The translations under genes were made by a program, and so were the position numbers. Shown here piece after piece: positions 1 to 64,000 of a stretch of DNA of 64,000 nucleotides. The DNA comes from Stratiolaelaps scimitus. Its lineage: Eukaryota > Arthropoda > Arachnida > Mesostigmata > Laelapidae. A model generated the notes under the pieces. It made no database searches and was not told where the DNA came from. It saw only the letters and a list, made by a program, of their open reading frames with translations. The stretch is from assembly GCA_019614645.1 (NCBI GenBank), contig JABWDB010000046.1, positions 2,370,001 through 2,434,000 of the forward strand, written 5' to 3'. Each line of letters begins with the position of its first letter. The first letter of the stretch is position 1.

Positions 1-3000
1 GACCGGAAAAGCTTTCCATTTTCAGTGAAGGTTGCTAGCAGCAGCCGGAAAATGCGCCAGACCTTACACCCGAGCAGCCGAGCCCGCGCAGAGCGCCGTC
101 GGGAGGGACTACGCATCGAATCGGTCTGGTATTGTTTCGCGAGTTGACAGAAAGGTCTCTGTTCTGCTCGTTTCTGTGGAATAAGCAGAACAGCTTAAAT
201 CTTCGTCATTCATCAGAATAGCAAACGGCAAAACGCACTCTGCGTAAGATGAGTGTCGTACCATGGTGTACGAAGTGGAGTGAGATCGAACGAATTTCGA
301 TAGAACACGCCAATGCTAGTAGTAATATTATCATTAATGTGTAATTAAGGTTGTGCTTATTAAATGTTGTTATTGTTGTTGTTCGGCATCGTCGTCTTCC
401 CGCGTTAAGAAAATGTTCGCGTCAGCGAACCTCAGTTCTATTATAATACAATTATATTTACAATTCTACACTTCGACGTACACGCTGCCACCGACGCAAA
501 CCCTTCTGCTCACGAGAGTGTGACAGCTATAACCTAATTGTCTCCAGAAGTATATTAATTAACACAAACATGACTAAAGCAATTTAAAGGAAACTGTTGG
601 CTTGTACGCTCGTAGGCGTTTATTCCTGTTCGACGCCGTCACAGGGGATTGTGCTACACCTCACTGAGCAACGAAAAACATAATAATGAAAAACGCCCCT
701 CGGCGATGTCTTTCAATTGAATTCGCTGATTTTATTTCTCTTTCGCTCGGATACGGATGATGCTTGCCGCATCGAAATCATCAATATCCCAGCGTTGATT
801 GGCTTTTAATGAACAATGAAACAAACAGAATTTGACACTTTTCCTTGCTCATCGATTGTCGTTATCTCAACAACGGGAACGAGCGACGTGTGCCTCTGCT
901 TCTAGAGACACTCGGAACGGGGAACTGGTTCATGAAACTATTCATATTATTATTATAAGTAACACACATAATTGAGCTACCGGAACACGCCGCCAACGTC
1001 GACAATGTGTGCATACTAAACCACTATATATATATATATATATGCGCGACAAGATGCCAGTGATATATATATATATATATCATAAGGCGAGTCCATCTAA
1101 GGAAGCAGTAGTCACTTGCATTTGTGATTTTCTTCGAATCATCGCAGGACCAACGCATTGTACGCGAGTGTATTGTATTATGAGGTAGAAACACCAATTA
1201 ACTTCGAATCGATCAATGGCAATATCAGCAATAATAACAACTACAATGGGCAACGTACCCAAAATTCGCTCTTCCTCAAAAAATACACAAAGTAGTATAC
1301 TAATATCTCTCATTAACCACTTCTATTGATTATCCCCCCCCACCTCTCTCTCGCTTCCTAACTCTGGTTAACACCGTATTATGTCGTTGTCCGCTGGTAG
1401 ATAGCCCAGTGAGCGTAGAGATATCGTGTCCAAATTAATGATCGTTACGTTGCGTTCTAATTCGATTTTTCATTATCTGATGTCATTAACGCTACATGCT
1501 GTTATTGCACACGCCACTCCGCCGTCTGCTGTGGAATCAGGCGTCGGCTTGAGTTACCCGTCATGTTTGGGTCGGTGGGTCTCTGCGGGTGAGTGCGTAC
1601 AATATGTGCTCGGATTTTTTCACACCTGGGCGGTCCTTGATGTTCTTTCTTTTGGATTATTTCTGCTTCGGCTTGCGCTGCCCGTGCCGCCGTCGTTGTT
1701 GATAGACCGTCCTGTGGTGGTATGTTATTAGACTACATCTTAGATCGCGCGAAAATAACGACCACGAGACCACCCAGATCGAACCGCTGAAGGTGGCTCC
1801 GTATTGTTGGCAAGACATCCGTGCTCATGTTGAGACACACCCGGTTCAGCAACGGGATCCAACCGTCGACGCTGTAGTGGTGCGTTCGGTCTTACCATAG
1901 ATCCACTGCCGACTATCCACTAACTAACCAATGATCATCTGTCTAAGTAGCAACAGATAAGTTTTACACATGAGGCAACAATATCGACGACTCTACCTAT
2001 AGTCTATGGAGTCATGCTGTTCTTCCGGGCCTTTGTTTATAACTTTCACTATATTGTTTTGTCGTGGCTTTTTTTCAAAATTAATTAATAGTTCGATACA
2101 CACACACACACACATATACCAGCCACCGTGTGATAATTAGTAGATATATCTCCAGCCGTAGCTTACTGATTAAGGGAGGTGGGCTCGTGGTAATAAGCAA
2201 GTAAATTAAAGTCATCTTAGTGTGTTGCTGGGCCGATGCAATTAGCAAAAACAGAATGATATGAAGCCCCATGGCAAATGAGCAGTTCATCATGTGGTGC
2301 CCGTGATATGCTCGTCGTACGACGACATATTGTATAGATTTATAGTACTAGTATTCTAAAAGCAATAGCTAAATGGGTTGGAAGAGTTCAAAAGAAAAGC
2401 CAAATAAATAAGAATAGGTAATTCGATATAAATTTACTTAATAGAGATTTTATTACCACAATATGCACTGACATGATACGAGATACAGGCAGACTCTCCT
2501 TTATAGCGGAAAAAAACCCTGTAAAATATATAGTACGCCTGCCAGCCTCAGGCTGCACAACAGACAGCTAACATCCCCCGATGAAATCCTACAGTAAGGT
2601 GCCAAGTTGAACGCGATAAGTTCCAACCCGGTTGAAACCTGCGCACCTGAAACGCTATCACCAAAGGTTAGCTACAAAAGCAAAAGCCTCCATGGTCCGT
2701 TCAGCACCGCCCGAAATCAGATCGTTCTAAAGGAATGACTACAACAGACACGTTGTATCCTTTTCTCATTGATGGAGTTCTCCTTCCCGCGCCTCTCTCG
2801 GCTTGGTTTTTGATTTCGGTTGACGAATGCAACCTGCCACACAAAGGAACAATCCGACTCGTACAAACTTCGCCGGATTTCAGAGTCGCCGTATCAATAT
2901 AGTATATTATTACTCTAGTGCTGGCCACCGCTTCGCTCTGTGGTCCATCGTGTGCGACCGCTCTCGACACAATCATCGAGGCAATGGCGGCTAGCCCGAA

Positions 3001-4332
3001 GGGCTTCTGCAGTAGGGACACCTTCAAAATTCGATCATCCTTATGACCGTCTTTGCATCGGTCGCTTCGACCCTATGAATAGTTATATCAAGGTCTATAG
3101 ATTAAGCCCACCGTGGGGTCAGGGGACAGTGGGCTACACTGAAAATTCAAGGCGTCCAGTCAACGGTTAAATTATAGATTCTTGGTCACACAATATTGTA
3201 CGCGTGCCTGCCTGTATATAGGTACAGATCTACGTATGTGCGCGTGTGTGGATTATTCTCGTTATTATTATTATTGGTATTGATATATCTTTGGTATAGG
3301 CCACATCGAGGAGTAGTGTACTAGAGAATTGGATAGACGAGGGATCATAAATGAATTATTATTATTATCGTACCCGCAATATACTATCCGATATTGTCGT
3401 ATCAGATATCGCTCGTGTATACACTCCGATAAACACATGACACGCAGATACCATATATTGGAATTTGTGTTGGCCCGGCCATAACGGTCTCTTTCACAGT
3501 GTAAATAAGCGCAGGTCATAATAGCATCTCATGCATAGCCCATGTTTCCAGTTCATGCTATATCTGCCATCTGAAACGCACGTAAATAATAATAATAATC
3601 TTATTATTATTATTAGGTGAACGAGTAGCCACGACAACGCGGTACCTTTGATCGTTGCTATTGTCGCTGCTGCTGCTTCTGCCGATGAGTAGAAATAAAT
3701 AGGTGTGTTGGCTGTTCGTGACCAATCGGGATACATTGAACTGGTCATATATATATATATACGCTAAATTGTTGGCACTGTCTTTCCCTAGTTAATCATG
3801 AGAAAAATGCAGTGAGCTGATGTACGCGTATGATAGATATGAGCGGATTAAATAGACGTTATCAAACATTGTGCTTCTTCGACGGGAAAACTATAATTCA
3901 GCTCTCGGCAATAGCATAAATATATCCCGTTGAGTTAAGCGCTCGCGGATAAATGTAGCCCTGGCAGCGGACGACATTCGACACAATTATTATAGTGAAA
4001 TACTACTGGATCCAGTCTGGGCTGTTTGTGGTGCTTTGCGCATTGAGCGACTCCGAGAGTATTTGAGAAGCTCTATTTGATGCCTAATTATCTCTCGCGT
4101 TATAATTGAGACTAGTGGCCATTTTGATCTCTAGTCTACGGTATCGTATGATGTGGTATCGATGTGACAATTAGCAACAATGTACGCACCGAATGATACC
4201 TGCTCGATGATGCGACCAAATGATTATCGTCGCCAGGCAACAGATGGTATATGAATGTAATTTTGCTGCGTCGATTAGCTCATAATTTTCTGTCGTCTTC
4301 TGCCTCTAACTAACTGGATTGCTGCATTTGTG

Positions 4333-4365
<33 letters not shown>

Positions 4366-6509
4366 ATATGTGGAGATAGATTATCGGCTCGTGAGACATG
4401 CCTCACTGCAACGAACAGATCTCTGTTGCGCACCGATATGATGATGGGGACCACCGTGGATGAATTCAACAGCGTCAAATGCATAGCGGGTTCCTGCATC
4501 AAGAACGAAAAAAAAACCCCGAAGTGGATATGCACACATTTGTCTCATCATTGGCATCAAGTCAATGTGAACAGTAAACAAAAAAAGCAACACTTCCCCA
4601 CTCATTTATTACCGACCAACCAAAGGTTGCTCAGCCAATGTTAGCCTCGTCTCTCCCGCAGGTAACGGCCAACTGCAAACCAATAAAACGCATCAATGTC
4701 AATATCAGTCGTAGAACAACCGTCAATAGACAACGAGAGGCGGTCTCGAAAAGGCGTGCGGTTTTTTCTGAGAACTTTCCCATTGCACTCGCTCGCGTCC
4801 ACGCTACAAACCAGCAAAGGTCGAACTATCGATATTTGCTATTCGATATCGATATTCACTCGGCTCAAAGTTCTGTTTGCATAAATAAGTCGACCACAGC
4901 AGACAGCAGGATTTGATCGGTGCTTGCCACCAGAAGGTGCCTTCTTGATATCTGTCGACGTGGATCAGCGGCGATGTGTTGACCGACAAATGCCATAGGA
5001 AAGCGTTATGCGAAGAGCAATATAGCATATTTTCTAGAATTCTTCTACGAGTTGCCGTGACCGTGTCCCCATTTTTCTTCTCGATTGTCGGATGGAGGTG
5101 GTCAGGGGGGAAGGGGGGGGTAGGTGGTTGTGTCTCTATGAAATCTCGAGAGAATTGAAACCTGATAATAATGATAAGCAATTTGGATGCATACGCGAGT
5201 CAGCATAGATGCAGCAATGCTGACACGGATGCTCTGCTGTGGTAAGTATTCGGTGCTGATAATAATAGTAATAATAAGAGTAATAACAATATTAAGAATA
5301 ATAATCATTGAACCTAGAAATGGCTAATGAATGGCAATGTGTGGTAAGTCCGTGTGGCATATAATGCTATTTATAGTGAGGTGCCGAGACAGAATCCAAA
5401 CTGTAGAATTCAAACAAGTTACCTACTTCTTGCTGAGCGTGAGAAACGTTTACGAGTTCATGTCCCGCAGTAGGTCACGGTGTTGACATGCATTAGCATA
5501 GCAACAGTTAAGCATTGTATGCAGTTCCTTCCCTGGGCAAAATCTGCAAAACCCTGGCCAAAACCTGCGAAAAATTCGACCGTGCCGCGTACGAGCTTAA
5601 CATTATCCATATGTCCTCAAGTTCTCTTCATCTCAGTGTCAAGCAAATCAGGCTCGAACTCAATTCTTAATTTTGTTCTTCGCCCTCAGCTATTCCCCTA
5701 TCTAATAGGCCTCAGCACTTATCCTTTAGGTATTACTATGAGAACCAGTCGGGGCCACCACCTTTGCTTATTTTTCTTTTCCTTACTTGCACTTCTTGGC
5801 AACAAGAATCCTCAGATGAAATAAAAGATGGTATGAACTCCAAAGGTTATCCGCGTCTGACTTCCTAACATAAGAAGTGCTAGCTGTATCATAATTCAAA
5901 GTCAAACAGCGTCGTTGTCCCATAGGCCGGTATTGGATACGTTCGTGCAAATATATACGAGGAAGTACGATTCATACACCTTGTCAATTGGGGTATCGTT
6001 CGAATGTTGCCATTTGTTGAACTCGCTGTATTTTTTGATCGAAATCAAGATACGTCGACTCTCACTGACTGAAACCAACCCAGATATCAATTTGGTAACT
6101 ATATGCATATATTAGGTCCAGTTCCCCCACCCACTCCATATTCCGTCTTACAGTTCACATATCGATATTTCAGACCAGAGTATTTTGTAGTTCGTCGATC
6201 GCACTCGTTATGCATTGTCGCTCTATTTGTTGTGCCACTTTCACATAGTTTACCACCATGCAGCTTGTGTGGATGCTATGAATAAACTAAATTTGGATGA
6301 CGATGTCGCAATGTCCCACACATTGCATTACGCCTTACGTCCGAGCAATTGCCTGGTACTCACACAGGAAGCGGATTAAGATTAATTAAGCGGATAAATT
6401 ACTACTGCCTAACACATACTGAAGTACTAATGTGATCGTGTGGCTTTTTACATGAAATTATATAGATGCTAGGTATGTATAGGTACATCTACAAATACAC
6501 ACACATATA

Positions 6510-6540
<31 letters not shown>

Positions 6541-7029
6541 CAAATGAAAAACTACACATTGATGTTCATCAATTTTGCATCTGTAGACGCAAGGATGTGA
6601 ACAGTGAGATACAAAAAGTCACCATTGGCGTATCATCAAGCCACCGAAAACTCATTACATATTGTGTCATGCCATCCGAGAACTAGGGTTATATCACAGT
6701 ATGTTTATAACAGCAAAAAAACAAACGGAACTTATATGAGCCTGCACGCACAGAGAGGCCGACACCCAGCAAGGGTCCCATCGAAGCGTACTTCTATCAA
6801 ATAAATCTATGACAAACGATATATCGTGCGACAAGCAGTGCTATTGTAGTCACCCTTGCCGACGAAGCAGTGCATGATGGACAAAAACAGGACCGACCCA
6901 CAATGAACAACGAGTATCCACCAAAAGCAAAATGAAAGCCGGGCCAATAGAATACTGTATCGAGAAGCCGACAACAATAATAACACCTGATGTATGTATA
7001 TATAATTCCAGTTATATATTTCCAGAAGA
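1..7029. other. noncoding stretch, no gene seen
   Basis: Short open frames occur on both strands but none shows a recognisable domain, codon bias or paired splice sites. The stretch holds AT dinucleotide runs (about 1025-1043, 1062-1081, 4333-4362, 6497-6525 followed by a T run), a short CA run near 2100, AAT-type trinucleotide runs (near 3590-3616 and 5258-5305) and one old SINE copy listed separately. It is most likely intergenic or a large intron. Confidence 0.6.
5680..5861 (-). repeat. SINE-A copy, 5'-truncated
   Basis: On the minus strand this matches the body of the SINE-A family best seen at 55,081-55,329. Shared landmarks are the stretch after the tRNA-like head, the 'tttggagttc' block, 'ggccccg..aggt..tcatag' and the 3' part around 'aatacctaaagg' and 'gctgagg'. 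The tRNA-like head is missing. The match is diverged, so this is an old copy far outside the defensin array, showing that the family is dispersed. Confidence 0.7.
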
Positions 7030-7740
7030 AAGTCTTCTGGAGCACGAACAATGAACGCGAAAAGTGAAAGTTTCGACCCCCTCCGTTTGAGGACGGGTCA
7101 CCCAGAGAAGTGGCCAGTAACGAGGGTGGCGATCATCAACGAAGGTCCGAACGAAGAAACCACCCAAAATAGAGGAAATAAAGAAAAGAAAATAGCCGAA
7201 AACACCGACAACTTTCACTATCCACCGCAACAGCTATCGAACAACAACAACAGCAACAGCAACAACAGCAGCAGCAACAGCAGTAACAGACCCCAAAAAA
7301 TATGGGTCTGCTCGAGCACGAGAACGCGCCGGGGCGAACGCAGAAGCGTCGATTGATTCCGCCGCCGTGGCCGACGTTGGGTGCGCGCGGACGGCGCTGA
7401 TCGAGACGAACGCACACGCATGGACGGAACGGAACCGCAAAGTCGGCGAAACTGATTTATCACGACGGACGCCAGCCGACTCGGCACAAACACTCGAGCA
7501 ATCGCACAACGAAATCAGCTGGAAATTGTCGCTATTCGTCAACGGGCTTTCGCGCTCGCCTTGCGTTTCGCGTCCGCTGTTGTTTGTTGACGGGGAACAG
7601 CTCCCACTGGCTGACGACGACCGGTTGGACCTTCCAGCTTACGGCGGGTGATGTTGTTATCACGGCGGCAGCAGTCGCCGTCGTCTCCGCCACCGGGACC
7701 GCCGGCGCCGTCACGGCACGACTACTCCACAAGCACGATC
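7030..7740. other. GC/CpG-rich patch with CAR repeat
   Basis: Base composition shifts sharply here, with many CpG dinucleotides and a CAA/CAG run at about 7240-7283. Every frame through the run gives a low-complexity peptide (Asn/Ser or Gln on plus; Cys, Leu or Val on minus), so no frame is favoured. It could be a promoter or first exon of an unseen gene. I see no TATA box, splice-site pair or domain that proves it. Confidence 0.35.
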
Positions 7741-9453
7741 ATATATATATACATGCATAGATAGGGTAGGTAGGACACGGCTATACAGCTGTATATCGCA
7801 GGTGTACTGGTAATAGTGCTGGTAGCGGTGTCGTTGATTGGCGCACCCAGCACCGCGTAGGAGCAACCCTTTTGGCATTTTTATGAAGAGGTCACTGTCA
7901 GTACGAACTACCCTGTCGACGGGTAAGGACAGAATAGACGGCTGTTCCGACAGCTATTGTGTGCTTAGTTAGGCACAGCAGCGTTAGGCGCTCACAAAAT
8001 CATTGTCAAAGCTAGTGTTATAACAACAAGAACTTCTGTGACGCGGAGACCTATATATATACGCAATAGACATCTGTTTTTCTGATAAATTTTCTCATTC
8101 ACATTCTGTTCTATGAGTAGTATCTGGCGCGTTGTATATTCCTCAGTTATTGCCAAACTGAGGCTGCATTCTGGGATAGGGATATGCATTATAAGGTGTC
8201 ACTCAACATAATCCGAGCCATTAGAACCATACGTGTATGTAATGCGCATGCATCTGTCACCTCTTAAAAATTGAGATTTAGACTTGATTATGCGATTGCA
8301 ATGGAGGAGAAGCAAGACACAATCATTCAAATGGCTCACACGCGAGTTTTAAACAAAACGGCCATCATATCGTCCCGGCACGAGATATATACTGCATAAT
8401 GGTGAACGTTTGCCGTTAAAAATTATAGCTATCAATGATTGAACCGTTGCCGTGCTTGGCGTACGCAAACCCATTCCTCCAAAGTTATGACAAGCTGAAC
8501 TTTACGATATATAATATAGATATATGTATATATATAACGAAAAGAGGCAGCCGAAATACTGCTAGTCCAGAGGTGTCTTCGATCGACTAATCCACATTAG
8601 TAGACTAACCACGTCGCTGATATCTATTTTCGCGTATCTATCTCGTCTAGAAATGTCCGAAGCCACGGCATGACACAAACGATTACGGCCCTTTTCGTTA
8701 TGTGCCCGATTTCAAACTTCGTTATCGATATATCACGCCAAGGTTATCACGAATGCGATACGTTTTTACAACTACAACCATCTCGTTCGGTGCTTGTATA
8801 TTTTTTTTTATGCAGAGCCCCTGTGTGCATTCTCGTTGCCAATTTTTTACTACAACTCGACATTGCCGTAAACCGAGGAACTGCGGGCGTACACTGCTTG
8901 ATTGCGTTTTTTTCTTCACTTGAGAGTTGTAAAATTCTCGATTCGCTGTCCAATTCAGTGATATGCTCGAACGTGGCTGGCGAAACCTAAGTTCAGGTTA
9001 GGCCTAAGTAGTGGCTGATACAGTAAACGGTAGCTACAGGCGGAGAGACATAGCCAAGGCGCGAATCCTCACCTCGATCAGATTCGATCCGCTTTCTAAA
9101 GTTGTTATTCCAACTTGAAAAAACCACAAATTGATCCATCTTGAGCCAAGCTCTCTGTCGTCCGTTATTTAATTGTGTCAACAGGCCACCGTCTTGCGAG
9201 GCATCCCTTCACGCCTTGCAATACCGCATCAGGTGGGAGGGCGATGGTTCTTAACATGCATGGACACATAGAAAAATCGGCAGACGGAAATGAAATTAAT
9301 CAGCTGATACAGAACACATCTCAGCGATAGACGATAGTTAGTAGCAACAACTCTCGTTCGTTTCGACAAATCTTGTTACAGAATTGCCTTTAAATGATAC
9401 GAAGCTAGGAGGAACAAGCACCCGTGATGGCTGTTGCCGTAGTTGTTGCCAAA

Positions 9454-9504
9454 TTATACTATATTCTATAAAGTGATTCACTCACTTTATAGAATATAGT
9501 ATAA
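9454..9504. repeat. perfect 23-bp inverted repeat, 5-nt spacer
   Basis: The left arm 9454-9476 is the exact reverse complement of the right arm 9482-9504, with a five-base spacer. The arms are AT-rich, but the match is too long and exact for chance. It does not resemble a terminator of a nearby gene. Confidence 0.85.
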
Positions 9505-10053
9505 AGTATATATATATAACCTGCGACTTACTACTAAAATACATTTATATGTACCGCTGACGGCAGCGAACGGCTCGATGTGGACAGAAATAACCGCCCA
9601 TAACGGTACAGCGTAATGCTCCTGTTTACTTTCGTCGAAGATAGAACAAATGAAGATGCGCACCCGATTTCTTTTGCCGTCGTCAAATAATAGGCAGTGG
9701 CCAAATAGGCCAGTGTCAACAGGCCTGCACAGGTGCAAATTAGAAATCCTGGACTTCTGCTCTGTGGCTGCCCGCGTGGCTATCTGCCTTCCAAACATTT
9801 CTCGGTGCCAGTGATATACATATGTATACACAGAAGCGTTATTACTTTAAACTTCTTCTTCTTATTATTATTATTATTACTGCTGTATGTAGCAATGATG
9901 TGATGTGTATGTTAATTAGTCTGTAAACTTCTGCGCGACCACGGTGAGATCTCCGTACGCGACCGGATGAGACAAGATACACTAAAGGTAACTGGAACTA
10001 TAATATTATTTGATTAAATGGAGCGCGTTTCTGTATAGATTGCACATATGTAT

Positions 10054-10200
10054 ATGTAAAGGTAAAGCTGTATTGATTTATTAAAGGAACTGCATACAAT
10101 GCGTAAGTTCTCTTATATGTCATGCAGCGGAATTCGAACCCCCGGCCTCTGGCTTTTTACAGCCAGAGACTCAGCCGTCCAAGCCACCGCGCTGACAACA
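10054..10200 (-). repeat. SINE-B copy with tRNA-like head
   Basis: Read on the minus strand, this starts with a tRNA-like head: an A-box-like segment, an anticodon-arm-like stem around TGTAAAA, and a B-box of type GGTTCGAATTCC. It ends with a tail of the form 'ctttaataaa..caata..ctttacc'. The same layout recurs at 52,141-52,290. The anticodon arm cannot be folded with a proper seven-base loop flanked by a five-base stem, so this is a SINE rather than a working tRNA gene. Confidence 0.6.
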
Positions 10201-13200
10201 TATGGAAAGTCCTCCCAAAAAAAGACTGCACCAATGTCAATCGTCCACGAACGTCAGAGTTGATCACCAAGTAAAATATTCGAGAAATATTTGAAAGGTG
10301 TTATTTACACATTCCCTTTAATGTAGTAGACATGACTCAGTGAATAGTAACGAGAAATACTAACCCATTTCTACGATTTGTTCTTTGAACATCATCATTT
10401 AATATAACTTGTACCACCTAGATCACCGTCGATTTCGCAGCCGGCTTTAATCGAAACATTAAAAATGATAGAAAATTTGAAAAAAAGGAAAAACAATAGA
10501 CAAACTGCCGACAAAGCTTGCAAAGCTTTCAACACTTATTTTGATATTACGATGCTAAAAGCCAATAACGCACCCGGTTATAAATAGATTGACAGATACT
10601 TATTACACGTCAACACGATATATCGAAACAACGAATTCACCAGGGCGTATGTGTATGCGTCCACCATTGCCTCTGCACCGTCTATGGGAAAGCCAGAATC
10701 AGAGAAAAAGAGCAGATATATATCCAGCACAGGATAAGAGACATTTCCTTCCAAGAGTTTTCGTTTTTGACAGGAAACCGCTCTCCGCAGCTTCGCGCGC
10801 TCAGAGAGCTTTTTTTTTTGCTTCTTCGCTACGGCGGCAGGTCTGCAGTCGCCACGCCGATAGAGCAGGATGTGCTGCCGTCCATGCCGCCAGATGTCAA
10901 CGACTCGTAGATGAATCATCGCCGACGAGAAGATCACATCCACCACGGCATCTGAGCGGTTATTCGGGCGTGCGTTCAGTATCTCTTTTTTTCTCGTCGT
11001 CATCAGATCCCGATCCATCTACACCGTGGTTAAAACACAGCCGCTCTCTGCCGACGATTCACGCACACAGATTTTCACACAGGAGCGCCCATAAGCGCAG
11101 GCCCGCGCGCACGTGGGTGGTTGGAGAGGCACATTTTGTATGGTCGATGACTTGGCCTCCCAATCTCGGTAGCGTGTTCTCGTGGACATGTGGCTCACGG
11201 AATGCTACGGCAACACGGGGACCAGTGTACGACAGGAACGAACGAATGAGTTCGGGTGGCGAAGATGCAAAAAAAAAGTTACAGAAAATATTTCGATTAA
11301 TGAGCGAAAAAAAATAATGTCATCGAAAAATAAAACGAACCGGGAACGACAGCAGCGATCGTTGCACGGCTGTATAGTTTATTGTGACGGAACTCTGCCG
11401 ATATTTATAGGGAAGCGTGTTTGTGCAATTTTATGACACGAACGATGCAAGTGGCTAGCGAGTACAATTCCAGGTCGGTATGGTAACATGAATAGTCAAC
11501 AGGGACAGTGATACAATTATGATTCCGTCTCATATCTCCGTTACGATGCAGAATGTAGCAGCTGGCGTCCCAGGAGGGGGTTGACAGTCGTTACGGGACA
11601 AGAAGGCGATTGTCCTAATGTTTCGCTTCGGTAAAATCGTCCAGTGTCCACGTCCAATTATCCATGTTCTGCATATGGATGTGCTGATACATGCTCGTCT
11701 ATTGAGCAGCTTTTACTATTAAATTTATAGTCTCAATAATAATAACAATAATAAGAATTGTAATAACAATAATAGCTATCGCCAAACAAACGAGGAGAAA
11801 TGTCACATGGGACAAAATGAAGCAACAACATTCGCTTATGGGGGTCCAATACGGGGTATAATAGTCATAATCAATGGACGACTTCTGTGATTATCATGCA
11901 TGTGTTTATATGGAATTTGTATCCGTTTGAAATATTACTGCCGGTCAGTTGCCCATCGTCAACAAGTCTAGAAGCAGTTAAGAGCGCTCTCGAAAAAGTC
12001 ACACAGTGGCCGAGAATGCGTCTCGTCCGTTGTTGATTATTTTGTGACAGAGGTTTGAAGCTGAGATCCTTCATGCAGAAATGTCGGCCTTCCCTGTGAG
12101 CGGGTACCTAGCACAGTAGCGTGAGACTCTCGTTCACTAAAAGCCTCGGAGGGCCTCGAAAACTTGGGCCGCCCGCGATTTGGAACTTACTTAGTTAGCT
12201 GTTGCTAGTATATGCCTCTCCTTGGTTGGTTACGAAATGTAGGAACCCCGCCAGTGTCGAACGTCCATAGAACTCAATCGGGGTTTGATACGGCCATCGT
12301 ATATGTGAATCATTGTCACTTTTGAAATTGTATTTACAATAACATATCACCAATAGCTATTTCAGCAGTTGTCGAGTTTCCAGAGTAGTCATAACAGGAC
12401 GTGTCCATCGAAGGTGCACTGTGTATCGTAGGAAAGATCTCTCCGTTTTTAAGAATCATGTAGTAGTAGTAATAATAATAATAATGATAATAATACTTGT
12501 TTCACAGTACTCTAAATCAAGGTAAATCATACAAGTGTTTCCATGTTCTGTTCAATTGTATGATACTATCTGCACTTGTTTTCATTGCCACGTATACCAT
12601 ATCACGCGTTCAGATCTGCCGCACGATTCCACATAAGGATCAGTCGACGTTTGTTAAGAGTAGAGCGTAACCGATTACTGGGTTGCTCTGAGACTGACGG
12701 GGCTGATGGTTGATACTACGGTGCAAGTGCTGCGCAGATCCGCGGTGAAGTCAGGCGATACCGCCTCACTTATACAGGATTATACTATTATAGTAATGAT
12801 TGTTATCGAAGCGGCGGACGTCTCAAGACGGGGCACAGCCGTCCACAAAGACGCCTTTGACTACAAAAAACACATGACTCGATTAGCTGGCAATTGTCCT
12901 GTTAAGTTCACGACCTTGGAAGAAATGCTTTTTTTTGCTTAAGCAGCAACAATTTGTGGTAACGATCGAGATACGTGGTGTATTTAAACAATGGCTTTCG
13001 CCCATAGGACGACAGTAGTATCCTGTAAAGTCGTGTATTCCCCTTTCCGTTGGACTGTCTGATACCCATCTAAATAAAATTTCAAAGAGAGAGAGCGCGG
13101 CGAAATTGTTTACTCATTTTGAATATGATCATGACATTCATGGTCGATGAAGAATAGAGTCCAGACAGACCGTTGAATCTCAGTCGGTGTCAGGTAGATC

Positions 13201-14060
13201 GAGAATCCTGTGCCAAAAACACAGAGTACACAAATTTCATATCATTCCCAGCTAACTCATTTAGCGAATTACTATGAAAAAGGGCATCGCCGTGTTTAGG
13301 CTGTTCTCACAGATTCGTTATGGCGTACCGTCGAGTCGAGCCAACGAACTGTGCTCTCAAACGTGGGACGCCCGAAGTCCTGGAAAAGAGATCGCCAGTG
13401 ACGACTATCACGACGGAATCACCAAGATATCAAAGGTCATCCAACACGACCGCTAACCTGAGCAACCAGAGTATAGCACATACAAAACAGAGAGAGATAT
13501 ACCGAGAAATCTACCAACGACAGTTAATAAATAACTCCGCGTACTCGATCCACATTTGACGGTGAGCCGAGAACAGGGTAATACTAACAATCACTATTAA
13601 TATGGCGACTCTTCACACGTATCCATAGCATAGTATAGCGCTAGAATCTCGGCTATCAAATTTCGATGCCGGCTGATCCCGTCCGCCGATCACATGCAAC
13701 GGCTTTTATAGTACGGACAACTCGTGATGTTCTCCAATCGAAGCGAGCACCGTCCAGCGCAGAAAACCGAACACCAGACAGACACTGTCCCGAGTTGGCG
13801 AATTAACTAGCTGGTTAGTAGGTCTATGCTCGATGGTACAACCTGGCATGCTTAACCCTGTGAGATGTGTCAGCACGGACAGGCGGTCTGCGGTCTCTGT
13901 TAGCGAACCAGCGCTCGTCAACCGGCTCGAAAGAGCAGGTCGACTTTCTCCTATATCAACCCACCGCCCCCAATGAGATACACGAGTATAATATCATAGC
14001 GGGAAGGTGTAGACAGGTCGTGGTGGTAGCTAAACGCTATCCACAGATATGATGATGACA

Positions 14061-14075
14061 CTAACCTAACCTAAC
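14061..14075. repeat. three copies of CTAAC (TTAGG-type)
   Basis: Three perfect tandem copies of a pentamer that is the complement of the arthropod telomere unit TTAGG. The run is only 15 bases, so it may be chance. Confidence 0.3.
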
Positions 14076-15384
14076 GTCCAATCGCACGCGACCTTCGACC
14101 AATAGACAGGGGGGCAAAAACGAAACCACAGAGTAGTACCATTACGAGTTTCTTTCCACATTATTTCATGTTGTTCGCCGCATTTAGGCTATCATCATTG
14201 GGAGACAGCATGAGCTCGTTCGCATGATAAAAGTCAGCTTTGTGAAGTGATTGAATGCAGTGGCGTTGGTCATTTCGCTCTGCTCGCCATTGTCAGTCCA
14301 CGACGTGTCGTTCTGATTAAGCACTGTTCCGGTAGAGCGATATTGGACCCGATGAAAATGAGTCGCTCGTTGTGTCCACTCACCACGCATTCGTTCACGA
14401 TTGCCACGATCTCGACGATGGTATTCCCAAAACATTTCATGGGGAAGAATCGCCTATAGAGCGCAAAGAAAACACGTGTGAGGCGGTAAGCACGTCTCGA
14501 CTCACTGCTTAAGCGCGGATAGGACATGAACAGGGTGAGCAAATGTGGTCAGTTCCTGTCAGAGCAGCTCGCCCGAATCGACATTGTCACAATCCAAAAT
14601 ACGTTCTGATGTTCTGACTACCGATGGGCAATGGGTGGGCAATAGGTGGGCAAATATCTTAGCCAACGAATGAAGAGAAGGAGGCTTTGGCCAACGGCTT
14701 TGTCAATGACGAAACTACAACGTTACAAAGTTATCACTTTAAGCTATGATCTGAGCTGAAGTAAAATACGCCCTGCGTACTTCCCAACGCTCACTGATAG
14801 TTTGAGGGGCGACCTGTTGTATACAATAATCTATGGAATTATTCGTATGTTTAAACGAATACAAGAAATATCCCCGTGAATCGAACTATTTTCTTCGATC
14901 ACTGGGTGTGTGGGAGTAGCTTTTTGTTGTTCTATGAGCATGGGCTTCTAGACATCAATAGACATCAAGGCGATTCCTCATCGCTCTTCGCGATGAGCTC
15001 TGAGCTCTTGAACGAGACGTCTTACACGTTCCCACCTTCTCTCCCAAGTATCGTTGGAGACACATTAATAAATCGAATCATAATGTTAACCCCAACTGAT
15101 GTTTGTATTCCGTCCAATTGTCCGCAATATAATCAATCCACTCATTCCAGAGGAAAATCGAACAAAACCCGCAGATATACCCCAGCTGCGCCATCCACAT
15201 CCGCGAATTGCAGCATATCACTCCAGTTGTCCTTAAACCCAAGAACAATACGACCAGCCCCTGCGGTGTGTACGGCACTCACGTGGTTGTGCAGAGAGGT
15301 GAAACGCCTGGTATCCGATTGGTGGTCGGCAGCACGCCGACGATGACAAAGTTTGATTAGATTGATTTAGATATATATATAGAT

Positions 15385-15417
<33 letters not shown>

Positions 15418-18400
15418 TGAAGTGATCGTTTTCCACTTTCGTGTTAGAGTTGACGAACAAACGCTGTCGTTAGCACTGCTGTTGTTGTTATTGCTGTTGT
15501 GGTCACACAAACATTTTGCGGTGTTATATGTTATCCAGAAATGCACTGCCCGGTTTCACAGTATCACAGCTCGTCCTAGCTATCCATCCATTCATTCACG
15601 CACGTAAGCACGCTTGTTGATCCACCAGCACAATTTCGCGATTCGATCGAAATACTCGAGCACGATACGATCCTTGTAGGTACCACGACACACATATGGG
15701 AAGACACGTACGCTGACTCAGCGCGAGATGTTAACGGCTTTTATGAACTTCTCCTGCTGCTTCTGCACTTCTTAAACTTGACTGCGCGGTGCGAACTATA
15801 CGCGTAACATCGAACACAAAAATCGGCGCAAGCTAAACGAACGAACTACGCGGAACTTTAGGAGTAAGCGCCAATATATATTGCGTGCCGCATATATATA
15901 TATATGTCATAAGTGGCGAACGATGATCCTGTTATTTTTCGATATAGTTACTGTTGTAGTTGTTGTATGCATGTGTGTATATATATATCTATATATTAAA
16001 TACAATTTAAATATTGCATTAGCTATTACAGCTGTACAGTGGACAAGTAGGTGGACGCACTTTCATCAATGGAAAAATCGAGTTTCACAAAGAGAATGGG
16101 CATGTGTGTACTTTTGGATCAATCGACGCAATTTAGGGTTTTTGGCGGGGAGCTAGGATGAGGCAGTGATTATGGCTGACAACACTTGCTGTTAATCGTT
16201 GTTATTATTTAGATGATGATGACATGTATATATATATATATTAAAATGTGGGTGTAAGTGTGTTTGTGCAGGTTGTGGTGTTTATAGAGGGAGAGAGAGA
16301 GAGAGAGAAAAAATTGTCGAAACGCGGAGCGCGATCCTCCGTCTACGGTGGTCGGCGCCGCTCTGCCACAGTGATCGCTTCTCCGCGCGAGCTTTGGCCA
16401 GTGACCGCTAGGGCGGCGCTGCGATGGGCCACGATCGTCCGCCGTGACCAGGGGAGGCCTTCGGCGGCGGTGGCGGCGGCAGCGCCGACAATTGACAACA
16501 CAGCTAACTGCTGTGTGTATGTATGTATATATATATATATATGTGACAGCTGTTGGTCGCTCTGTCACTCAGATGTGTCGGAGCTTCGCAGAACCTGGGG
16601 ATACGATCTCATGCAGTGGTTTGGTTTGGGGTACAACGATAAATGGTCTGGTGATGGTAACGAAATGTGTCTGGCTTGATTGTGCCGCTCGAGTTCCGCC
16701 TCGTACTACAGCTAAGGTTGTGCGTCGTCTGATACTGTACTATGGTTAGATATAAAGTGGTTACTTTAGTCTATTCCAACATAAACAGAATCGATTTGGA
16801 GTGTATAGAGCCGTCTAACTGCGTCACTGACCAACTAGAAACTGTTAACTTGGGGAACGGTTTATGATTATGGAAAATTATAACTACGATGATTAGACAG
16901 CAAATGATGAACGCTTCTATATTGTGCAGCTCATCCTTGCCCGGTTGTATCCAGTCGCATCAATACAGTTTGACCTTGAAGCACATTCAAACTTGATATG
17001 AATAGTGTGATGTATTTCATTATAACTCATGTTTATTATACTTTATTCATCGTTCTGTGACATCGGATGTTGGCAGTGTTCTGATTTTCACTTGTTAACT
17101 ATTTCGTATATTAAAACGCTAAAGCCTACTTAACTATTTGATCACCCTGTAACGCTCATGTAGGCATTTTTCTTCGAAATCAACCGAATTGGCTGGAACT
17201 AATGTATACATCTCTGGTACCTAACCGGACATTGTTACTATATTACTCGTAAGATCGGCCCAAACGTCCGAAATTGAATGATATGAAAGAATTTCGACTA
17301 TGACTAGACCCTTAACCATTGTGTCTTCAGCTTTTATATCAGGTCTATGCCATGCGAAAATGAATTGAATCTCATCCTCCTCCTAGTAAGTCACTCAATT
17401 CGAGAGAATTAGTCCCGATTGTCCTGTTCAACGGTGAATCGATATTTGTGTTTCTTACCCCAAATACGGAATTGAACTGAAAATAACTATATTCAAAACC
17501 ACGTACTGCAACGTTGCTTCGCTTTGAAGATACAGCTCAGCTATATAGCTCGTGTGTGCGATATGTGCGACTCTGCTCATATTGTACAATATTATATAAT
17601 TTTTGACCATCTGTTTCAATTTCGTCGTCAAGTGAATCCAAGCCGTCATTATTTCAACTATTATACATATACGGCCAGTGTCACGCTGCTACACTACATC
17701 GCTTAGCGTTGTGCAGCGGCAGCGGCGGTGATTACAGACTCGTTCCGAGGCGTTCCGCTGAAATAATCGACGATGTACATTCAATCGCCGTGTGAACATT
17801 TCGATGTAAACGAACCCGACGACTTGAGCTATTCTATAGTATGATAATAATAATAATAATACTAATAGTAGTTGTTGTTGTTTCATGGTGAACCATTTCC
17901 ACGGGCCAAAAGTCGAGCTGTGCAGAATTTGGAGTAGGACATTCAAGTATCGCGGGCGGTTGCATATACAAGATGTTTAACCGAGTCCTTAATAGTGTGC
18001 TTGTCTCTGAGCTACGATCATATGTTGGTGTGGTGCGATAACACCTCAGCGTCCATATTTCAATTGTGTAGATATATGTTATAGATTGATGGTAGATGAA
18101 CACGCTCTATCGGCTTTGCAGCTGCATGCTGAGCAGTCCCGGCACAGCTAACCCATGGGGACGAGTTGTCGACGACCCGAAAGAAAGACCGTTGTCCCCG
18201 ACTCTGTTGAATCACGCCGGCGACGTGGCCACGTCGAACAATGTGATGGGATGCGCTACTGGTGCAATGCTATGATGGTGCTGCTTGTGGTGAACAAATA
18301 GCTCTCAAACGGCACAAAGTTGACTGGCTTTTGATGCACGATTAGGCTAGATGAGCGATTTATTATACGAGCGTTTGATCACCAGGAATGTTCTAGTGTA

Positions 18401-21400
18401 TAACATAGGTTGGCTGGATTGTGTCGACGATCGGGTATAGCCAAGGGCCATAGTGGATGTATGGACAATTTCGCCCGGGTGGCCTTAATCAAGGCAGACA
18501 ATTACTACTTGTTCAGACTACGAATTCCCTTCATAGAACTCGTATGACAGCGCATTCAATTCAATTCAAGTGCACGCCTTTACTCAAAGGCATATGTCGC
18601 TCGCTTTGTCGGACTCCAACCTGTAGGCCTTTGGCTCCTTGCGCGTCCGCTCGAATTTCCTTCGAACATTTGAAGTCGTATGCGAATTCAGCCGAGCGGA
18701 ACACATCACGGCAGATGCTCGCGTTTTAAAGTAGATAAGAAAATGTTCAATATTTCACCTGATTGAATGCCCAACACTTGTTATTATTTTAGGAAGGCTC
18801 CACCGTGGAAGGGCGTGCTTCGAGTTATTTTTTGTTTTTTTTCGAGTTATTATCGTATCATCTCACACATGCTTCCTCTTTAAGCGATTGTTTGCAAAAG
18901 CTGAAAGCCCAACGCATAAGTTAGGTCCCCGCAGGGACTTTGATATGTACATATAAAATACATATGTAACACATCTCTCACGGGTAGACAGTATAAATTC
19001 TGCTGGAGTCCGACGAAACTGCGTAACAAGCTGTCGTCAACCGTCCGAGATAGCTATTCAGGGCCAACGACAGAGGGCAGGATGGCGTAAGGGTGTTTCG
19101 AGTCAGCTAGCTCCTTTTTTCTACAAAGTCCTCGCTTGTCGATTAACAGTAACGGTTAGGACGAGTTCATATTCCTGGAGCCGGTCTGGACTAAGCCGCC
19201 GCCGCCACCGGCACAGAAAATCACTTGCATCACACCCCCTACTCGCGCTGCTCGTTCCGTTGTTTATACTGCTTAGAACAGTGTCTGCTCTGTATGTTAC
19301 AGAAATGATCTTTAATTTCGTTTCTTCTCGTTTGTTACTGGGAGGCTGTGTCCGAGACGATTGTTTCAGCAGCTTGTTGATTCCGTTCGTCATTTGATTT
19401 CGTGATGTACGTCGGACTTCACACGTATTGCAAACTTTAAAGAGACCCTCGCTTGCGTGCGTCGCCGCTGTCCATACACAGCGAAAAATTAGTACTTGGG
19501 GGACGGAGGACTTTCACCAGCGGTGTTCGTCATTCTTCCATATGCACATGCTTCTCTTAACGATAGCCAGGATAGTCGGTAATGAACGTATTGGTCGCAA
19601 GAGAAATCTAGCGGTTATCTATCTGGCGACTGATGTCGAAACTTCAAAACACGAAGATGAGCTAAAAAAAAACCACAAACAATTTCGGAGCTTGCGATTC
19701 CGCACAACTTCGGGGATTTCGTTCGGTTTCGAAGTCTACCCGCGTTCAACATCGCCTGTGACCGAGTAAGCAGTGAATTGCATCATATCATATTGGGACA
19801 TCGTCGCGCAGCGCGTGAATGGGCATAATGCACTGGTTACACGGCAGATGAGAGCTGCTGGCCAATGAGTTTCAGTGAGATTCGCGTTACGTCGGTTGAA
19901 CCCAGACGCAGATATGGTACTGCATGTCGTAGTCCGCCATGTGCTTACTGTTTTGAAGATGCAGCGACCATTCTGCGCGTTGAGAAATAGCTAGCCAGGA
20001 ATAGCCAGCAGGTAGGCTGAGCATCATAGATACGATCTGTGTATCCATACGTATGCACACCACTCCAAGGTCAGTTCAAGGACGTCCACACAGAGATCTC
20101 AACATCTCGTGTGATGAGCCCCGTAACGCGTTTGTCTTCACTGCAAGTCTATTAAAATCTCTGCTCTATTTCGTGCTTTGCCCATTTTATAGACACCCCG
20201 CACACGTTAGTGTCATTTTCGAATTGACCTAAGCTAAGCTATATTCGTAGATACATATACATACAATCTCAATATACAGCGGGCATCTGGGTCCATATCG
20301 TTCAGCCCTTATGATACGTACGAGCTATCACAATATCGAGGATGATCTGCGCTGCGCCTCACCAAAACGAACGCTACTGCCGCCAGCAGCTAGCTACTCG
20401 CTGAAGACCCGTTTATATGTGCGCGTACGTGGCGGGGTTTACTTACAATCGCATACTGTGCGATATACAGACACTGCTGGTGTAGCACCACTGTAATCGA
20501 TCATGCGTAGTTACATGCCAGAGCGTATAGTAACGTCCGTGGTACGTTAGCAGTAACGTCCAGGCAGACGTCTATGCGAAGTCACTTATTTAGATTTGAA
20601 ATGTGCGGGGGAGTTCGTTCCGTAAATCTGTTAAGTATAAGTGTGTGTGTGTGTGTGCGTGTATACGTGTGGATCCACTCCAAGTGTAGAACCACGTTTC
20701 ATTCGGCTTCACGCGCCACATTAGGACCTGCCAACGTGGATTCCTGTCATCGAAAGCCTTGGCAAAGTCCAATGAGGGATTTTGTCATTCGTCCGACCGG
20801 AACATCGGAGCCGAAAAAAAAAAGATACAATCGCTGCGTTGGTTGGATGGCAGAATTGATAATTGAGAAAACAAATTGGCAATAATGTAATTTCTCTTGT
20901 TCCTCGACAAATTCAACGGATGCGCACAGCTCTGATCGTATGTACACCATTGTGATTGCATTTGAACACGATATAAGGCGGTGACTTCAATGACTTGGTG
21001 CAATTGTGAAGCCGTTGGCGGGCTGGCAGATTTGGCATACATCTCTTTCCGTATATTGCACCCCAGTCCTCGGTTTTGGTGCTTCAGACAGATGAGCGAG
21101 AGGATGTCACTTGCGATAGTAGACTCACCAGCAGGGCAGGGGGACTGAAGTCAATCGATTGGCTGCTCCTCGCTTAACAGAATCCTGAGTGTTTTACCTT
21201 TAGAGCCTCGCCTGAACAACTTCAATGGCGATTTCACTGTTAAAATTCTAGTACGTCTCGTTTGTCTACCACAGTCAATCGTGGAACAAATTTTTACTCT
21301 GTTCCTTTGTTCGTTCCAAGATGGATCAGGCTATTCAAGAACATCACCCTTCATTAGCCTGTCTGAGAGGAGTGACTATCGCATTGCCTAATAAAATGGC

Positions 21401-23792
21401 GGACAAAACTTAAGTCGAACCATCCTTACATATGGGCCGGGCACTGAGCGTGATCACTGAGCACGAGAAGTATATTCATTCGCTCGGCTTTGTCTGTTGC
21501 TGAGTATGGCCAATCCCGAGTAGTTTCGCTGATAACGACCTCGTGTGGACGGCTCTTGATGGCGCATAGACATTCCGGCTTCCTCGAAAAACAATCATGA
21601 ACTATACGTCCTCAAGCGTTTTAGTTTATCTTCGATAAAACGAGATAGATATCAATTGGATAAAATTGATATCTCTCCATTTGCAATTGATTACCCGTTG
21701 TGTTTTTTGTTACGGCTTGGGTTTCATTTAGTTAAATGTCGTACTTGATCATTGAGATTTTATTTACAGACGCTTAATTGTACGCCGTTAGACACGAGTA
21801 CCAACTACCAGCTGTCATTGTACGCGCAATAGTTTCATGAATCGCTATAATGCTTGACGCCACTCCCGTTTAATACGAGCTGTGGCGATATGAAACATCG
21901 TGCCGGCATCGTGTTTCCGACTAACCCAAACGACCTGTAGCTTATTCTCATGTTTACCCTCATGAGCCTCGTCTACTCATCGCGATTTGCCGCCCATACA
22001 TACAAACCGCTTCATTCGCTCTTTTATACCCATCTGTCGATGTCTCTGTGTACCATCTATTGACCTTCCTACCTACCGGCTCCAATCGTCGTATTCCACT
22101 GTACCACCTATGTACACGAGAAGCGCAACAATCGCTTTCCCGTACGTAAGCCCCTTGAGTTCTTTCCGCTTTTCCCTGCGACGGCCGCTGTAGTTAGCCA
22201 CCGGCAAAGCGACGCTTAGCAACGATCGGATCAACCGTTTCGATGGCGTCTCCTTTCATCAACGTGCGCAGACCCCCAGCCTCCCACATACCGCTCCTTT
22301 GTTTCCTGTCAATGAGCCCGATGTCATCATTATTATCATCATCGACGAATGCAAACAGCCGTCGCGGCGCACCTGCACTCATCGACACCCGAGAGTAAAT
22401 CGACACAATAGGTTGTGGTCGAACGTTGCTCAATATCATCCTCGCTGTTTCTGTTCGACGATTGCTGTCATTGCCACAGACGCCGCCGGTGCTGGTGCTG
22501 ATGCCGTTCGTTCGGATTCGCCTTCGCGCTGCGGTGGTGGCGTCGATATGGACACGTTTCCACTCAGATCTATCGGTTTATTTATGTACTATTTATGATA
22601 TCCCCCCTCCCGCCAACGAACAGCAGCCTGCTGGTCCTGTTCGCTTCGATCGATGCATTTGGTCATTCCCGCGTTCGGTTACCCTTTGCGCGGTTAACTC
22701 TTGCCTGTCTCAGCGGACATCTTGCATGGTGGCCCGTTTGAAAACTCGCCATTCCGCCATAATTGCTGCCGACTATCGTTAGTATCGGCTATTGATGCCT
22801 TTTGTATATATATATAAGGAAGCAGAATAATTGTTTGTTTCGCCATTTTTTTTCTCTTTATTTTTGTAATGAAAGCAAATTGGACGGTATACGTTTCCAA
22901 TCCCTCCAGCTCGCCCCCACATTGCTTCATGTATTCACTATGTCCTTTGACAAATAGAACAACAACAGGGTTGTAGCGGGCGGAATAACACAATGCAGTC
23001 AGTGTATGCCGTGGTGCTGATGGTTGTAGCTATGGTAGTGGTTGAAGAACATGAGTGCGGCGTCATCGTGCCAGCTCTTGTTCATTTGGATTTAGGCCGT
23101 GGAATACAAAAACATCAAGAACGAGAACAGGTCGTTCACAAACAAGATGTTTGTTTTTTGTGTTCTTGGCTAGATTCGCGAACAGGTGCGTGTGCATGTG
23201 TGTGCGTGTGTGTGAGCAATACGTAAACGTGTGCATTGTGCCGCATTAACCGTGTGTCGGAGGGCAGCAACCTGACGATATTAGTGCGCTTGTTGCTGAT
23301 ACAGTTACAGCTGCTGCTAGTGCTCGTGTCTTGGGTCATGGTGTAGTATCACTTTCCATTCTAATACATGCATAACATACTTACACAAACATATTAAGTG
23401 TTTCCGTTGTTTTGTATAAAGGACATAATAGAACTGAGAAAATTGGACAATTGTTCCTCATTTGGACTGAGACGTACAATTTGTTGATGGGAATTTTGCA
23501 CGACCAGTTGTCAAGGTAACTTTTATTATGGATACACTCTCGTATTTACAATGTTGCCATTGTACAAATTCAGCTGATCTGTACGAAGCTAGTCAAATAT
23601 AAATGGATTTTGCATTTCAGGCTCTCGAACTGTGGGAGCCCTTCACTCTGATTGGCATGATAGGCTCCTATACGTTTTTTTATACCTAACGTACATTTTT
23701 CGACCCAGACTTTCAGCCTTAAACAATCAACGTCCAAGGTTAAACTGCTTTCAGCATTGCTTCATAAGACGGACAACCCCTTTAAATACAAA

Positions 23793-23877
23793 CGTACAAA
23801 GGCGGGGATCGAACCCGTACACCTACGTCCGTCTCCTCCTATTGCAAGGCGCAGACGAATGCACTACCGGACAAAAC
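23793..23877 (-). repeat. tRNA-derived repeat, copy 1
   Basis: The minus strand has an A-box-like segment, a central stem-loop around TTGCAAT and a strong B-box (GGGTTCGATCCC) in tRNA spacing. A second copy of the central part lies at 29,797-29,866. A dispersed tRNA-like sequence with mismatched arms fits a SINE head or tRNA pseudogene better than a working tRNA. Confidence 0.5.
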
Positions 23878-24113
23878 ATGACAGGCGAACGTTGCTCGTA
23901 TAATAACGACAATCCAGTGGCAATCGAAACCAGTTCAAGCTCAAGTTCCTCGGCGTGACAAAACGCAAAACCACTATTGCTAATCCGTAAACGCACATCA
24001 CCCAACTGACCTATTTATGGATAGCACTGTTTGGCCGTTAATGGTTCGTATTTGAAGCGAGTGTTGTCAGCAGTTCACTCTCACGGTGTGTACGACGATC
24101 TTTAAATGTTTTT

Positions 24114-24255
24114 CGAGCTGACCCTCAGCTGTTCCCCTATCTGACAGGCCTCAGCTCTTAACCTTTTAGCTATTACTATGAGGACCTGTCGGGGCCACTT
24201 TTGCTTATTCTCTTCCTTACTGGCACCTGGCAAGAATCTTCAGATAAAGAATCAC
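24114..24255 (-). repeat. SINE-A copy, 5'-truncated
   Basis: Minus-strand copy of the SINE-A body (compare 53,391-53,510 and 55,215-55,329). It carries the 'gctgagggtcagctcg' 3' end, 'ctgtcagataggggaa', 'ggccccgacaggtcctcatag' and the 'ttctt' block upstream. It is closer to the copies in the defensin array than the copy at 5.7 kb is. Confidence 0.75.
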
Positions 24256-27200
24256 GATCTTTGTCCTGAGCTAGATGCCATGCATCTAAATAGTTTATGG
24301 ATTCGGTTGCGTCTGGCACCATTAAGCCATGCCATACAACAGCAAACATTACATCATACGGCTCAAGATAGCAACACAATATTAATCGAGGTTTCGATCT
24401 TCGATATTCTCCGCATTTCCAGCGAACTCTATGAACGTTGTTCCTCAAACCAGCAGTATGTCTTATGTGTCTCTCCCGATGGGTGAATTCACCTATCCGA
24501 TGTAACTGTTTCCGATATATACCAGTGATTGACATTCGAATCAGATGTATAATAATACAACCGTAAATCCAAAATGTATTTGCCACACCATCCATCTACC
24601 GCCGTTGGGTGGAGGACACACAAGTGGACGGACTGAATCGAAGAAATCTTTCTCCGCAACGAGTTTCGTGATCGTTTGTGTTCGTATAGTTATAATAATA
24701 ATTTCTTATCTCGAAAAGAAACGCCGCAAATTTCGAGTTGAAAGCCGGTCAATGCAGATTAACAATGGGGACATCGCTAGACGCGATCACCCGCGAACAA
24801 AAAGAAATGATTCATTCAAAATTTATGTCGCGCTTTTCTTCTAGGTAAATCCAAAGCGGGTGCGGCTTCTTTCATAGGCTGACCCCTTGTGTTTTACCTG
24901 TTAACAAAAAATTCCCGGTGAATTGAACCATAAACGGAAAGCCTACCCACGCCAAGCCATCTATAGATCTGGACAATGTACACCTTCGATTTGGAAAATG
25001 AAAGCAAAGGGTATATATATATATACGATTATTGGCCACTTGCGTACATCATAGTGAATCCGCCACAGTAATCCACGGTGGCGGCCGCTTCGTGCAGGGT
25101 CCCAAAAATCAAAAGATATCGACATAAAGATAACGCGTACATCGTTCACTTGTACGCCGGCTGTAAGGCTCCATTTATATACAATTATAATATTTATAGC
25201 TTGAATAACAGTGCGTCAGCAGCGATATCGTGATTCGATATGGTTGCTTTGAAATGCTGGACGCACAATCCGGGTGTCGATTGTTTCGACGAGTCGGTAC
25301 AGCACGCGTATGAGAAACGTCGGCGGACGCGGAGAACGTTTGCGGCTGTTGCTTTCCTCGTAGAGTTTAGAAGGGCGTGCCACTCGCCTTGACCGATTGA
25401 ACGAGAAGAGGCGTTATCCAGTGAAGTGTTGAATCACGGATGCAGTGCACATAAGAGCAGACGATGATCAACAAGCAAGATACTTATGCTATTTGTGAAA
25501 ACGAACGTTCAATGTCTAATTCTCCGACGCGTCAGCGCGCCACTCGTCATTGTTCTTGTGGCAGGGCTATAGTACAAATCTATATGTTGATCGGCGGCGT
25601 AGGTCTGGTGATTGCTTGAGGATTGTCCGTAGTCTGATGTTCGCTTTATGATCAGATGATCCCGTTCTGATGCGACACCCAACCTAACCGAAAGTACAGA
25701 AATAAGCTCAACCACAGATCAGGGCGGGGTACGGTTATTCCGTCGCAATTTGTTCGTATTTGTTGTGGAATGGTTGCAGTACTCCACGATGGTGTTAGGT
25801 TACTTGAACTAATTAATTTTCGATCTAAACCTAGATTTGTTTGTGGATTTTCATCTACAAGTCGACAAACTTAATGATTTACTATTCTATCCTGATGGGG
25901 ACGTTTTTCTCTTGGTATTGTTACTGCTGAAATTCATTGATCCTATATTTTCTAATTATGTCTCCTAATCGCTCCACAATGCCCTTGTCCCCATCACTTT
26001 TGAATGGTATAATAGTAAATTCGGTGCCTTCTCAGTGTCGATATGCAAAACGACATTTACGCATGTTCACGGTAAATGGTCACTACCGCCAATTGTGCAG
26101 TCACCTCTCTGGGATTTGAATATCGCATTACCATTATCTCCATTACCTGAGCAGCTTCACTCGCAGCTGTCTACCGCAAAGCCGTTTTCGTGATTTTCGA
26201 TTTTTTGAAAGGCGGAAGTTTCCGCGGTTCGAAGTGGGTCTGTGCGGTGTCGTAACACTCTTGTATCGCTGTTGCTCGGTTAAACGACCGAACTAAATCT
26301 ATAATGGTGACTCATAAATCTAGTATAATAGCACATTAGGGTGATCGGCGAAAATATGCTCTGAGGTGGACCCACAGCTGCGGCTTGTAATTCTCTCGGC
26401 TTGCGCTGTCCTCCGCTAAGATTCTTCTTCGGAAGAAGATCCACTATAGAATATTGGCATGAAACAATTTTGTTTACCTCTCAAATGAGCCACAAGGTAG
26501 ACCCTTACTGGTGGTAATACGATTTTCATAATTAGAAATGCCCCTAATAGCACCGTAGATTACCTCGGCCGCCAACCGACAGTATCCTGATGTGACCTGC
26601 TGCAAAGATCGAGTGGTGTCACGTTTGAGTAGGGACATGGGATTTTGTACTCACGTTGCGGATGTGGCCAAGGCCGCCTCTCGCTTGTGACCTGATTCTT
26701 TGGGTGTCCTCTGTCCAAGACGTATATTCGCTTTACTTGAACCCGAATGGATGTACTGTGCTCGCCTATGGACCTCTTTTTTATTAAAAACCATATACTG
26801 TAACAGCGATTCCATAGAAGATTTCAAAAAAAGGGGAAATCCACCCGTCTCAAGTATCCATGACATCGTTTCCATTTTCGGGTATATATTTGCCCGCGAT
26901 GCTGATCCGTCTGGATTCTATTGCTAAACTCGAAAGCGTTGAATAAAGGGAACAGCGACGTGTTTGTTAAGTTTCCTGTATTCATTTTGCATTCCCGTTG
27001 TTAGCTGCGATAATCCAACAATGTCACTTCAATGCTCAGCCATATCTGCCGTTGTGACATTACCACTGGTCAAACGTATTAAACATTCAAGCGTCTTAGT
27101 CGTATTTAGACTGACAGTACGCGGTAAAAGTGCTGTGAAAGCAGTCTCCTTCTAGCCAAATTGAAACCTTGTTAAGTCACCATGCCGAAATTAATTTGGC

Positions 27201-27517
27201 ACAGTGAATTCGACGGCCAAAGAGGCATCGACCATTATTGGAAACAGGCCGGCACGGAGCTCGCTAATACATCCATCGGTGTCGCATATTGTCATACACA
27301 AGCCAAATGCACTATTCATTGTAGTAGTGTTTTCATACTTTGAAATTTAGACATTCGGGTACCCGAATCTAGCCGAGGTCCCCTTTACCACTTTGTCTCA
27401 ACGCGTTCATCAGAGACATTATCCGAGCTCGAAGCCATGCAAAGAGCCATCATTTTTCCAAAGGCGTTTCTTCCTTAGTCGGAAATGGACATTGTAATGA
27501 TGATTAGTGATCCTCTT

Positions 27518-27690
27518 TCACTGTGGCTCTTCATTTCCCATTAGTGAATACAACACCTCAGTCTCGCCTCCGTTTTCAATGGCTATGCGACGCTTCATGA
27601 TGTTCAAAAGTGTACCCGGCTTCATATCGCGTACGTTTATTGCTCGTACATCAGCAGCAGAACTATCGAAGAAAAATTGCCTTTGTTGCA
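27518..27690 (-). CDS. unrecognised exon-like fragment
   Basis: The last 55 or so codons of this minus-strand frame read like a folded protein: an Asp/Val/Arg-rich start, then 'KPGTLLNIMKRR' and 'GGETEVLYSLMGNEEPQ' before a stop. A stop codon lies in frame just upstream, at about 27,701-27,703, and no ATG opens the frame. If real it is a last exon or a gene fragment. I do not recognise the family and see no partner exon nearby. It could also be chance. Confidence 0.2.
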
Positions 27691-29402
27691 GCTCAGTCAA
27701 TCAGTGGCGTACGATTGTTGACGCAGTATATAGCAAGATATTCTTCTGGCTCGCTTTCTAACGAAACGAGAACGATGTCTCACGCTCAACTTACGAACGG
27801 GAACCGGCGGGGTCACAAATCAAAGCTAATATACGATCTCTTCAGCAAGTGCTACACCAGTATGTAGTTCAATAGCTGTGGATCCATCATAAGATATTTT
27901 ATTTGATTGAGAAGCCCGTTCCCGTATTTCGTATTTCTAATCAGTGCTTGTCAACGAAATTGAGGTCGTCGTTGTTGTGCAAGAGATGGGCACAAGATGG
28001 GCACAAGCCTGTATCGAGCGAAACTCGACAGAACGAACGTCGGAGTCCTTAACTTTACAGCCGGAGTCGATGCTCTGTGTGTCTGGGGCGATGACAGCTA
28101 AAATAGCAATAAACGACAGCTTTATTAATTTATTTATCTATATTATTACATATTATAGGCACAAACGCACACTGCTAACGAGGCGCTAGTCATTCCCAAG
28201 CTGCCAGTACATCATCTTCAACATGAGGTGTACAAGGATTACGAATCATATGTCGCTAGAGTTTGTTGTGTTAGAGGGTTCTAGTTTCGCAGTTCAAGTG
28301 ACCCGAGATTGACATGTATAGTGTGCAACAACAACAAAAATATAATATGCGCGTCCAACGCCAACTGGCGAATAGCCCTCCAAGCGGATGCTGCTCGATA
28401 CGATAGACAGCTCCAATTCATATTTACATTCGAATAACATAGAATACACGTTTGCGTTTAAGTGGGCCAAATGTAATTATTCAAGAGTAAACTTTATTAC
28501 GATAATTCAATACAACTAGAGACGAACTGAAATGCTCAGTCCTTTTCGCGGCTTATGCTATGCTATTATACAGGCGACAAGGCTCTCCGCCATCGCCAGT
28601 AAAATCCGCAATTTCTGCTGCATTTCGCCTGCAGAATCGAAGGCGCCCGCTTCCTGTTGACGCATATCCCCAGACAACGTGTTCTATATCGTAACGCTAC
28701 ATGTATCGCCTATCTAATAATTTGTACATTTGTATCTCGGCTACTTGGAGACTCAATTTGGATCATGTAACGTAGCAGTTACAGAAATTCGCGACGGACA
28801 AATTGATCAAATTTGTTCCTTTGTTGTTTTCGGACGAAAGTGATATCCAGCTGCAGATTGACGTCTCCCGAATCGACGCATGGGAGACAACGAGCGAGTT
28901 ACGAGTAGCGCCATATCTACGGCAGACACCGGTTGGGTCGGCCATATATAGGGGTAGCGAACATTGATTACAAATGGGTGCCACTTAAGGAAACTCTTCT
29001 TGAGTGCTGCTAATGGCCATGCACGCATGAAGGTACGCCTCTCGACGAATATTCTGCCCCGTCAGTCGTAACGACCAACCGTAAATTGTCTTTGCGATGC
29101 AATGGTTCGTGCGGCTGTGCGATGCAATTACGCGTGCGGCTGTGTCACGAGGCCACTCGGTAAGCTGGCTGAATTGGATAAAATACAGTATGTAGCACGT
29201 GATTGAATCGACATTAGCTATACGATACCGAGGGCGATCAAAGTCGCTATGATTTTTTCCTCAATGGCTACAAGGTGTTTTGGCGTTAATATATTTTATG
29301 TTTTCAATAATTCTGCTTTCACTATTGTAACTATATGATACATTTACCTTGCCGATAAATGCATATATTTACCTTGCTGACCTCAGCCCCCCCCCCCCCC
29401 AC

Positions 29403-29446
29403 ATAATCCCTAGAAATAATTCCTAACTACTGTATGTTTGAATAAA
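29403..29446 (+). repeat. shared 3' end of an unidentified repeat, copy 1
   Basis: Forty-four bases match 54,770-54,813 with six mismatches. Both end in a possible polyadenylation signal AATAAA, and both are preceded by a C-rich stretch. This is probably the 3' end of a retroposed element. Confidence 0.5.
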
Positions 29447-29796
29447 TCTGTTCTAAGGAAGGTAACCAGGAGCAAGTTACCGACGTGGCCATGGATATCT
29501 ACGAAGGAGCACACATACTTGAAGCTTATATTTAGATAGTAAACATGCTACTGGGTGGGACGAACACAATGTTAGTAGAAAACTGTAGTCTTAGCATATT
29601 TACCGTTATTTGCTCATTATAAAAATAAGTAACATATCTATGAAATAAGACGTTTTTAATTTCGGTACATCATTTCTTTAATGAGAGCGTCTGCTACGGG
29701 GAAAAGGCTCTGCAGCTTCGTAACGTTGCTCTGATCTAATTTGTGAAAATACATCTGTTGTCATTCAGATTCCACTATGTTTAGACATACTGGAAT

Positions 29797-29866
29797 ATAC
29801 CTACGTCCGTCTCCTCCGATTGCGAGGCGCACACGAGTGCACCACCAGGCCACCGGGCTAGACAGC
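29797..29866 (-). repeat. tRNA-derived repeat, copy 2
   Basis: This matches the tRNA-like sequence at 23,793-23,877 through its anticodon-arm and variable region, on the same strand. The B-box side has been lost. Confidence 0.45.
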
Positions 29867-30252
29867 TGTTCAGGATCGTCTAATAGTGAGTCGGTGCAAT
29901 TAGCCGCGCCCTTTTCTCCCTCAGGGAGAGTTAGTTCGCCTATTGTCTCGGGTTTTAATATTGCCGCACCAATTTTGGCGGGTGAATCTCCAGAGGTAGC
30001 ACATTAGCAAGGCTCTGCCTCGCATGAATCGAAGAGGTCTACCAAAAGGAAGAAACCAAACTCGTCGTGTAGTGATTAAGATTAAGTTGCAGACGTTGCT
30101 CAAACAAATGAAGGGTTCCAAACCGTTCTGAAGGAAAATGAGAAATGCAAAGCAGGTCCAGAAGCTCGTGCACTCGAGAACCTTAAAAATTACATTGAAG
30201 CTCACCGTCAGGGCTTCTTCAAAGTGGTTGTACGTAGAAAACCACGAGATTA

Positions 30253-31900
30253 GTGAATCCCCCGTTTGAAATGGACAGTATGCTTCAGCTATTCAAGGAG
30301 ATTCATGTAATAGTTTACTTCCAGGCCTTCATCAGCTTGGCTCAGGAACCCCAAGTGGCATGGAAACTGCAGTTCATGGTACCCGTTCCTTCATCCTATA
30401 GTTCAATCCCTTCTATACTAGTTAAGCTGGACTTCCTCTACCCTTTCACTCCTTACGTCGCGACGAAATGCTCAAAGCGGTGAGAGATCATATGCCCGAA
30501 ATTTTCAATCTATCAAATCAAGCATATCATGAACCATCTCTGCTATTTCACAGTAAAAATATGTTATTATCGCTAACTGGCATTCAACAAGGTGATCCAC
30601 TTAGCCCCGCCTTATTCAGCCTACCTTTGAAGGGGTTAGTTGACTTGTTGTCATCTCCTTTAAACCTTTGGTACCTTGACGACTGCATCTGAGGTAGAGA
30701 TACTGAGACGGTTTTAGCGGATATTAGGAAAGTTTGGCATTTCAATCTCAATCGGACCTGTTCATAAACCCGGCCAAAAGTGAAGTCTTCAGCTTCTCCT
30801 CAGACCTTTCCACCGGATCTTCATTAGTACAAGCGGTTCGCAACATACTTCCTGGATGTAAAGAACTGGGAAGAGACAACCTCGAACTGCTAGGAGATCC
30901 TTTACTTTCTGACGGATTTCGACCGCGTTTAGAATCATAGTGTGAAAAACTTTGGGTTATGCTGGAAAGGTTGCCTTTACTAGGAACACACAGAGGTCTT
31001 TGTTTAATTGATTGACTTGATTGTCTGTTGAAAGAATTATCCACTTGCTCAGGGGTTGCAATATATCAAACGAATGCGATCTACAGACTTTTTCAATGAT
31101 CAAGTTATAGATTCTTTGTCTTCTTTGTTAAACATTCAACTTTCTCCGATAACACAAAAACGAGCATCAATTCCTATTGAGATGGGTTGACTTGGTCTGT
31201 CAGCAGCAGCTTATTTAGGAGGACCCAGTGTCATCGCGTCGATATATTCGATTTCTGATCTGCTCAAGAAACTAGTACCTGAAGATACCTGGGAAGCACT
31301 TTGTAACCCACTTAACAAGATACAGTTAGGTAAGATCCGGGGATTCAACACAAATGGATGCAGGCTTATCATGAATCAGCACATTCCTGTTGCTGTGGAG
31401 AACCGGTTGATTCTCTTCGTCGTCATGGACTATCTTGTATTAAACGTGCGGGATGTGGACCGAGCCACCCTCTATTAAACGAGACTTTGGCCGGAGCTCT
31501 TCGCTCGACATCTATTCCTTGTATTCGTGAACCAGAAGGGAATTGTCGCTTCGATGGAAAGCGTCCTGATGGTATGTCGTTTATCCTCTTTTCCAGAGAT
31601 AAAATTCTGGTTTAGGATTGCACTGTGGCTGACACTTTGGCACCTTCTCATGTCAGTCGCGAAGCAACAGAGCCTCGTCATGTGGCCAATACAGCCGAAC
31701 AAGCCAAGAACAGAAAATTCGCCTCTTTGATGAATGAGTACTACTTTAGACCTGTAGCCTTTGAAACATTGGGGAACCAGGGATACAATCATCAAATTTT
31801 CTTCAGATATTAGGAGAAGGGTTAACATCCGCTACAGGCGAGTGACGTGCAACCGAATTTTTAAAGCAAAGATTTACATATCCAAAGGGGCAACGCAATT
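30253..31900 (+). pseudogene. decayed reverse transcriptase, REL-type element copy 1
   Basis: This is a degenerate retrotransposon polyprotein broken by stops and frameshifts. In order, it shows: a palm start of the form F-x-SLRRDEMLKAV (about 30,450), the RT signature GIQQGDPLSPALF (about 30,580), the catalytic YLDD box (about 30,671), a conserved region ending LELLGDPL, a Cys/His cluster with CGEPVD and HGLSC (about 31,390-31,440), and a segment EP-x(n)-DGKRPDG followed by VADTLAPSHV (about 31,530-31,650). The Cys/His knuckle followed by a PD motif resembles restriction-endonuclease-like domains of some non-LTR elements. That domain assignment is inferred; the RT assignment is firm. A related, more intact copy lies at 39,889-41,119. 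Confidence 0.85.
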
Positions 31901-32439
31901 TCTGTTTGAGCACCCGCTTAAGGATAGAGCAAGTGGGGCCTCCTTGTCCTAGATATTCTATTAAGGACATATAGAGGAAGGTGTTTTTAGATTTATTTCA
32001 CATTCAACGGCTACAATTGTCGTCCAATTTTATAATTGATCAAAAATATATTATATGTCTTTAATTATATACACATATATTGTAATTTAATAACAATATT
32101 ACAACAACACAAAAAAATAAAAAAATAACATACATTTTTTTACATGTACATATATAAATTTGAAAGAAAAACAAAACGTTTGGTAAAAACTTAATACATA
32201 TATATATTTGAAAGTTTTTAACAAACTTTGGAACTTATTTGGAATACCGTGACGATAATACCATGACGGCTGTCAGCAATGGTTGGGGCTACTAAGTGCC
32301 ACTCTTCCAACACGTCAATGCAATGTCCCACTGGTGTGATCTGAATGGGCGACAGGCGGTGTCATGAAGCATGAAGCTTTTCATACCATTCGGAAAATTC
32401 GGGGAGTATCAAACACGAGTTGTATAGTTTGTAGTCGTA

Positions 32440-33005
32440 TACTTTTCAACCGTAGTGAAAAATGCAGAACAGATGGCTGTTATATGATGTCCACTGGGTA
32501 CGTGTTTATTACGTCTCTTGCAACCGAACAGGCTGGCAGCGAGTTTTCAAATTGATGAAAAAGGGGAACGGCTTCAGACTGTCTAAAATTAATTCAAACC
32601 AAATCCGAATACATTTTGCGACAAATGCAAAGTAGGTTTTCTTTGAGAATTCGATCGGGTGGAGCCGAAGCCGTTTAGGCACAGCCTAAGAGCCACTGGG
32701 AAACAAACATCAGAGACACTTCATCAAACAAATTCATCTCTGGAACTCCCTTGGATCTTGTGTAGAGCCAGAGTCCTGAACAAGGACAAAGGAGTGAAAC
32801 AATCATCATTGAACGAAAGTCCGCCGGCCGCCGAAATATGGTGGTACCGCAGCTCTGTCAGGGAGCCTAGTTCAATGAGGTTCTTAATTTCTTCTTTACG
32901 AAAACAACGTAGAGCACAATCAGTTTCTGCGAAGGCAAAGACTGCTACACTTAAATACTCTTCTAGTTAAGATCTGTAATCCTCACGACGATTCGATTCA
33001 ACTAG
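32440..33005. repeat. orphan copy of defensin-unit distal 5' flank
   Basis: This segment is paralogous to 38,727-39,310 (upstream of def1) and 46,690-47,165 (upstream of def2). Shared landmarks are the block around 'ctcctgcaaccgaacaggctgg', 'gtaggttttctttgagaattcgatcg', 'aagagcc.ctgggaaacaaa' and 'tactcttctagttaagatctgtaatcc'. No defensin exon is found next to it, so it is an isolated remnant of a duplicated unit. Confidence 0.75.
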
Positions 33006-33204
33006 GTTGCTTAAGGTCAAGGTACCCATTTGTACCCACGATACTGCGGCTAGCAGTACACCACTCGCTCGTGTTCAGGGTCCAAATGGTCATCGCTGCG
33101 AGTTGACAGTGAAATCGTGCGAGGGCGCATCATCGCAATAGGAAGCGTCGGTTATATATGGTGCAGTTTGTACGCTCGTTTCACTGCGTTGTTGAGCGTG
33201 AGCG

Positions 33205-33260
33205 TGTACTGTGCAAGGTCAGCAGAAGATGTCGACTGACTGCTGACCTTGCACAGTACA
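33205..33260. repeat. perfect 20-bp hairpin, 16-nt loop
   Basis: Arm 33205-33224 is the exact reverse complement of 33241-33260. Outside the perfect stem the flanks still pair partly (GAGC on the left with GCTC on the right), giving a hairpin of roughly 85-90 nt. This has the outline of a microRNA precursor, but the fully perfect stem also fits a recent snap-back duplication. Confidence 0.8.
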
Positions 33261-33484
33261 CCTTACTGCTCGCGTTAATATTATTCGCCCTACGAATATT
33301 GCCACTTCGATGGTTAATGGTTGTTTGAGAATGAACACGATGCCTCTACTGCTGCTGTTGCTGCTATTGTTGCCGTTGGAGTTCTTGCTGCTCCGCATGA
33401 CCTTCGCGCCGTTGGTTAGGTTCGCTCCGTCGAATGCTTGTGTCTGCTCGCGTGTGCACATATTGGGCCATCATAATTGCACAG

Positions 33485-33545
33485 TTCCTTGAGTGCTTGC
33501 CTGAGCAGCCATTCCTTGAGTGCTTGCTTGAGCAGCCATTCGTCT
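33485..33545. repeat. 27-bp direct repeat, two copies
   Basis: Two adjacent copies of a 27-base unit containing 'cttgagtgcttgc' and 'tgagcagccattc', differing by about one base. Confidence 0.75.
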
Positions 33546-33954
33546 TGAATCTGGAAATTCCAAGCAGAACACCTCCCCCATTGCTTCGCTCTCAGGTGAG
33601 CAATGAACACGAATTCAATGTTCATTTGGAGCAAGAAGGCCCTCGCATGCGCAAATAATATTACTTCGACTTTTATCTGGTTGAGTCCCCTCAGTAGCAC
33701 TAGCATTCCTATCAGGCGGTGTTTGGTTTAAGGAGAAGCCAATCGCTCTGTGTGCCATCTGAAACTGCCTCATCCATTCAACGGGGTTGTTCTTTGTTCC
33801 TTTGAATTCATATTGGACGAAAACACGTTATTAATTACCGAAGTGCGGATGAAGCCTTCGAACGTTGGAAGCGTGTTCGTCAGATGAGGTTGAGGTTTAT
33901 TTCGGAACTGCAGTTTCACAATGCAGTTATATACAATGTTATATATACATGCTA

Positions 33955-34294
33955 AAAGCTGAAAATATAACAAGGTCAGGATAATCTGACTTTAGAACTC
34001 CGTTAGGATAATCTGACAAAGTATAATTGTAAAAACCATGCACACCGCAATCTGGTGCGTATATAAAGTCCCCGTATAAAAGGTATATAACAAGGCTACC
34101 TGTTATATACCTGTATTTATTGTGAAACTGAATAGTTGGCAATTATAATAATAGCAGTCATTCGACTGCTACAGGTCCCTGTCACGGGGACTTTATATAC
34201 GCACCGGATTACGGTGTGCATGGTTTTTACAATTACAGATTATCCTAACCGAGTTCTAGTCGGATTATCCTGACCTTGTTATATATTCAGCTTT
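33955..34294. mobile_element. foldback/MITE-like element
   Basis: The element is about 340 bp with long inverted arms of more than 100 bp (about 33,955-34,080 and 34,183-34,294) and a short unique centre. The arms begin AAAGCTGAA and contain 'aacaaggtcaggataatc', 'ttgtaaaaaccatgcacacc' and 'ggtgcgtatataaagtcccc'. It has no coding capacity. I could not settle a target-site duplication, so the superfamily is open. Confidence 0.75.
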
Positions 34295-34584
34295 CGACTA
34301 AATTGTGTTAACAATTTACAAGTAGGATATATGAACAGTACAAGACTAATATAATAATAAAATTAATATAATTGCAATTTTTTTTTACTTCACGGGGAAA
34401 TAGTTTTACTGAGGGAGGGCCTCGAATCTCCAGACTGCTGGTAGTCGGTAGGCCAGAGCATGGTGACTTATTCCCTAATAGTAGAAGGCATCCTCAAATG
34501 AGTGGCACAACGGGTAGAGTGACTGGCGGCCGCGGTATTTGGGAATGATATCTCTTGCGAAATGATACTTCTGGCCACCTTTAA

Positions 34585-35250
34585 GAGCTTGGACAGCTAC
34601 ATGGACGGTGTGCCACAACCAATTGGTAGGAGGTCGGCAACCGAAAATCTACGCCGTCTACCAAACACAGCCCTGAGGGCATCATTCCGAGTGATAACAT
34701 AAGAGAGCTTAAGCATAACCATTGTAAAATTGCAGCTCTTTTAAACCAATAAACCTTAACCTCGACGCGATGAAGGATCTCACTGAAAACACCACCCCAT
34801 ATGGACAGCCCATAGCATATCCGAGGCACAAGGGAAGGCACTATTAGACGGCATTCCCAGTTCCTTGACGTAGACCTTGTTTTAGAAAACGGGAATTGGC
34901 AGGGCGAGAAAAACCTTGCTGTGTCGAGGTGTACCTCAAACCTGGTCAGAACCAGTTTTTTCCAAAAACCTTAATCGACTAAAGAAATCGGGCGGTAGTT
35001 CACTGGGAGCCTGCGATCGCCTTGTTTTTGAACAGAGGGATAATCTTGGCGTCCTTAGTTTCGTGCCAAAAAAGCGCCTCGACGATCTCCTGAGATTAAA
35101 GCTGGCCCTCTCGACCAATAAGGGAGCATGGCAGCTCGGCCATCTGGAAACGATAGTTTCCACGACCAAATTAATGAATTGCCATAGCTCTCTCGTCGTG
35201 CCGCGAAATGCTCGAAAGCAGTTCTCGCCGATCGCGCACGCTCTTCGATG
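34585..35250 (-). pseudogene. non-LTR retrotransposon RT remnant
   Basis: On the minus strand, frames switch repeatedly but give a typical RT fingers motif: 'KQGDRRLPVNYRPISLVDKV' (about 35,000), preceded by a FLARN-type segment. Further downstream (about 34,800) comes a C-terminal piece 'YGLSIWGGVFSEILHRVEV' typical of non-LTR elements after the RT. The middle of the RT, including the YxDD box, has been deleted. Part of this remnant (34,882-34,945) recurs inverted at 36,078-36,140. Confidence 0.7.
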
Positions 35251-35582
35251 ATACGGAAAGGTTAACCCTGCTCGGAAGTTAAACAGCTGTCATATTCAGC
35301 CCACGTCCACGTCCAATACAAAGGTAAGTCTCATTAGATGGCAATATGGCAACTGCCTACTTTCTTAAAAGCCCATTATCTATTTAAGAAATTGAAATTA
35401 CGCACATTTCTTCATCTGAAGACAATTGGCTCATATTGTTCAGTTATGCATGGCAGGTTGCAAAAGGCTTCGAACACCGCGTTGGGATTTTGAGCGTCGA
35501 GAAGCGTGAGCCAGCTCAAATCGCTGACCCGCTGATCAAACGTCCTGCTACTCCTCCCAGGCCGCAGCAGTAAGCGTCATGG

Positions 35583-35705
35583 AGGTAAGAATTAATCATA
35601 TGGCGCGCGCCCAAGTTGTTTACAACACCAGCTCTTTTAATAAACCAATAAACCTTTGTAGCTTACCTTTACTACGACTGTCAACCTGACTGGATCAACC
35701 TTCGT
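35583..35705. repeat. direct repeat, copy 1 of 2
   Basis: About 120 bases are nearly identical to 36,815-36,938. The block contains 'aataaaccaataaacctttg', which resembles the 3' tail of SINE-B, and 'ctgtcaacctgactgg'. A following segment (35,841-35,912) matches the 3' flank of the defensin units (compare 37,013-37,080), so a whole unit end appears twice here. Confidence 0.8.
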
Positions 35706-36023
35706 TACAGAACAAGGTTGCGTTTACTGTCTACATTTACGTACATTAATGTAGACACTAATCCGCACCTTGGAGGCCTGCTGCGGATACTAGTGCGGAC
35801 TACGACCAAGGTAAGATTAAATCTTATGTATATAAATAGAACTGCCCATCTATAGGGCTGCCTTATTACGAGCTGCATATACAGAGCGCGCACATTTGCC
35901 TGAAGTCGTAACCACCCACAGGAACTCGCAAGCGGCAAACGTCCTATACAAAGATCAAAGTCTCATTGGACCTCCGGCAGTGCGTAAGCGTCATGACGCG
36001 TACGCAATCTCCGAATTAGGGGG

Positions 36024-36079
36024 CAGGCCATTCCTACAACTAGCGGATAGTCTGTTCGGCTAGTTGTAGGAATGGCCTG
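36024..36079. repeat. perfect 21-bp hairpin, 14-nt loop
   Basis: Arm 36024-36044 is the exact reverse complement of 36059-36079. The right arm runs directly into the inverted copy of the RT remnant at 36,078-36,140 (partner 34,882-34,945), so the hairpin marks the junction of an inverted duplication. Confidence 0.85.
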
Positions 36080-36814
36080 GTTTGAGGTACACCTCGACAC
36101 AGCAAGGTTTTTCTCGCCCTGCCAATTCCCGTTTTCTAAATAGTAGAGGAGGAGTACTCGCTGTAGCCAAGTCATCCCTACACGAATCATCTTAAATATA
36201 CAACACGATCTCACTCGTTTATTTTTGCATAGGGAGTTCCGTTGAGTATTCATCAGCAATCAGCAGAATTTAATACGTGAAAACCACCTAAAGCGGAACC
36301 GTAGATTTTAATGCCATCAGCGTAGACTAATATCGTTGCTTCATTTACATCGGAGGGTTTACAATACTGAGTTCTAGATATGTTTCTTGGAATACCCATG
36401 CACTTCATAAAAATTATTAATCAGAAGCTTCCAGTGAACTGGATCATTAAGCGTGACTCCTTAAGTGCAGGTATATCGTATTTACCTTCCCATGAAACTG
36501 TCAGCATAATTTCCCATTTCCCATTATGCCTAGGTACCTAGGTAATGCACGTGGAATGCATTGAGAAGGCCGGACGTGATCATCTCGGCTAGTGGGTCGT
36601 GTGGTTGAGCCAAGCGAGCCAAGCTCCCTGACAAGTCCTGTGAGAGGTGCTGCTATCTAGCACCTGGTGTGACGGACAGCACAAGCGGATGGTCTCCTCG
36701 ACGGGAGAAAAAAAACACTACTGTGTTTTTTAAGTACAATCACAGATGGATAAGAGATCACCTCACTCCTCCGGATTGGCGTTTGGGAGCGCGCCACTAG
36801 GTCATATGAATAAG

Positions 36815-36938
36815 GTAAGAATTAATCATATGGCGCGCGCCCAAGTTGTGCACAACACCAGCTCTTTTAATAAACCAATAAACCTTTGTAGCTTACCTTT
36901 ACTACGACTGTCAACCTGACTGGATCAACCTTCGTTGC
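36815..36938. repeat. direct repeat, copy 2 of 2
   Basis: Near-identical partner of 35,583-35,705. It is followed at 37,013-37,090 by the 3' flank that precedes def1 exon 2. Confidence 0.8.
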
Positions 36939-36976
36939 TGAAGACAGCAGGACGGTGGCCATGGAAGTCGGGGAAT

Positions 36977-37007
<31 letters not shown>

Positions 37008-37208
37008 AAAAAGGAACTGCCCATCTATAGAGCTGCCTTATTACGAGCTGCATATACAGAGTGCGCACATTTGCCTGACAGTAAGTAAGATATTGAATAA
37101 AATCATATTATCTATCGTGTGACGGATGAACCAACGGATGAATCGAATAGACGTACGTATATTATTAGCTTTGCTTTGGTTTTCATTAGCTTTATGTCGT
37201 CCGAAAGG

Positions 37209-37615
37209 TCAGGTCGTAGAATCTACCGTCGGCGAAAGGTACTTGCAACAATGTTGACCGTACAGACAAAGACGCTTTCCAATGGAATACATTTGAGTCC
37301 CACAATAGGATAGGCATATACCTTTCAACTCGTCGCAACCTATGCTCGCCGTTGCTGAAAACGGACACAGTACATGGTAAAGACGTTCGAAGAATTTACT
37401 TTATTTTTTCTTTAGTACTTCTTCTTTAGCATGATATCAACTACTCTAATAGAGTGTGTATATATATTATATAGTATATATATATATATTATATATATAT
37501 TGTCAAATATTATTCGAGATATGAAATTATCAACTACATACACAACCATGATGATTGGCCCCCATGACGGACTTATGGGGGCCAATCATCGTCCCCCATA
37601 TATAGTATATATATA

Positions 37616-37657
<42 letters not shown>

Positions 37658-37851
37658 TATATATAGGTGGTAAAAACATAATTATATTATATACATAAAT
37701 ATATATGTAATGATTTTTTTTGCGTTTCGGGTGAACTAGCATCGCTACAGACGCAACGTACAACTCTAGCGGATTGTATGATTGAGCAATACAACAAACC
37801 TTTTATGCCCACAATGAGGGCCAGCAGCATGAAAACGGTGGTGAGCTTCAT
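37209..37851 (-). CDS. def1: secreted beta-defensin-like peptide, two exons
   Basis: Exon 1 is 37800-37851 (minus): 17 codons of a signal peptide starting MKLTTVFMLLALIVG, plus one base, with donor AAAG|GTTTGT. Exon 2 is 37209-37354, after the acceptor CGTTTTCAG. The phases join exactly and give 65 residues. The cysteine domain reads C-x6-C-x3-C-x11-C-x5-CC with an 11-residue tail, matching the spacing of trans-defensins (beta-defensins and big defensins) and not the CxC ending of arthropod CS-alpha-beta defensins. It is the most divergent member: GIC replaces GGxC, IGKRLC replaces IGTHLC, and the net charge is near neutral. The intron is 445 bp and filled with AT repeats and a hairpin. A TATA-like TTAAAT lies about 75 bp upstream of the ATG. 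Predicted as secreted; an antimicrobial role is inferred. Confidence 0.85.
37550..37590. repeat. perfect 16-bp hairpin in def1 intron
   Basis: 37550-37565 is the exact reverse complement of 37575-37590 with a 9-base loop. It is flanked by long AT microsatellite tracts (about 37,450-37,500 and 37,600-37,665), which make up most of the def1 intron. Confidence 0.85.
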
Positions 37852-37924
37852 TTCTCTGAGGTCTCTACCAGCCGGTAATTCGTAGTGCCACTCGGGAAGC
37901 TCCTGTTTTGACAACCGGACTACG

Positions 37925-37930
37925 ATTTAA
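37925..37930 (-). promoter_or_regulatory. TATA-like box of def1
   Basis: TTAAAT on the minus strand, 74-79 bases upstream of the def1 ATG. It sits in a 5' region that aligns base by base with the same position in def2 and, more loosely, def3 and def4. Confidence 0.5.
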
Positions 37931-38726
37931 GCTTCTCAGTTGTGAGCTCGCTCAACTGCTACTCGGGGTGCTATTACTCAAACCAAACCTGTTATGTCCC
38001 GTCGTGAAGAGCGGTTGTCCTAGAATGTCGCAGATGTTTGATAGACTAAGATATCCTCGACTCCAACGCTACTCCTACTGAATTTACTAGACACTTTTCG
38101 TTATCTGTGGCGAGCTGTTTCCTTGTGTTTATACTAATGGTACTGGACTGTTTTAGTGTTTTTTTTAGCAATATCGTGGATGTTGAATGTTGGCTGAGAG
38201 TCAGCCCGGAAACATTGGATTTATGATTGCTGCTCAGATATGACGAGGTTGCGGGGCCATAGGATCAGCGGACGTCGTAGGCCTGTGTTGGGACAACAAG
38301 TTTGAGCATTTTGTCTTAAAAACCTTATCATATGTAATTCTCGAAGTCAATCTCGATTTTGGGTACGATCACAGACTGGGGCGATAGAGCGTCCTGTAAG
38401 AGGGGTCTTACATTGTGGTGAATGTGATACCCTTCTTAATTACTAATACCCTTTCACGGGGTACAATTATTGCCTAAATTATATGAAGTAATAGAGGAAA
38501 ACCACAGTGTTATAAATAGCGGCGACTCTTTCAAAAAGATATAAAATAACGAAGGTTGTCTTGCATAAACGACGACATTTTAATTAATAAATATATATAT
38601 ATGAGTCTTAGGTCACCTATGACTAGATTATACAGAATATTTAAAAACTAAGATATGAGTGATATACCGGCATATACGACATTCATTATGGCAACTAATT
38701 ACATTCGGTCGACAATCCTATAGCAA

Positions 38727-39310
38727 GGTTTTATAGTTTGTGGAAAATGCAGCACAAGTGGCTGTTATATGGTGTCCACAAGATACGTATTTATTACGCC
38801 TCCTGCAACCGAACAGGCTGGTAGCGAATTTTTATCTTGAGGAAAAAACGAACGGCTTTGGGTCTGCTAAAATTAAATATATTCTATATTCTATGCTGAA
38901 CGTGTCAAATCCGAATACATTTTCCTACAAATGCGAAGTAGGTTTTCTTTGAGAATTCGATCGAAATTGTTGCGCCTCCTAAATTGTAGAGTTGGAGCCG
39001 TTTTGGTATAGACCAAGAGCCGCTGGGAAACAAAAAAAAAAGCCTCAGAAACATTTCTACAAACAAATACACCTCTGCACCACCTTGGATTCGATGTGGA
39101 ATAGGATTCTAAACAAGAACAAACGAGTGGAGCACTTTGTCATTGAGCGGAAGTCCGCCGTCCCTCGAAATATGGTGGTACTGCAGCGGCGTCAGGGAGC
39201 TCATTTCAATAAGCTTCTTTATTTCTTCACTTTATTTCTTCTTTACAAAAATAACGTAAAACAAAATCAGTTGGTTTCTGAAAATGCGAAGACGATTCGG
39301 TATAACTAGG
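38727..39310. repeat. distal 5' flank of def1 unit
   Basis: Paralogous to 32,440-33,005 and 46,690-47,165. Open frames on the plus strand here are short and broken differently in each copy, so I do not call a gene. Confidence 0.7.
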
Positions 39311-39888
39311 TTGCATAATCAAGATAAGACCAATGTATTTGATGAAAAATACATATCGTAATTTTTATCACAACAGTCTCTGTTCGACCGCGTGTCGCCC
39401 ACATCTAGGCCACGTAGCGATCTCGCATTTATTCTATTTTGAATACACCATCCTTTATTGAGCGTTACAGTTCGTAATCTGGGGATTCTTGCGCGGAGTG
39501 AATCATCGCTGCTCGTCAGATAGTAATCGGAGGAGAGCTTATTTCTGCCCGAGTGGCTTTAACGAGACAGTGTTGCAACACCGTGATCGCCGTCGCTTCG
39601 AAGGTTTTCAGAATTAGGTTAGCTTTGAACCATGCCGGGGTTTCCCTACTGTTTTCTTTATATGTTAAACACGAACGCTTCGTTGATTTATACTCGCAGG
39701 GTGTTGTACAACGTCTCACCGAGCAACTCAGTAACGAGCAGAAACCACCAGAGGACGTGAGTTAGCACATTAGAATTTACCCTCCACCTTTCAGCTGTCA
39801 ACAGTATCCTTACTTTCATAGAAGACCGATTGCAATTAGAGCTTACCTTAATCCGAGTGCACCGTCAACTTTGCATTCAGTGTTATGA

Positions 39889-41119
39889 CTATTGAACTGC
39901 ACGAAGATTAATTGGGGCTGAGGTGTACAATGTCCCGATGAAGGCGATTGCATTGCCCCTCTGCACAGCGAGGGACAGGCGCTGCAGAAGGAAAAAACCT
40001 GCGCGCTTGTCCCCGGTGGCGCGGTTGTACCTATGGTAGACCCCTTCGAGGAAGTTCGCAGTGAGAGGGCCGTGCCCGCCCAAGGTCTCAAAAGCAAGGG
40101 GGGAAAAAAGGTGGGTTGCTTGGAGTGCGGCGTCCTTCCTTAGCTTGGCCCGCTCCGCACGCGCTACCACGTAACCGGGGGTGGTTGCACAGTGGTTGAC
40201 ATAAGAAGGTGCTAGAGTGTCAACCACCGTGCCGTCCCAAACAAGGTGCTGGCCTCGGTGGAAGGGGATAAGGGCGAGGCCGTCAGGGCGGCGCCCGTCA
40301 GAGGTGTCGAGGCCCTGTGGCTCCCTTGTGCAAGGAATACCGGCGGAGTGGAGGGCCCTCACGAGCGTGTCATTAAGCATCGTGTGTCGCGGATGGCGAC
40401 CGGCGCTGCGTTCGCACAATAGTCCGTGGTGGCCATTCGTTGCGACGGGGTCGCCGCAACGCTCACAGCTGTGGGCCGCAACTACAGGGACCCCGAGGCG
40501 GAGGCCCGCACAAAAGCGGAGGGAGCGATCGTCGAGAGCAGTGCCAAGGGACGTGGAGGGCAGCGCGTGGAGCCACGCCCCCGCACCAGGCCTGTCGACA
40601 GCCCGGAGGCGTGCTTGGTCTGCAACGTGTGGCGCTGAGGCCAGGAGGGAGTCCCACAGCTCCTTGTGCAGGGCATCGGATCATACCCGCTGCTTGCTCC
40701 GTTTGTCCTGAGGGACCCGGGAGTAGACGCCCGTCTGGTCAAGGGCAGCTTCACGGGAAGCGGTTAAGTGGGCGAGAGCTTCGGGGGGGAGGAGGACTGT
40801 AGCAACCATGTCTGCGCCAGCCGTAAGCGACGTTGCGTAGCAAACGTGAGCCAAGCGGCGTACACTAAGGATGCCGAGGCCACCGAAGCGAACCGGAAGG
40901 GTAGCCTGCGACGCCGCTTCCGGAAGAAGCTGGAGGTACTGGATCGTGGTCAGAGCGTCCAACACAAGTCGTCATACCCGTGAAGGGCTGAAGCCTCAGT
41001 GCCGGCCGGGCATGTCCTAAGCAAGTGCTGCATGCGTGCCGCCGAGAAACAGGACCGAAGGAGGAACAGCCCCTGGTGAGCCGATAACAGAGGCAGTCGA
41101 CTGCACGAATGATGCGCAT
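39889..41119 (-). pseudogene. REL-type retrotransposon C-terminus, copy 2
   Basis: GC-rich minus-strand coding remnant, readable almost continuously with a few frameshifts. In order it shows: a segment with PVRFGGLGILSVRRLAH (about 40,880), a leucine/alanine-rich linker, a zinc knuckle CERCGDPVATNGHHGLLC (about 40,450), then RHPRHTMLND, EPQG, DGRRPDGLALIPF and LVWDGTVVDTLAPSYV (about 40,240). The open 176-residue frame 39,889-40,419 is the C-terminus. It belongs to the same family as 30,253-31,900 but is much better preserved. The knuckle plus PD...D arrangement suggests a restriction-endonuclease-like domain (inferred). The RT core itself is not present on this side. Its GC content contrasts strongly with the AT-rich surroundings. 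Confidence 0.8.
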
Positions 41120-42127
41120 AATATATCACTACTATATCTATGGTACGTGGTCGAGTCGTTTGAGGCTGGGCCCCAGCCCTCCTCTCCGGCTAAGAACATG
41201 ATGAAAGCCATGGATTGAAAAGCGGGTATTGCTAAATTCGCAATGAACCATGACAACGATTCTGGAGAACTCGCTGAGGAAAATAGCCCAGGAACGCGTA
41301 GCTGTGCAAACAATGGTGCATTATTTCGGCCAGTATCCAAAACGCGTCGCCAGATCCAGGGCAGCAATCAGACGGGCCCATATTAAATGGGTTCGGTACC
41401 ATTAGACAAAACACTTCGGAGTAGCAGCCAACGTCGGTGACATTCAAGCCAAAATCGGTGCGAATTCTGTGTTCCCACTCGACCATGTCGTACAAACACT
41501 CTCGATGTGCTAATTGGTGCTAGTGTGCCCCGACTTGAATAATGGGTGCTGTGTGCCCCGACTTGAATAATGTAACGAGGCATCTAAATGTGCTATAACC
41601 ATATTGTTTGATAGCAATGCATTTGCGTTGGGCGTTGTCTGGAGAAACTATCGAACGAGTTTGATACTTTTCGGCTAAATCTCGCAGGATCATTTTGCAG
41701 CTACCGGAAGACATCCCCTTATCAGCGGCACGGTAATTACTTCCCTTATTTTGAATCTGTGACAGGGTAAGCTGTGAAATCATAATATTCACGTCACACT
41801 TTTTATCGAGTATCGAGTTACTCATCCTTACGTGGAAAATACGTTTACTCGTTCTCAATGGCTACTACTCGGGGCTACCCTGAATATTTTAGGTTAGTAG
41901 ATGTAATGACGATGAAATCTCTAATAGCCTCTTTTTCTCAGTCCATCGTCTCGTCCAGTCTCCTGTTTGTTATTTCCTTCTCCATCGTAGAGCAGCGCAT
42001 ATTTGTCAACGGATGCGGATGGCTTTAGCTATCGCCTGCATTAGCCCACACGTGAAAAATCTTCTAATACCTGTTGAAGAGTTAAATCTTTGCTCTTTGT
42101 CAACGGGATGGTCTATTTTAACCGTCA
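41120..42127. other. no gene seen
   Basis: Short frames only. A short tandem duplication (two copies of about 30 bases with 'gtgccccgacttgaataatg') lies at about 41,515-41,575. Nothing else recognised. Confidence 0.4.
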
Positions 42128-42370
42128 CTAGCATGTACAACACAAAGTTCTAAATATTGCTCCTTTGGGATACATAGCAGCTACACTTCCTGAGAAAAAA
42201 TGTTTACTGGAAGCTTTCTTCCGGCGTGAGACCCGTTCAAATTCTGCTTTCTCTGCTATACTCTCAAGAAGCTTATGTGGCTGTTGACAAGAACAGTTTT
42301 GGACCCTTACGTGCTGTGTATCTAGGTGCCGGTAACGATTTTCCGTGCTGATATCCACGACGCGGACCAT
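42128..42370 (-). CDS. unrecognised frame in 3' flank of def2
   Basis: An 80-codon frame beginning MVRVVDISTENRYRHL and continuing through a Lys/Arg/Ser-rich middle to a Cys-rich end. The first 16 residues recur, in frame, downstream of def5 (55,450-55,641) and def6 (near 62,470-62,500), after which the copies diverge; the def6 copy hits a stop. It lies 3' of each defensin gene on the same strand. It could be a separate exon or gene, or simply conserved flank. No family recognised. Confidence 0.25.
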   Translation of the reverse strand: MVRVVDISTENRYRHLDTQHVRVQNCSCQQPHKLLESIAEKAEFERVSRRKKASSKHFFSGSVAAMYPKGAIFRTLCCTC

Positions 42371-42667
42371 GGGGAGTTCCCTCCCGAGGAGTGGCGTTTC
42401 TTTTCCTTAACGTCGGAGGCGCTAGTCATTGCTCGGATCGTTTCGTGTCGTTTCGTGTAAATCTGGTAATCTTATGTATATATGCATACAGCTGCAATTT
42501 CATTATTAAAGCAGCATATATAGATTGTTCACGATTGCCTGGTGATATTCGACTGTCGCATAAAGGATAAAGCAAATGCGCACACGTGCGCATATTATCA
42601 GCTTTACGAATTGGTTTTCATTAGCTTGATCTTCCGCCTAATTTTGGCGAGGTGTATAGATTAGGCA

Positions 42668-45233
42668 CTAGCGCCAGACGCAGCAATGTTGACCTGAAGG
42701 ACCACAAAGATGAGTTCCCAGGGAGCGCTGTCTAACTCCGCATTCGCTTCGGCATACACCACCCCTCTGCTCGCAACTTTTAGTCGGAGTCGCAGTAGAC
42801 GCTAGAATAGACACAGTACACCCTCTTTAATTTATGATTCAATTAAATTTGATTCCGACCCAGCAAATAGTTATGGCTGCTGACTCACTCGAAATATATA
42901 TCTATCTCGTGAGACAACGACTTATTCCTCCGGATTGGCATTTGCGCCCCCCCCCCCCCCTCCACCAAAACCGTGCGCTAGAACAGTTATAATTGTTCTA
43001 CGATATAAACGAGTAGTACGGTTGTACGAGGAGTGGTATTACGATACAGCCAAAGCTAGAAGCAGTGAAATCGCTAAACTTGTAACTAGGTGCGATATAC
43101 ATAAAATCAAGAAATAAATGTAACAATGCAACTTAGGTAATGCCTGAAAAAAAAATGGATATTATGCGTTATGTTTGATTACACAAGCGGGTACAAAAGC
43201 TGCGCAGCCCGCCGCGTGACGTATCTGGTGCTGAACCTGACGCGGTAGGTCCTGATCTTCCCGTCGTGTCCTTCCCTCGTTTCGATCACCCTCACCAGCT
43301 TCCACCGGTCCCGAGGCCTAGTTCTCGTCACGTACGATGCACACGTCGTCTACCCTGATAAGGGTTAGCCGTCCGCAACTGCAGCATGTAGTCCGTGTAC
43401 CAGGGATTCGACAGTGGCCGGAAGTAATTTGTCCGGGTGACCACAGTCCGGCGTACGTCTTCGCCTGAGGGGCTGTTGGTGGGGACTTCGCCATTTGGAC
43501 CAAACTCATCGAACGACGCGATTGAGCGCGTTGTCGCGCGGTCCACCACGGAGGAAATCCGATGGTGTAATAGGTGTTGGCTCGTTGTCGTCGAGGTCTA
43601 TGTAACTAAGGGGCCGCCCGTTGATTACGGCCGCGAGCGCGCACAGAATGGTATGCAACTCTTCCGAGCCGACCAGGCTTCGCCAGAGGGTCCGCCTCGG
43701 GCAACACGAGCGCCTTTGACCAGAGACACCAAACGTTCGAATAATCTTGCTACGGAGCGAGTGGACAATTGAACGACCAGTCGTCACGGTGTTGACCTCC
43801 AGGTTGGCCCTATACGTCTGATTACACTACAAGCAACCAACCTCACCATAAGAATCCTCGAGATCGCTGGTCCGACGTTCAAGGACATTCGGAAACCTAT
43901 TTAAGGCAGTCGAGTCGGTATATTTGAACTTGGCTGCTCGGATGTGGAAGCGAGGTACGTGAACGCCAAACTTTTTTTAAGTTTGGCGTTTTAACTACCC
44001 ATATTTTATCCCATATTCAGGGGAATTCAATTTAAAATGCCCTTGGGTTGAATGGGATATAAGAAATTTTAAACAACACAAACGAACTTAATTCGTTAAG
44101 ATTTACCCTGTTTAGCCGTTCATTTTTAAAGAAAGGTCTGTATACGTCCCAGTGAAGATTGGGGGAGAATTTTCGACACATGGTGACTGCGCACCAATGA
44201 AGGCCGCAAGCAGCAATGACTGAATGAATGAATAGTGTCAAACGATGCATGTAAAAAATGCATGCACCTCACCCATGCCAAACCTCGACCATATATCGCA
44301 GGAAGGAAAATTTCCAAGGACTTCCAACTTTTCAGCCATTGAACTAACGGGCAAGTTCATGGATGCTTTGATAGTTAAAGGTTTGATAGACAAGTTGAGT
44401 GATATGATAAGTGATGTATACCAGTCAAGGCACCATTTTTCGATATCGAAGCGGCAATCACAAATCGTCGTTTACATAAATGAGAGTCAGCTTAGAAAAA
44501 AAAAAAAACAAGGTAGGCAGACAGTTTGCTCCTGTTTATGGGTTTTCACAAAATCTTCCCACTCAACAGCGAGTAGGTGGTTTAGTGGGTTTGCGAGTAC
44601 CACACTAGTCACTATGGCTAGTGTGGTACACACATGTGCATTAAGCATACCCGAAATCCTCCACAAAAAACAGTTTGAGAGGACAATGTGCAGAAAACGG
44701 TTTGAGAGGACAATGTGCAGAAGCTGGTATCAATGCATCCACATCTGAAAGCTAAATACCAGCTGGAACTTGGGAACGTGTACAACGTTCTGGCTGTACC
44801 AAATATTGGTATCAGTGTTAAAGAAGCTTGGCCCACCAGGTACCCAAGGCCGTTCGCTAGCTCGGATACCAACCTGAGAAAAAGGCTCAAAAAGTCAGGA
44901 GTAGGTTTCTGAAAGGTCTCCTGAAAGAGTTCCCTATCAAATGATAGGTGCCACGAACTGCCACGAACTAATGTGTCCTACATGCACATATTGACCCTGT
45001 CAATTATCATCACCATGATCATGACAAGTGTGTGCTAAAATAATAGGTGTAGCCTATCGCCTTTTTTTCGATAAGATTTATAGATGTAATGATGATTTTT
45101 TTTGCGTTTCGACTGAACTAGCATCGCTACAGGTGCAACATACAACTACAGCTGATTGTATGGTTGAGCAATATAACAAACCTTTTATGCCCACAATGAG
45201 GGCCAGCAGCATGAAAACGGTGATGAGCTTCAT
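42668..45233 (-). CDS. def2: secreted beta-defensin-like peptide, two exons
   Basis: Exon 1 is 45182-45233 (signal peptide MKLITVFMLLALIVG, donor AAAG|GTTTGT). Exon 2 is 42668-42801 after the acceptor TCTATTCTAG. The joined frame is 61 residues. After a short Ser/Thr/Pro spacer come C-x6-C-x3-C-x11-C-x6-CC and a three-residue tail VWR. The domain contains GGVC and LGTHLC, as in beta-defensins (GG before the second cysteine, GT before the fourth). My hand count of net charge in the cysteine domain is about +3. The intron is 2,380 bp and contains a BEL/Pao integrase fragment (43,185-43,790). A near twin of def3: the cysteine domains differ at four of 35 residues. Secreted host-defence role inferred from the pattern. 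Confidence 0.9.
43185..43790 (-). pseudogene. BEL/Pao integrase C-terminal fragment
   Basis: Minus-strand frames carry the BEL/Pao hallmark 'AAVINGRPLSYIDLDD' followed by PTPITPSDFLRGG (about 43,560-43,640), then a VVTRTNYF...WYTDYMLQLR segment, then VDDVCIVRDEN (about 43,325-43,350) and PRDRWKLVRVIETREG with DGKIRTYRV and LLYPLV at the end (about 43,190-43,310). At least one frameshift separates the parts. This is the end of a pol gene inside the def2 intron. I could not delimit long terminal repeats. Confidence 0.8.
44661..44718. repeat. 27-bp tandem duplication in def2 intron
   Basis: Two adjacent copies containing 'ggtttgagaggacaatgtgcagaa'-type sequence. The unduplicated form is present in the def3 and def5 introns. 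Confidence 0.7.
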
Positions 45234-45306
45234 TTTTCTGAGGTCTCTACCAGCCGGTTATTCGTAGTGCCACTCGGGAAGCTCCTGTTTTGACAACCGG
45301 ACTACG

Positions 45307-45312
45307 ATTTAA
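45307..45312 (-). promoter_or_regulatory. TATA-like box of def2
   Basis: TTAAAT on the minus strand, 74-79 bases upstream of the def2 ATG: the same spacing as in def1. Confidence 0.5.
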
Positions 45313-45651
45313 GCTCCTCAGTTGCGATACCGCTAAAATGCTGCTCGGGGTGCTATTACTAAAAAAAATTCTCGACTCGAACGCAACTCCTCTTGCATTT
45401 ACTAGACAATTTTCGTTATCTGCGTGTATCTGTCGTTATTCCATGTATTTATACCTATGCTACCGTGGACTGTTCGTGTTCCTTTTTTAGCAATGTCGCG
45501 GACGTTAAATGTTGGCTGAGAGTCAGCCCGGAAACGTTGGATTTATGATTGCTGGTCAGATATGACGAGGTCGCGGGCCCATTGGATCAGCACACTTCGT
45601 AGGCTTGTGTTGGGACAAGAAGTTTGAGCATTTTGTCTTAAAAACCTTATC

Positions 45652-46328
45652 ATATCTAATCCTCGTCGGGGATAAGCTCGCCTCCAGGGACCTGGCCACG
45701 ATCGACAGAGTCAAACCAGCGTTCTTAAAGTCAGTACTCGGTTTGCACGCCACGGCACGGAACCGGCTTGTCTATCTGCTGCTCGACACGCCATCGTTTG
45801 TTGAAGAAATCCGCCAGTCGTTCAACCTCCCAGAAACAGATAGTTACCGCATCTTTATAGATGGTCATAAAGCGAAGAAGAGAGAGGTGGACCCGTCGTT
45901 CTTCACGACTCCAGCCATGACTGATGGCAATTGGAAGCTTAGTAAAAGAAGGAATAGGCACCATGTTACCAGGTTCGCGGTTCACGGATTTCACCATATA
46001 GTCTGCGGAACACAGAGATTCCATGAACCTGATGATAATTGCGTTTGTAAATTCTGTAGTAAAAAATATGAGAGATACCACGCAGGAAAATGCGAAGCAA
46101 TTAGGTCAATTAGTCATCTCTTAAATATAAATGACTAATCTAGTCGTAGAATTAAATATACATTGATCAATGCAATCAGATGGAACTATGTTTTATAAAA
46201 AAAAAAAAAGTGCTCCTAGAATTTTTACATGAAACCTTACACATCAGAAACTGACTTGTATATTGTACATACCGTTGTAATTACTCGAACAGAGTGAAAA
46301 TAAAACGAATAATAATATCTAATCCTCG
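45652..46328 (+). mobile_element. 5'-truncated non-LTR retrotransposon with 14-bp TSD
   Basis: The inserted segment is 45,666-46,314, bounded by identical 14-base copies of 'atatctaatcctcg' (45652-45665 and 46315-46328). It encodes the C-terminus of a non-LTR polyprotein, ending at the stop 46136-46138. Landmarks are RVKPAFLKSVLGLH, ARNRLVYLLLDTP, PETDSYRIF, and a terminal Cys/His cluster CVCKFC...YHAGKC. The upstream part of the open frame (from 45,605) belongs to the host flank, not the element. A 3' UTR follows, with an A run near 46,197 and a final AAT-type tail. The matching position in the def1 unit (about 38,325-38,345) is uninterrupted, which shows the empty site. Confidence 0.85.
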
Positions 46329-46689
46329 AAGTCAATCTCGATTTTGGGTACTATCACAGAGTGGGGCGATAGAAGGTCCGGTAACAGGGGTCTTACATTG
46401 TGGTGAATGTGATACCCTTCTTAATTACTAATACACGTTCACTGGGTAGAATTATTGCCCAAATTATATGAAGTAATAGTGGAAACCCATGGTATTACAA
46501 ATGGCGGCGACTCTCTCAGAAAGATATAAATAGCAAAGGTTGTCTTGCATACACAACTACATTTGAATTAAAACATATATATATATGAGTCTTGGTTCAC
46601 CTAGATAAGGTGATACAGAATAGTTAGAAACTAGGATAAAAGCGATATACCGGCATATAATTTTATTATTTGTGCAATCTCAATACCCG

Positions 46690-47165
46690 TATGTTCTCAG
46701 CCGTAGTGGAAAATGCAGAACAGATGGCTATTATATGGTGTCCACAAGGTACGTGTTTATTACGCCTCCTGCAACCGAACAGGCTGGTAGCGAATTTTTA
46801 TCTTGAGGAAAAAAAGAACAGCTTCAATCTGTCTGAACTTAAATGTATTCTGTATTTTATGCTGATTCGTGAAGAACGTGTCAAATCCGCCTACATTTTC
46901 CCACAAATGCAAAGTAGGTTTTCTTTGAGAATTCGATCGGAAGTGTAGCGGCTCTTAAACTGCAGAGTTGGAGCCGTTTTGGTATAGACCAAGAGCCGCT
47001 GGGAAACAAAAAAAACTCGGGGAAACACTTTGACAAATAAATTCATTCAATTGCCTAGTTCAATAAGCTTCTTAATTTCTAAGCAGAATCAGTTAGCTAC
47101 TACGAATGCAACGACTGCTACACCTAGATACTCTTCTAGTTAAGATCTGTAATCCTGATGATTCG
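46690..47165. repeat. distal 5' flank of def2 unit
   Basis: Paralogous to 32,440-33,005 and 38,727-39,310. A 92-codon plus frame (46,670-46,948) shares 'LLRLLQPNRLVANFYLEEK' with the def1 flank copy, but the reading breaks in the other copies, so coding is doubtful. Confidence 0.7.
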
Positions 47166-47169
47166 GTAT

Positions 47170-48850
47170 GAGATTTCGGTTGCATAACCAAGATAAGATC
47201 AATGTATTTGCACAAAACGGTTTTTGAGCGACTCCGTCATCTGTACCGACCGAGTTTTCCTGCAGCCTAGATCTGATTAGCTGCAGCATGTTTATTGGAA
47301 CTTCACACACTTCAAGCTTCAATTTTTACTGGTGTTGTATTACTCCAAACTGCATGTCGTACTGCACGTAGGACCCCCCTCGATCTACTTAGTACACGAT
47401 GCACCTCTTGAAGCAACAAGTCACGCGCCGTGTCCGTGGCGCGCCCCGTTCGAAACCTGTATTGCTCTGCTGTTATGTGGTTGCGCGTTCCGGGAATCCA
47501 CAGCTGAAAGGCTCCTCCGTGATGATGCCTTCCGAAATACGTAGTTTTCTCTGAATTCCGAAGTGCAGATGAAGCCTTCGAACGTTGGGAGTGTGTTCAT
47601 CAGACCTTGATACGCCTAGTGCTCCGTTGAAGCGAATAGTCCTCTATCTATTTGCTAAGTTATCGTGTATCTACACGCATTATCTAAAATATAAACCGAA
47701 TGAAGATCATCGAAGAACATTGGCGGAAGACAAATTGACTCCATTTGAACTGTTTGCATGTACCAATTATGGTGTTGTGTCACAGGTGAATATTGTTTCA
47801 AACGCCGCTGAAAACGTAATCCTTGTACTTTTTTAGAAAAAAAAAACGCTATGAACCGAGAAAGTGAGGCCCACAAACCGATTAAGTGACTGGTTAAGGC
47901 TCTGCTGGTTACATCGACATCAAAACTTCCAGTTCAAAGACCCATCAACAGCATCCATTGTCAGGCTTCCGACAACGGATGATTTTTGAACTCTAGCTAA
48001 TCTTTGAACTCTTCCTTAAAATAGTTGCGGAGATTATTAGTATAATAGCTCGCGTCGACTCTTGTCTGAATACATGATAGGCAGTATCCTCTCTACTCAT
48101 AATCAGGTTCGGCTATTTCTTATGGCTTCATCTTGACTAGGCATAGGTCACCATCTTTCGGGTCTCAAACATCACGCTTGTAGTCTACAAGTGCCAGAAA
48201 GCACGAGTAGCTTATCGCTTAATCATGGAACAACCACAAATAACAATACGTTTGCATTTCACTTCGCCTTCGGGTGTCAAAACCCAATGACTCGCGTGCC
48301 ATTTGAACTCCTTGGTCCGTGTTTCAAGACGGGTCAAATAACTAATGCTAACCATTGATGGCGGGCCACTTACTGATGATAACACACTCACCGCAAAAAG
48401 GAATCAACCGATTCGCAGATACAGCAGCTACCGATCATAAACGCAGCCCTCAGCTGTCGCACAGCTAAACTACGCCAGCTCGCTAGCGCCCAGCATGCAA
48501 CTGCGCACTAAGTACGGACTATTGCACTAGAGCTTCGTCGCCAACATCTAATACTTTTTTTTGTCTATATAGCGATGAGGGGAAAATGAGTGTATGCCGT
48601 CAGAATGTATGAGATAATCCTATGGGTGCGGGCCAAACCATGTGAGACTGACTATGGATAAAAACCTGCCTATTTCGCACTAGAACCCCTAGACTTCGTG
48701 TTATTAAGCCTGTTAACACGCCGCACTTCAGATAGATGTTGGAATTCCATATTTAATACTTCGAGCATTTGTCAGAGTATTTTCTTGCTGCGTTATTCTA
48801 CGGCGTCAACAGGGTTATTCTGCTCTCCGCCACTTCCTCCTTGGAATCTA
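47170..48850. other. mostly featureless spacer between def2 and def3 units
   Basis: Two things stand out. About 47,555-47,606 resembles 33,835-33,885 (shared 'gatgaagccttcgaacgttgg'). A plus frame around 47,655-47,785 reads THYLKYKPNEDHRRTLAEDK and LTPFELFACTNYGVVSQ before a possible donor CAG|GTGAAT; I do not recognise it. The rest shows nothing. Confidence 0.35.
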
Positions 48851-49120
48851 AACAGTATCAGCCTTTCTAATTCCTTCCTGGTCATGAGAATCCCCGTGTG
48901 CATATATAAATACAACTGCCCATGTGTAGAGAAAGCAGCATGTGAACAATCTGACTATGCCGTCTGACGATTGCCTGACAGTTAAGTACTGTGATATTCG
49001 ACTATCGGATAAAGGACGAAGTAAAGAAACCGCATAAACGTGCGCATATTATCAGCTTTACAAATTGGTTTTCATTAGCTTCATCTTGCGTCTAATTTTG
49101 GCGAGGCGGATATATAGGTG

Positions 49121-50342
49121 CTAGCGCCAGACGCAGCAGTGATAACCTGAAGAACCACAAAGATGAGTTCCTAGGGAGCGCTGTCTAACTCCGCATTCGG
49201 GTCGGCATACCCCACCCTTCTGCTCGCAAGTTCTAACCGGAGGCGCTGAAAATAGACACATAACATTTTCGATGAAGAGACATACTACAATTCTAACTTG
49301 TTATTCTATGATTAGAAGACTCAAATGGGGTCAAGATAACCAAAAATACTGTATCGAAAGGGAATTGCTATCATAATTGTCTCAGCCTTCTGTAAGCACA
49401 CAAGTTAAATGCATTCCTATATATATATATATATGATAGTGTATTCTCTCTGAGACTGCTTCAAAGTTCTGTCAAGTCGGTTATGCTGGACTTTCAGACC
49501 AGTTCAACGATTGGGCAAAGTTGTGAGTAATATGATAAAAGATATGTATACCAGTCAAGGCACCACTTTTCGATATCGAACCGGCAATCACAAATCGTCG
49601 TTTACATAGTAACCGCCCTCAAAGAAATGCGCATTAGCCAAGGTCGGCAAACAGTTCGCTCCTGTTTATGGGCTTTCACTACGTTCATGCTAGATTGGTT
49701 TCACAACATCTACACACTCAGCAGCGATGAGGGTGTTTAGTGGGTTTACCAATTTCACACTAGCCACTATGGCTGGGTGACACATGTGCATTAAGTATAC
49801 CCGAAATCCATCACAAAAAACACGTTGAGAGGACAATGTGCAGCAGCTGATCTGGTATCAATGCATCTAAATGTGAAAGCTAAATACCAGCTGGAACTTG
49901 GGAACGTGTACAACGTTTTCACAGTATCAAATATTGGTATAAGTGTTAGAGAAGATTGGCCCGCCAGGTGTCTTGAAGACCGTTCGCTAGCTCGGATATG
50001 TAGTAGGTTCTCAGGTAAGGAATAGGTTTCTGAAAGGTCTCCTGAAAGAGTTTCCTATCATTTAGGTGCATTAACTGCCACGAACTGATGTGTCCTATAT
50101 GCTCAATTTGACCATGTCAATTATCATCACCAGCGTCAGAAGTGTATGTCAAAAGAGTAAGTGTAGCCAGTCGCCTTTTTTTAATAAGATTTATAGATGT
50201 AATGATTTTTTTGCGTTTCGGGTGAGTTAGTATCACTACGGACGCAATGGACACCTGTAGCTGATTCTGTGGTTGAACAATACAACAAACCTTGAATGCC
50301 CACAATGAGGGCCAACAGCATGAAAACGGTGATGAACTTCAT
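49121..50342 (-). CDS. def3: secreted beta-defensin-like peptide, two exons
   Basis: Exon 1 is 50291-50342 (signal peptide MKFITVFMLLALIVG, donor CAAG|GTTTGT). Exon 2 is 49121-49245 after the acceptor TATTTTCAG. Joined length is 58 residues. The cysteine domain is C-x6-C-x3-C-x11-C-x6-CC with tail VWR; it contains KGGVC and LGTHLC, and net charge is about +3 by hand count. Relative to def2 it has a shorter spacer (PPVRT) and four changes in the domain. The intron is 1,045 bp with no transposon found in it. A second possible acceptor in the intron (TCTTTCAG before 50,041) opens a long frame in the matching phase; see findings. Confidence 0.9.
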
Positions 50343-50414
50343 TTCTCCGCGGTTTCTCCCAGCCGGTTGTCCGTAGTGCCACTTGGAAGCTTCGGTTCTG
50401 ACAACCGGACGGCT

Positions 50415-50420
50415 ATTTAA
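50415..50420 (-). promoter_or_regulatory. TATA-like box of def3
   Basis: TTAAAT (within CTTAAATAG) on the minus strand, 73-78 bases upstream of the def3 ATG. Confidence 0.5.
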
Positions 50421-50582
50421 GCTCCTCAGTTGTGAGCTCGCTCAAATGCTACTCGGGGTCCTGTTACTCAAACCGAGTCCATCGTGTCCTGTCGTGAACA
50501 ACGGCTGGCTTACGATGTTGTAGATATTTGATTTGTCTATAGCTAGCTATTTTCCTGCTTTTAGATTTATGATACCGTGGAG

Positions 50583-51065
50583 TGCTCCTGTTTTTTTGAG
50601 CAATACCGTGGACGTTAAATGTTGGCTGAGAGTCAGCCAGGAAACATTAGATTTATTATTGTTTCTTGTGCATAACAAGGTTGCTTGGCCACGAATAACT
50701 CGCGAGGCAAAAAAAATACTCGTCCATCTCAAACGTGGGGAGCACCCTGTCTTTCCAGAAGGTCCCCGGTAGCACGATCCAATGATATATGTATCACTCA
50801 ATAAAACATACACCGCCATAGTCACCATAATGTGATATGTGCTCGCTAGTCTACTAACACTTAACGCATGATGAAATTATATATATATATTTTGTTGCCT
50901 CCGAGCAAAGTGTCTGAATGCATTCGATGTATGAACACCTAACAGGCCTTGCGAACCGTTACTACGGGTTTAGTTCTCGTGAAAACTATTGTATGCACTT
51001 CGCGCGAAGCGTGCAATTCGATTGCGAATATTTACATAATTTGACACAGGCTGGTCGACATTACA

Positions 51066-51080
<15 letters not shown>
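50583..51080. repeat. 5' flank shared by def3 and def5 units
   Basis: Almost the same sequence as 59,370-59,880, including 'gttaaatgttggctgagag', 'ccagaaggtccccggtag' and 'gtttgttgcctccgagc'-like blocks. It ends at an AT microsatellite in both copies, which suggests def3 and def5 units are closer in this flank than to def2. Confidence 0.8.

Positions 51081-51118
<38 letters not shown>
51068..51118. repeat. (TA)n microsatellite, about 50 bp
   Basis: An uninterrupted TA run at the junction between the def3-unit flank and the non-LTR element that follows. Confidence 0.9.
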
Positions 51119-51120
<2 letters not shown>

Positions 51121-51128
51121 ATATATAT

Positions 51129-52145
51129 GTGACGGAAATCTGGCTATCTGAAGTTATCTACTCTGCAGAATTATCGCTTGCCGGCAAATTCCAAATATCT
51201 CGCCGGGACAGAGGCCACAGAGGTGATGTTGTCATAATTCTACTCAAGAATGGTATCCCGTGCTCGCAAGTAACAGTCGCAAATAACAAATCAAAATTGA
51301 TTTTCATTGATATATCCTTGCCTAACAATCCCACACGCGTATTCTGCATTTACTCCTCACTCACAGGTGATGCACGCGGCCACGAGCCTCATGTTGGCAG
51401 AAAAATGTGCTACGAAGCACGGTTTGGCCAGTTCAAAAAGGATTCGAAAAGATTCTGGGGATTTTTAAATTCCATCTGTGTTCGTGGTTGTTGTTAAAAG
51501 GCCACTCTCTCGAAAAGCCTTGTCATGAATGGTAGGAATTTGAGGGACTCCTAGAAAATCGCAAATGAACTAAACAATCACTTCGCCACAGTTGGCTCTA
51601 AAACGGTGCCCTCAGTTCAACTTGATGATGACATAAAGGAGGTTGTTGCATCCATCTGGTCGACTCAGGATTCGTCGTTTGGCTGGTCCGAATTCGCTGA
51701 AGCAGAAGTTCAATCAACTCTGGTTTCCATAAAGGCAAATTGGAGTTGTGGAGCTAAGGGTACACCAAGGGTATACCATATAGGAAAGTGGTAAAAGCGA
51801 GTCCACCGTATTGGCTCGACCACTTGTTCATATTTTCAACTTATCATTGAGACGACGTCTGGAGGATGCTACGATAATTCCACTGTACGAAAATAAAGGG
51901 GACGTAAAGAGCGTTGTCAACTATTGATTGATTATCTTTCTGAGGTGTTTGAGAGATTAGTGGTGGCCAAATTAGGAAAACCTAGAGCCCTCCGCCTGTC
52001 AACAGAGCTTGCGCTGGCGCATGTGTGGCAGGAAATCACGGACGCTACAGAGAGTGTCCGTGTGTTTTCCTGGAGGTATCTGCAGCTTTCAATTGCCTCC
52101 GCCATTCATTTAGCGCTGGAATGCCTTTGCTGCCGGCCGGATGTA
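51129..52145 (+). pseudogene. non-LTR retrotransposon: APE endonuclease plus RT fingers, decayed
   Basis: The open frame 51,129-51,497 begins with the APE-endonuclease motif TEIWLSE and continues with ISRRDRGHRGDVVI, both typical of non-LTR endonuclease domains. After frameshifts comes the linker NNHFATVGSKTVPSVQLDD (about 51,570-51,620), GAKGTPRVYH, then IPLYENKGDVKSVVNY (about 51,880-51,930) and LSEVFERLVVAKL, the RT fingers. The catalytic YxDD region is absent. SINE-B interrupts the 3' end at about 52,141. The linker motif HFATVGSKT is shared with the minus-strand element at 60,555-61,960, so these are one family. Confidence 0.75.
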
Positions 52146-52290
52146 AAGGTAAAGCTTATTGGTTTATTAAAGGAGCTGCTGTTTCACAATTCTTAAGCTT
52201 TCTTATGTCACGGAGCGGGGCTCGAACCCAAACTAGGTGGTAAACTGGTTTGGTCTATACCTCACTGCGAGAAAGCAGGCTGTAAAAATA
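52141..52290 (-). repeat. SINE-B copy
   Basis: Minus-strand partner of 10,054-10,200. It has the same 3' end (atgtaaaggtaaagct..ttggtttattaaagga.ctgc on plus) and a B-box-like 'gggttcgagccccgctcc' on the minus strand. The head side is less well matched. Confidence 0.6.
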
Positions 52291-52469
52291 GATGGCTCCG
52301 AATCTGATTGACGGGTGATTGACACTCCTCAAGCGCCTAGTCTTGGTTTGTTCATGTTCTTAATTCATCAACTTCATATTAAACATCTCAACAGGGAATT
52401 GTGGCAAGACCATTGCATATGCGGATGACACAGCTCTATTGTTTCGAATTCGGCCCTCTTGAGATGCGG

Positions 52470-52645
52470 CGTATTTCCCTAGCCTGGCTAGCCTGGCCCG
52501 CTCCGCGCGCGCCACCCCATAACCGGGGGTGGTTGCACAGTGGCTGACAGCACAAGGTACTAGAGTGTCAACCACCATGCCGTGCCAAACGAGGTGCTGG
52601 ACTCGGTGGAAGGGGACGAGTTTGAGGCCGTCAGGGCTGCCTAAG
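52470..52645 (-). pseudogene. REL-type retrotransposon fragment, copy 3
   Basis: The minus-strand reading contains GSPDGLKLVPFH, QHLVWHG, MVVDTLV and CATTPGYGVARAERARLARL, matching the C-terminal domain at 39,889-40,419. Both ends are truncated. Confidence 0.75.
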
Positions 52646-52977
52646 TGTTACGCCGTGATAAAGACCTGGGTATCCCGTTGGAAGACCTCCTGCGTATCTA
52701 CAACATGCTTCTACTAGCTACGGTTTATCGGTGTGGGGAGGCGGTGTGGGGAGGTGGGTATAGAATGATTCTTCGTAGAGGAGAAGTTTTTCAGGGAGAC
52801 GCCATTCGAGCTACATGTTATGTAAACGCCGCACGGAGTCCGTCTCTGGCATCATAAAGAAATACAGGCTGCCTAAACTGAGGGTAATGTATCACAAAGG
52901 ACGAAGCAACCGCATGAACGTGCGTATATTATCAGCTTTACGTGCGTATATTATCAGCTTTACAAATGTCTTTAGCC

Positions 52978-54270
52978 TCATTTTCCTACTTTAGGTGAGG
53001 CGATACAGCAATGCTCTACTGGCTCACCACAAAGGTGAGTTCCAATGGAGCGCTGCTTAATTCGGCATTTCGCTAGGCATTCGCCACCGGCCTTCTCGCA
53101 AGTTGTCCAAGTGTCAATGTCTGAAGCTGAAAAGTCTGAAGGTGATGAAACGTCTGAACCTGATGAAGAAGCTGAACCTGGTGATGAAGCTGAAGGTGAT
53201 GAAGCTGAAGGTGATGAAGCTGAAGGTGATGAAGCTGAAGGTGATGAAGAAGCTGAAAATGGACGAAGCACACATTACTTACATATTACTAGTAATATAC
53301 GCCTAAACGAATTTATTCGTTCGGACCCATGACCCAGCATATCGATGATCATACATGATTAGATGATTAGACACTAATGTTTTTTTTTTGTCAAGCTGAC
53401 CCTCAGCTGTTTTCCTATCTGACAGGCCCCTCAGCTGTTAACCTTTAGGTGTTACTATGAGGACCTCTCGAGGCCACCTTTGCTTATTCTCTGCCTCACT
53501 CGTACCAATTACATTAGACACTAATGTAATCCTAGTCAGGTAAATTCTAATCAGGGAACTGTTATATTGAAAGACAGTCTTTATGAAACCCCTTTTTTGA
53601 CGTTTTCGCTCCTGTTTGTGGGTTCACAGTGTTCGTGCGAGAGTGGTTTCACAACAGCCTCCCACGCAACAGCTAATATAGGAGTTCGAGTCGCACACTA
53701 ATCACTATGGCTGAGTGACACATGTGCCGTTCGCGTACGCTTAAAACGGTACCCGAAATCGCCCATAAAATCTCCAAAATAGATGCCGTTAGGGGACAAT
53801 GTACGGAAGCTGACCTGCTATGCATCGAAATGCAAAAGCTGGATCACGGGAGTTGGTACAACGGGAGTTTGATCGTCAATATTGTATCAATGTTCAAAAG
53901 CTTGGCCCGCCAGGTACCCCATAGTGAAGACAGTTCACTAGCTTCTCTCAGGTAAGGAATAGGTTGCTAAAGGGTCTCCTGAAAGAGCTTCCTAGTATTT
54001 CGGTGCATTCATTGCCACGAACTGATTACATACACATTTTGAGCCTGTCAACTAACATAATCAGTATCACAGTTGATGCTAAAATAATAGGTTTAGCCTA
54101 ACGCCTTTTTTCGATTTTATAGATTTATAGATGTAATCGATTTTTTTTGTGAACTAGCATCGCTACAGGTGCAACACGCAACTCGTAACGGATTGTATGG
54201 TTGAGCAATACAACAAACCTTGACTGCCCACAATGAGGGCCAACAGGAGAAAAACGGCGATGAACTTCAT
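52978..54270 (-). CDS. def4: beta-defensin-like peptide with SASSP-repeat linker
   Basis: Exon 1 is 54219-54270 (signal peptide MKFIAVFLLLALIVG, donor CAAG|GTTTGT). Exon 2 is 52978-53252 after the acceptor CCATTTTCAG. Joined length is 108 residues, much longer than its sisters because 50 codons precede the first cysteine. That stretch is Ser/Ala/Pro-rich with repeated SASSP units, from a 15-bp minisatellite, and ends with an Asp-containing segment. The cysteine domain is standard: C-x6-C-x3-C-x11-C-x6-CC, with AGGEC and IGTHLC, an eight-residue tail, and net charge about +3. Each minisatellite unit carries a TTCAG|CT that could serve as an in-frame alternative acceptor. The intron (966 bp) carries a SINE-A insertion. 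Confidence 0.85.
53120..53252. repeat. 15-bp coding minisatellite in def4 exon 2
   Basis: Perfect and near-perfect 15-base units (plus strand GAAGCTGAAGGTGAT) are centred on 53,190-53,245, with degenerate units to 53,120. On the def4 strand they encode repeated Ser-Ala-Ser-Ser-Pro; on the plus strand they give an acidic frame that I regard as a shadow. Confidence 0.9.
53366..53527 (-). mobile_element. SINE-A insertion with 15-bp TSD in def4 intron
   Basis: The SINE body (about 53,381-53,512) lies between identical 15-base copies of 'attagacactaatgt' (53366-53380 and 53513-53527). The A tail appears as a T run at 53,380-53,389, so the element is in minus orientation and 5'-truncated. The def5 and def6 introns carry the uninterrupted equivalent (around 56,275-56,320 and 63,190-63,240). 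Confidence 0.9.
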
Positions 54271-54338
54271 TTTTCCGCGCTCTCTGACTGTCGGCTATCC
54301 GTAGAGTCACTCCAAAGCTGATTTTTTCGCACCGGACT

Positions 54339-54344
54339 ATTTAA
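54339..54344 (-). promoter_or_regulatory. TATA-like box of def4
   Basis: TTAAAT (within GTTAAATAG) on the minus strand, 69-74 bases upstream of the def4 ATG. Confidence 0.5.
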
Positions 54345-54539
54345 CCTTTTCAATTTTGAGCACCCTCAAATGCTACTCGGGGTGCTGTTAAAAAAAAGTC
54401 ATCGACTCAAACGCAACTCCTATTGCATTTACCACACAATTTTCGTTATCTGCGGTGAGCCATTTCCTTTCCCTGTATTTATATCTATGCTACCGTGGAC
54501 TGTTCGTGTTTTTTTTTAGCTGTAAATAAAATCGAAGCT

Positions 54540-54815
54540 CGCAATAATGACAGCAGCTTTTAGGTGGAAATTCTAGAGGTTGACTATGATAATGTCATTA
54601 CTGACGATCTGTGGGAAAACGTCACGGAAATATCACACGGACCACTACGAAATAGTACTGTCCTTGAATCATTTCCTTCTGCAACGCCTGTCCCTCGCTC
54701 TGCAAAGAGGGAATGCCATCGGGACAATGTCAGCCTCGGCCCCGGTCCCCAACTAATCCCCTCCCCCAAATAATCCCTAGAATTAATTGCTAATAATTGT
54801 ATGCTTGAATAAAGT
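54540..54815 (+). repeat. unidentified element end, copy 2
   Basis: Begins where the def4-unit flank breaks off. A 69-codon plus frame (54,564-54,773) contains 'EVDYDNVITDDLWENVTEI'; I do not recognise it. The last 44 bases (54,770-54,813) match 29,403-29,446 and end in AATAAA, so this looks like the 3' end of a transposed element. Confidence 0.4.
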
Positions 54816-54949
54816 GTAGTTCTGTATTAGTAGTTATTAACATAAAAAAGTAGAGTAAAGAGTATTGTATTGAATTATTATATGGCGTACTCCGTTGTTT
54901 TCGGATCATTACGACGGTCGTGGTCACGTGAACGGGAAGGTTTTCTAGT

Positions 54950-55080
54950 CCCCTGGATTTCAGAGTAAGGCAGAGAATAAGCAATGGGGGCCCCGGCAGG
55001 TCCTCATAGTAATACCTAAAGGCTAAGAGCTGGGGCATGTCAGATAGGGGAACCGCTGAGGGTTGGCTCGAAAAACAGTA
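54950..55080 (+). repeat. SINE-A copy, 5'-truncated
   Basis: The SINE-A body, from 'gtaaggcagagaataagcaa' to 'ggctcgaaaaacag', directly followed by a second, fuller copy. Two copies are thus head to tail in the spacer between def4 and def5 units. Confidence 0.8.
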
Positions 55081-55329
55081 GTCCCCTGGATGGTCTAGTG
55101 GTGAGCGTCTTAAACTACTAGACCGGAGGGACACGTTTGTGTTGGGTTCAAATCCTGTCAGACGCTTTGGAGAATCTTTGGAGTTCTCTATCATCTTCTT
55201 CTATCATTCTTGTCAGGTACGAGTAAGGCAGAGGTGGCCCCGGCAGGTCCTCATAGAAATACCTAAAGGTTAAGAGCTGAGGCCTGTCAGATAGGGGAAC
55301 AGCTGAGGGTCAGCTCGAAGAACAGTTTT
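55081..55329 (+). repeat. SINE-A copy with tRNA-like head
   Basis: The most complete family member in the window. A tRNA-like head has an A-box-like TGGTCTAGTGG near 55,090 and a B-box GGGTTCAAATCC near 55,145. A body follows, with 'ggccccggcaggtcctcatag' and 'aatacctaaagg', ending in 'gctcgaagaacag' and a T run. The head includes a small hairpin made from 'gtctagt' and 'actagac'. A pol III-transcribed SINE is inferred from the boxes. Confidence 0.8.
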
Positions 55330-55449
55330 TTTAGTGATCAGAGGATCAGTTTCTTGACTGGGACGTCGATCTTGGTTAGACTTACTTGGATCAATACTAT
55401 GATACCGAGGAAGTCAGTATCATAGGACAGTCCGTTTTGGACCATCTGT

Positions 55450-55641
55450 TTACCTTCTGAGCACCCCTGAGACCGCTGCATTAAGTGACAGCACAAGTTT
55501 CCCCATTACAAATGATGCAAGGTCATTTGTTCTTTCGTCAAGTTTCCTTAGGTGCCGGTAACGATTTTCCGTGCTGACATCCATGACGCGGACCATGTGC
55601 ATGGCAGCCCCCTCCCCGTTGGGAAAGACTGATCCGAGCAA
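55450..55641 (-). CDS. unrecognised frame in 3' flank of def5
   Basis: A 63-codon frame with VRVMDVSTENRYRHLRKL and a Leu/Ser/Val-rich end. The STENRYRHL core is shared with the frame at 42,128-42,370. The equivalent in the def6 unit has a stop soon after this motif. It could be a conserved exon or only conserved flank. Confidence 0.25.
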   Translation of the reverse strand: MLGSVFPNGEGAAMHMVRVMDVSTENRYRHLRKLDERTNDLASFVMGKLVLSLNAAVSGVLRR

Positions 55642-55685
55642 TGATGACGTTAATGAAAAGAACCGCTCATCATTGCTCGGATCAG
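55629..55685. repeat. perfect 19-bp hairpin
   Basis: 55629-55647 is the exact reverse complement of 55667-55685 with a 19-base loop. The paralogous place in the def6 unit (about 62,537-62,602) has mismatched arms and extra bases. Confidence 0.85.
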
Positions 55686-55987
55686 TTTTCGGAGATGCTT
55701 CAAACTAATACCATTTCCTTGCGGCGAGCTTGACTATGATTCTGCATCATTTGTACGATTCTGGTACGTATCTGGTAATCTCATGCATATATAAATACAA
55801 CTACACATGTGCAAGGCTGCATACAGCTGCTATATGAGGAGAGCAGTAAATACAAATTATTGACGATTGCCTGACAGTTAAGTACGATGGTATTCGACTA
55901 TCACATAAAGGACGAAGCAAAGCAACCGCATGAACGTGCGTATATTATCAGCTTTACAAATTGGTTTTCATTAGCTTCATCTTCCAC

Positions 55988-58900
55988 CTATTTTATGCGA
56001 GGCGGCTCTCGAGGGACACAGCACGGAAGACCTGAAAAGGCACAAAAATGAGTTCCAATGGAGCGCTTTGTAATTCCGCATTTGGGTAGGCATTCGCCAC
56101 CTACCTTCTGGCAAATTGTAATCGCTGAAAATAAACAAAGTACATTTTAGATGAAGAGACATACTACGACTTGTTATTACCAAATATACTACACGCCAAT
56201 TGAGTGGAGCCTAAACACTCTCTTAAATTTATGATTAAATTTAATTTCATTCGGATCCAGCATGGTGATGAGCAAACATGATTAGATGATTAAGTAAAAT
56301 CAGCAGTAGGTAATGTAAATCCTAGTGAGGTAGATTCTAATCAGGGAACAGTTGTATTGAACTGTTAAGTAGTATGTGTTAAGTTATATCCACAACTTAA
56401 TATAACAGTTGAAATTCGAATCTTTTTTTTTACCACCGGTCTGCACATTCGCTAAAATCATCTATGTTTTACCTAGATATAAATCACAGCGAAGTGAACA
56501 TGATGAGCAATCCCCCTGACTGGGCCATCGTATCGTACCCCTGTTGCGATAAGCTTGTAGCGCATCCATATCAAAATCCAACCATATATTGCCGGAAGGA
56601 CACACATTCAAGGATTGGGTCAAGCAGAATTTTTGCTATGGAAGATATTAGTTATTGACACCAAATTAGCTTCTGCGTTGATCTAGTCGTATTCAATTCC
56701 AATGTCTGAGAAGTTGGCAACGTCCAACTTCTCGGCGATTTAATGAATGAGTAAATTCGTGGATGCTTTCCTCTTGATAGCTCATCCTCAGCTGTCTTTC
56801 CATGGCAGGCCTCCATAACAACATTGAAGCAATGGTTGTGCTAGACTTAGTTCAGCATCATCAGAATTAAGGTTCAAAGTGTTAACACACACTTGATCTT
56901 ATTAAGGAACGTCACGGAAGGCAAGATTCTGCGTGTGATTTAATGGGCTCACTTTCTGACCAGTCCAAAGACAGGACAAAGTTATGAGTGACCAGTCAAG
57001 GCACTATTTTCTCGATATGGAACCGGCAATCACAAACCGTAGTTTACATGGCAACCGCTCTCAAAGAAATGCGTATTAGTCAAGGTAGGCAAACCGTTCT
57101 TTCAAGCTGTTTTCGCTCCTCTATGTGGGTTTTCACTGAGTTCGTGCTTGATTGGTTTCACAATAGCCTCCCATTCAATAGCGATTATAGGGGTTTATTG
57201 GGTTTATGAGTCACACGCTAGTGACTATGGCTGAGTGACACATGTGCATTAAGCGTACTCGAAATCGCCCATAAAATCTCCGAAAAAGTGCCTCTTGGGG
57301 AACAATGTGCAGAAGCTGATCTGGTATCAATGCATCGAAATGTGAAAGCTAAATACCAGCTGAAACTACGGAGTTTGTGCAACATTCTGACGGTATCAAA
57401 TATTGGTATCAGTGTTAAAGAAGCTTGGCCCGCCAGGTGTCTTGAAGACCGTTCGCTAGCTCGGATATGTAGTAGGTTCTCAGGTAAGGAATAGGTATCT
57501 GAAAAGTCTCCTGAAAGAGTTTCTATCATTTAGGTGTATTAACTGCCACGAACTAATGTGTCCTACATGCACATTTTGACCCTGTCAATTATCATCACCA
57601 TGATCATGACAAGTGTATGCTAAAATAATATTAGGACATACACTTCAAAATTTCGCGCCTTTCGAATGGCGCACAGCCCGAACTACGCTACACAATGCGT
57701 TCATTTTTGGAGTGGGCACGCGGCAGGAACGTGGCTTTCTTTCGAACACTGAGTGGTTTCGATACGATCAGAAAGATGGACACTGCAGCAGAAAGTTCAA
57801 ATTCCCCCAAAAATCAACGGGAAAACATCAAGTTTTTGTTTCTCCAAAAATACCCTCCAGCTGAAATCCATCGACAATTAGTGAAGGTGTACGGTAGGTC
57901 TGCCTTATGCCTGCGAACGGTGCAAAATTGGTGCAAGCGATTTAACAGTGGAAATTTGGACACCGATGACCACCGAGGAGGGGACCAGAAATCAGGTGCG
58001 ACAAGGGACGAACGGATTGAAAGAATCAAGGCAGCTTTTGAGCAAAGTAGAGCTTGGTCCACGGGGTCATTGTCGGCTGAAACTTTGATTCTTCGGACGA
58101 CGTGTTATAAAATTATCACCAATATACTGAAGAAGAAGAAAATCAATGAAAATTGGGTTTTCCATAAACTGAGTGCTGACCAAATGAAAATGCGTGTGGA
58201 GTGTTCGACATTTAATTTGAAGACTTATACGCAACAAACCAGTCGCTTAGAGCACACCGTGTCGATAGACGAGACATGGGTTAGCCTGGATAGACCCCCT
58301 GAGAAGGACCAAGCAAAACAGTGGCTCCGACAAGGTGAAGCGGCAACGTCTGTGGCAGTGCCAGATAGATTCGGACGAAAGGTGTTGATGATACTCGCTC
58401 TGGATATCAAGGGTGTTTGCTATTATGAAATATTGGCGGCAAACGAAAAACTCAATGCTCCCCGATATCTCGACTTCTTGAAAGGATTGATGAACAAATG
58501 GCGTGGGGATCGACAGCACCGAGTGTGGTTACTCGACGACAACGCAAAACCTCACCGCACTGCTGAAATTACGGCCTGGATGGAGGGGAACAATATTGAG
58601 CGATGGCATCAACCCCCATATTCTTCTGATTTAAGCCCGTGTGATTATGGTTGTTTCCATGCATTAAAAAGGGCAATAGGTGGGGTTCCATATGCAACCG
58701 TCGACTTACTCGCAAAAGCAATAGATAACGAAATTATATATGGAAATGCAAATGGTAAATATTTGGCTATTTCAAAACTCCCAGAGCGCTGGAATCGGTG
58801 TCTCAATAAAGCTGGAGAGTACCTCTAACTCATACCAAAAAATCTTTGTTCTACCTCATTTAGTTCAAAAGTTATTGTCATTTAAAGAGGCGAAATTTTG

Positions 58901-59105
58901 AAGTGTATGCCCTAATAGGTTTAGCCTATCGCCTTTTTTTCGATAAGATTTATAGATGTAATCGGATTTTTTTTGCCCTTCAGGTGGACTAGCATCGCTA
59001 CAGGTGCAACACGCAACTCGTAACCGATTGTATGGTTGAGCAATACAACGAACCTTTTATGCCCACAATGAGGGCCAACAGCAAAAAGGCGGTGATGAAC
59101 TTCAT
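55988..59105 (-). CDS. def5: secreted beta-defensin-like peptide, intron split by mariner
   Basis: Exon 1 is 59054-59105 (signal peptide MKFITAFLLLALIVG, donor AAAG|GTTCGT). Exon 2 is 55988-56124 after the acceptor TATTTTCAG. Joined length is 62 residues. The cysteine domain is C-x6-C-x3-C-x11-C-x6-CC with VGGEC and IGTHFC, and a nine-residue tail rich in Pro and Arg. Net charge of the domain plus tail is about +5 by hand count. The intron is 2,929 bp, of which 1,285 bp is a mariner transposon (57,631-58,915); splice sites are unaffected. Its sister is def6. Exon 2 differs from that of def6 far more than the surrounding noncoding DNA does. Confidence 0.9.
57631..57656 (+). repeat. mariner left terminal inverted repeat
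   Basis: Starts TTAGGACATACACTTC immediately after a TA. One mismatch to the right repeat, at position six. Confidence 0.95.
57776..58828 (+). CDS. mariner transposase (DD34D)
   Basis: The frame is open from 57,695 (377 codons). The ATG at 57,776 gives 350 residues, close to the usual mariner length of about 345, so I prefer it. Counting from 57,695, an N-terminal helix-turn-helix region (about residues 40-90) contains FLFLQKYPPAEIHRQL and a second helix pair ending VQNWCKRFNSG. The linker motif is WVFHKLSADQ (family form WVPHEL). The catalytic aspartates are D192 (IDETWVS), D282 (LDDNAKPH) and D317 (YSSDLSPCDYG), with exactly 34 residues between the last two. No stop or frameshift is visible, so it may still be active; activity is inferred. 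Confidence 0.95.
   Translation: MDTAAESSNSPKNQRENIKFLFLQKYPPAEIHRQLVKVYGRSALCLRTVQNWCKRFNSGNLDTDDHRGGDQKSGATRDERIERIKAAFEQSRAWSTGSLSAETLILRTTCYKIITNILKKKKINENWVFHKLSADQMKMRVECSTFNLKTYTQQTSRLEHTVSIDETWVSLDRPPEKDQAKQWLRQGEAATSVAVPDRFGRKVLMILALDIKGVCYYEILAANEKLNAPRYLDFLKGLMNKWRGDRQHRVWLLDDNAKPHRTAEITAWMEGNNIERWHQPPYSSDLSPCDYGCFHALKRAIGGVPYATVDLLAKAIDNEIIYGNANGKYLAISKLPERWNRCLNKAGEYL
58890..58915 (-). repeat. mariner right terminal inverted repeat
   Basis: Reverse complement of the left repeat with one mismatch; followed by TA. Confidence 0.95.
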
Positions 59106-59149
59106 TTCTCCACGGTCTCCGCCTGCCGGTTATCCGTAGTGCCACTCTT

Positions 59150-59212
59150 AGCTTAAATAGTCCTGTGCCAAAAAATTAGCTTTACATTTTTTGGCACCAG
59201 ACTATTTAAGCT
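59150..59212. promoter_or_regulatory. inverted duplication around def5 TATA box
   Basis: 27-base arms (59150-59176 and 59186-59212) with two mismatches. Each arm contains TTAAATAG, so the TATA-like motif is present in both orientations. The minus-strand box is at 59204-59209, about 100 bases upstream of the def5 ATG instead of about 70-79 in the other genes. The def4 promoter lacks the duplication. Confidence 0.7.
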
Positions 59213-59369
59213 CCTCAATTGTGAGCCCGCTCAAATGCTACTCTGGGTGCTGTTGCTCAAAAAAGTCCTCGAGTCGAACGCCTATTGTATTTAGTAGACA
59301 GTTTTCGTTAGATGTGGTAAGCTGTTTCCCTGTTTTTAGATTTATGATACCGTGGACTGCTCCTGTTTT

Positions 59370-59880
59370 TTTTTAGCAATTCCGCGGACGTTAAATGTTG
59401 GCTGAGAGTTAGCCATGAAACATTAGATTTATTATTGTTTGTTGGATATAACACGGTTGCGTGGCCACGGATAACTCGCGAGGCCAAAAAAATACTCGTC
59501 CATCTCAAACGTGAGAAGCACCCTGTCTTTCCAGAAGGTCCCCGGTAGAACGATCCAATGATATATGTATCACTCAATAAAACATACACCGTCAGAGTCA
59601 CCATAATGTTATATGTGCTGGCTATTCTACTAACACTTAACGCATGATGAAATTATATATATATATTTTGTTGCCTCCGAGCAAAGTGTCTGAATGCATT
59701 CGATGTATGAACACCTAAAAGGCCTTGCGAACCGTTACTACGGGCCGTAGTTCTCGTGAAAACTATTGTATGCACTTAGTTATATAGAACAAGCAATTCA
59801 TAAATTATTAGCGCGTGCAATCCGATTGCGAATATTTACATAATTTGACACAGGCTGGTCGACATTATATATATATATAT
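59370..59880. repeat. 5' flank of def5 unit, shared with def3 unit
   Basis: Near-identical to 50,583-51,080. In def5 it has an extra segment around 59,780-59,810 and ends in the long hairpin listed next. Confidence 0.8.
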
Positions 59881-59925
59881 ATATGTCGACCAATCTGTGT
59901 CAAATTATGTAAAGATTCGCAATCG
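59823..59925. repeat. 43-bp inverted repeat around a TA run
   Basis: Arms 59823-59865 and 59883-59925 differ at three positions and flank a short TA run. The left arm is the ordinary end of the shared flank, also present once next to the TA run at 51,068. The right arm is a newly made inverted copy. Confidence 0.85.
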
Positions 59926-59964
59926 TATCTATATATATCGTCCAATTACGAGTTATTTTCATTC

Positions 59965-60555
59965 TGTTCCTAATTAAGCTCCTCAATTGTGAGCTCGTTC
60001 AAATGCTACTCGGGGTGCTATTGCTCAAGAAAAATTCTCGACTCGAACGCAACTCCTATTGCATTTACTACACGTTTTCGGTAGCTGCGGTGAGCTGTTT
60101 CCTTGTTTTTATACCTATCCTACGGTGGACTGTTCGTGTTTATTTTAGCAATGTCGCGGATGTTAAATGTTGGCTGAGAGCCAGCCCGGAAACCTTGGAT
60201 TTATGATTGCTGGTCAGATATAACGAGGTGCTTGGCCATAGGATCAGCACAGTTCGTAGGCGTGTGTTGGGACAAGAAGTTCAAGAACTTGTCCTGAAAA
60301 CCTTATCATATCTAATAGTCCAAGTCAACCTCGATTTTGGGTAGACTCACAGAGTGGGGCGATAGAGCGTCCTGTAAGAGGGTCTTACATTGTGGTGAAT
60401 GTGATACCCTTTATAATTACTAATACGCGTTCACGGGATACAATTATTGCCCAATATTTTATTGTTTTCCACTATATGAATTAATGGTGGAAAACCATAG
60501 TATTATAAATAGCGGTGACTCTTTCAGAAAGAAATATCGAGGGTTGTCTGGCGAC
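59965..60555. repeat. orphan 5' flank without defensin exons
   Basis: A further copy of the unit 5' flank: 'gagctcgttcaaatgctactcggggtg', 'gttaaatgttggctgagag', 'gatttatgattgctggtcag' and 'gtggtgaatgtgataccc'. It resembles the def1 and def2 flanks more than those of def3 or def5. No signal-peptide exon lies to its left: that side is the def5 flank. Confidence 0.75.
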
Positions 60556-61960
60556 ATAACGTTAATCGAGCCGAGATAAAACTCCGGTCTGTACAAAACC
60601 GCGTTTTCAAAGACTTTGGATAGGTTGTCAACTAGGGATAACGTCGCTAATTTGAAGGCAGCTTGCGTTCGCCTTTGTGTTTGAGCAGAGGTAGAATCAC
60701 TGTTAGCTTAAGCTTTTTAGGGAGGACTCCGCGATTCATTGATTGGTTTAGAACGAGTGGCAGCGGATAAGTAAGAAAGGTTGCCGGTTACTATATTCAG
60801 TTTGTTAGGGACTCCCGCTGCACCCACACTCCAGCTTTTCTTCGTCGACTCGAGCGCACTACGTACTTCCGTTACTTTGACGGGGGCGAAGGCAAAACGA
60901 GGCTTCTGACTTTTTCGGATTAAGGCCAATTCAGAAGGGATGTTCCCCTGCAACTCATGTGCCGATAAAGTTTTTGAGCCCACTGTCGCGAAGTGCCAGT
61001 TCAATTCTTCAGCGATCTTCTGAGGAAAGTCTAATAGACCCAAGCTACCATCAAGACTGTCTGGTAATACTACCTCGTCTTTCCCCCGGCACATGTAGAG
61101 TTGATGAATTTCCAAAGTTGTGTAGTGTTCCCTTTCAACCTCGTTTTGAAGAAATACAGCCTTGCAGACTATCCAGTTCACGCTTGAACTGGATACGTCG
61201 TTCATAATAAGCTGATTTGGACTCCTCTTTTCCAGAAACAAGGTGCCAACGATACAACTTATTGACACTACGGCTCATTCTACGAAGCCAAGGCGATAAT
61301 TGAAATCTCTTCTGATGACGGGAATAATTAACCATCACAGTTGAGAAGCAGTGGTCGTATTCCGCGGAGACCAGCCGGCTAAAGGCGACGAACGCCGAAT
61401 CAATGTCCTCAGCATCGTGAACAGCGAGCCAGCTTAATCGGCCCACTCCTGCCACAAATTCCTCAGTACTATTCGCATCGTGCCACTCGACCACCCTGAG
61501 GTTACGAGGTGCGGTATTTCCATGACCAGCGGAATACCATCCTGAAATTGCGACAACGACCGCGTAGAACGATATGAGAATAACGGAGTGTTTGTTCCAG
61601 TAAGCACCTTTGGCGTTCTATGGCTTTCTCTATCTTTCTACAAATTTCACGTTGTTCCAATTGTTCGGCGATGTCCTCTAAACCTTTGTTCAGCCGAAAT
61701 ACGCAAGGGGAGATACGACCCGTTTTTCGGTTCGTACCATGTAGCTGAGTGAATCTGGGAGCACGCACAGAGTCATATGTCAAATGGTGCACACCTCATC
61801 TGCTGATTGCGCGTCAACGAACGCATAACATACAAGCCTCCCTCTAACTGTGTGGCCGTTGTCTGGAGGCGATTAGGATCGGCCACAGTGGGCTCCGGTA
61901 AGCTTTCGTTTGGGTCGATAATAAAGACACGGGCAACTAACATTGAAAAATGTTTGCCGT
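60555..61960 (-). pseudogene. non-LTR retrotransposon remnant, minus strand
   Basis: Reading right to left: an unassigned segment (61,500-61,960); a 119-codon frame with HQKRFQLSPWLRRMSRSVNK and SGKEESKSAYYERR (61,135-61,494), typical of the linker between endonuclease and RT; then a 183-codon frame containing ELNWHFATVGSKTLSAHEL and FAPVKVTEVRSALESTKKSW (60,717-61,268); and finally a broken RT fingers motif with LTVILPLLKHKGERKLPSN and NLSKVFENAVLY in shifting frames (about 60,590-60,720). The element is truncated before the catalytic core. Same family as 51,129-52,145. Confidence 0.75.
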
Positions 61961-62221
61961 TCAAAATTCAAACCTCGTTACTGTGGTGGTTATTGACTGA
62001 TATCTTCGCAGCCAATACTAGGCGGATGATGGACAATGTATATTAATAAATGTAGATATATATATACTCATTGTCCGCTCTCTAAAAGTCGCTCAATAAA
62101 TGTATGTTTTAACAAATGGTCGCTCATTTAGTTAAACTCTGCCTGGATGCAAATGTCAATGATACTTGCATTGTTATTTTCCCATGTCTATTCTTTGAGC
62201 ATCAGCTCGGTCAGTCAGCTC

Positions 62222-64000
62222 GAAAAACGGTTTTTTTTGTGATCAGAGGATCAGTTTCTTGACTGGGACGTCGATCTTGGTTAGACTTAGTTGGATCAAT
62301 AGCTATGATACTGAGGAAGTCAGTATCATAGGACAGTCCGTTTTGGACCATCTGTTTACCTTCTGAGCACCCCTGAGACCGCTGCATTAAGTGACAGCAC
62401 AAGTTTCCCCATTACAAATGATACAAGGTCATTTGTTCAATCGTCAAATTTCCTTAGGTGCCGGTAACGATTTTCCGTGCTGACATCCACGACGCGGATC
62501 ATGTACATGGCAGCCCCCTCCCGGTTGGGAACGACTGATCCGAGCAATGTTGACCGCCTCCGACGTTAATGAAAAGAACCGCTCATCATTGTTCGGATCA
62601 GTTTTCGGAGATGCTTCAAACTAATACCATTTTCTTGCGGCGAGCTTGACTATGATTCTGCATCATTTGTACGATTCTGGTACGTATCTGGTAATCTCAT
62701 GCATATATAAATACAACTACCCATGTGCAGAGCTGCATAGAGCTGCTATATGAGGAGAGCAGTAAATAGAGATTATTGACGATTGCCTGACAGTTAAGTA
62801 CGATGGTATTCGACTATCACATAAAGGACTAAACAAAGCAACCGCATGAACGTGCGTATATTATCAGCTTTACAAATTGGTCTTCATCAGCTTCATCTTC
62901 CACCTATTTTATGCGAGGCGGCTTTCGAGAAACACAGCAGTGGAGATTTGAAGAACCACAAAGGTGAGTTCCAATGGAGCGCATTCTAACTCCGCATCTA
63001 GGTAGGCATTGGCCACCTACCTTCTCGCAAGTTGTAATCGCTGAAAATAAACAAAGTACATTTTAGATGAAGAGACATACTACGACTTGTTATTACCAAA
63101 TATGCTACACGCCAATTGAGTGGAGCCTAAACGACTCTCTTAAATTTATGATTAAATTTAATTTCATTCGGATCCAGCATGGTGATGAGCAAACATGATT
63201 AGATGATTAAGTAAAATCAGCAGTAGGTAATGTAAATCCTAGTGAGGTAGATTCTAATCAGGGAACAGTTGTATTGAACTGTTAAGTAGTATGTATTAAG
63301 TTATATCCTCAACTTGATATAACAGTTGAAATTCGAATCTTTTTTTTTACCACCGGTCTGCACATTCGCTAAAATCATCTATGTTTTACCTAGATATAAA
63401 TCACAGCGAAGTGAACATGATGAGCAATCCCCCTGACTGGGCCATCGTATCGTACCCCTGTTGCGATAAGCTTGTAGCGCATCCATATCAAAATTCAACC
63501 ATATATTGCCGGAAGGACACACATTCAAGGATTGGGTCAAGCAGAATTTTTGCTATGGAAGGTATTAGTTATTGACACCAAACTAGCTTCTGCGTTGATC
63601 TAGTCGTATTCAATTCCAATGTCTGAGAAGTTGGCAACTTCCAACTTCTCGGCGATTTAATGAATGAGTAAATTCGTGGATGCTTTCCTCTTGATAGCTC
63701 ATCCTCAGCTGTCTTTCCATGGCAGGCCTCCATAACAACATTGAAGCAATGTTAAGCAAGGTTGTGCTAGACTTAGTTCAGCATCATCAGAATTAAGGTT
63801 CAAAGTGTTAACACACACTTGATCTTATTAAGGAACGTCACGGAAGGCAAGATTCTGCGTGTGATTTAATGGGCTCACTTTCTGACCAGTCCAAATACAG
63901 GACGAAGTTATGAGTGACCAGTCAAGGCACTATTTTCTCGATATGGAACCGGCAATCACAAACCGTAGTTTACATGGCAACCGCTCTCAAAGAAATGCGT
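62222..64000. repeat. def6 unit, recent duplicate of def5 unit
   Basis: Aligns almost base for base with 55,334-57,090, starting at 'gatcagaggatcagtttcttg' just after a SINE-A end. In the 336 bp directly upstream of exon 2 I count five differences, including one indel. The unit continues past the window edge. Confidence 0.9.
62904..63040 (-). CDS. def6: beta-defensin-like peptide, exon 2 only
   Basis: Exon 2 follows the acceptor TATTTTCAG and is open to a TAG at 62904-62906. The cysteine domain is C-x6-C-x3-C-x11-C-x6-CC with VGGQC and IGTHLC, and a nine-residue tail rich in Lys, Arg and Pro. It is the most cationic member (about +7 by hand count). Exon 1 is not in the window; by alignment with def5 minus its mariner it should lie roughly 1.6 kb upstream, near position 64,700. 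All splice and phase features of exon 2 match def5, so a working gene is likely, but this cannot be confirmed here. Confidence 0.85.

Follow-up and report, generated by a model that had tools for sequence, protein, structure and literature searches.

A tandem array of six minus-strand genes, each modeled as a short signal-peptide exon followed by a separate cysteine exon, lies in the analyzed stretch of Stratiolaelaps scimitus DNA (64,000 nucleotides, hereafter the window). The array probably encodes small, secreted host-defense peptides of the trans-defensin type, antimicrobial in action, that were presumably diversified by duplication and selection.

Gene models of the array

When the six frames of the window were searched with a loose six-cysteine pattern, exactly six exons and no others were recovered, all on the minus strand. 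The exact spacing C-x6-C-x3-C-x11-C-x5/6-CC, which a previous sequence-only reading of this DNA had noted as common to these exons, occurred six times in the window and in none of 60 Markov-1 resamplings, bearing out that observation. All six genes contain six cysteines with C5 and C6 adjacent at the end (loops of 6, 3, 11, and 5-6 residues) and a single cysteine domain per gene model. In five genes, the 52-base exon 1 encodes MK(F/L)(I/T)(T/A)(V/A)F(L/M)LLALIVG(I/S)(K/Q), ends in phase 1, and is followed by GT; these signal exons are present at the places given in the same reading. Exon 2 of these five genes has the complementary phase and an open frame, and is preceded by AG and a pyrimidine-rich tract, the tract being a requirement of the search script itself. 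Splice donors of the array genes read GTTTGT or GTTCGT.

Gene 1 consists of exon 1 at 37800..37851 (signal peptide MKLTTVFMLLALIVGIK plus 1 base, phase 1) and exon 2 at 37209..37354 (cysteine domain with the last loop C-x5-CC, stop included; net charge +1). Genes 2 (exon 1, 45182..45233; exon 2, 42668..42801) and 3 (50291..50342; 49121..49245) both have cysteine domains ending in CCVWR and a net charge of +4. Exon 2 of gene 4 (exon 1, 54219..54270; exon 2, 52978..53252; net charge -1) encodes a Ser/Ala/Pro-rich stretch, derived from a 15-base tandem repeat, and then the cysteine domain; its coordinates are those of the longest version among several possible acceptors within the repeat. The cysteine domains of genes 5 (exon 1, 59054..59105; exon 2, 55988..56124) and 6 (exon 2, 62904..63040) carry net charges of +5 and +7, respectively. 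Exon 1 of gene 6 is outside the window, starting 744 bases past its end (64744..64693 on the window scale, minus strand; assembly C46:2434693-2434744), and thus all six gene models are complete. The complementary phases and intact frames claimed earlier hold in these models: each of the six, as predicted from the DNA, has a phase-1 intron before the cysteine exon, an open frame, and all six cysteines. Exon 1 encodes the signal peptide only, and in five of the six genes the first cysteine follows after 3-8 whole codons of exon 2. A TATA-type motif was found within 400 bases upstream of three of five genes and a strict kappa-B-type motif within the same distance of none of the five; a polyA motif is present within 600 bases downstream of two of the six.

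Two whole-genome searches with exon 2 yielded no clear seventh member, genome counts being lower bounds; a place on C3 (E 1.23) lacked the six-cysteine pattern. The genome search with PF00711 at E<=0.001 missed even the array itself and matched nothing else there or in 14 control genomes, which makes it uninformative. No relatives emerged when viral contigs were scanned with the defensin profile, a mariner protein, and a LINE-like protein, or when the mariner protein was run against genome contigs. Pfam was also applied to further open frames, covering 127 of the 150 longest on the list and, within the first 37 kb, 150 of the 329 that measure 45-80 aa; it detected the mariner transposase, a weak RVT_1 match (E 0.0036), and weak matches such as Muskelin_N (E 0.0019), which lacked tblastn support (best E 0.11).

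Relationships to beta-defensins and other six-cysteine peptides

In the profile comparison that the sequence-only reading had proposed, the mite domains resemble beta-defensins beyond cysteine spacing. PF00711 matched four of the six members at E<=1 (best, 1.7e-4), and two of the five proteins submitted attained its gathering score of 21 (with 21.6 and 21.5 bits), the gene 6 domain being borderline at 21.6 or 20.9 bits depending on trimming. Genes 5 and 1 had no beta-defensin match in the Pfam scan of five proteins. A single match to PF00711 arose among 58 cysteine-fixed shuffles; its 15.9 bits exceed the 15.3 bits of gene 3. A PDB profile search (177,635 sequences, up to E 10) matched seven entries, five labelled beta-defensin, one defensin-like peptide, and one carboxypeptidase inhibitor, with a best E of 0.0086; beyond the database labels, we take the species among these entries to be platypus, tick, and mouse. 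HHalign of the mite family with pooled fragments of four solved beta-defensins gave a probability of 92, compared with 15 for 48 pooled shuffles. Scores against BNBD12 (30.2; best of 60 cysteine-fixed shuffles, 17.7) and beta-defensin 2 (24.4) were reached by none of 60 shuffles, the best shuffle against beta-defensin 8 was exceeded by only 0.1, and one of 60 shuffles attained the DEFB106 score. Both the beta-defensins and the inhibitor domain compared in these tests were chosen as PDB hits; the shuffles control for spacing and composition but not for this selection. NCBIfam returned no families for the six members.

With vertebrate beta-defensins (PF00711; bovine BNBD-12, human beta-defensin 2), the mite genes share a small single domain with six cysteines ending CC, the order of signal exon, phase-1 intron, and cysteine exon, a cationic character in four of the six, and, in five of the six, G-G-x-C and G-T before C4 (I-G-T in three). 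Vertebrate beta-defensins likewise form a tandem gene family. The loops of four aligned solved beta-defensins are 6, 3-4, 9, and 5-6 residues, and the mite family departs in the third only; it further differs in its arachnid host, the Ser/Ala/Pro stretch of gene 4, and the borderline score at the Pfam cut-off. The G-G-x-C and G-T signatures had been put forward as trans-defensin marks, which is apt for five genes and fails for gene 1, with KGIC and GKRLC in the respective positions. Assignment of the family to an arthropod trans-defensin type, also made from the letters alone, draws support from Pfam, the PDB profile search, and HHalign against cysteine-fixed shuffles, and is at odds with gene 1 in these two marks. 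The appeal to a vertebrate-like exon layout was a weak argument: scorpion CS-alpha-beta defensins possess the same signal exon, phase-1 intron, and undivided mature exon (PMC6435467), so that this layout is not diagnostic.

Several other families were considered. Arthropod CS-alpha-beta (cis) defensins have a phase-1 intron, an undivided mature exon, six cysteines, and a small size in common with the mite genes but end in C-x-C, whereas all six mite genes end in CC; Nasonia nasonins, described as CS-alpha-beta in the accessible part of PMC2853521, were rejected as well. Big defensins (horseshoe crabs, molluscs, amphioxus; PF14862), with which the array had been compared, also carry a beta-defensin-like cysteine domain after a phase-1 intron, but the comparison founders on their hydrophobic N-terminal domain, which the mite genes lack (gene 4 has the Ser/Ala/Pro stretch instead). 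There was no convincing PF14862 match in the mite family or genome, the sole sub-threshold place, C33:1307143-1307259, lacking the six-cysteine pattern by eye in three frames. Panusin and its relatives (spiny lobster, Homarus beta-defensin-like peptides) are single-domain arthropod peptides with beta-defensin-type cysteines; identity with them was rejected given the different spacing (6-4-9-5 [PMC10301333] vs 6-3-11-5/6) and an HHalign score (13.2) within the shuffle range (reached by 8 of 60), that is, no similarity beyond the cysteines. A vertebrate origin of the DNA was dismissed on a CpG observed/expected ratio of 1.07.

A further arthropod comparison is the tick carboxypeptidase inhibitor (Rhipicephalus bursa; PDB 1ZLH, 2k2z), presumably MEROPS I68, whose C-terminal tail is inhibitory; ticks and Mesostigmata both belong to Parasitiformes. 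The mite proteins could be its single-domain relatives, secreted metallo-carboxypeptidase inhibitors with a beta-defensin-like fold and an active C-terminal tail, an option to which we assign a rather low probability. PDB 2k2z, labelled carboxypeptidase inhibitor and presumably the second domain of the tick protein, is matched weakly by gene 3 (E 0.51) and by the profile (E 3), and its HHalign score is 22.1 against a best of 16.0 in 60 cysteine-fixed shuffles. The tick domain has a C-x6-C first loop with G-G, and its aligned fragment ends in CCVW, as found before the terminal arginine of genes 2 and 3. However, BNBD12 and beta-defensin 2 outscore it, its spacing is C-x6-C-x6-C-x9-C-x5-CC, the VWR end is confined to two of the six genes (the other tails being longer and dissimilar), and an inhibitor role would not need high net charge. 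According to the accessible part of PMC6339383, the tick protein, an established enzyme inhibitor, is composed of two beta-defensin repeats; each mite gene has one domain. The available text of PMC11335235 describes a two-domain, carboxypeptidase-inhibitor-like peptide of Thaumetopoea caterpillar venom that includes a beta-defensin-type domain. Neither peptide had entered the sequence-only reading.

Divergence of genes 5 and 6

In the youngest pair, genes 5 and 6, fast divergence is limited to the mature peptide: the two genes differ at 21 of the 137 bases of exon 2, at none of the 52 of exon 1, and at 73 of 3,203 noncoding bases (Fisher, 6e-11), with all six cysteines kept. The cysteine span accounts for 17 differing sites, nine assigned to gene 5 and eight to gene 6, and at 14 of the 17 the derived state is absent from every other gene of the six (hand count), which led us to reject the idea that gene conversion by a sampled paralogue produced the difference. 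Synonymous sites of exon 2 likewise show elevated divergence (5 of about 33, p 0.001), and therefore positive selection alone is insufficient to account for the pattern. Across the 15 gene pairs, dN/dS in the cysteine span ranges from 0.27 to 1.24, with 12 pairs below 1. A mariner element (57631..58915, plus strand; ends hand-counted from the flanks) is inserted between two TA within the gene 5 intron, and the gene 6 intron represents the empty site.

Divergence confined to one exon next to a conserved signal exon is the pattern of toxin families such as conotoxins, and conserved introns accompany it here. The peptides might thus be salivary or venom-type products of a predatory mite, directed at prey and built on the trans-defensin scaffold, which seems about as improbable as the inhibitor option. 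The host is a predator, and the accessible part of PMC7936031 mentions expanded families in venom and immunity. Exon-2-confined divergence fits defense peptides too, though, and cationic charge suits antimicrobial action.

Predicted peptides and implications

Under the favored host-defense reading, splicing would join the signal-peptide exon to the cysteine exon, and removal of the signal peptide would leave a mature product some 40-47 residues long (as many as about 90 for gene 4), presumably folded as a three-stranded antiparallel sheet with disulfide bonds in the probable arrangement C1-C5, C2-C4, and C3-C6. The strongly cationic members (four of six, +4 to +7) may act on microbial surfaces as antimicrobial peptides; genes 1 and 4, without strong cationic charge, count against the antimicrobial reading. 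Duplication and selection acting on the mature peptide would have diversified the array.

We regard as unlikely a different disulfide scaffold that converged on six cysteines with a CC end. The AlphaFold model of the mite peptide is of low confidence (pLDDT 60.3 with six rows, 55.9 alone; strands at pLDDT 60), and a Foldseek search with the first such model gave no matches, neither yielding a defensin call; the C3-C4 loop exceeds that of the four solved beta-defensins by two residues, gene 1 drew no beta-defensin match in Pfam, and one of 60 shuffles attained the DEFB106 score. Against this scaffold stand the scores for BNBD12, beta-defensin 2, and, narrowly, beta-defensin 8, reached by no shuffle, and the restriction of all PDB matches to beta-defensins, a defensin-like peptide, and the carboxypeptidase inhibitor. 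A decaying or unexpressed cluster is highly improbable: the surroundings are transposon-rich and a damaged copy of the signal exon, missing its start codon, lies at C22:8005-8265, but the frames and cysteines are intact in all six members and exon 1 is identical in genes 5 and 6.

A more far-reaching proposition, which we advance tentatively, is that arachnids have a single-domain trans-defensin family of their own, with an ancestor in common with vertebrate beta-defensins and the two-domain tick inhibitor, and also that the mature exon outpaces its own introns severalfold at synonymous and nonsynonymous sites, as if mutation or selection were aimed at it. The family had been suspected to be undescribed; consistent with this, our literature search found no description of it, nor any prior account from this animal group of antimicrobial peptides that are single-domain and beta-defensin-like. 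In sequence, the array stands nearer to some vertebrate beta-defensins and the carboxypeptidase-inhibitor domain than to panusin, a new data point for these peptides, and provides a compact example of exon-confined divergence. Because the likely host, Stratiolaelaps scimitus, is mass-produced, as stated in the accessible part of PMC7936031, the genes of the array are quickly testable.

Gene models and family size

A six-frame scan of the window with a loose six-cysteine pattern recovered six minus-strand exons, with cysteine spans at 37245-37337 (gene 1; genes are numbered by rising coordinate), 42680-42775 (gene 2), 49133-49228 (gene 3), 53005-53100 (gene 4), 56018-56113 (gene 5), and 62934-63029 (gene 6). 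The strict spacing C-x6-C-x3-C-x11-C-x5/6-CC was found six times in the window and zero times in each of 60 Markov-1 resamplings, which bears out the six minus-strand cysteine exons of the sequence-only reading. The five 52-base signal-peptide exons (exon 1) of that reading, described as ending in phase 1, were all located as well (minus strand, starting at 37851, 45233, 50342, 54270, and 59105 for genes 1-5), and the introns are predicted to be in phase 1. Joined through these introns, the exons of genes 1-5 give complete predicted precursors, in which the cysteine domain encoded by exon 2 directly follows a signal peptide of the MKFITVFMLLALIVGIQA type. Intron lengths predicted for genes 1 to 5 are 445, 2380, 1045, 966, and 2929 bases, the figure for gene 4 being the longest reading, with an acceptor possible at several places in a tandem repeat of 15-base units coding for the Ser/Ala/Pro stretch that precedes its cysteine domain. 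Exon 1 of gene 6 lies outside the window, at 64744..64693 (minus strand) in window numbering extended past its end, so that all six gene models are complete.

The assembly searched comprises 145 contigs with a total length of 426,401,914 bases; the genome paper reports 426.50 Mb in 158 scaffolds (longest, 31.29 Mb; GC, 45.85%), and the word defensin is absent from its main text (PMC7936031). Exon 2 of gene 6 matched all six members of the array and, weakly, one place in contig C3 (E = 1.23), where the six-cysteine pattern is absent, and the gene 1 query added no member, its three matches in the whole assembly all falling within the array. The promoter and first-exon module of gene 3 (341 bases) produced nine matches, namely, the six genes, two 58-59-base fragments of the upstream part of the module in C46 (the contig of the array, with the window at 2370001-2434000), and a broken promoter/signal-exon copy without a start codon (C22:8005-8265). 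No six-cysteine pattern was detected within the first 20 kb of C22. Because C46 ends ~12.9 kb past exon 1 of gene 6 and the broken copy is located 8 kb into C22, these two contigs may adjoin in the genome.

Surroundings of the array and divergence of genes 5 and 6

The GC content of the window is about 44%, and the CpG observed/expected ratio of 1.07 is in keeping with little CpG loss in an arthropod and not with a vertebrate. Positions 1-30000 contain few internal repeats (CpG observed/expected, 1.0-1.3 per 2 kb) and no gene that Pfam recognized in the frames searched. Two large-subunit ribosomal RNA fragments were detected, beside the array (36939-37010, plus strand; 77.8 bits, over the Rfam cut-off of 50) and inside it (48165-48306, minus strand; 34.3 bits, under the cut-off). 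Three open frames, 39892-40680 (minus), 45566-46135 (plus), and 60720-61617 (minus), resemble, judged by eye, non-LTR retrotransposon remains; a Pfam search of 127 open frames gave one weak RVT_1 match as the only retrotransposon signal. The intron of gene 5 carries a mariner element between two TA (57631-58915), with a single open transposase frame that matches Mos1 in PDB (57773-58825; 7.4e-41). The intron of gene 6 has the corresponding empty site, so the mariner probably arrived once these two genes had been duplicated.

Genes 5 and 6, a recently duplicated pair, are identical in exon 1 (0/52 differences) and differ at 73/3203 noncoding positions (12/1506 in the intron left of the mariner, 2/153 right of it, 32/865 upstream, and 27/679 on the 3' side), whereas exon 2 differs at 21/137 (Fisher p = 6e-11 versus noncoding). 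Within exon 2, change outpaced that of noncoding DNA at nonsynonymous (p = 3e-8) as well as synonymous sites (p = 0.001), and because the synonymous sites were accelerated too, dN/dS reaches only 0.82 in the cysteine span and 0.92 in the whole exon. Polarized by comparison with genes 2-4, the 17 differing sites of the cysteine span comprise nine that changed in gene 5 and eight that changed in gene 6, and 14 of the 17 derived states are absent from all other members. This distribution favors rapid change in both genes, and the unique states led us to reject simple gene conversion from a sampled paralog as the source of the difference. The exon 2 divergence is most likely due to positive selection on the peptide, with homogenized introns or a mutational bias to exon 2 as less likely causes. 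Other gene pairs do not clearly show the exon 2 excess; genes 2 and 3 differ at 9/96 bases of the cysteine span, and the surrounding 257-column match is 85.6% identical.

Similarity to beta-defensins

Five exon 2 peptides were compared with Pfam, and those of genes 6 and 4 (21.6 and 21.5 bits) exceeded the PF00711 gathering score of 21 bits. The gene 3 peptide scored 15.3 bits, below this threshold, and genes 5 and 1 had no beta-defensin match in Pfam. Among 58 Cys-fixed shuffles (null sequences with the cysteines kept in place), one matched PF00711 at 15.9 bits (1/10 in one set and 0/48 in the other), which puts gene 3 inside the shuffle range and the top two genes outside it; one shuffle of the 48-member set matched PF13841 (E = 0.43). 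In a Pfam scan through A3, an alignment of mite family members, four of six members matched at E ≤ 1 (best, 1.7e-4), with gene 6 scoring 20.9 bits for PF00711.

The family profile matched seven distinct PDB sequences up to E = 10 (best, E = 0.0086), of which five are labeled beta-defensin, one defensin-like peptide, and one carboxypeptidase inhibitor. HHalign comparison with fragments of four solved beta-defensins gave a probability of 92, compared with 15 for 48 pooled shuffles. Judged against 60 Cys-fixed shuffles per target, the similarity is clear for BNBD12 (score 30.2; null maximum 17.7), beta-defensin 2 (24.4; 21.7), and the carboxypeptidase inhibitor domain (22.1; 16.0), and marginal for beta-defensin 8 (20.7; 20.6) and DEFB106 (19.1; 20.4, with 1/60 shuffles reaching the score). 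The mite family shows no similarity to panusin, the score of which (13.2; null maximum 17.2) was reached by 8/60 shuffles. AlphaFold modeling yielded strands at 9-11, 17-21, 24-27, and 35-37 (pLDDT 60.3, pTM 0.33; pLDDT 55.9 without an alignment), and a Foldseek search with the first of these models found no match. Given the low pLDDT and this Foldseek result, the putative trans-defensin-type fold is assigned from sequence.

Known relatives and predicted function

The Ecdysozoan cases listed for 2020 in PMC7203481 are horseshoe-crab big defensins and decapod panusins, and their shared ancestry is left open there. A search of the mite Dermanyssus with tick sequences is described as yielding eight defensin transcripts of the tick (invertebrate) type (PMC10183022). 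No arachnid beta-defensin-like antimicrobial peptide was reported among the matches listed for the open-licence PubMed Central literature. Arthropods are already known to have beta-defensin-like domains, which are carried by the tick carboxypeptidase inhibitor, described as two beta-defensin repeats (PMC6339383), and by a caterpillar-venom inhibitor-like peptide (PMC11335235, where clip domains are also likened to beta-defensins).

The predicted mature peptides have net charges of +7 (gene 6), +5 (gene 5), +4 (genes 3 and 2), +1 (gene 1), and -1 (gene 4). No strict kappa-B-type motif was found upstream of the five genes examined, and hence there is no promoter pointer to immune induction. Prey-directed secretion, which a small, secreted, mostly cationic, and rapidly changing tandem family would also suit, seems an unlikely role. 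Carboxypeptidase inhibition, after the tick inhibitor, is similarly improbable, with the alignment of the PDB inhibitor domain 2k2z to gene 3 through ..CCVW in its favor. We rank host defense first: because the family is small, secreted, mostly cationic, fast-changing, and arranged in tandem, the peptides of the mite array are reasonably likely to be host-defense peptides.
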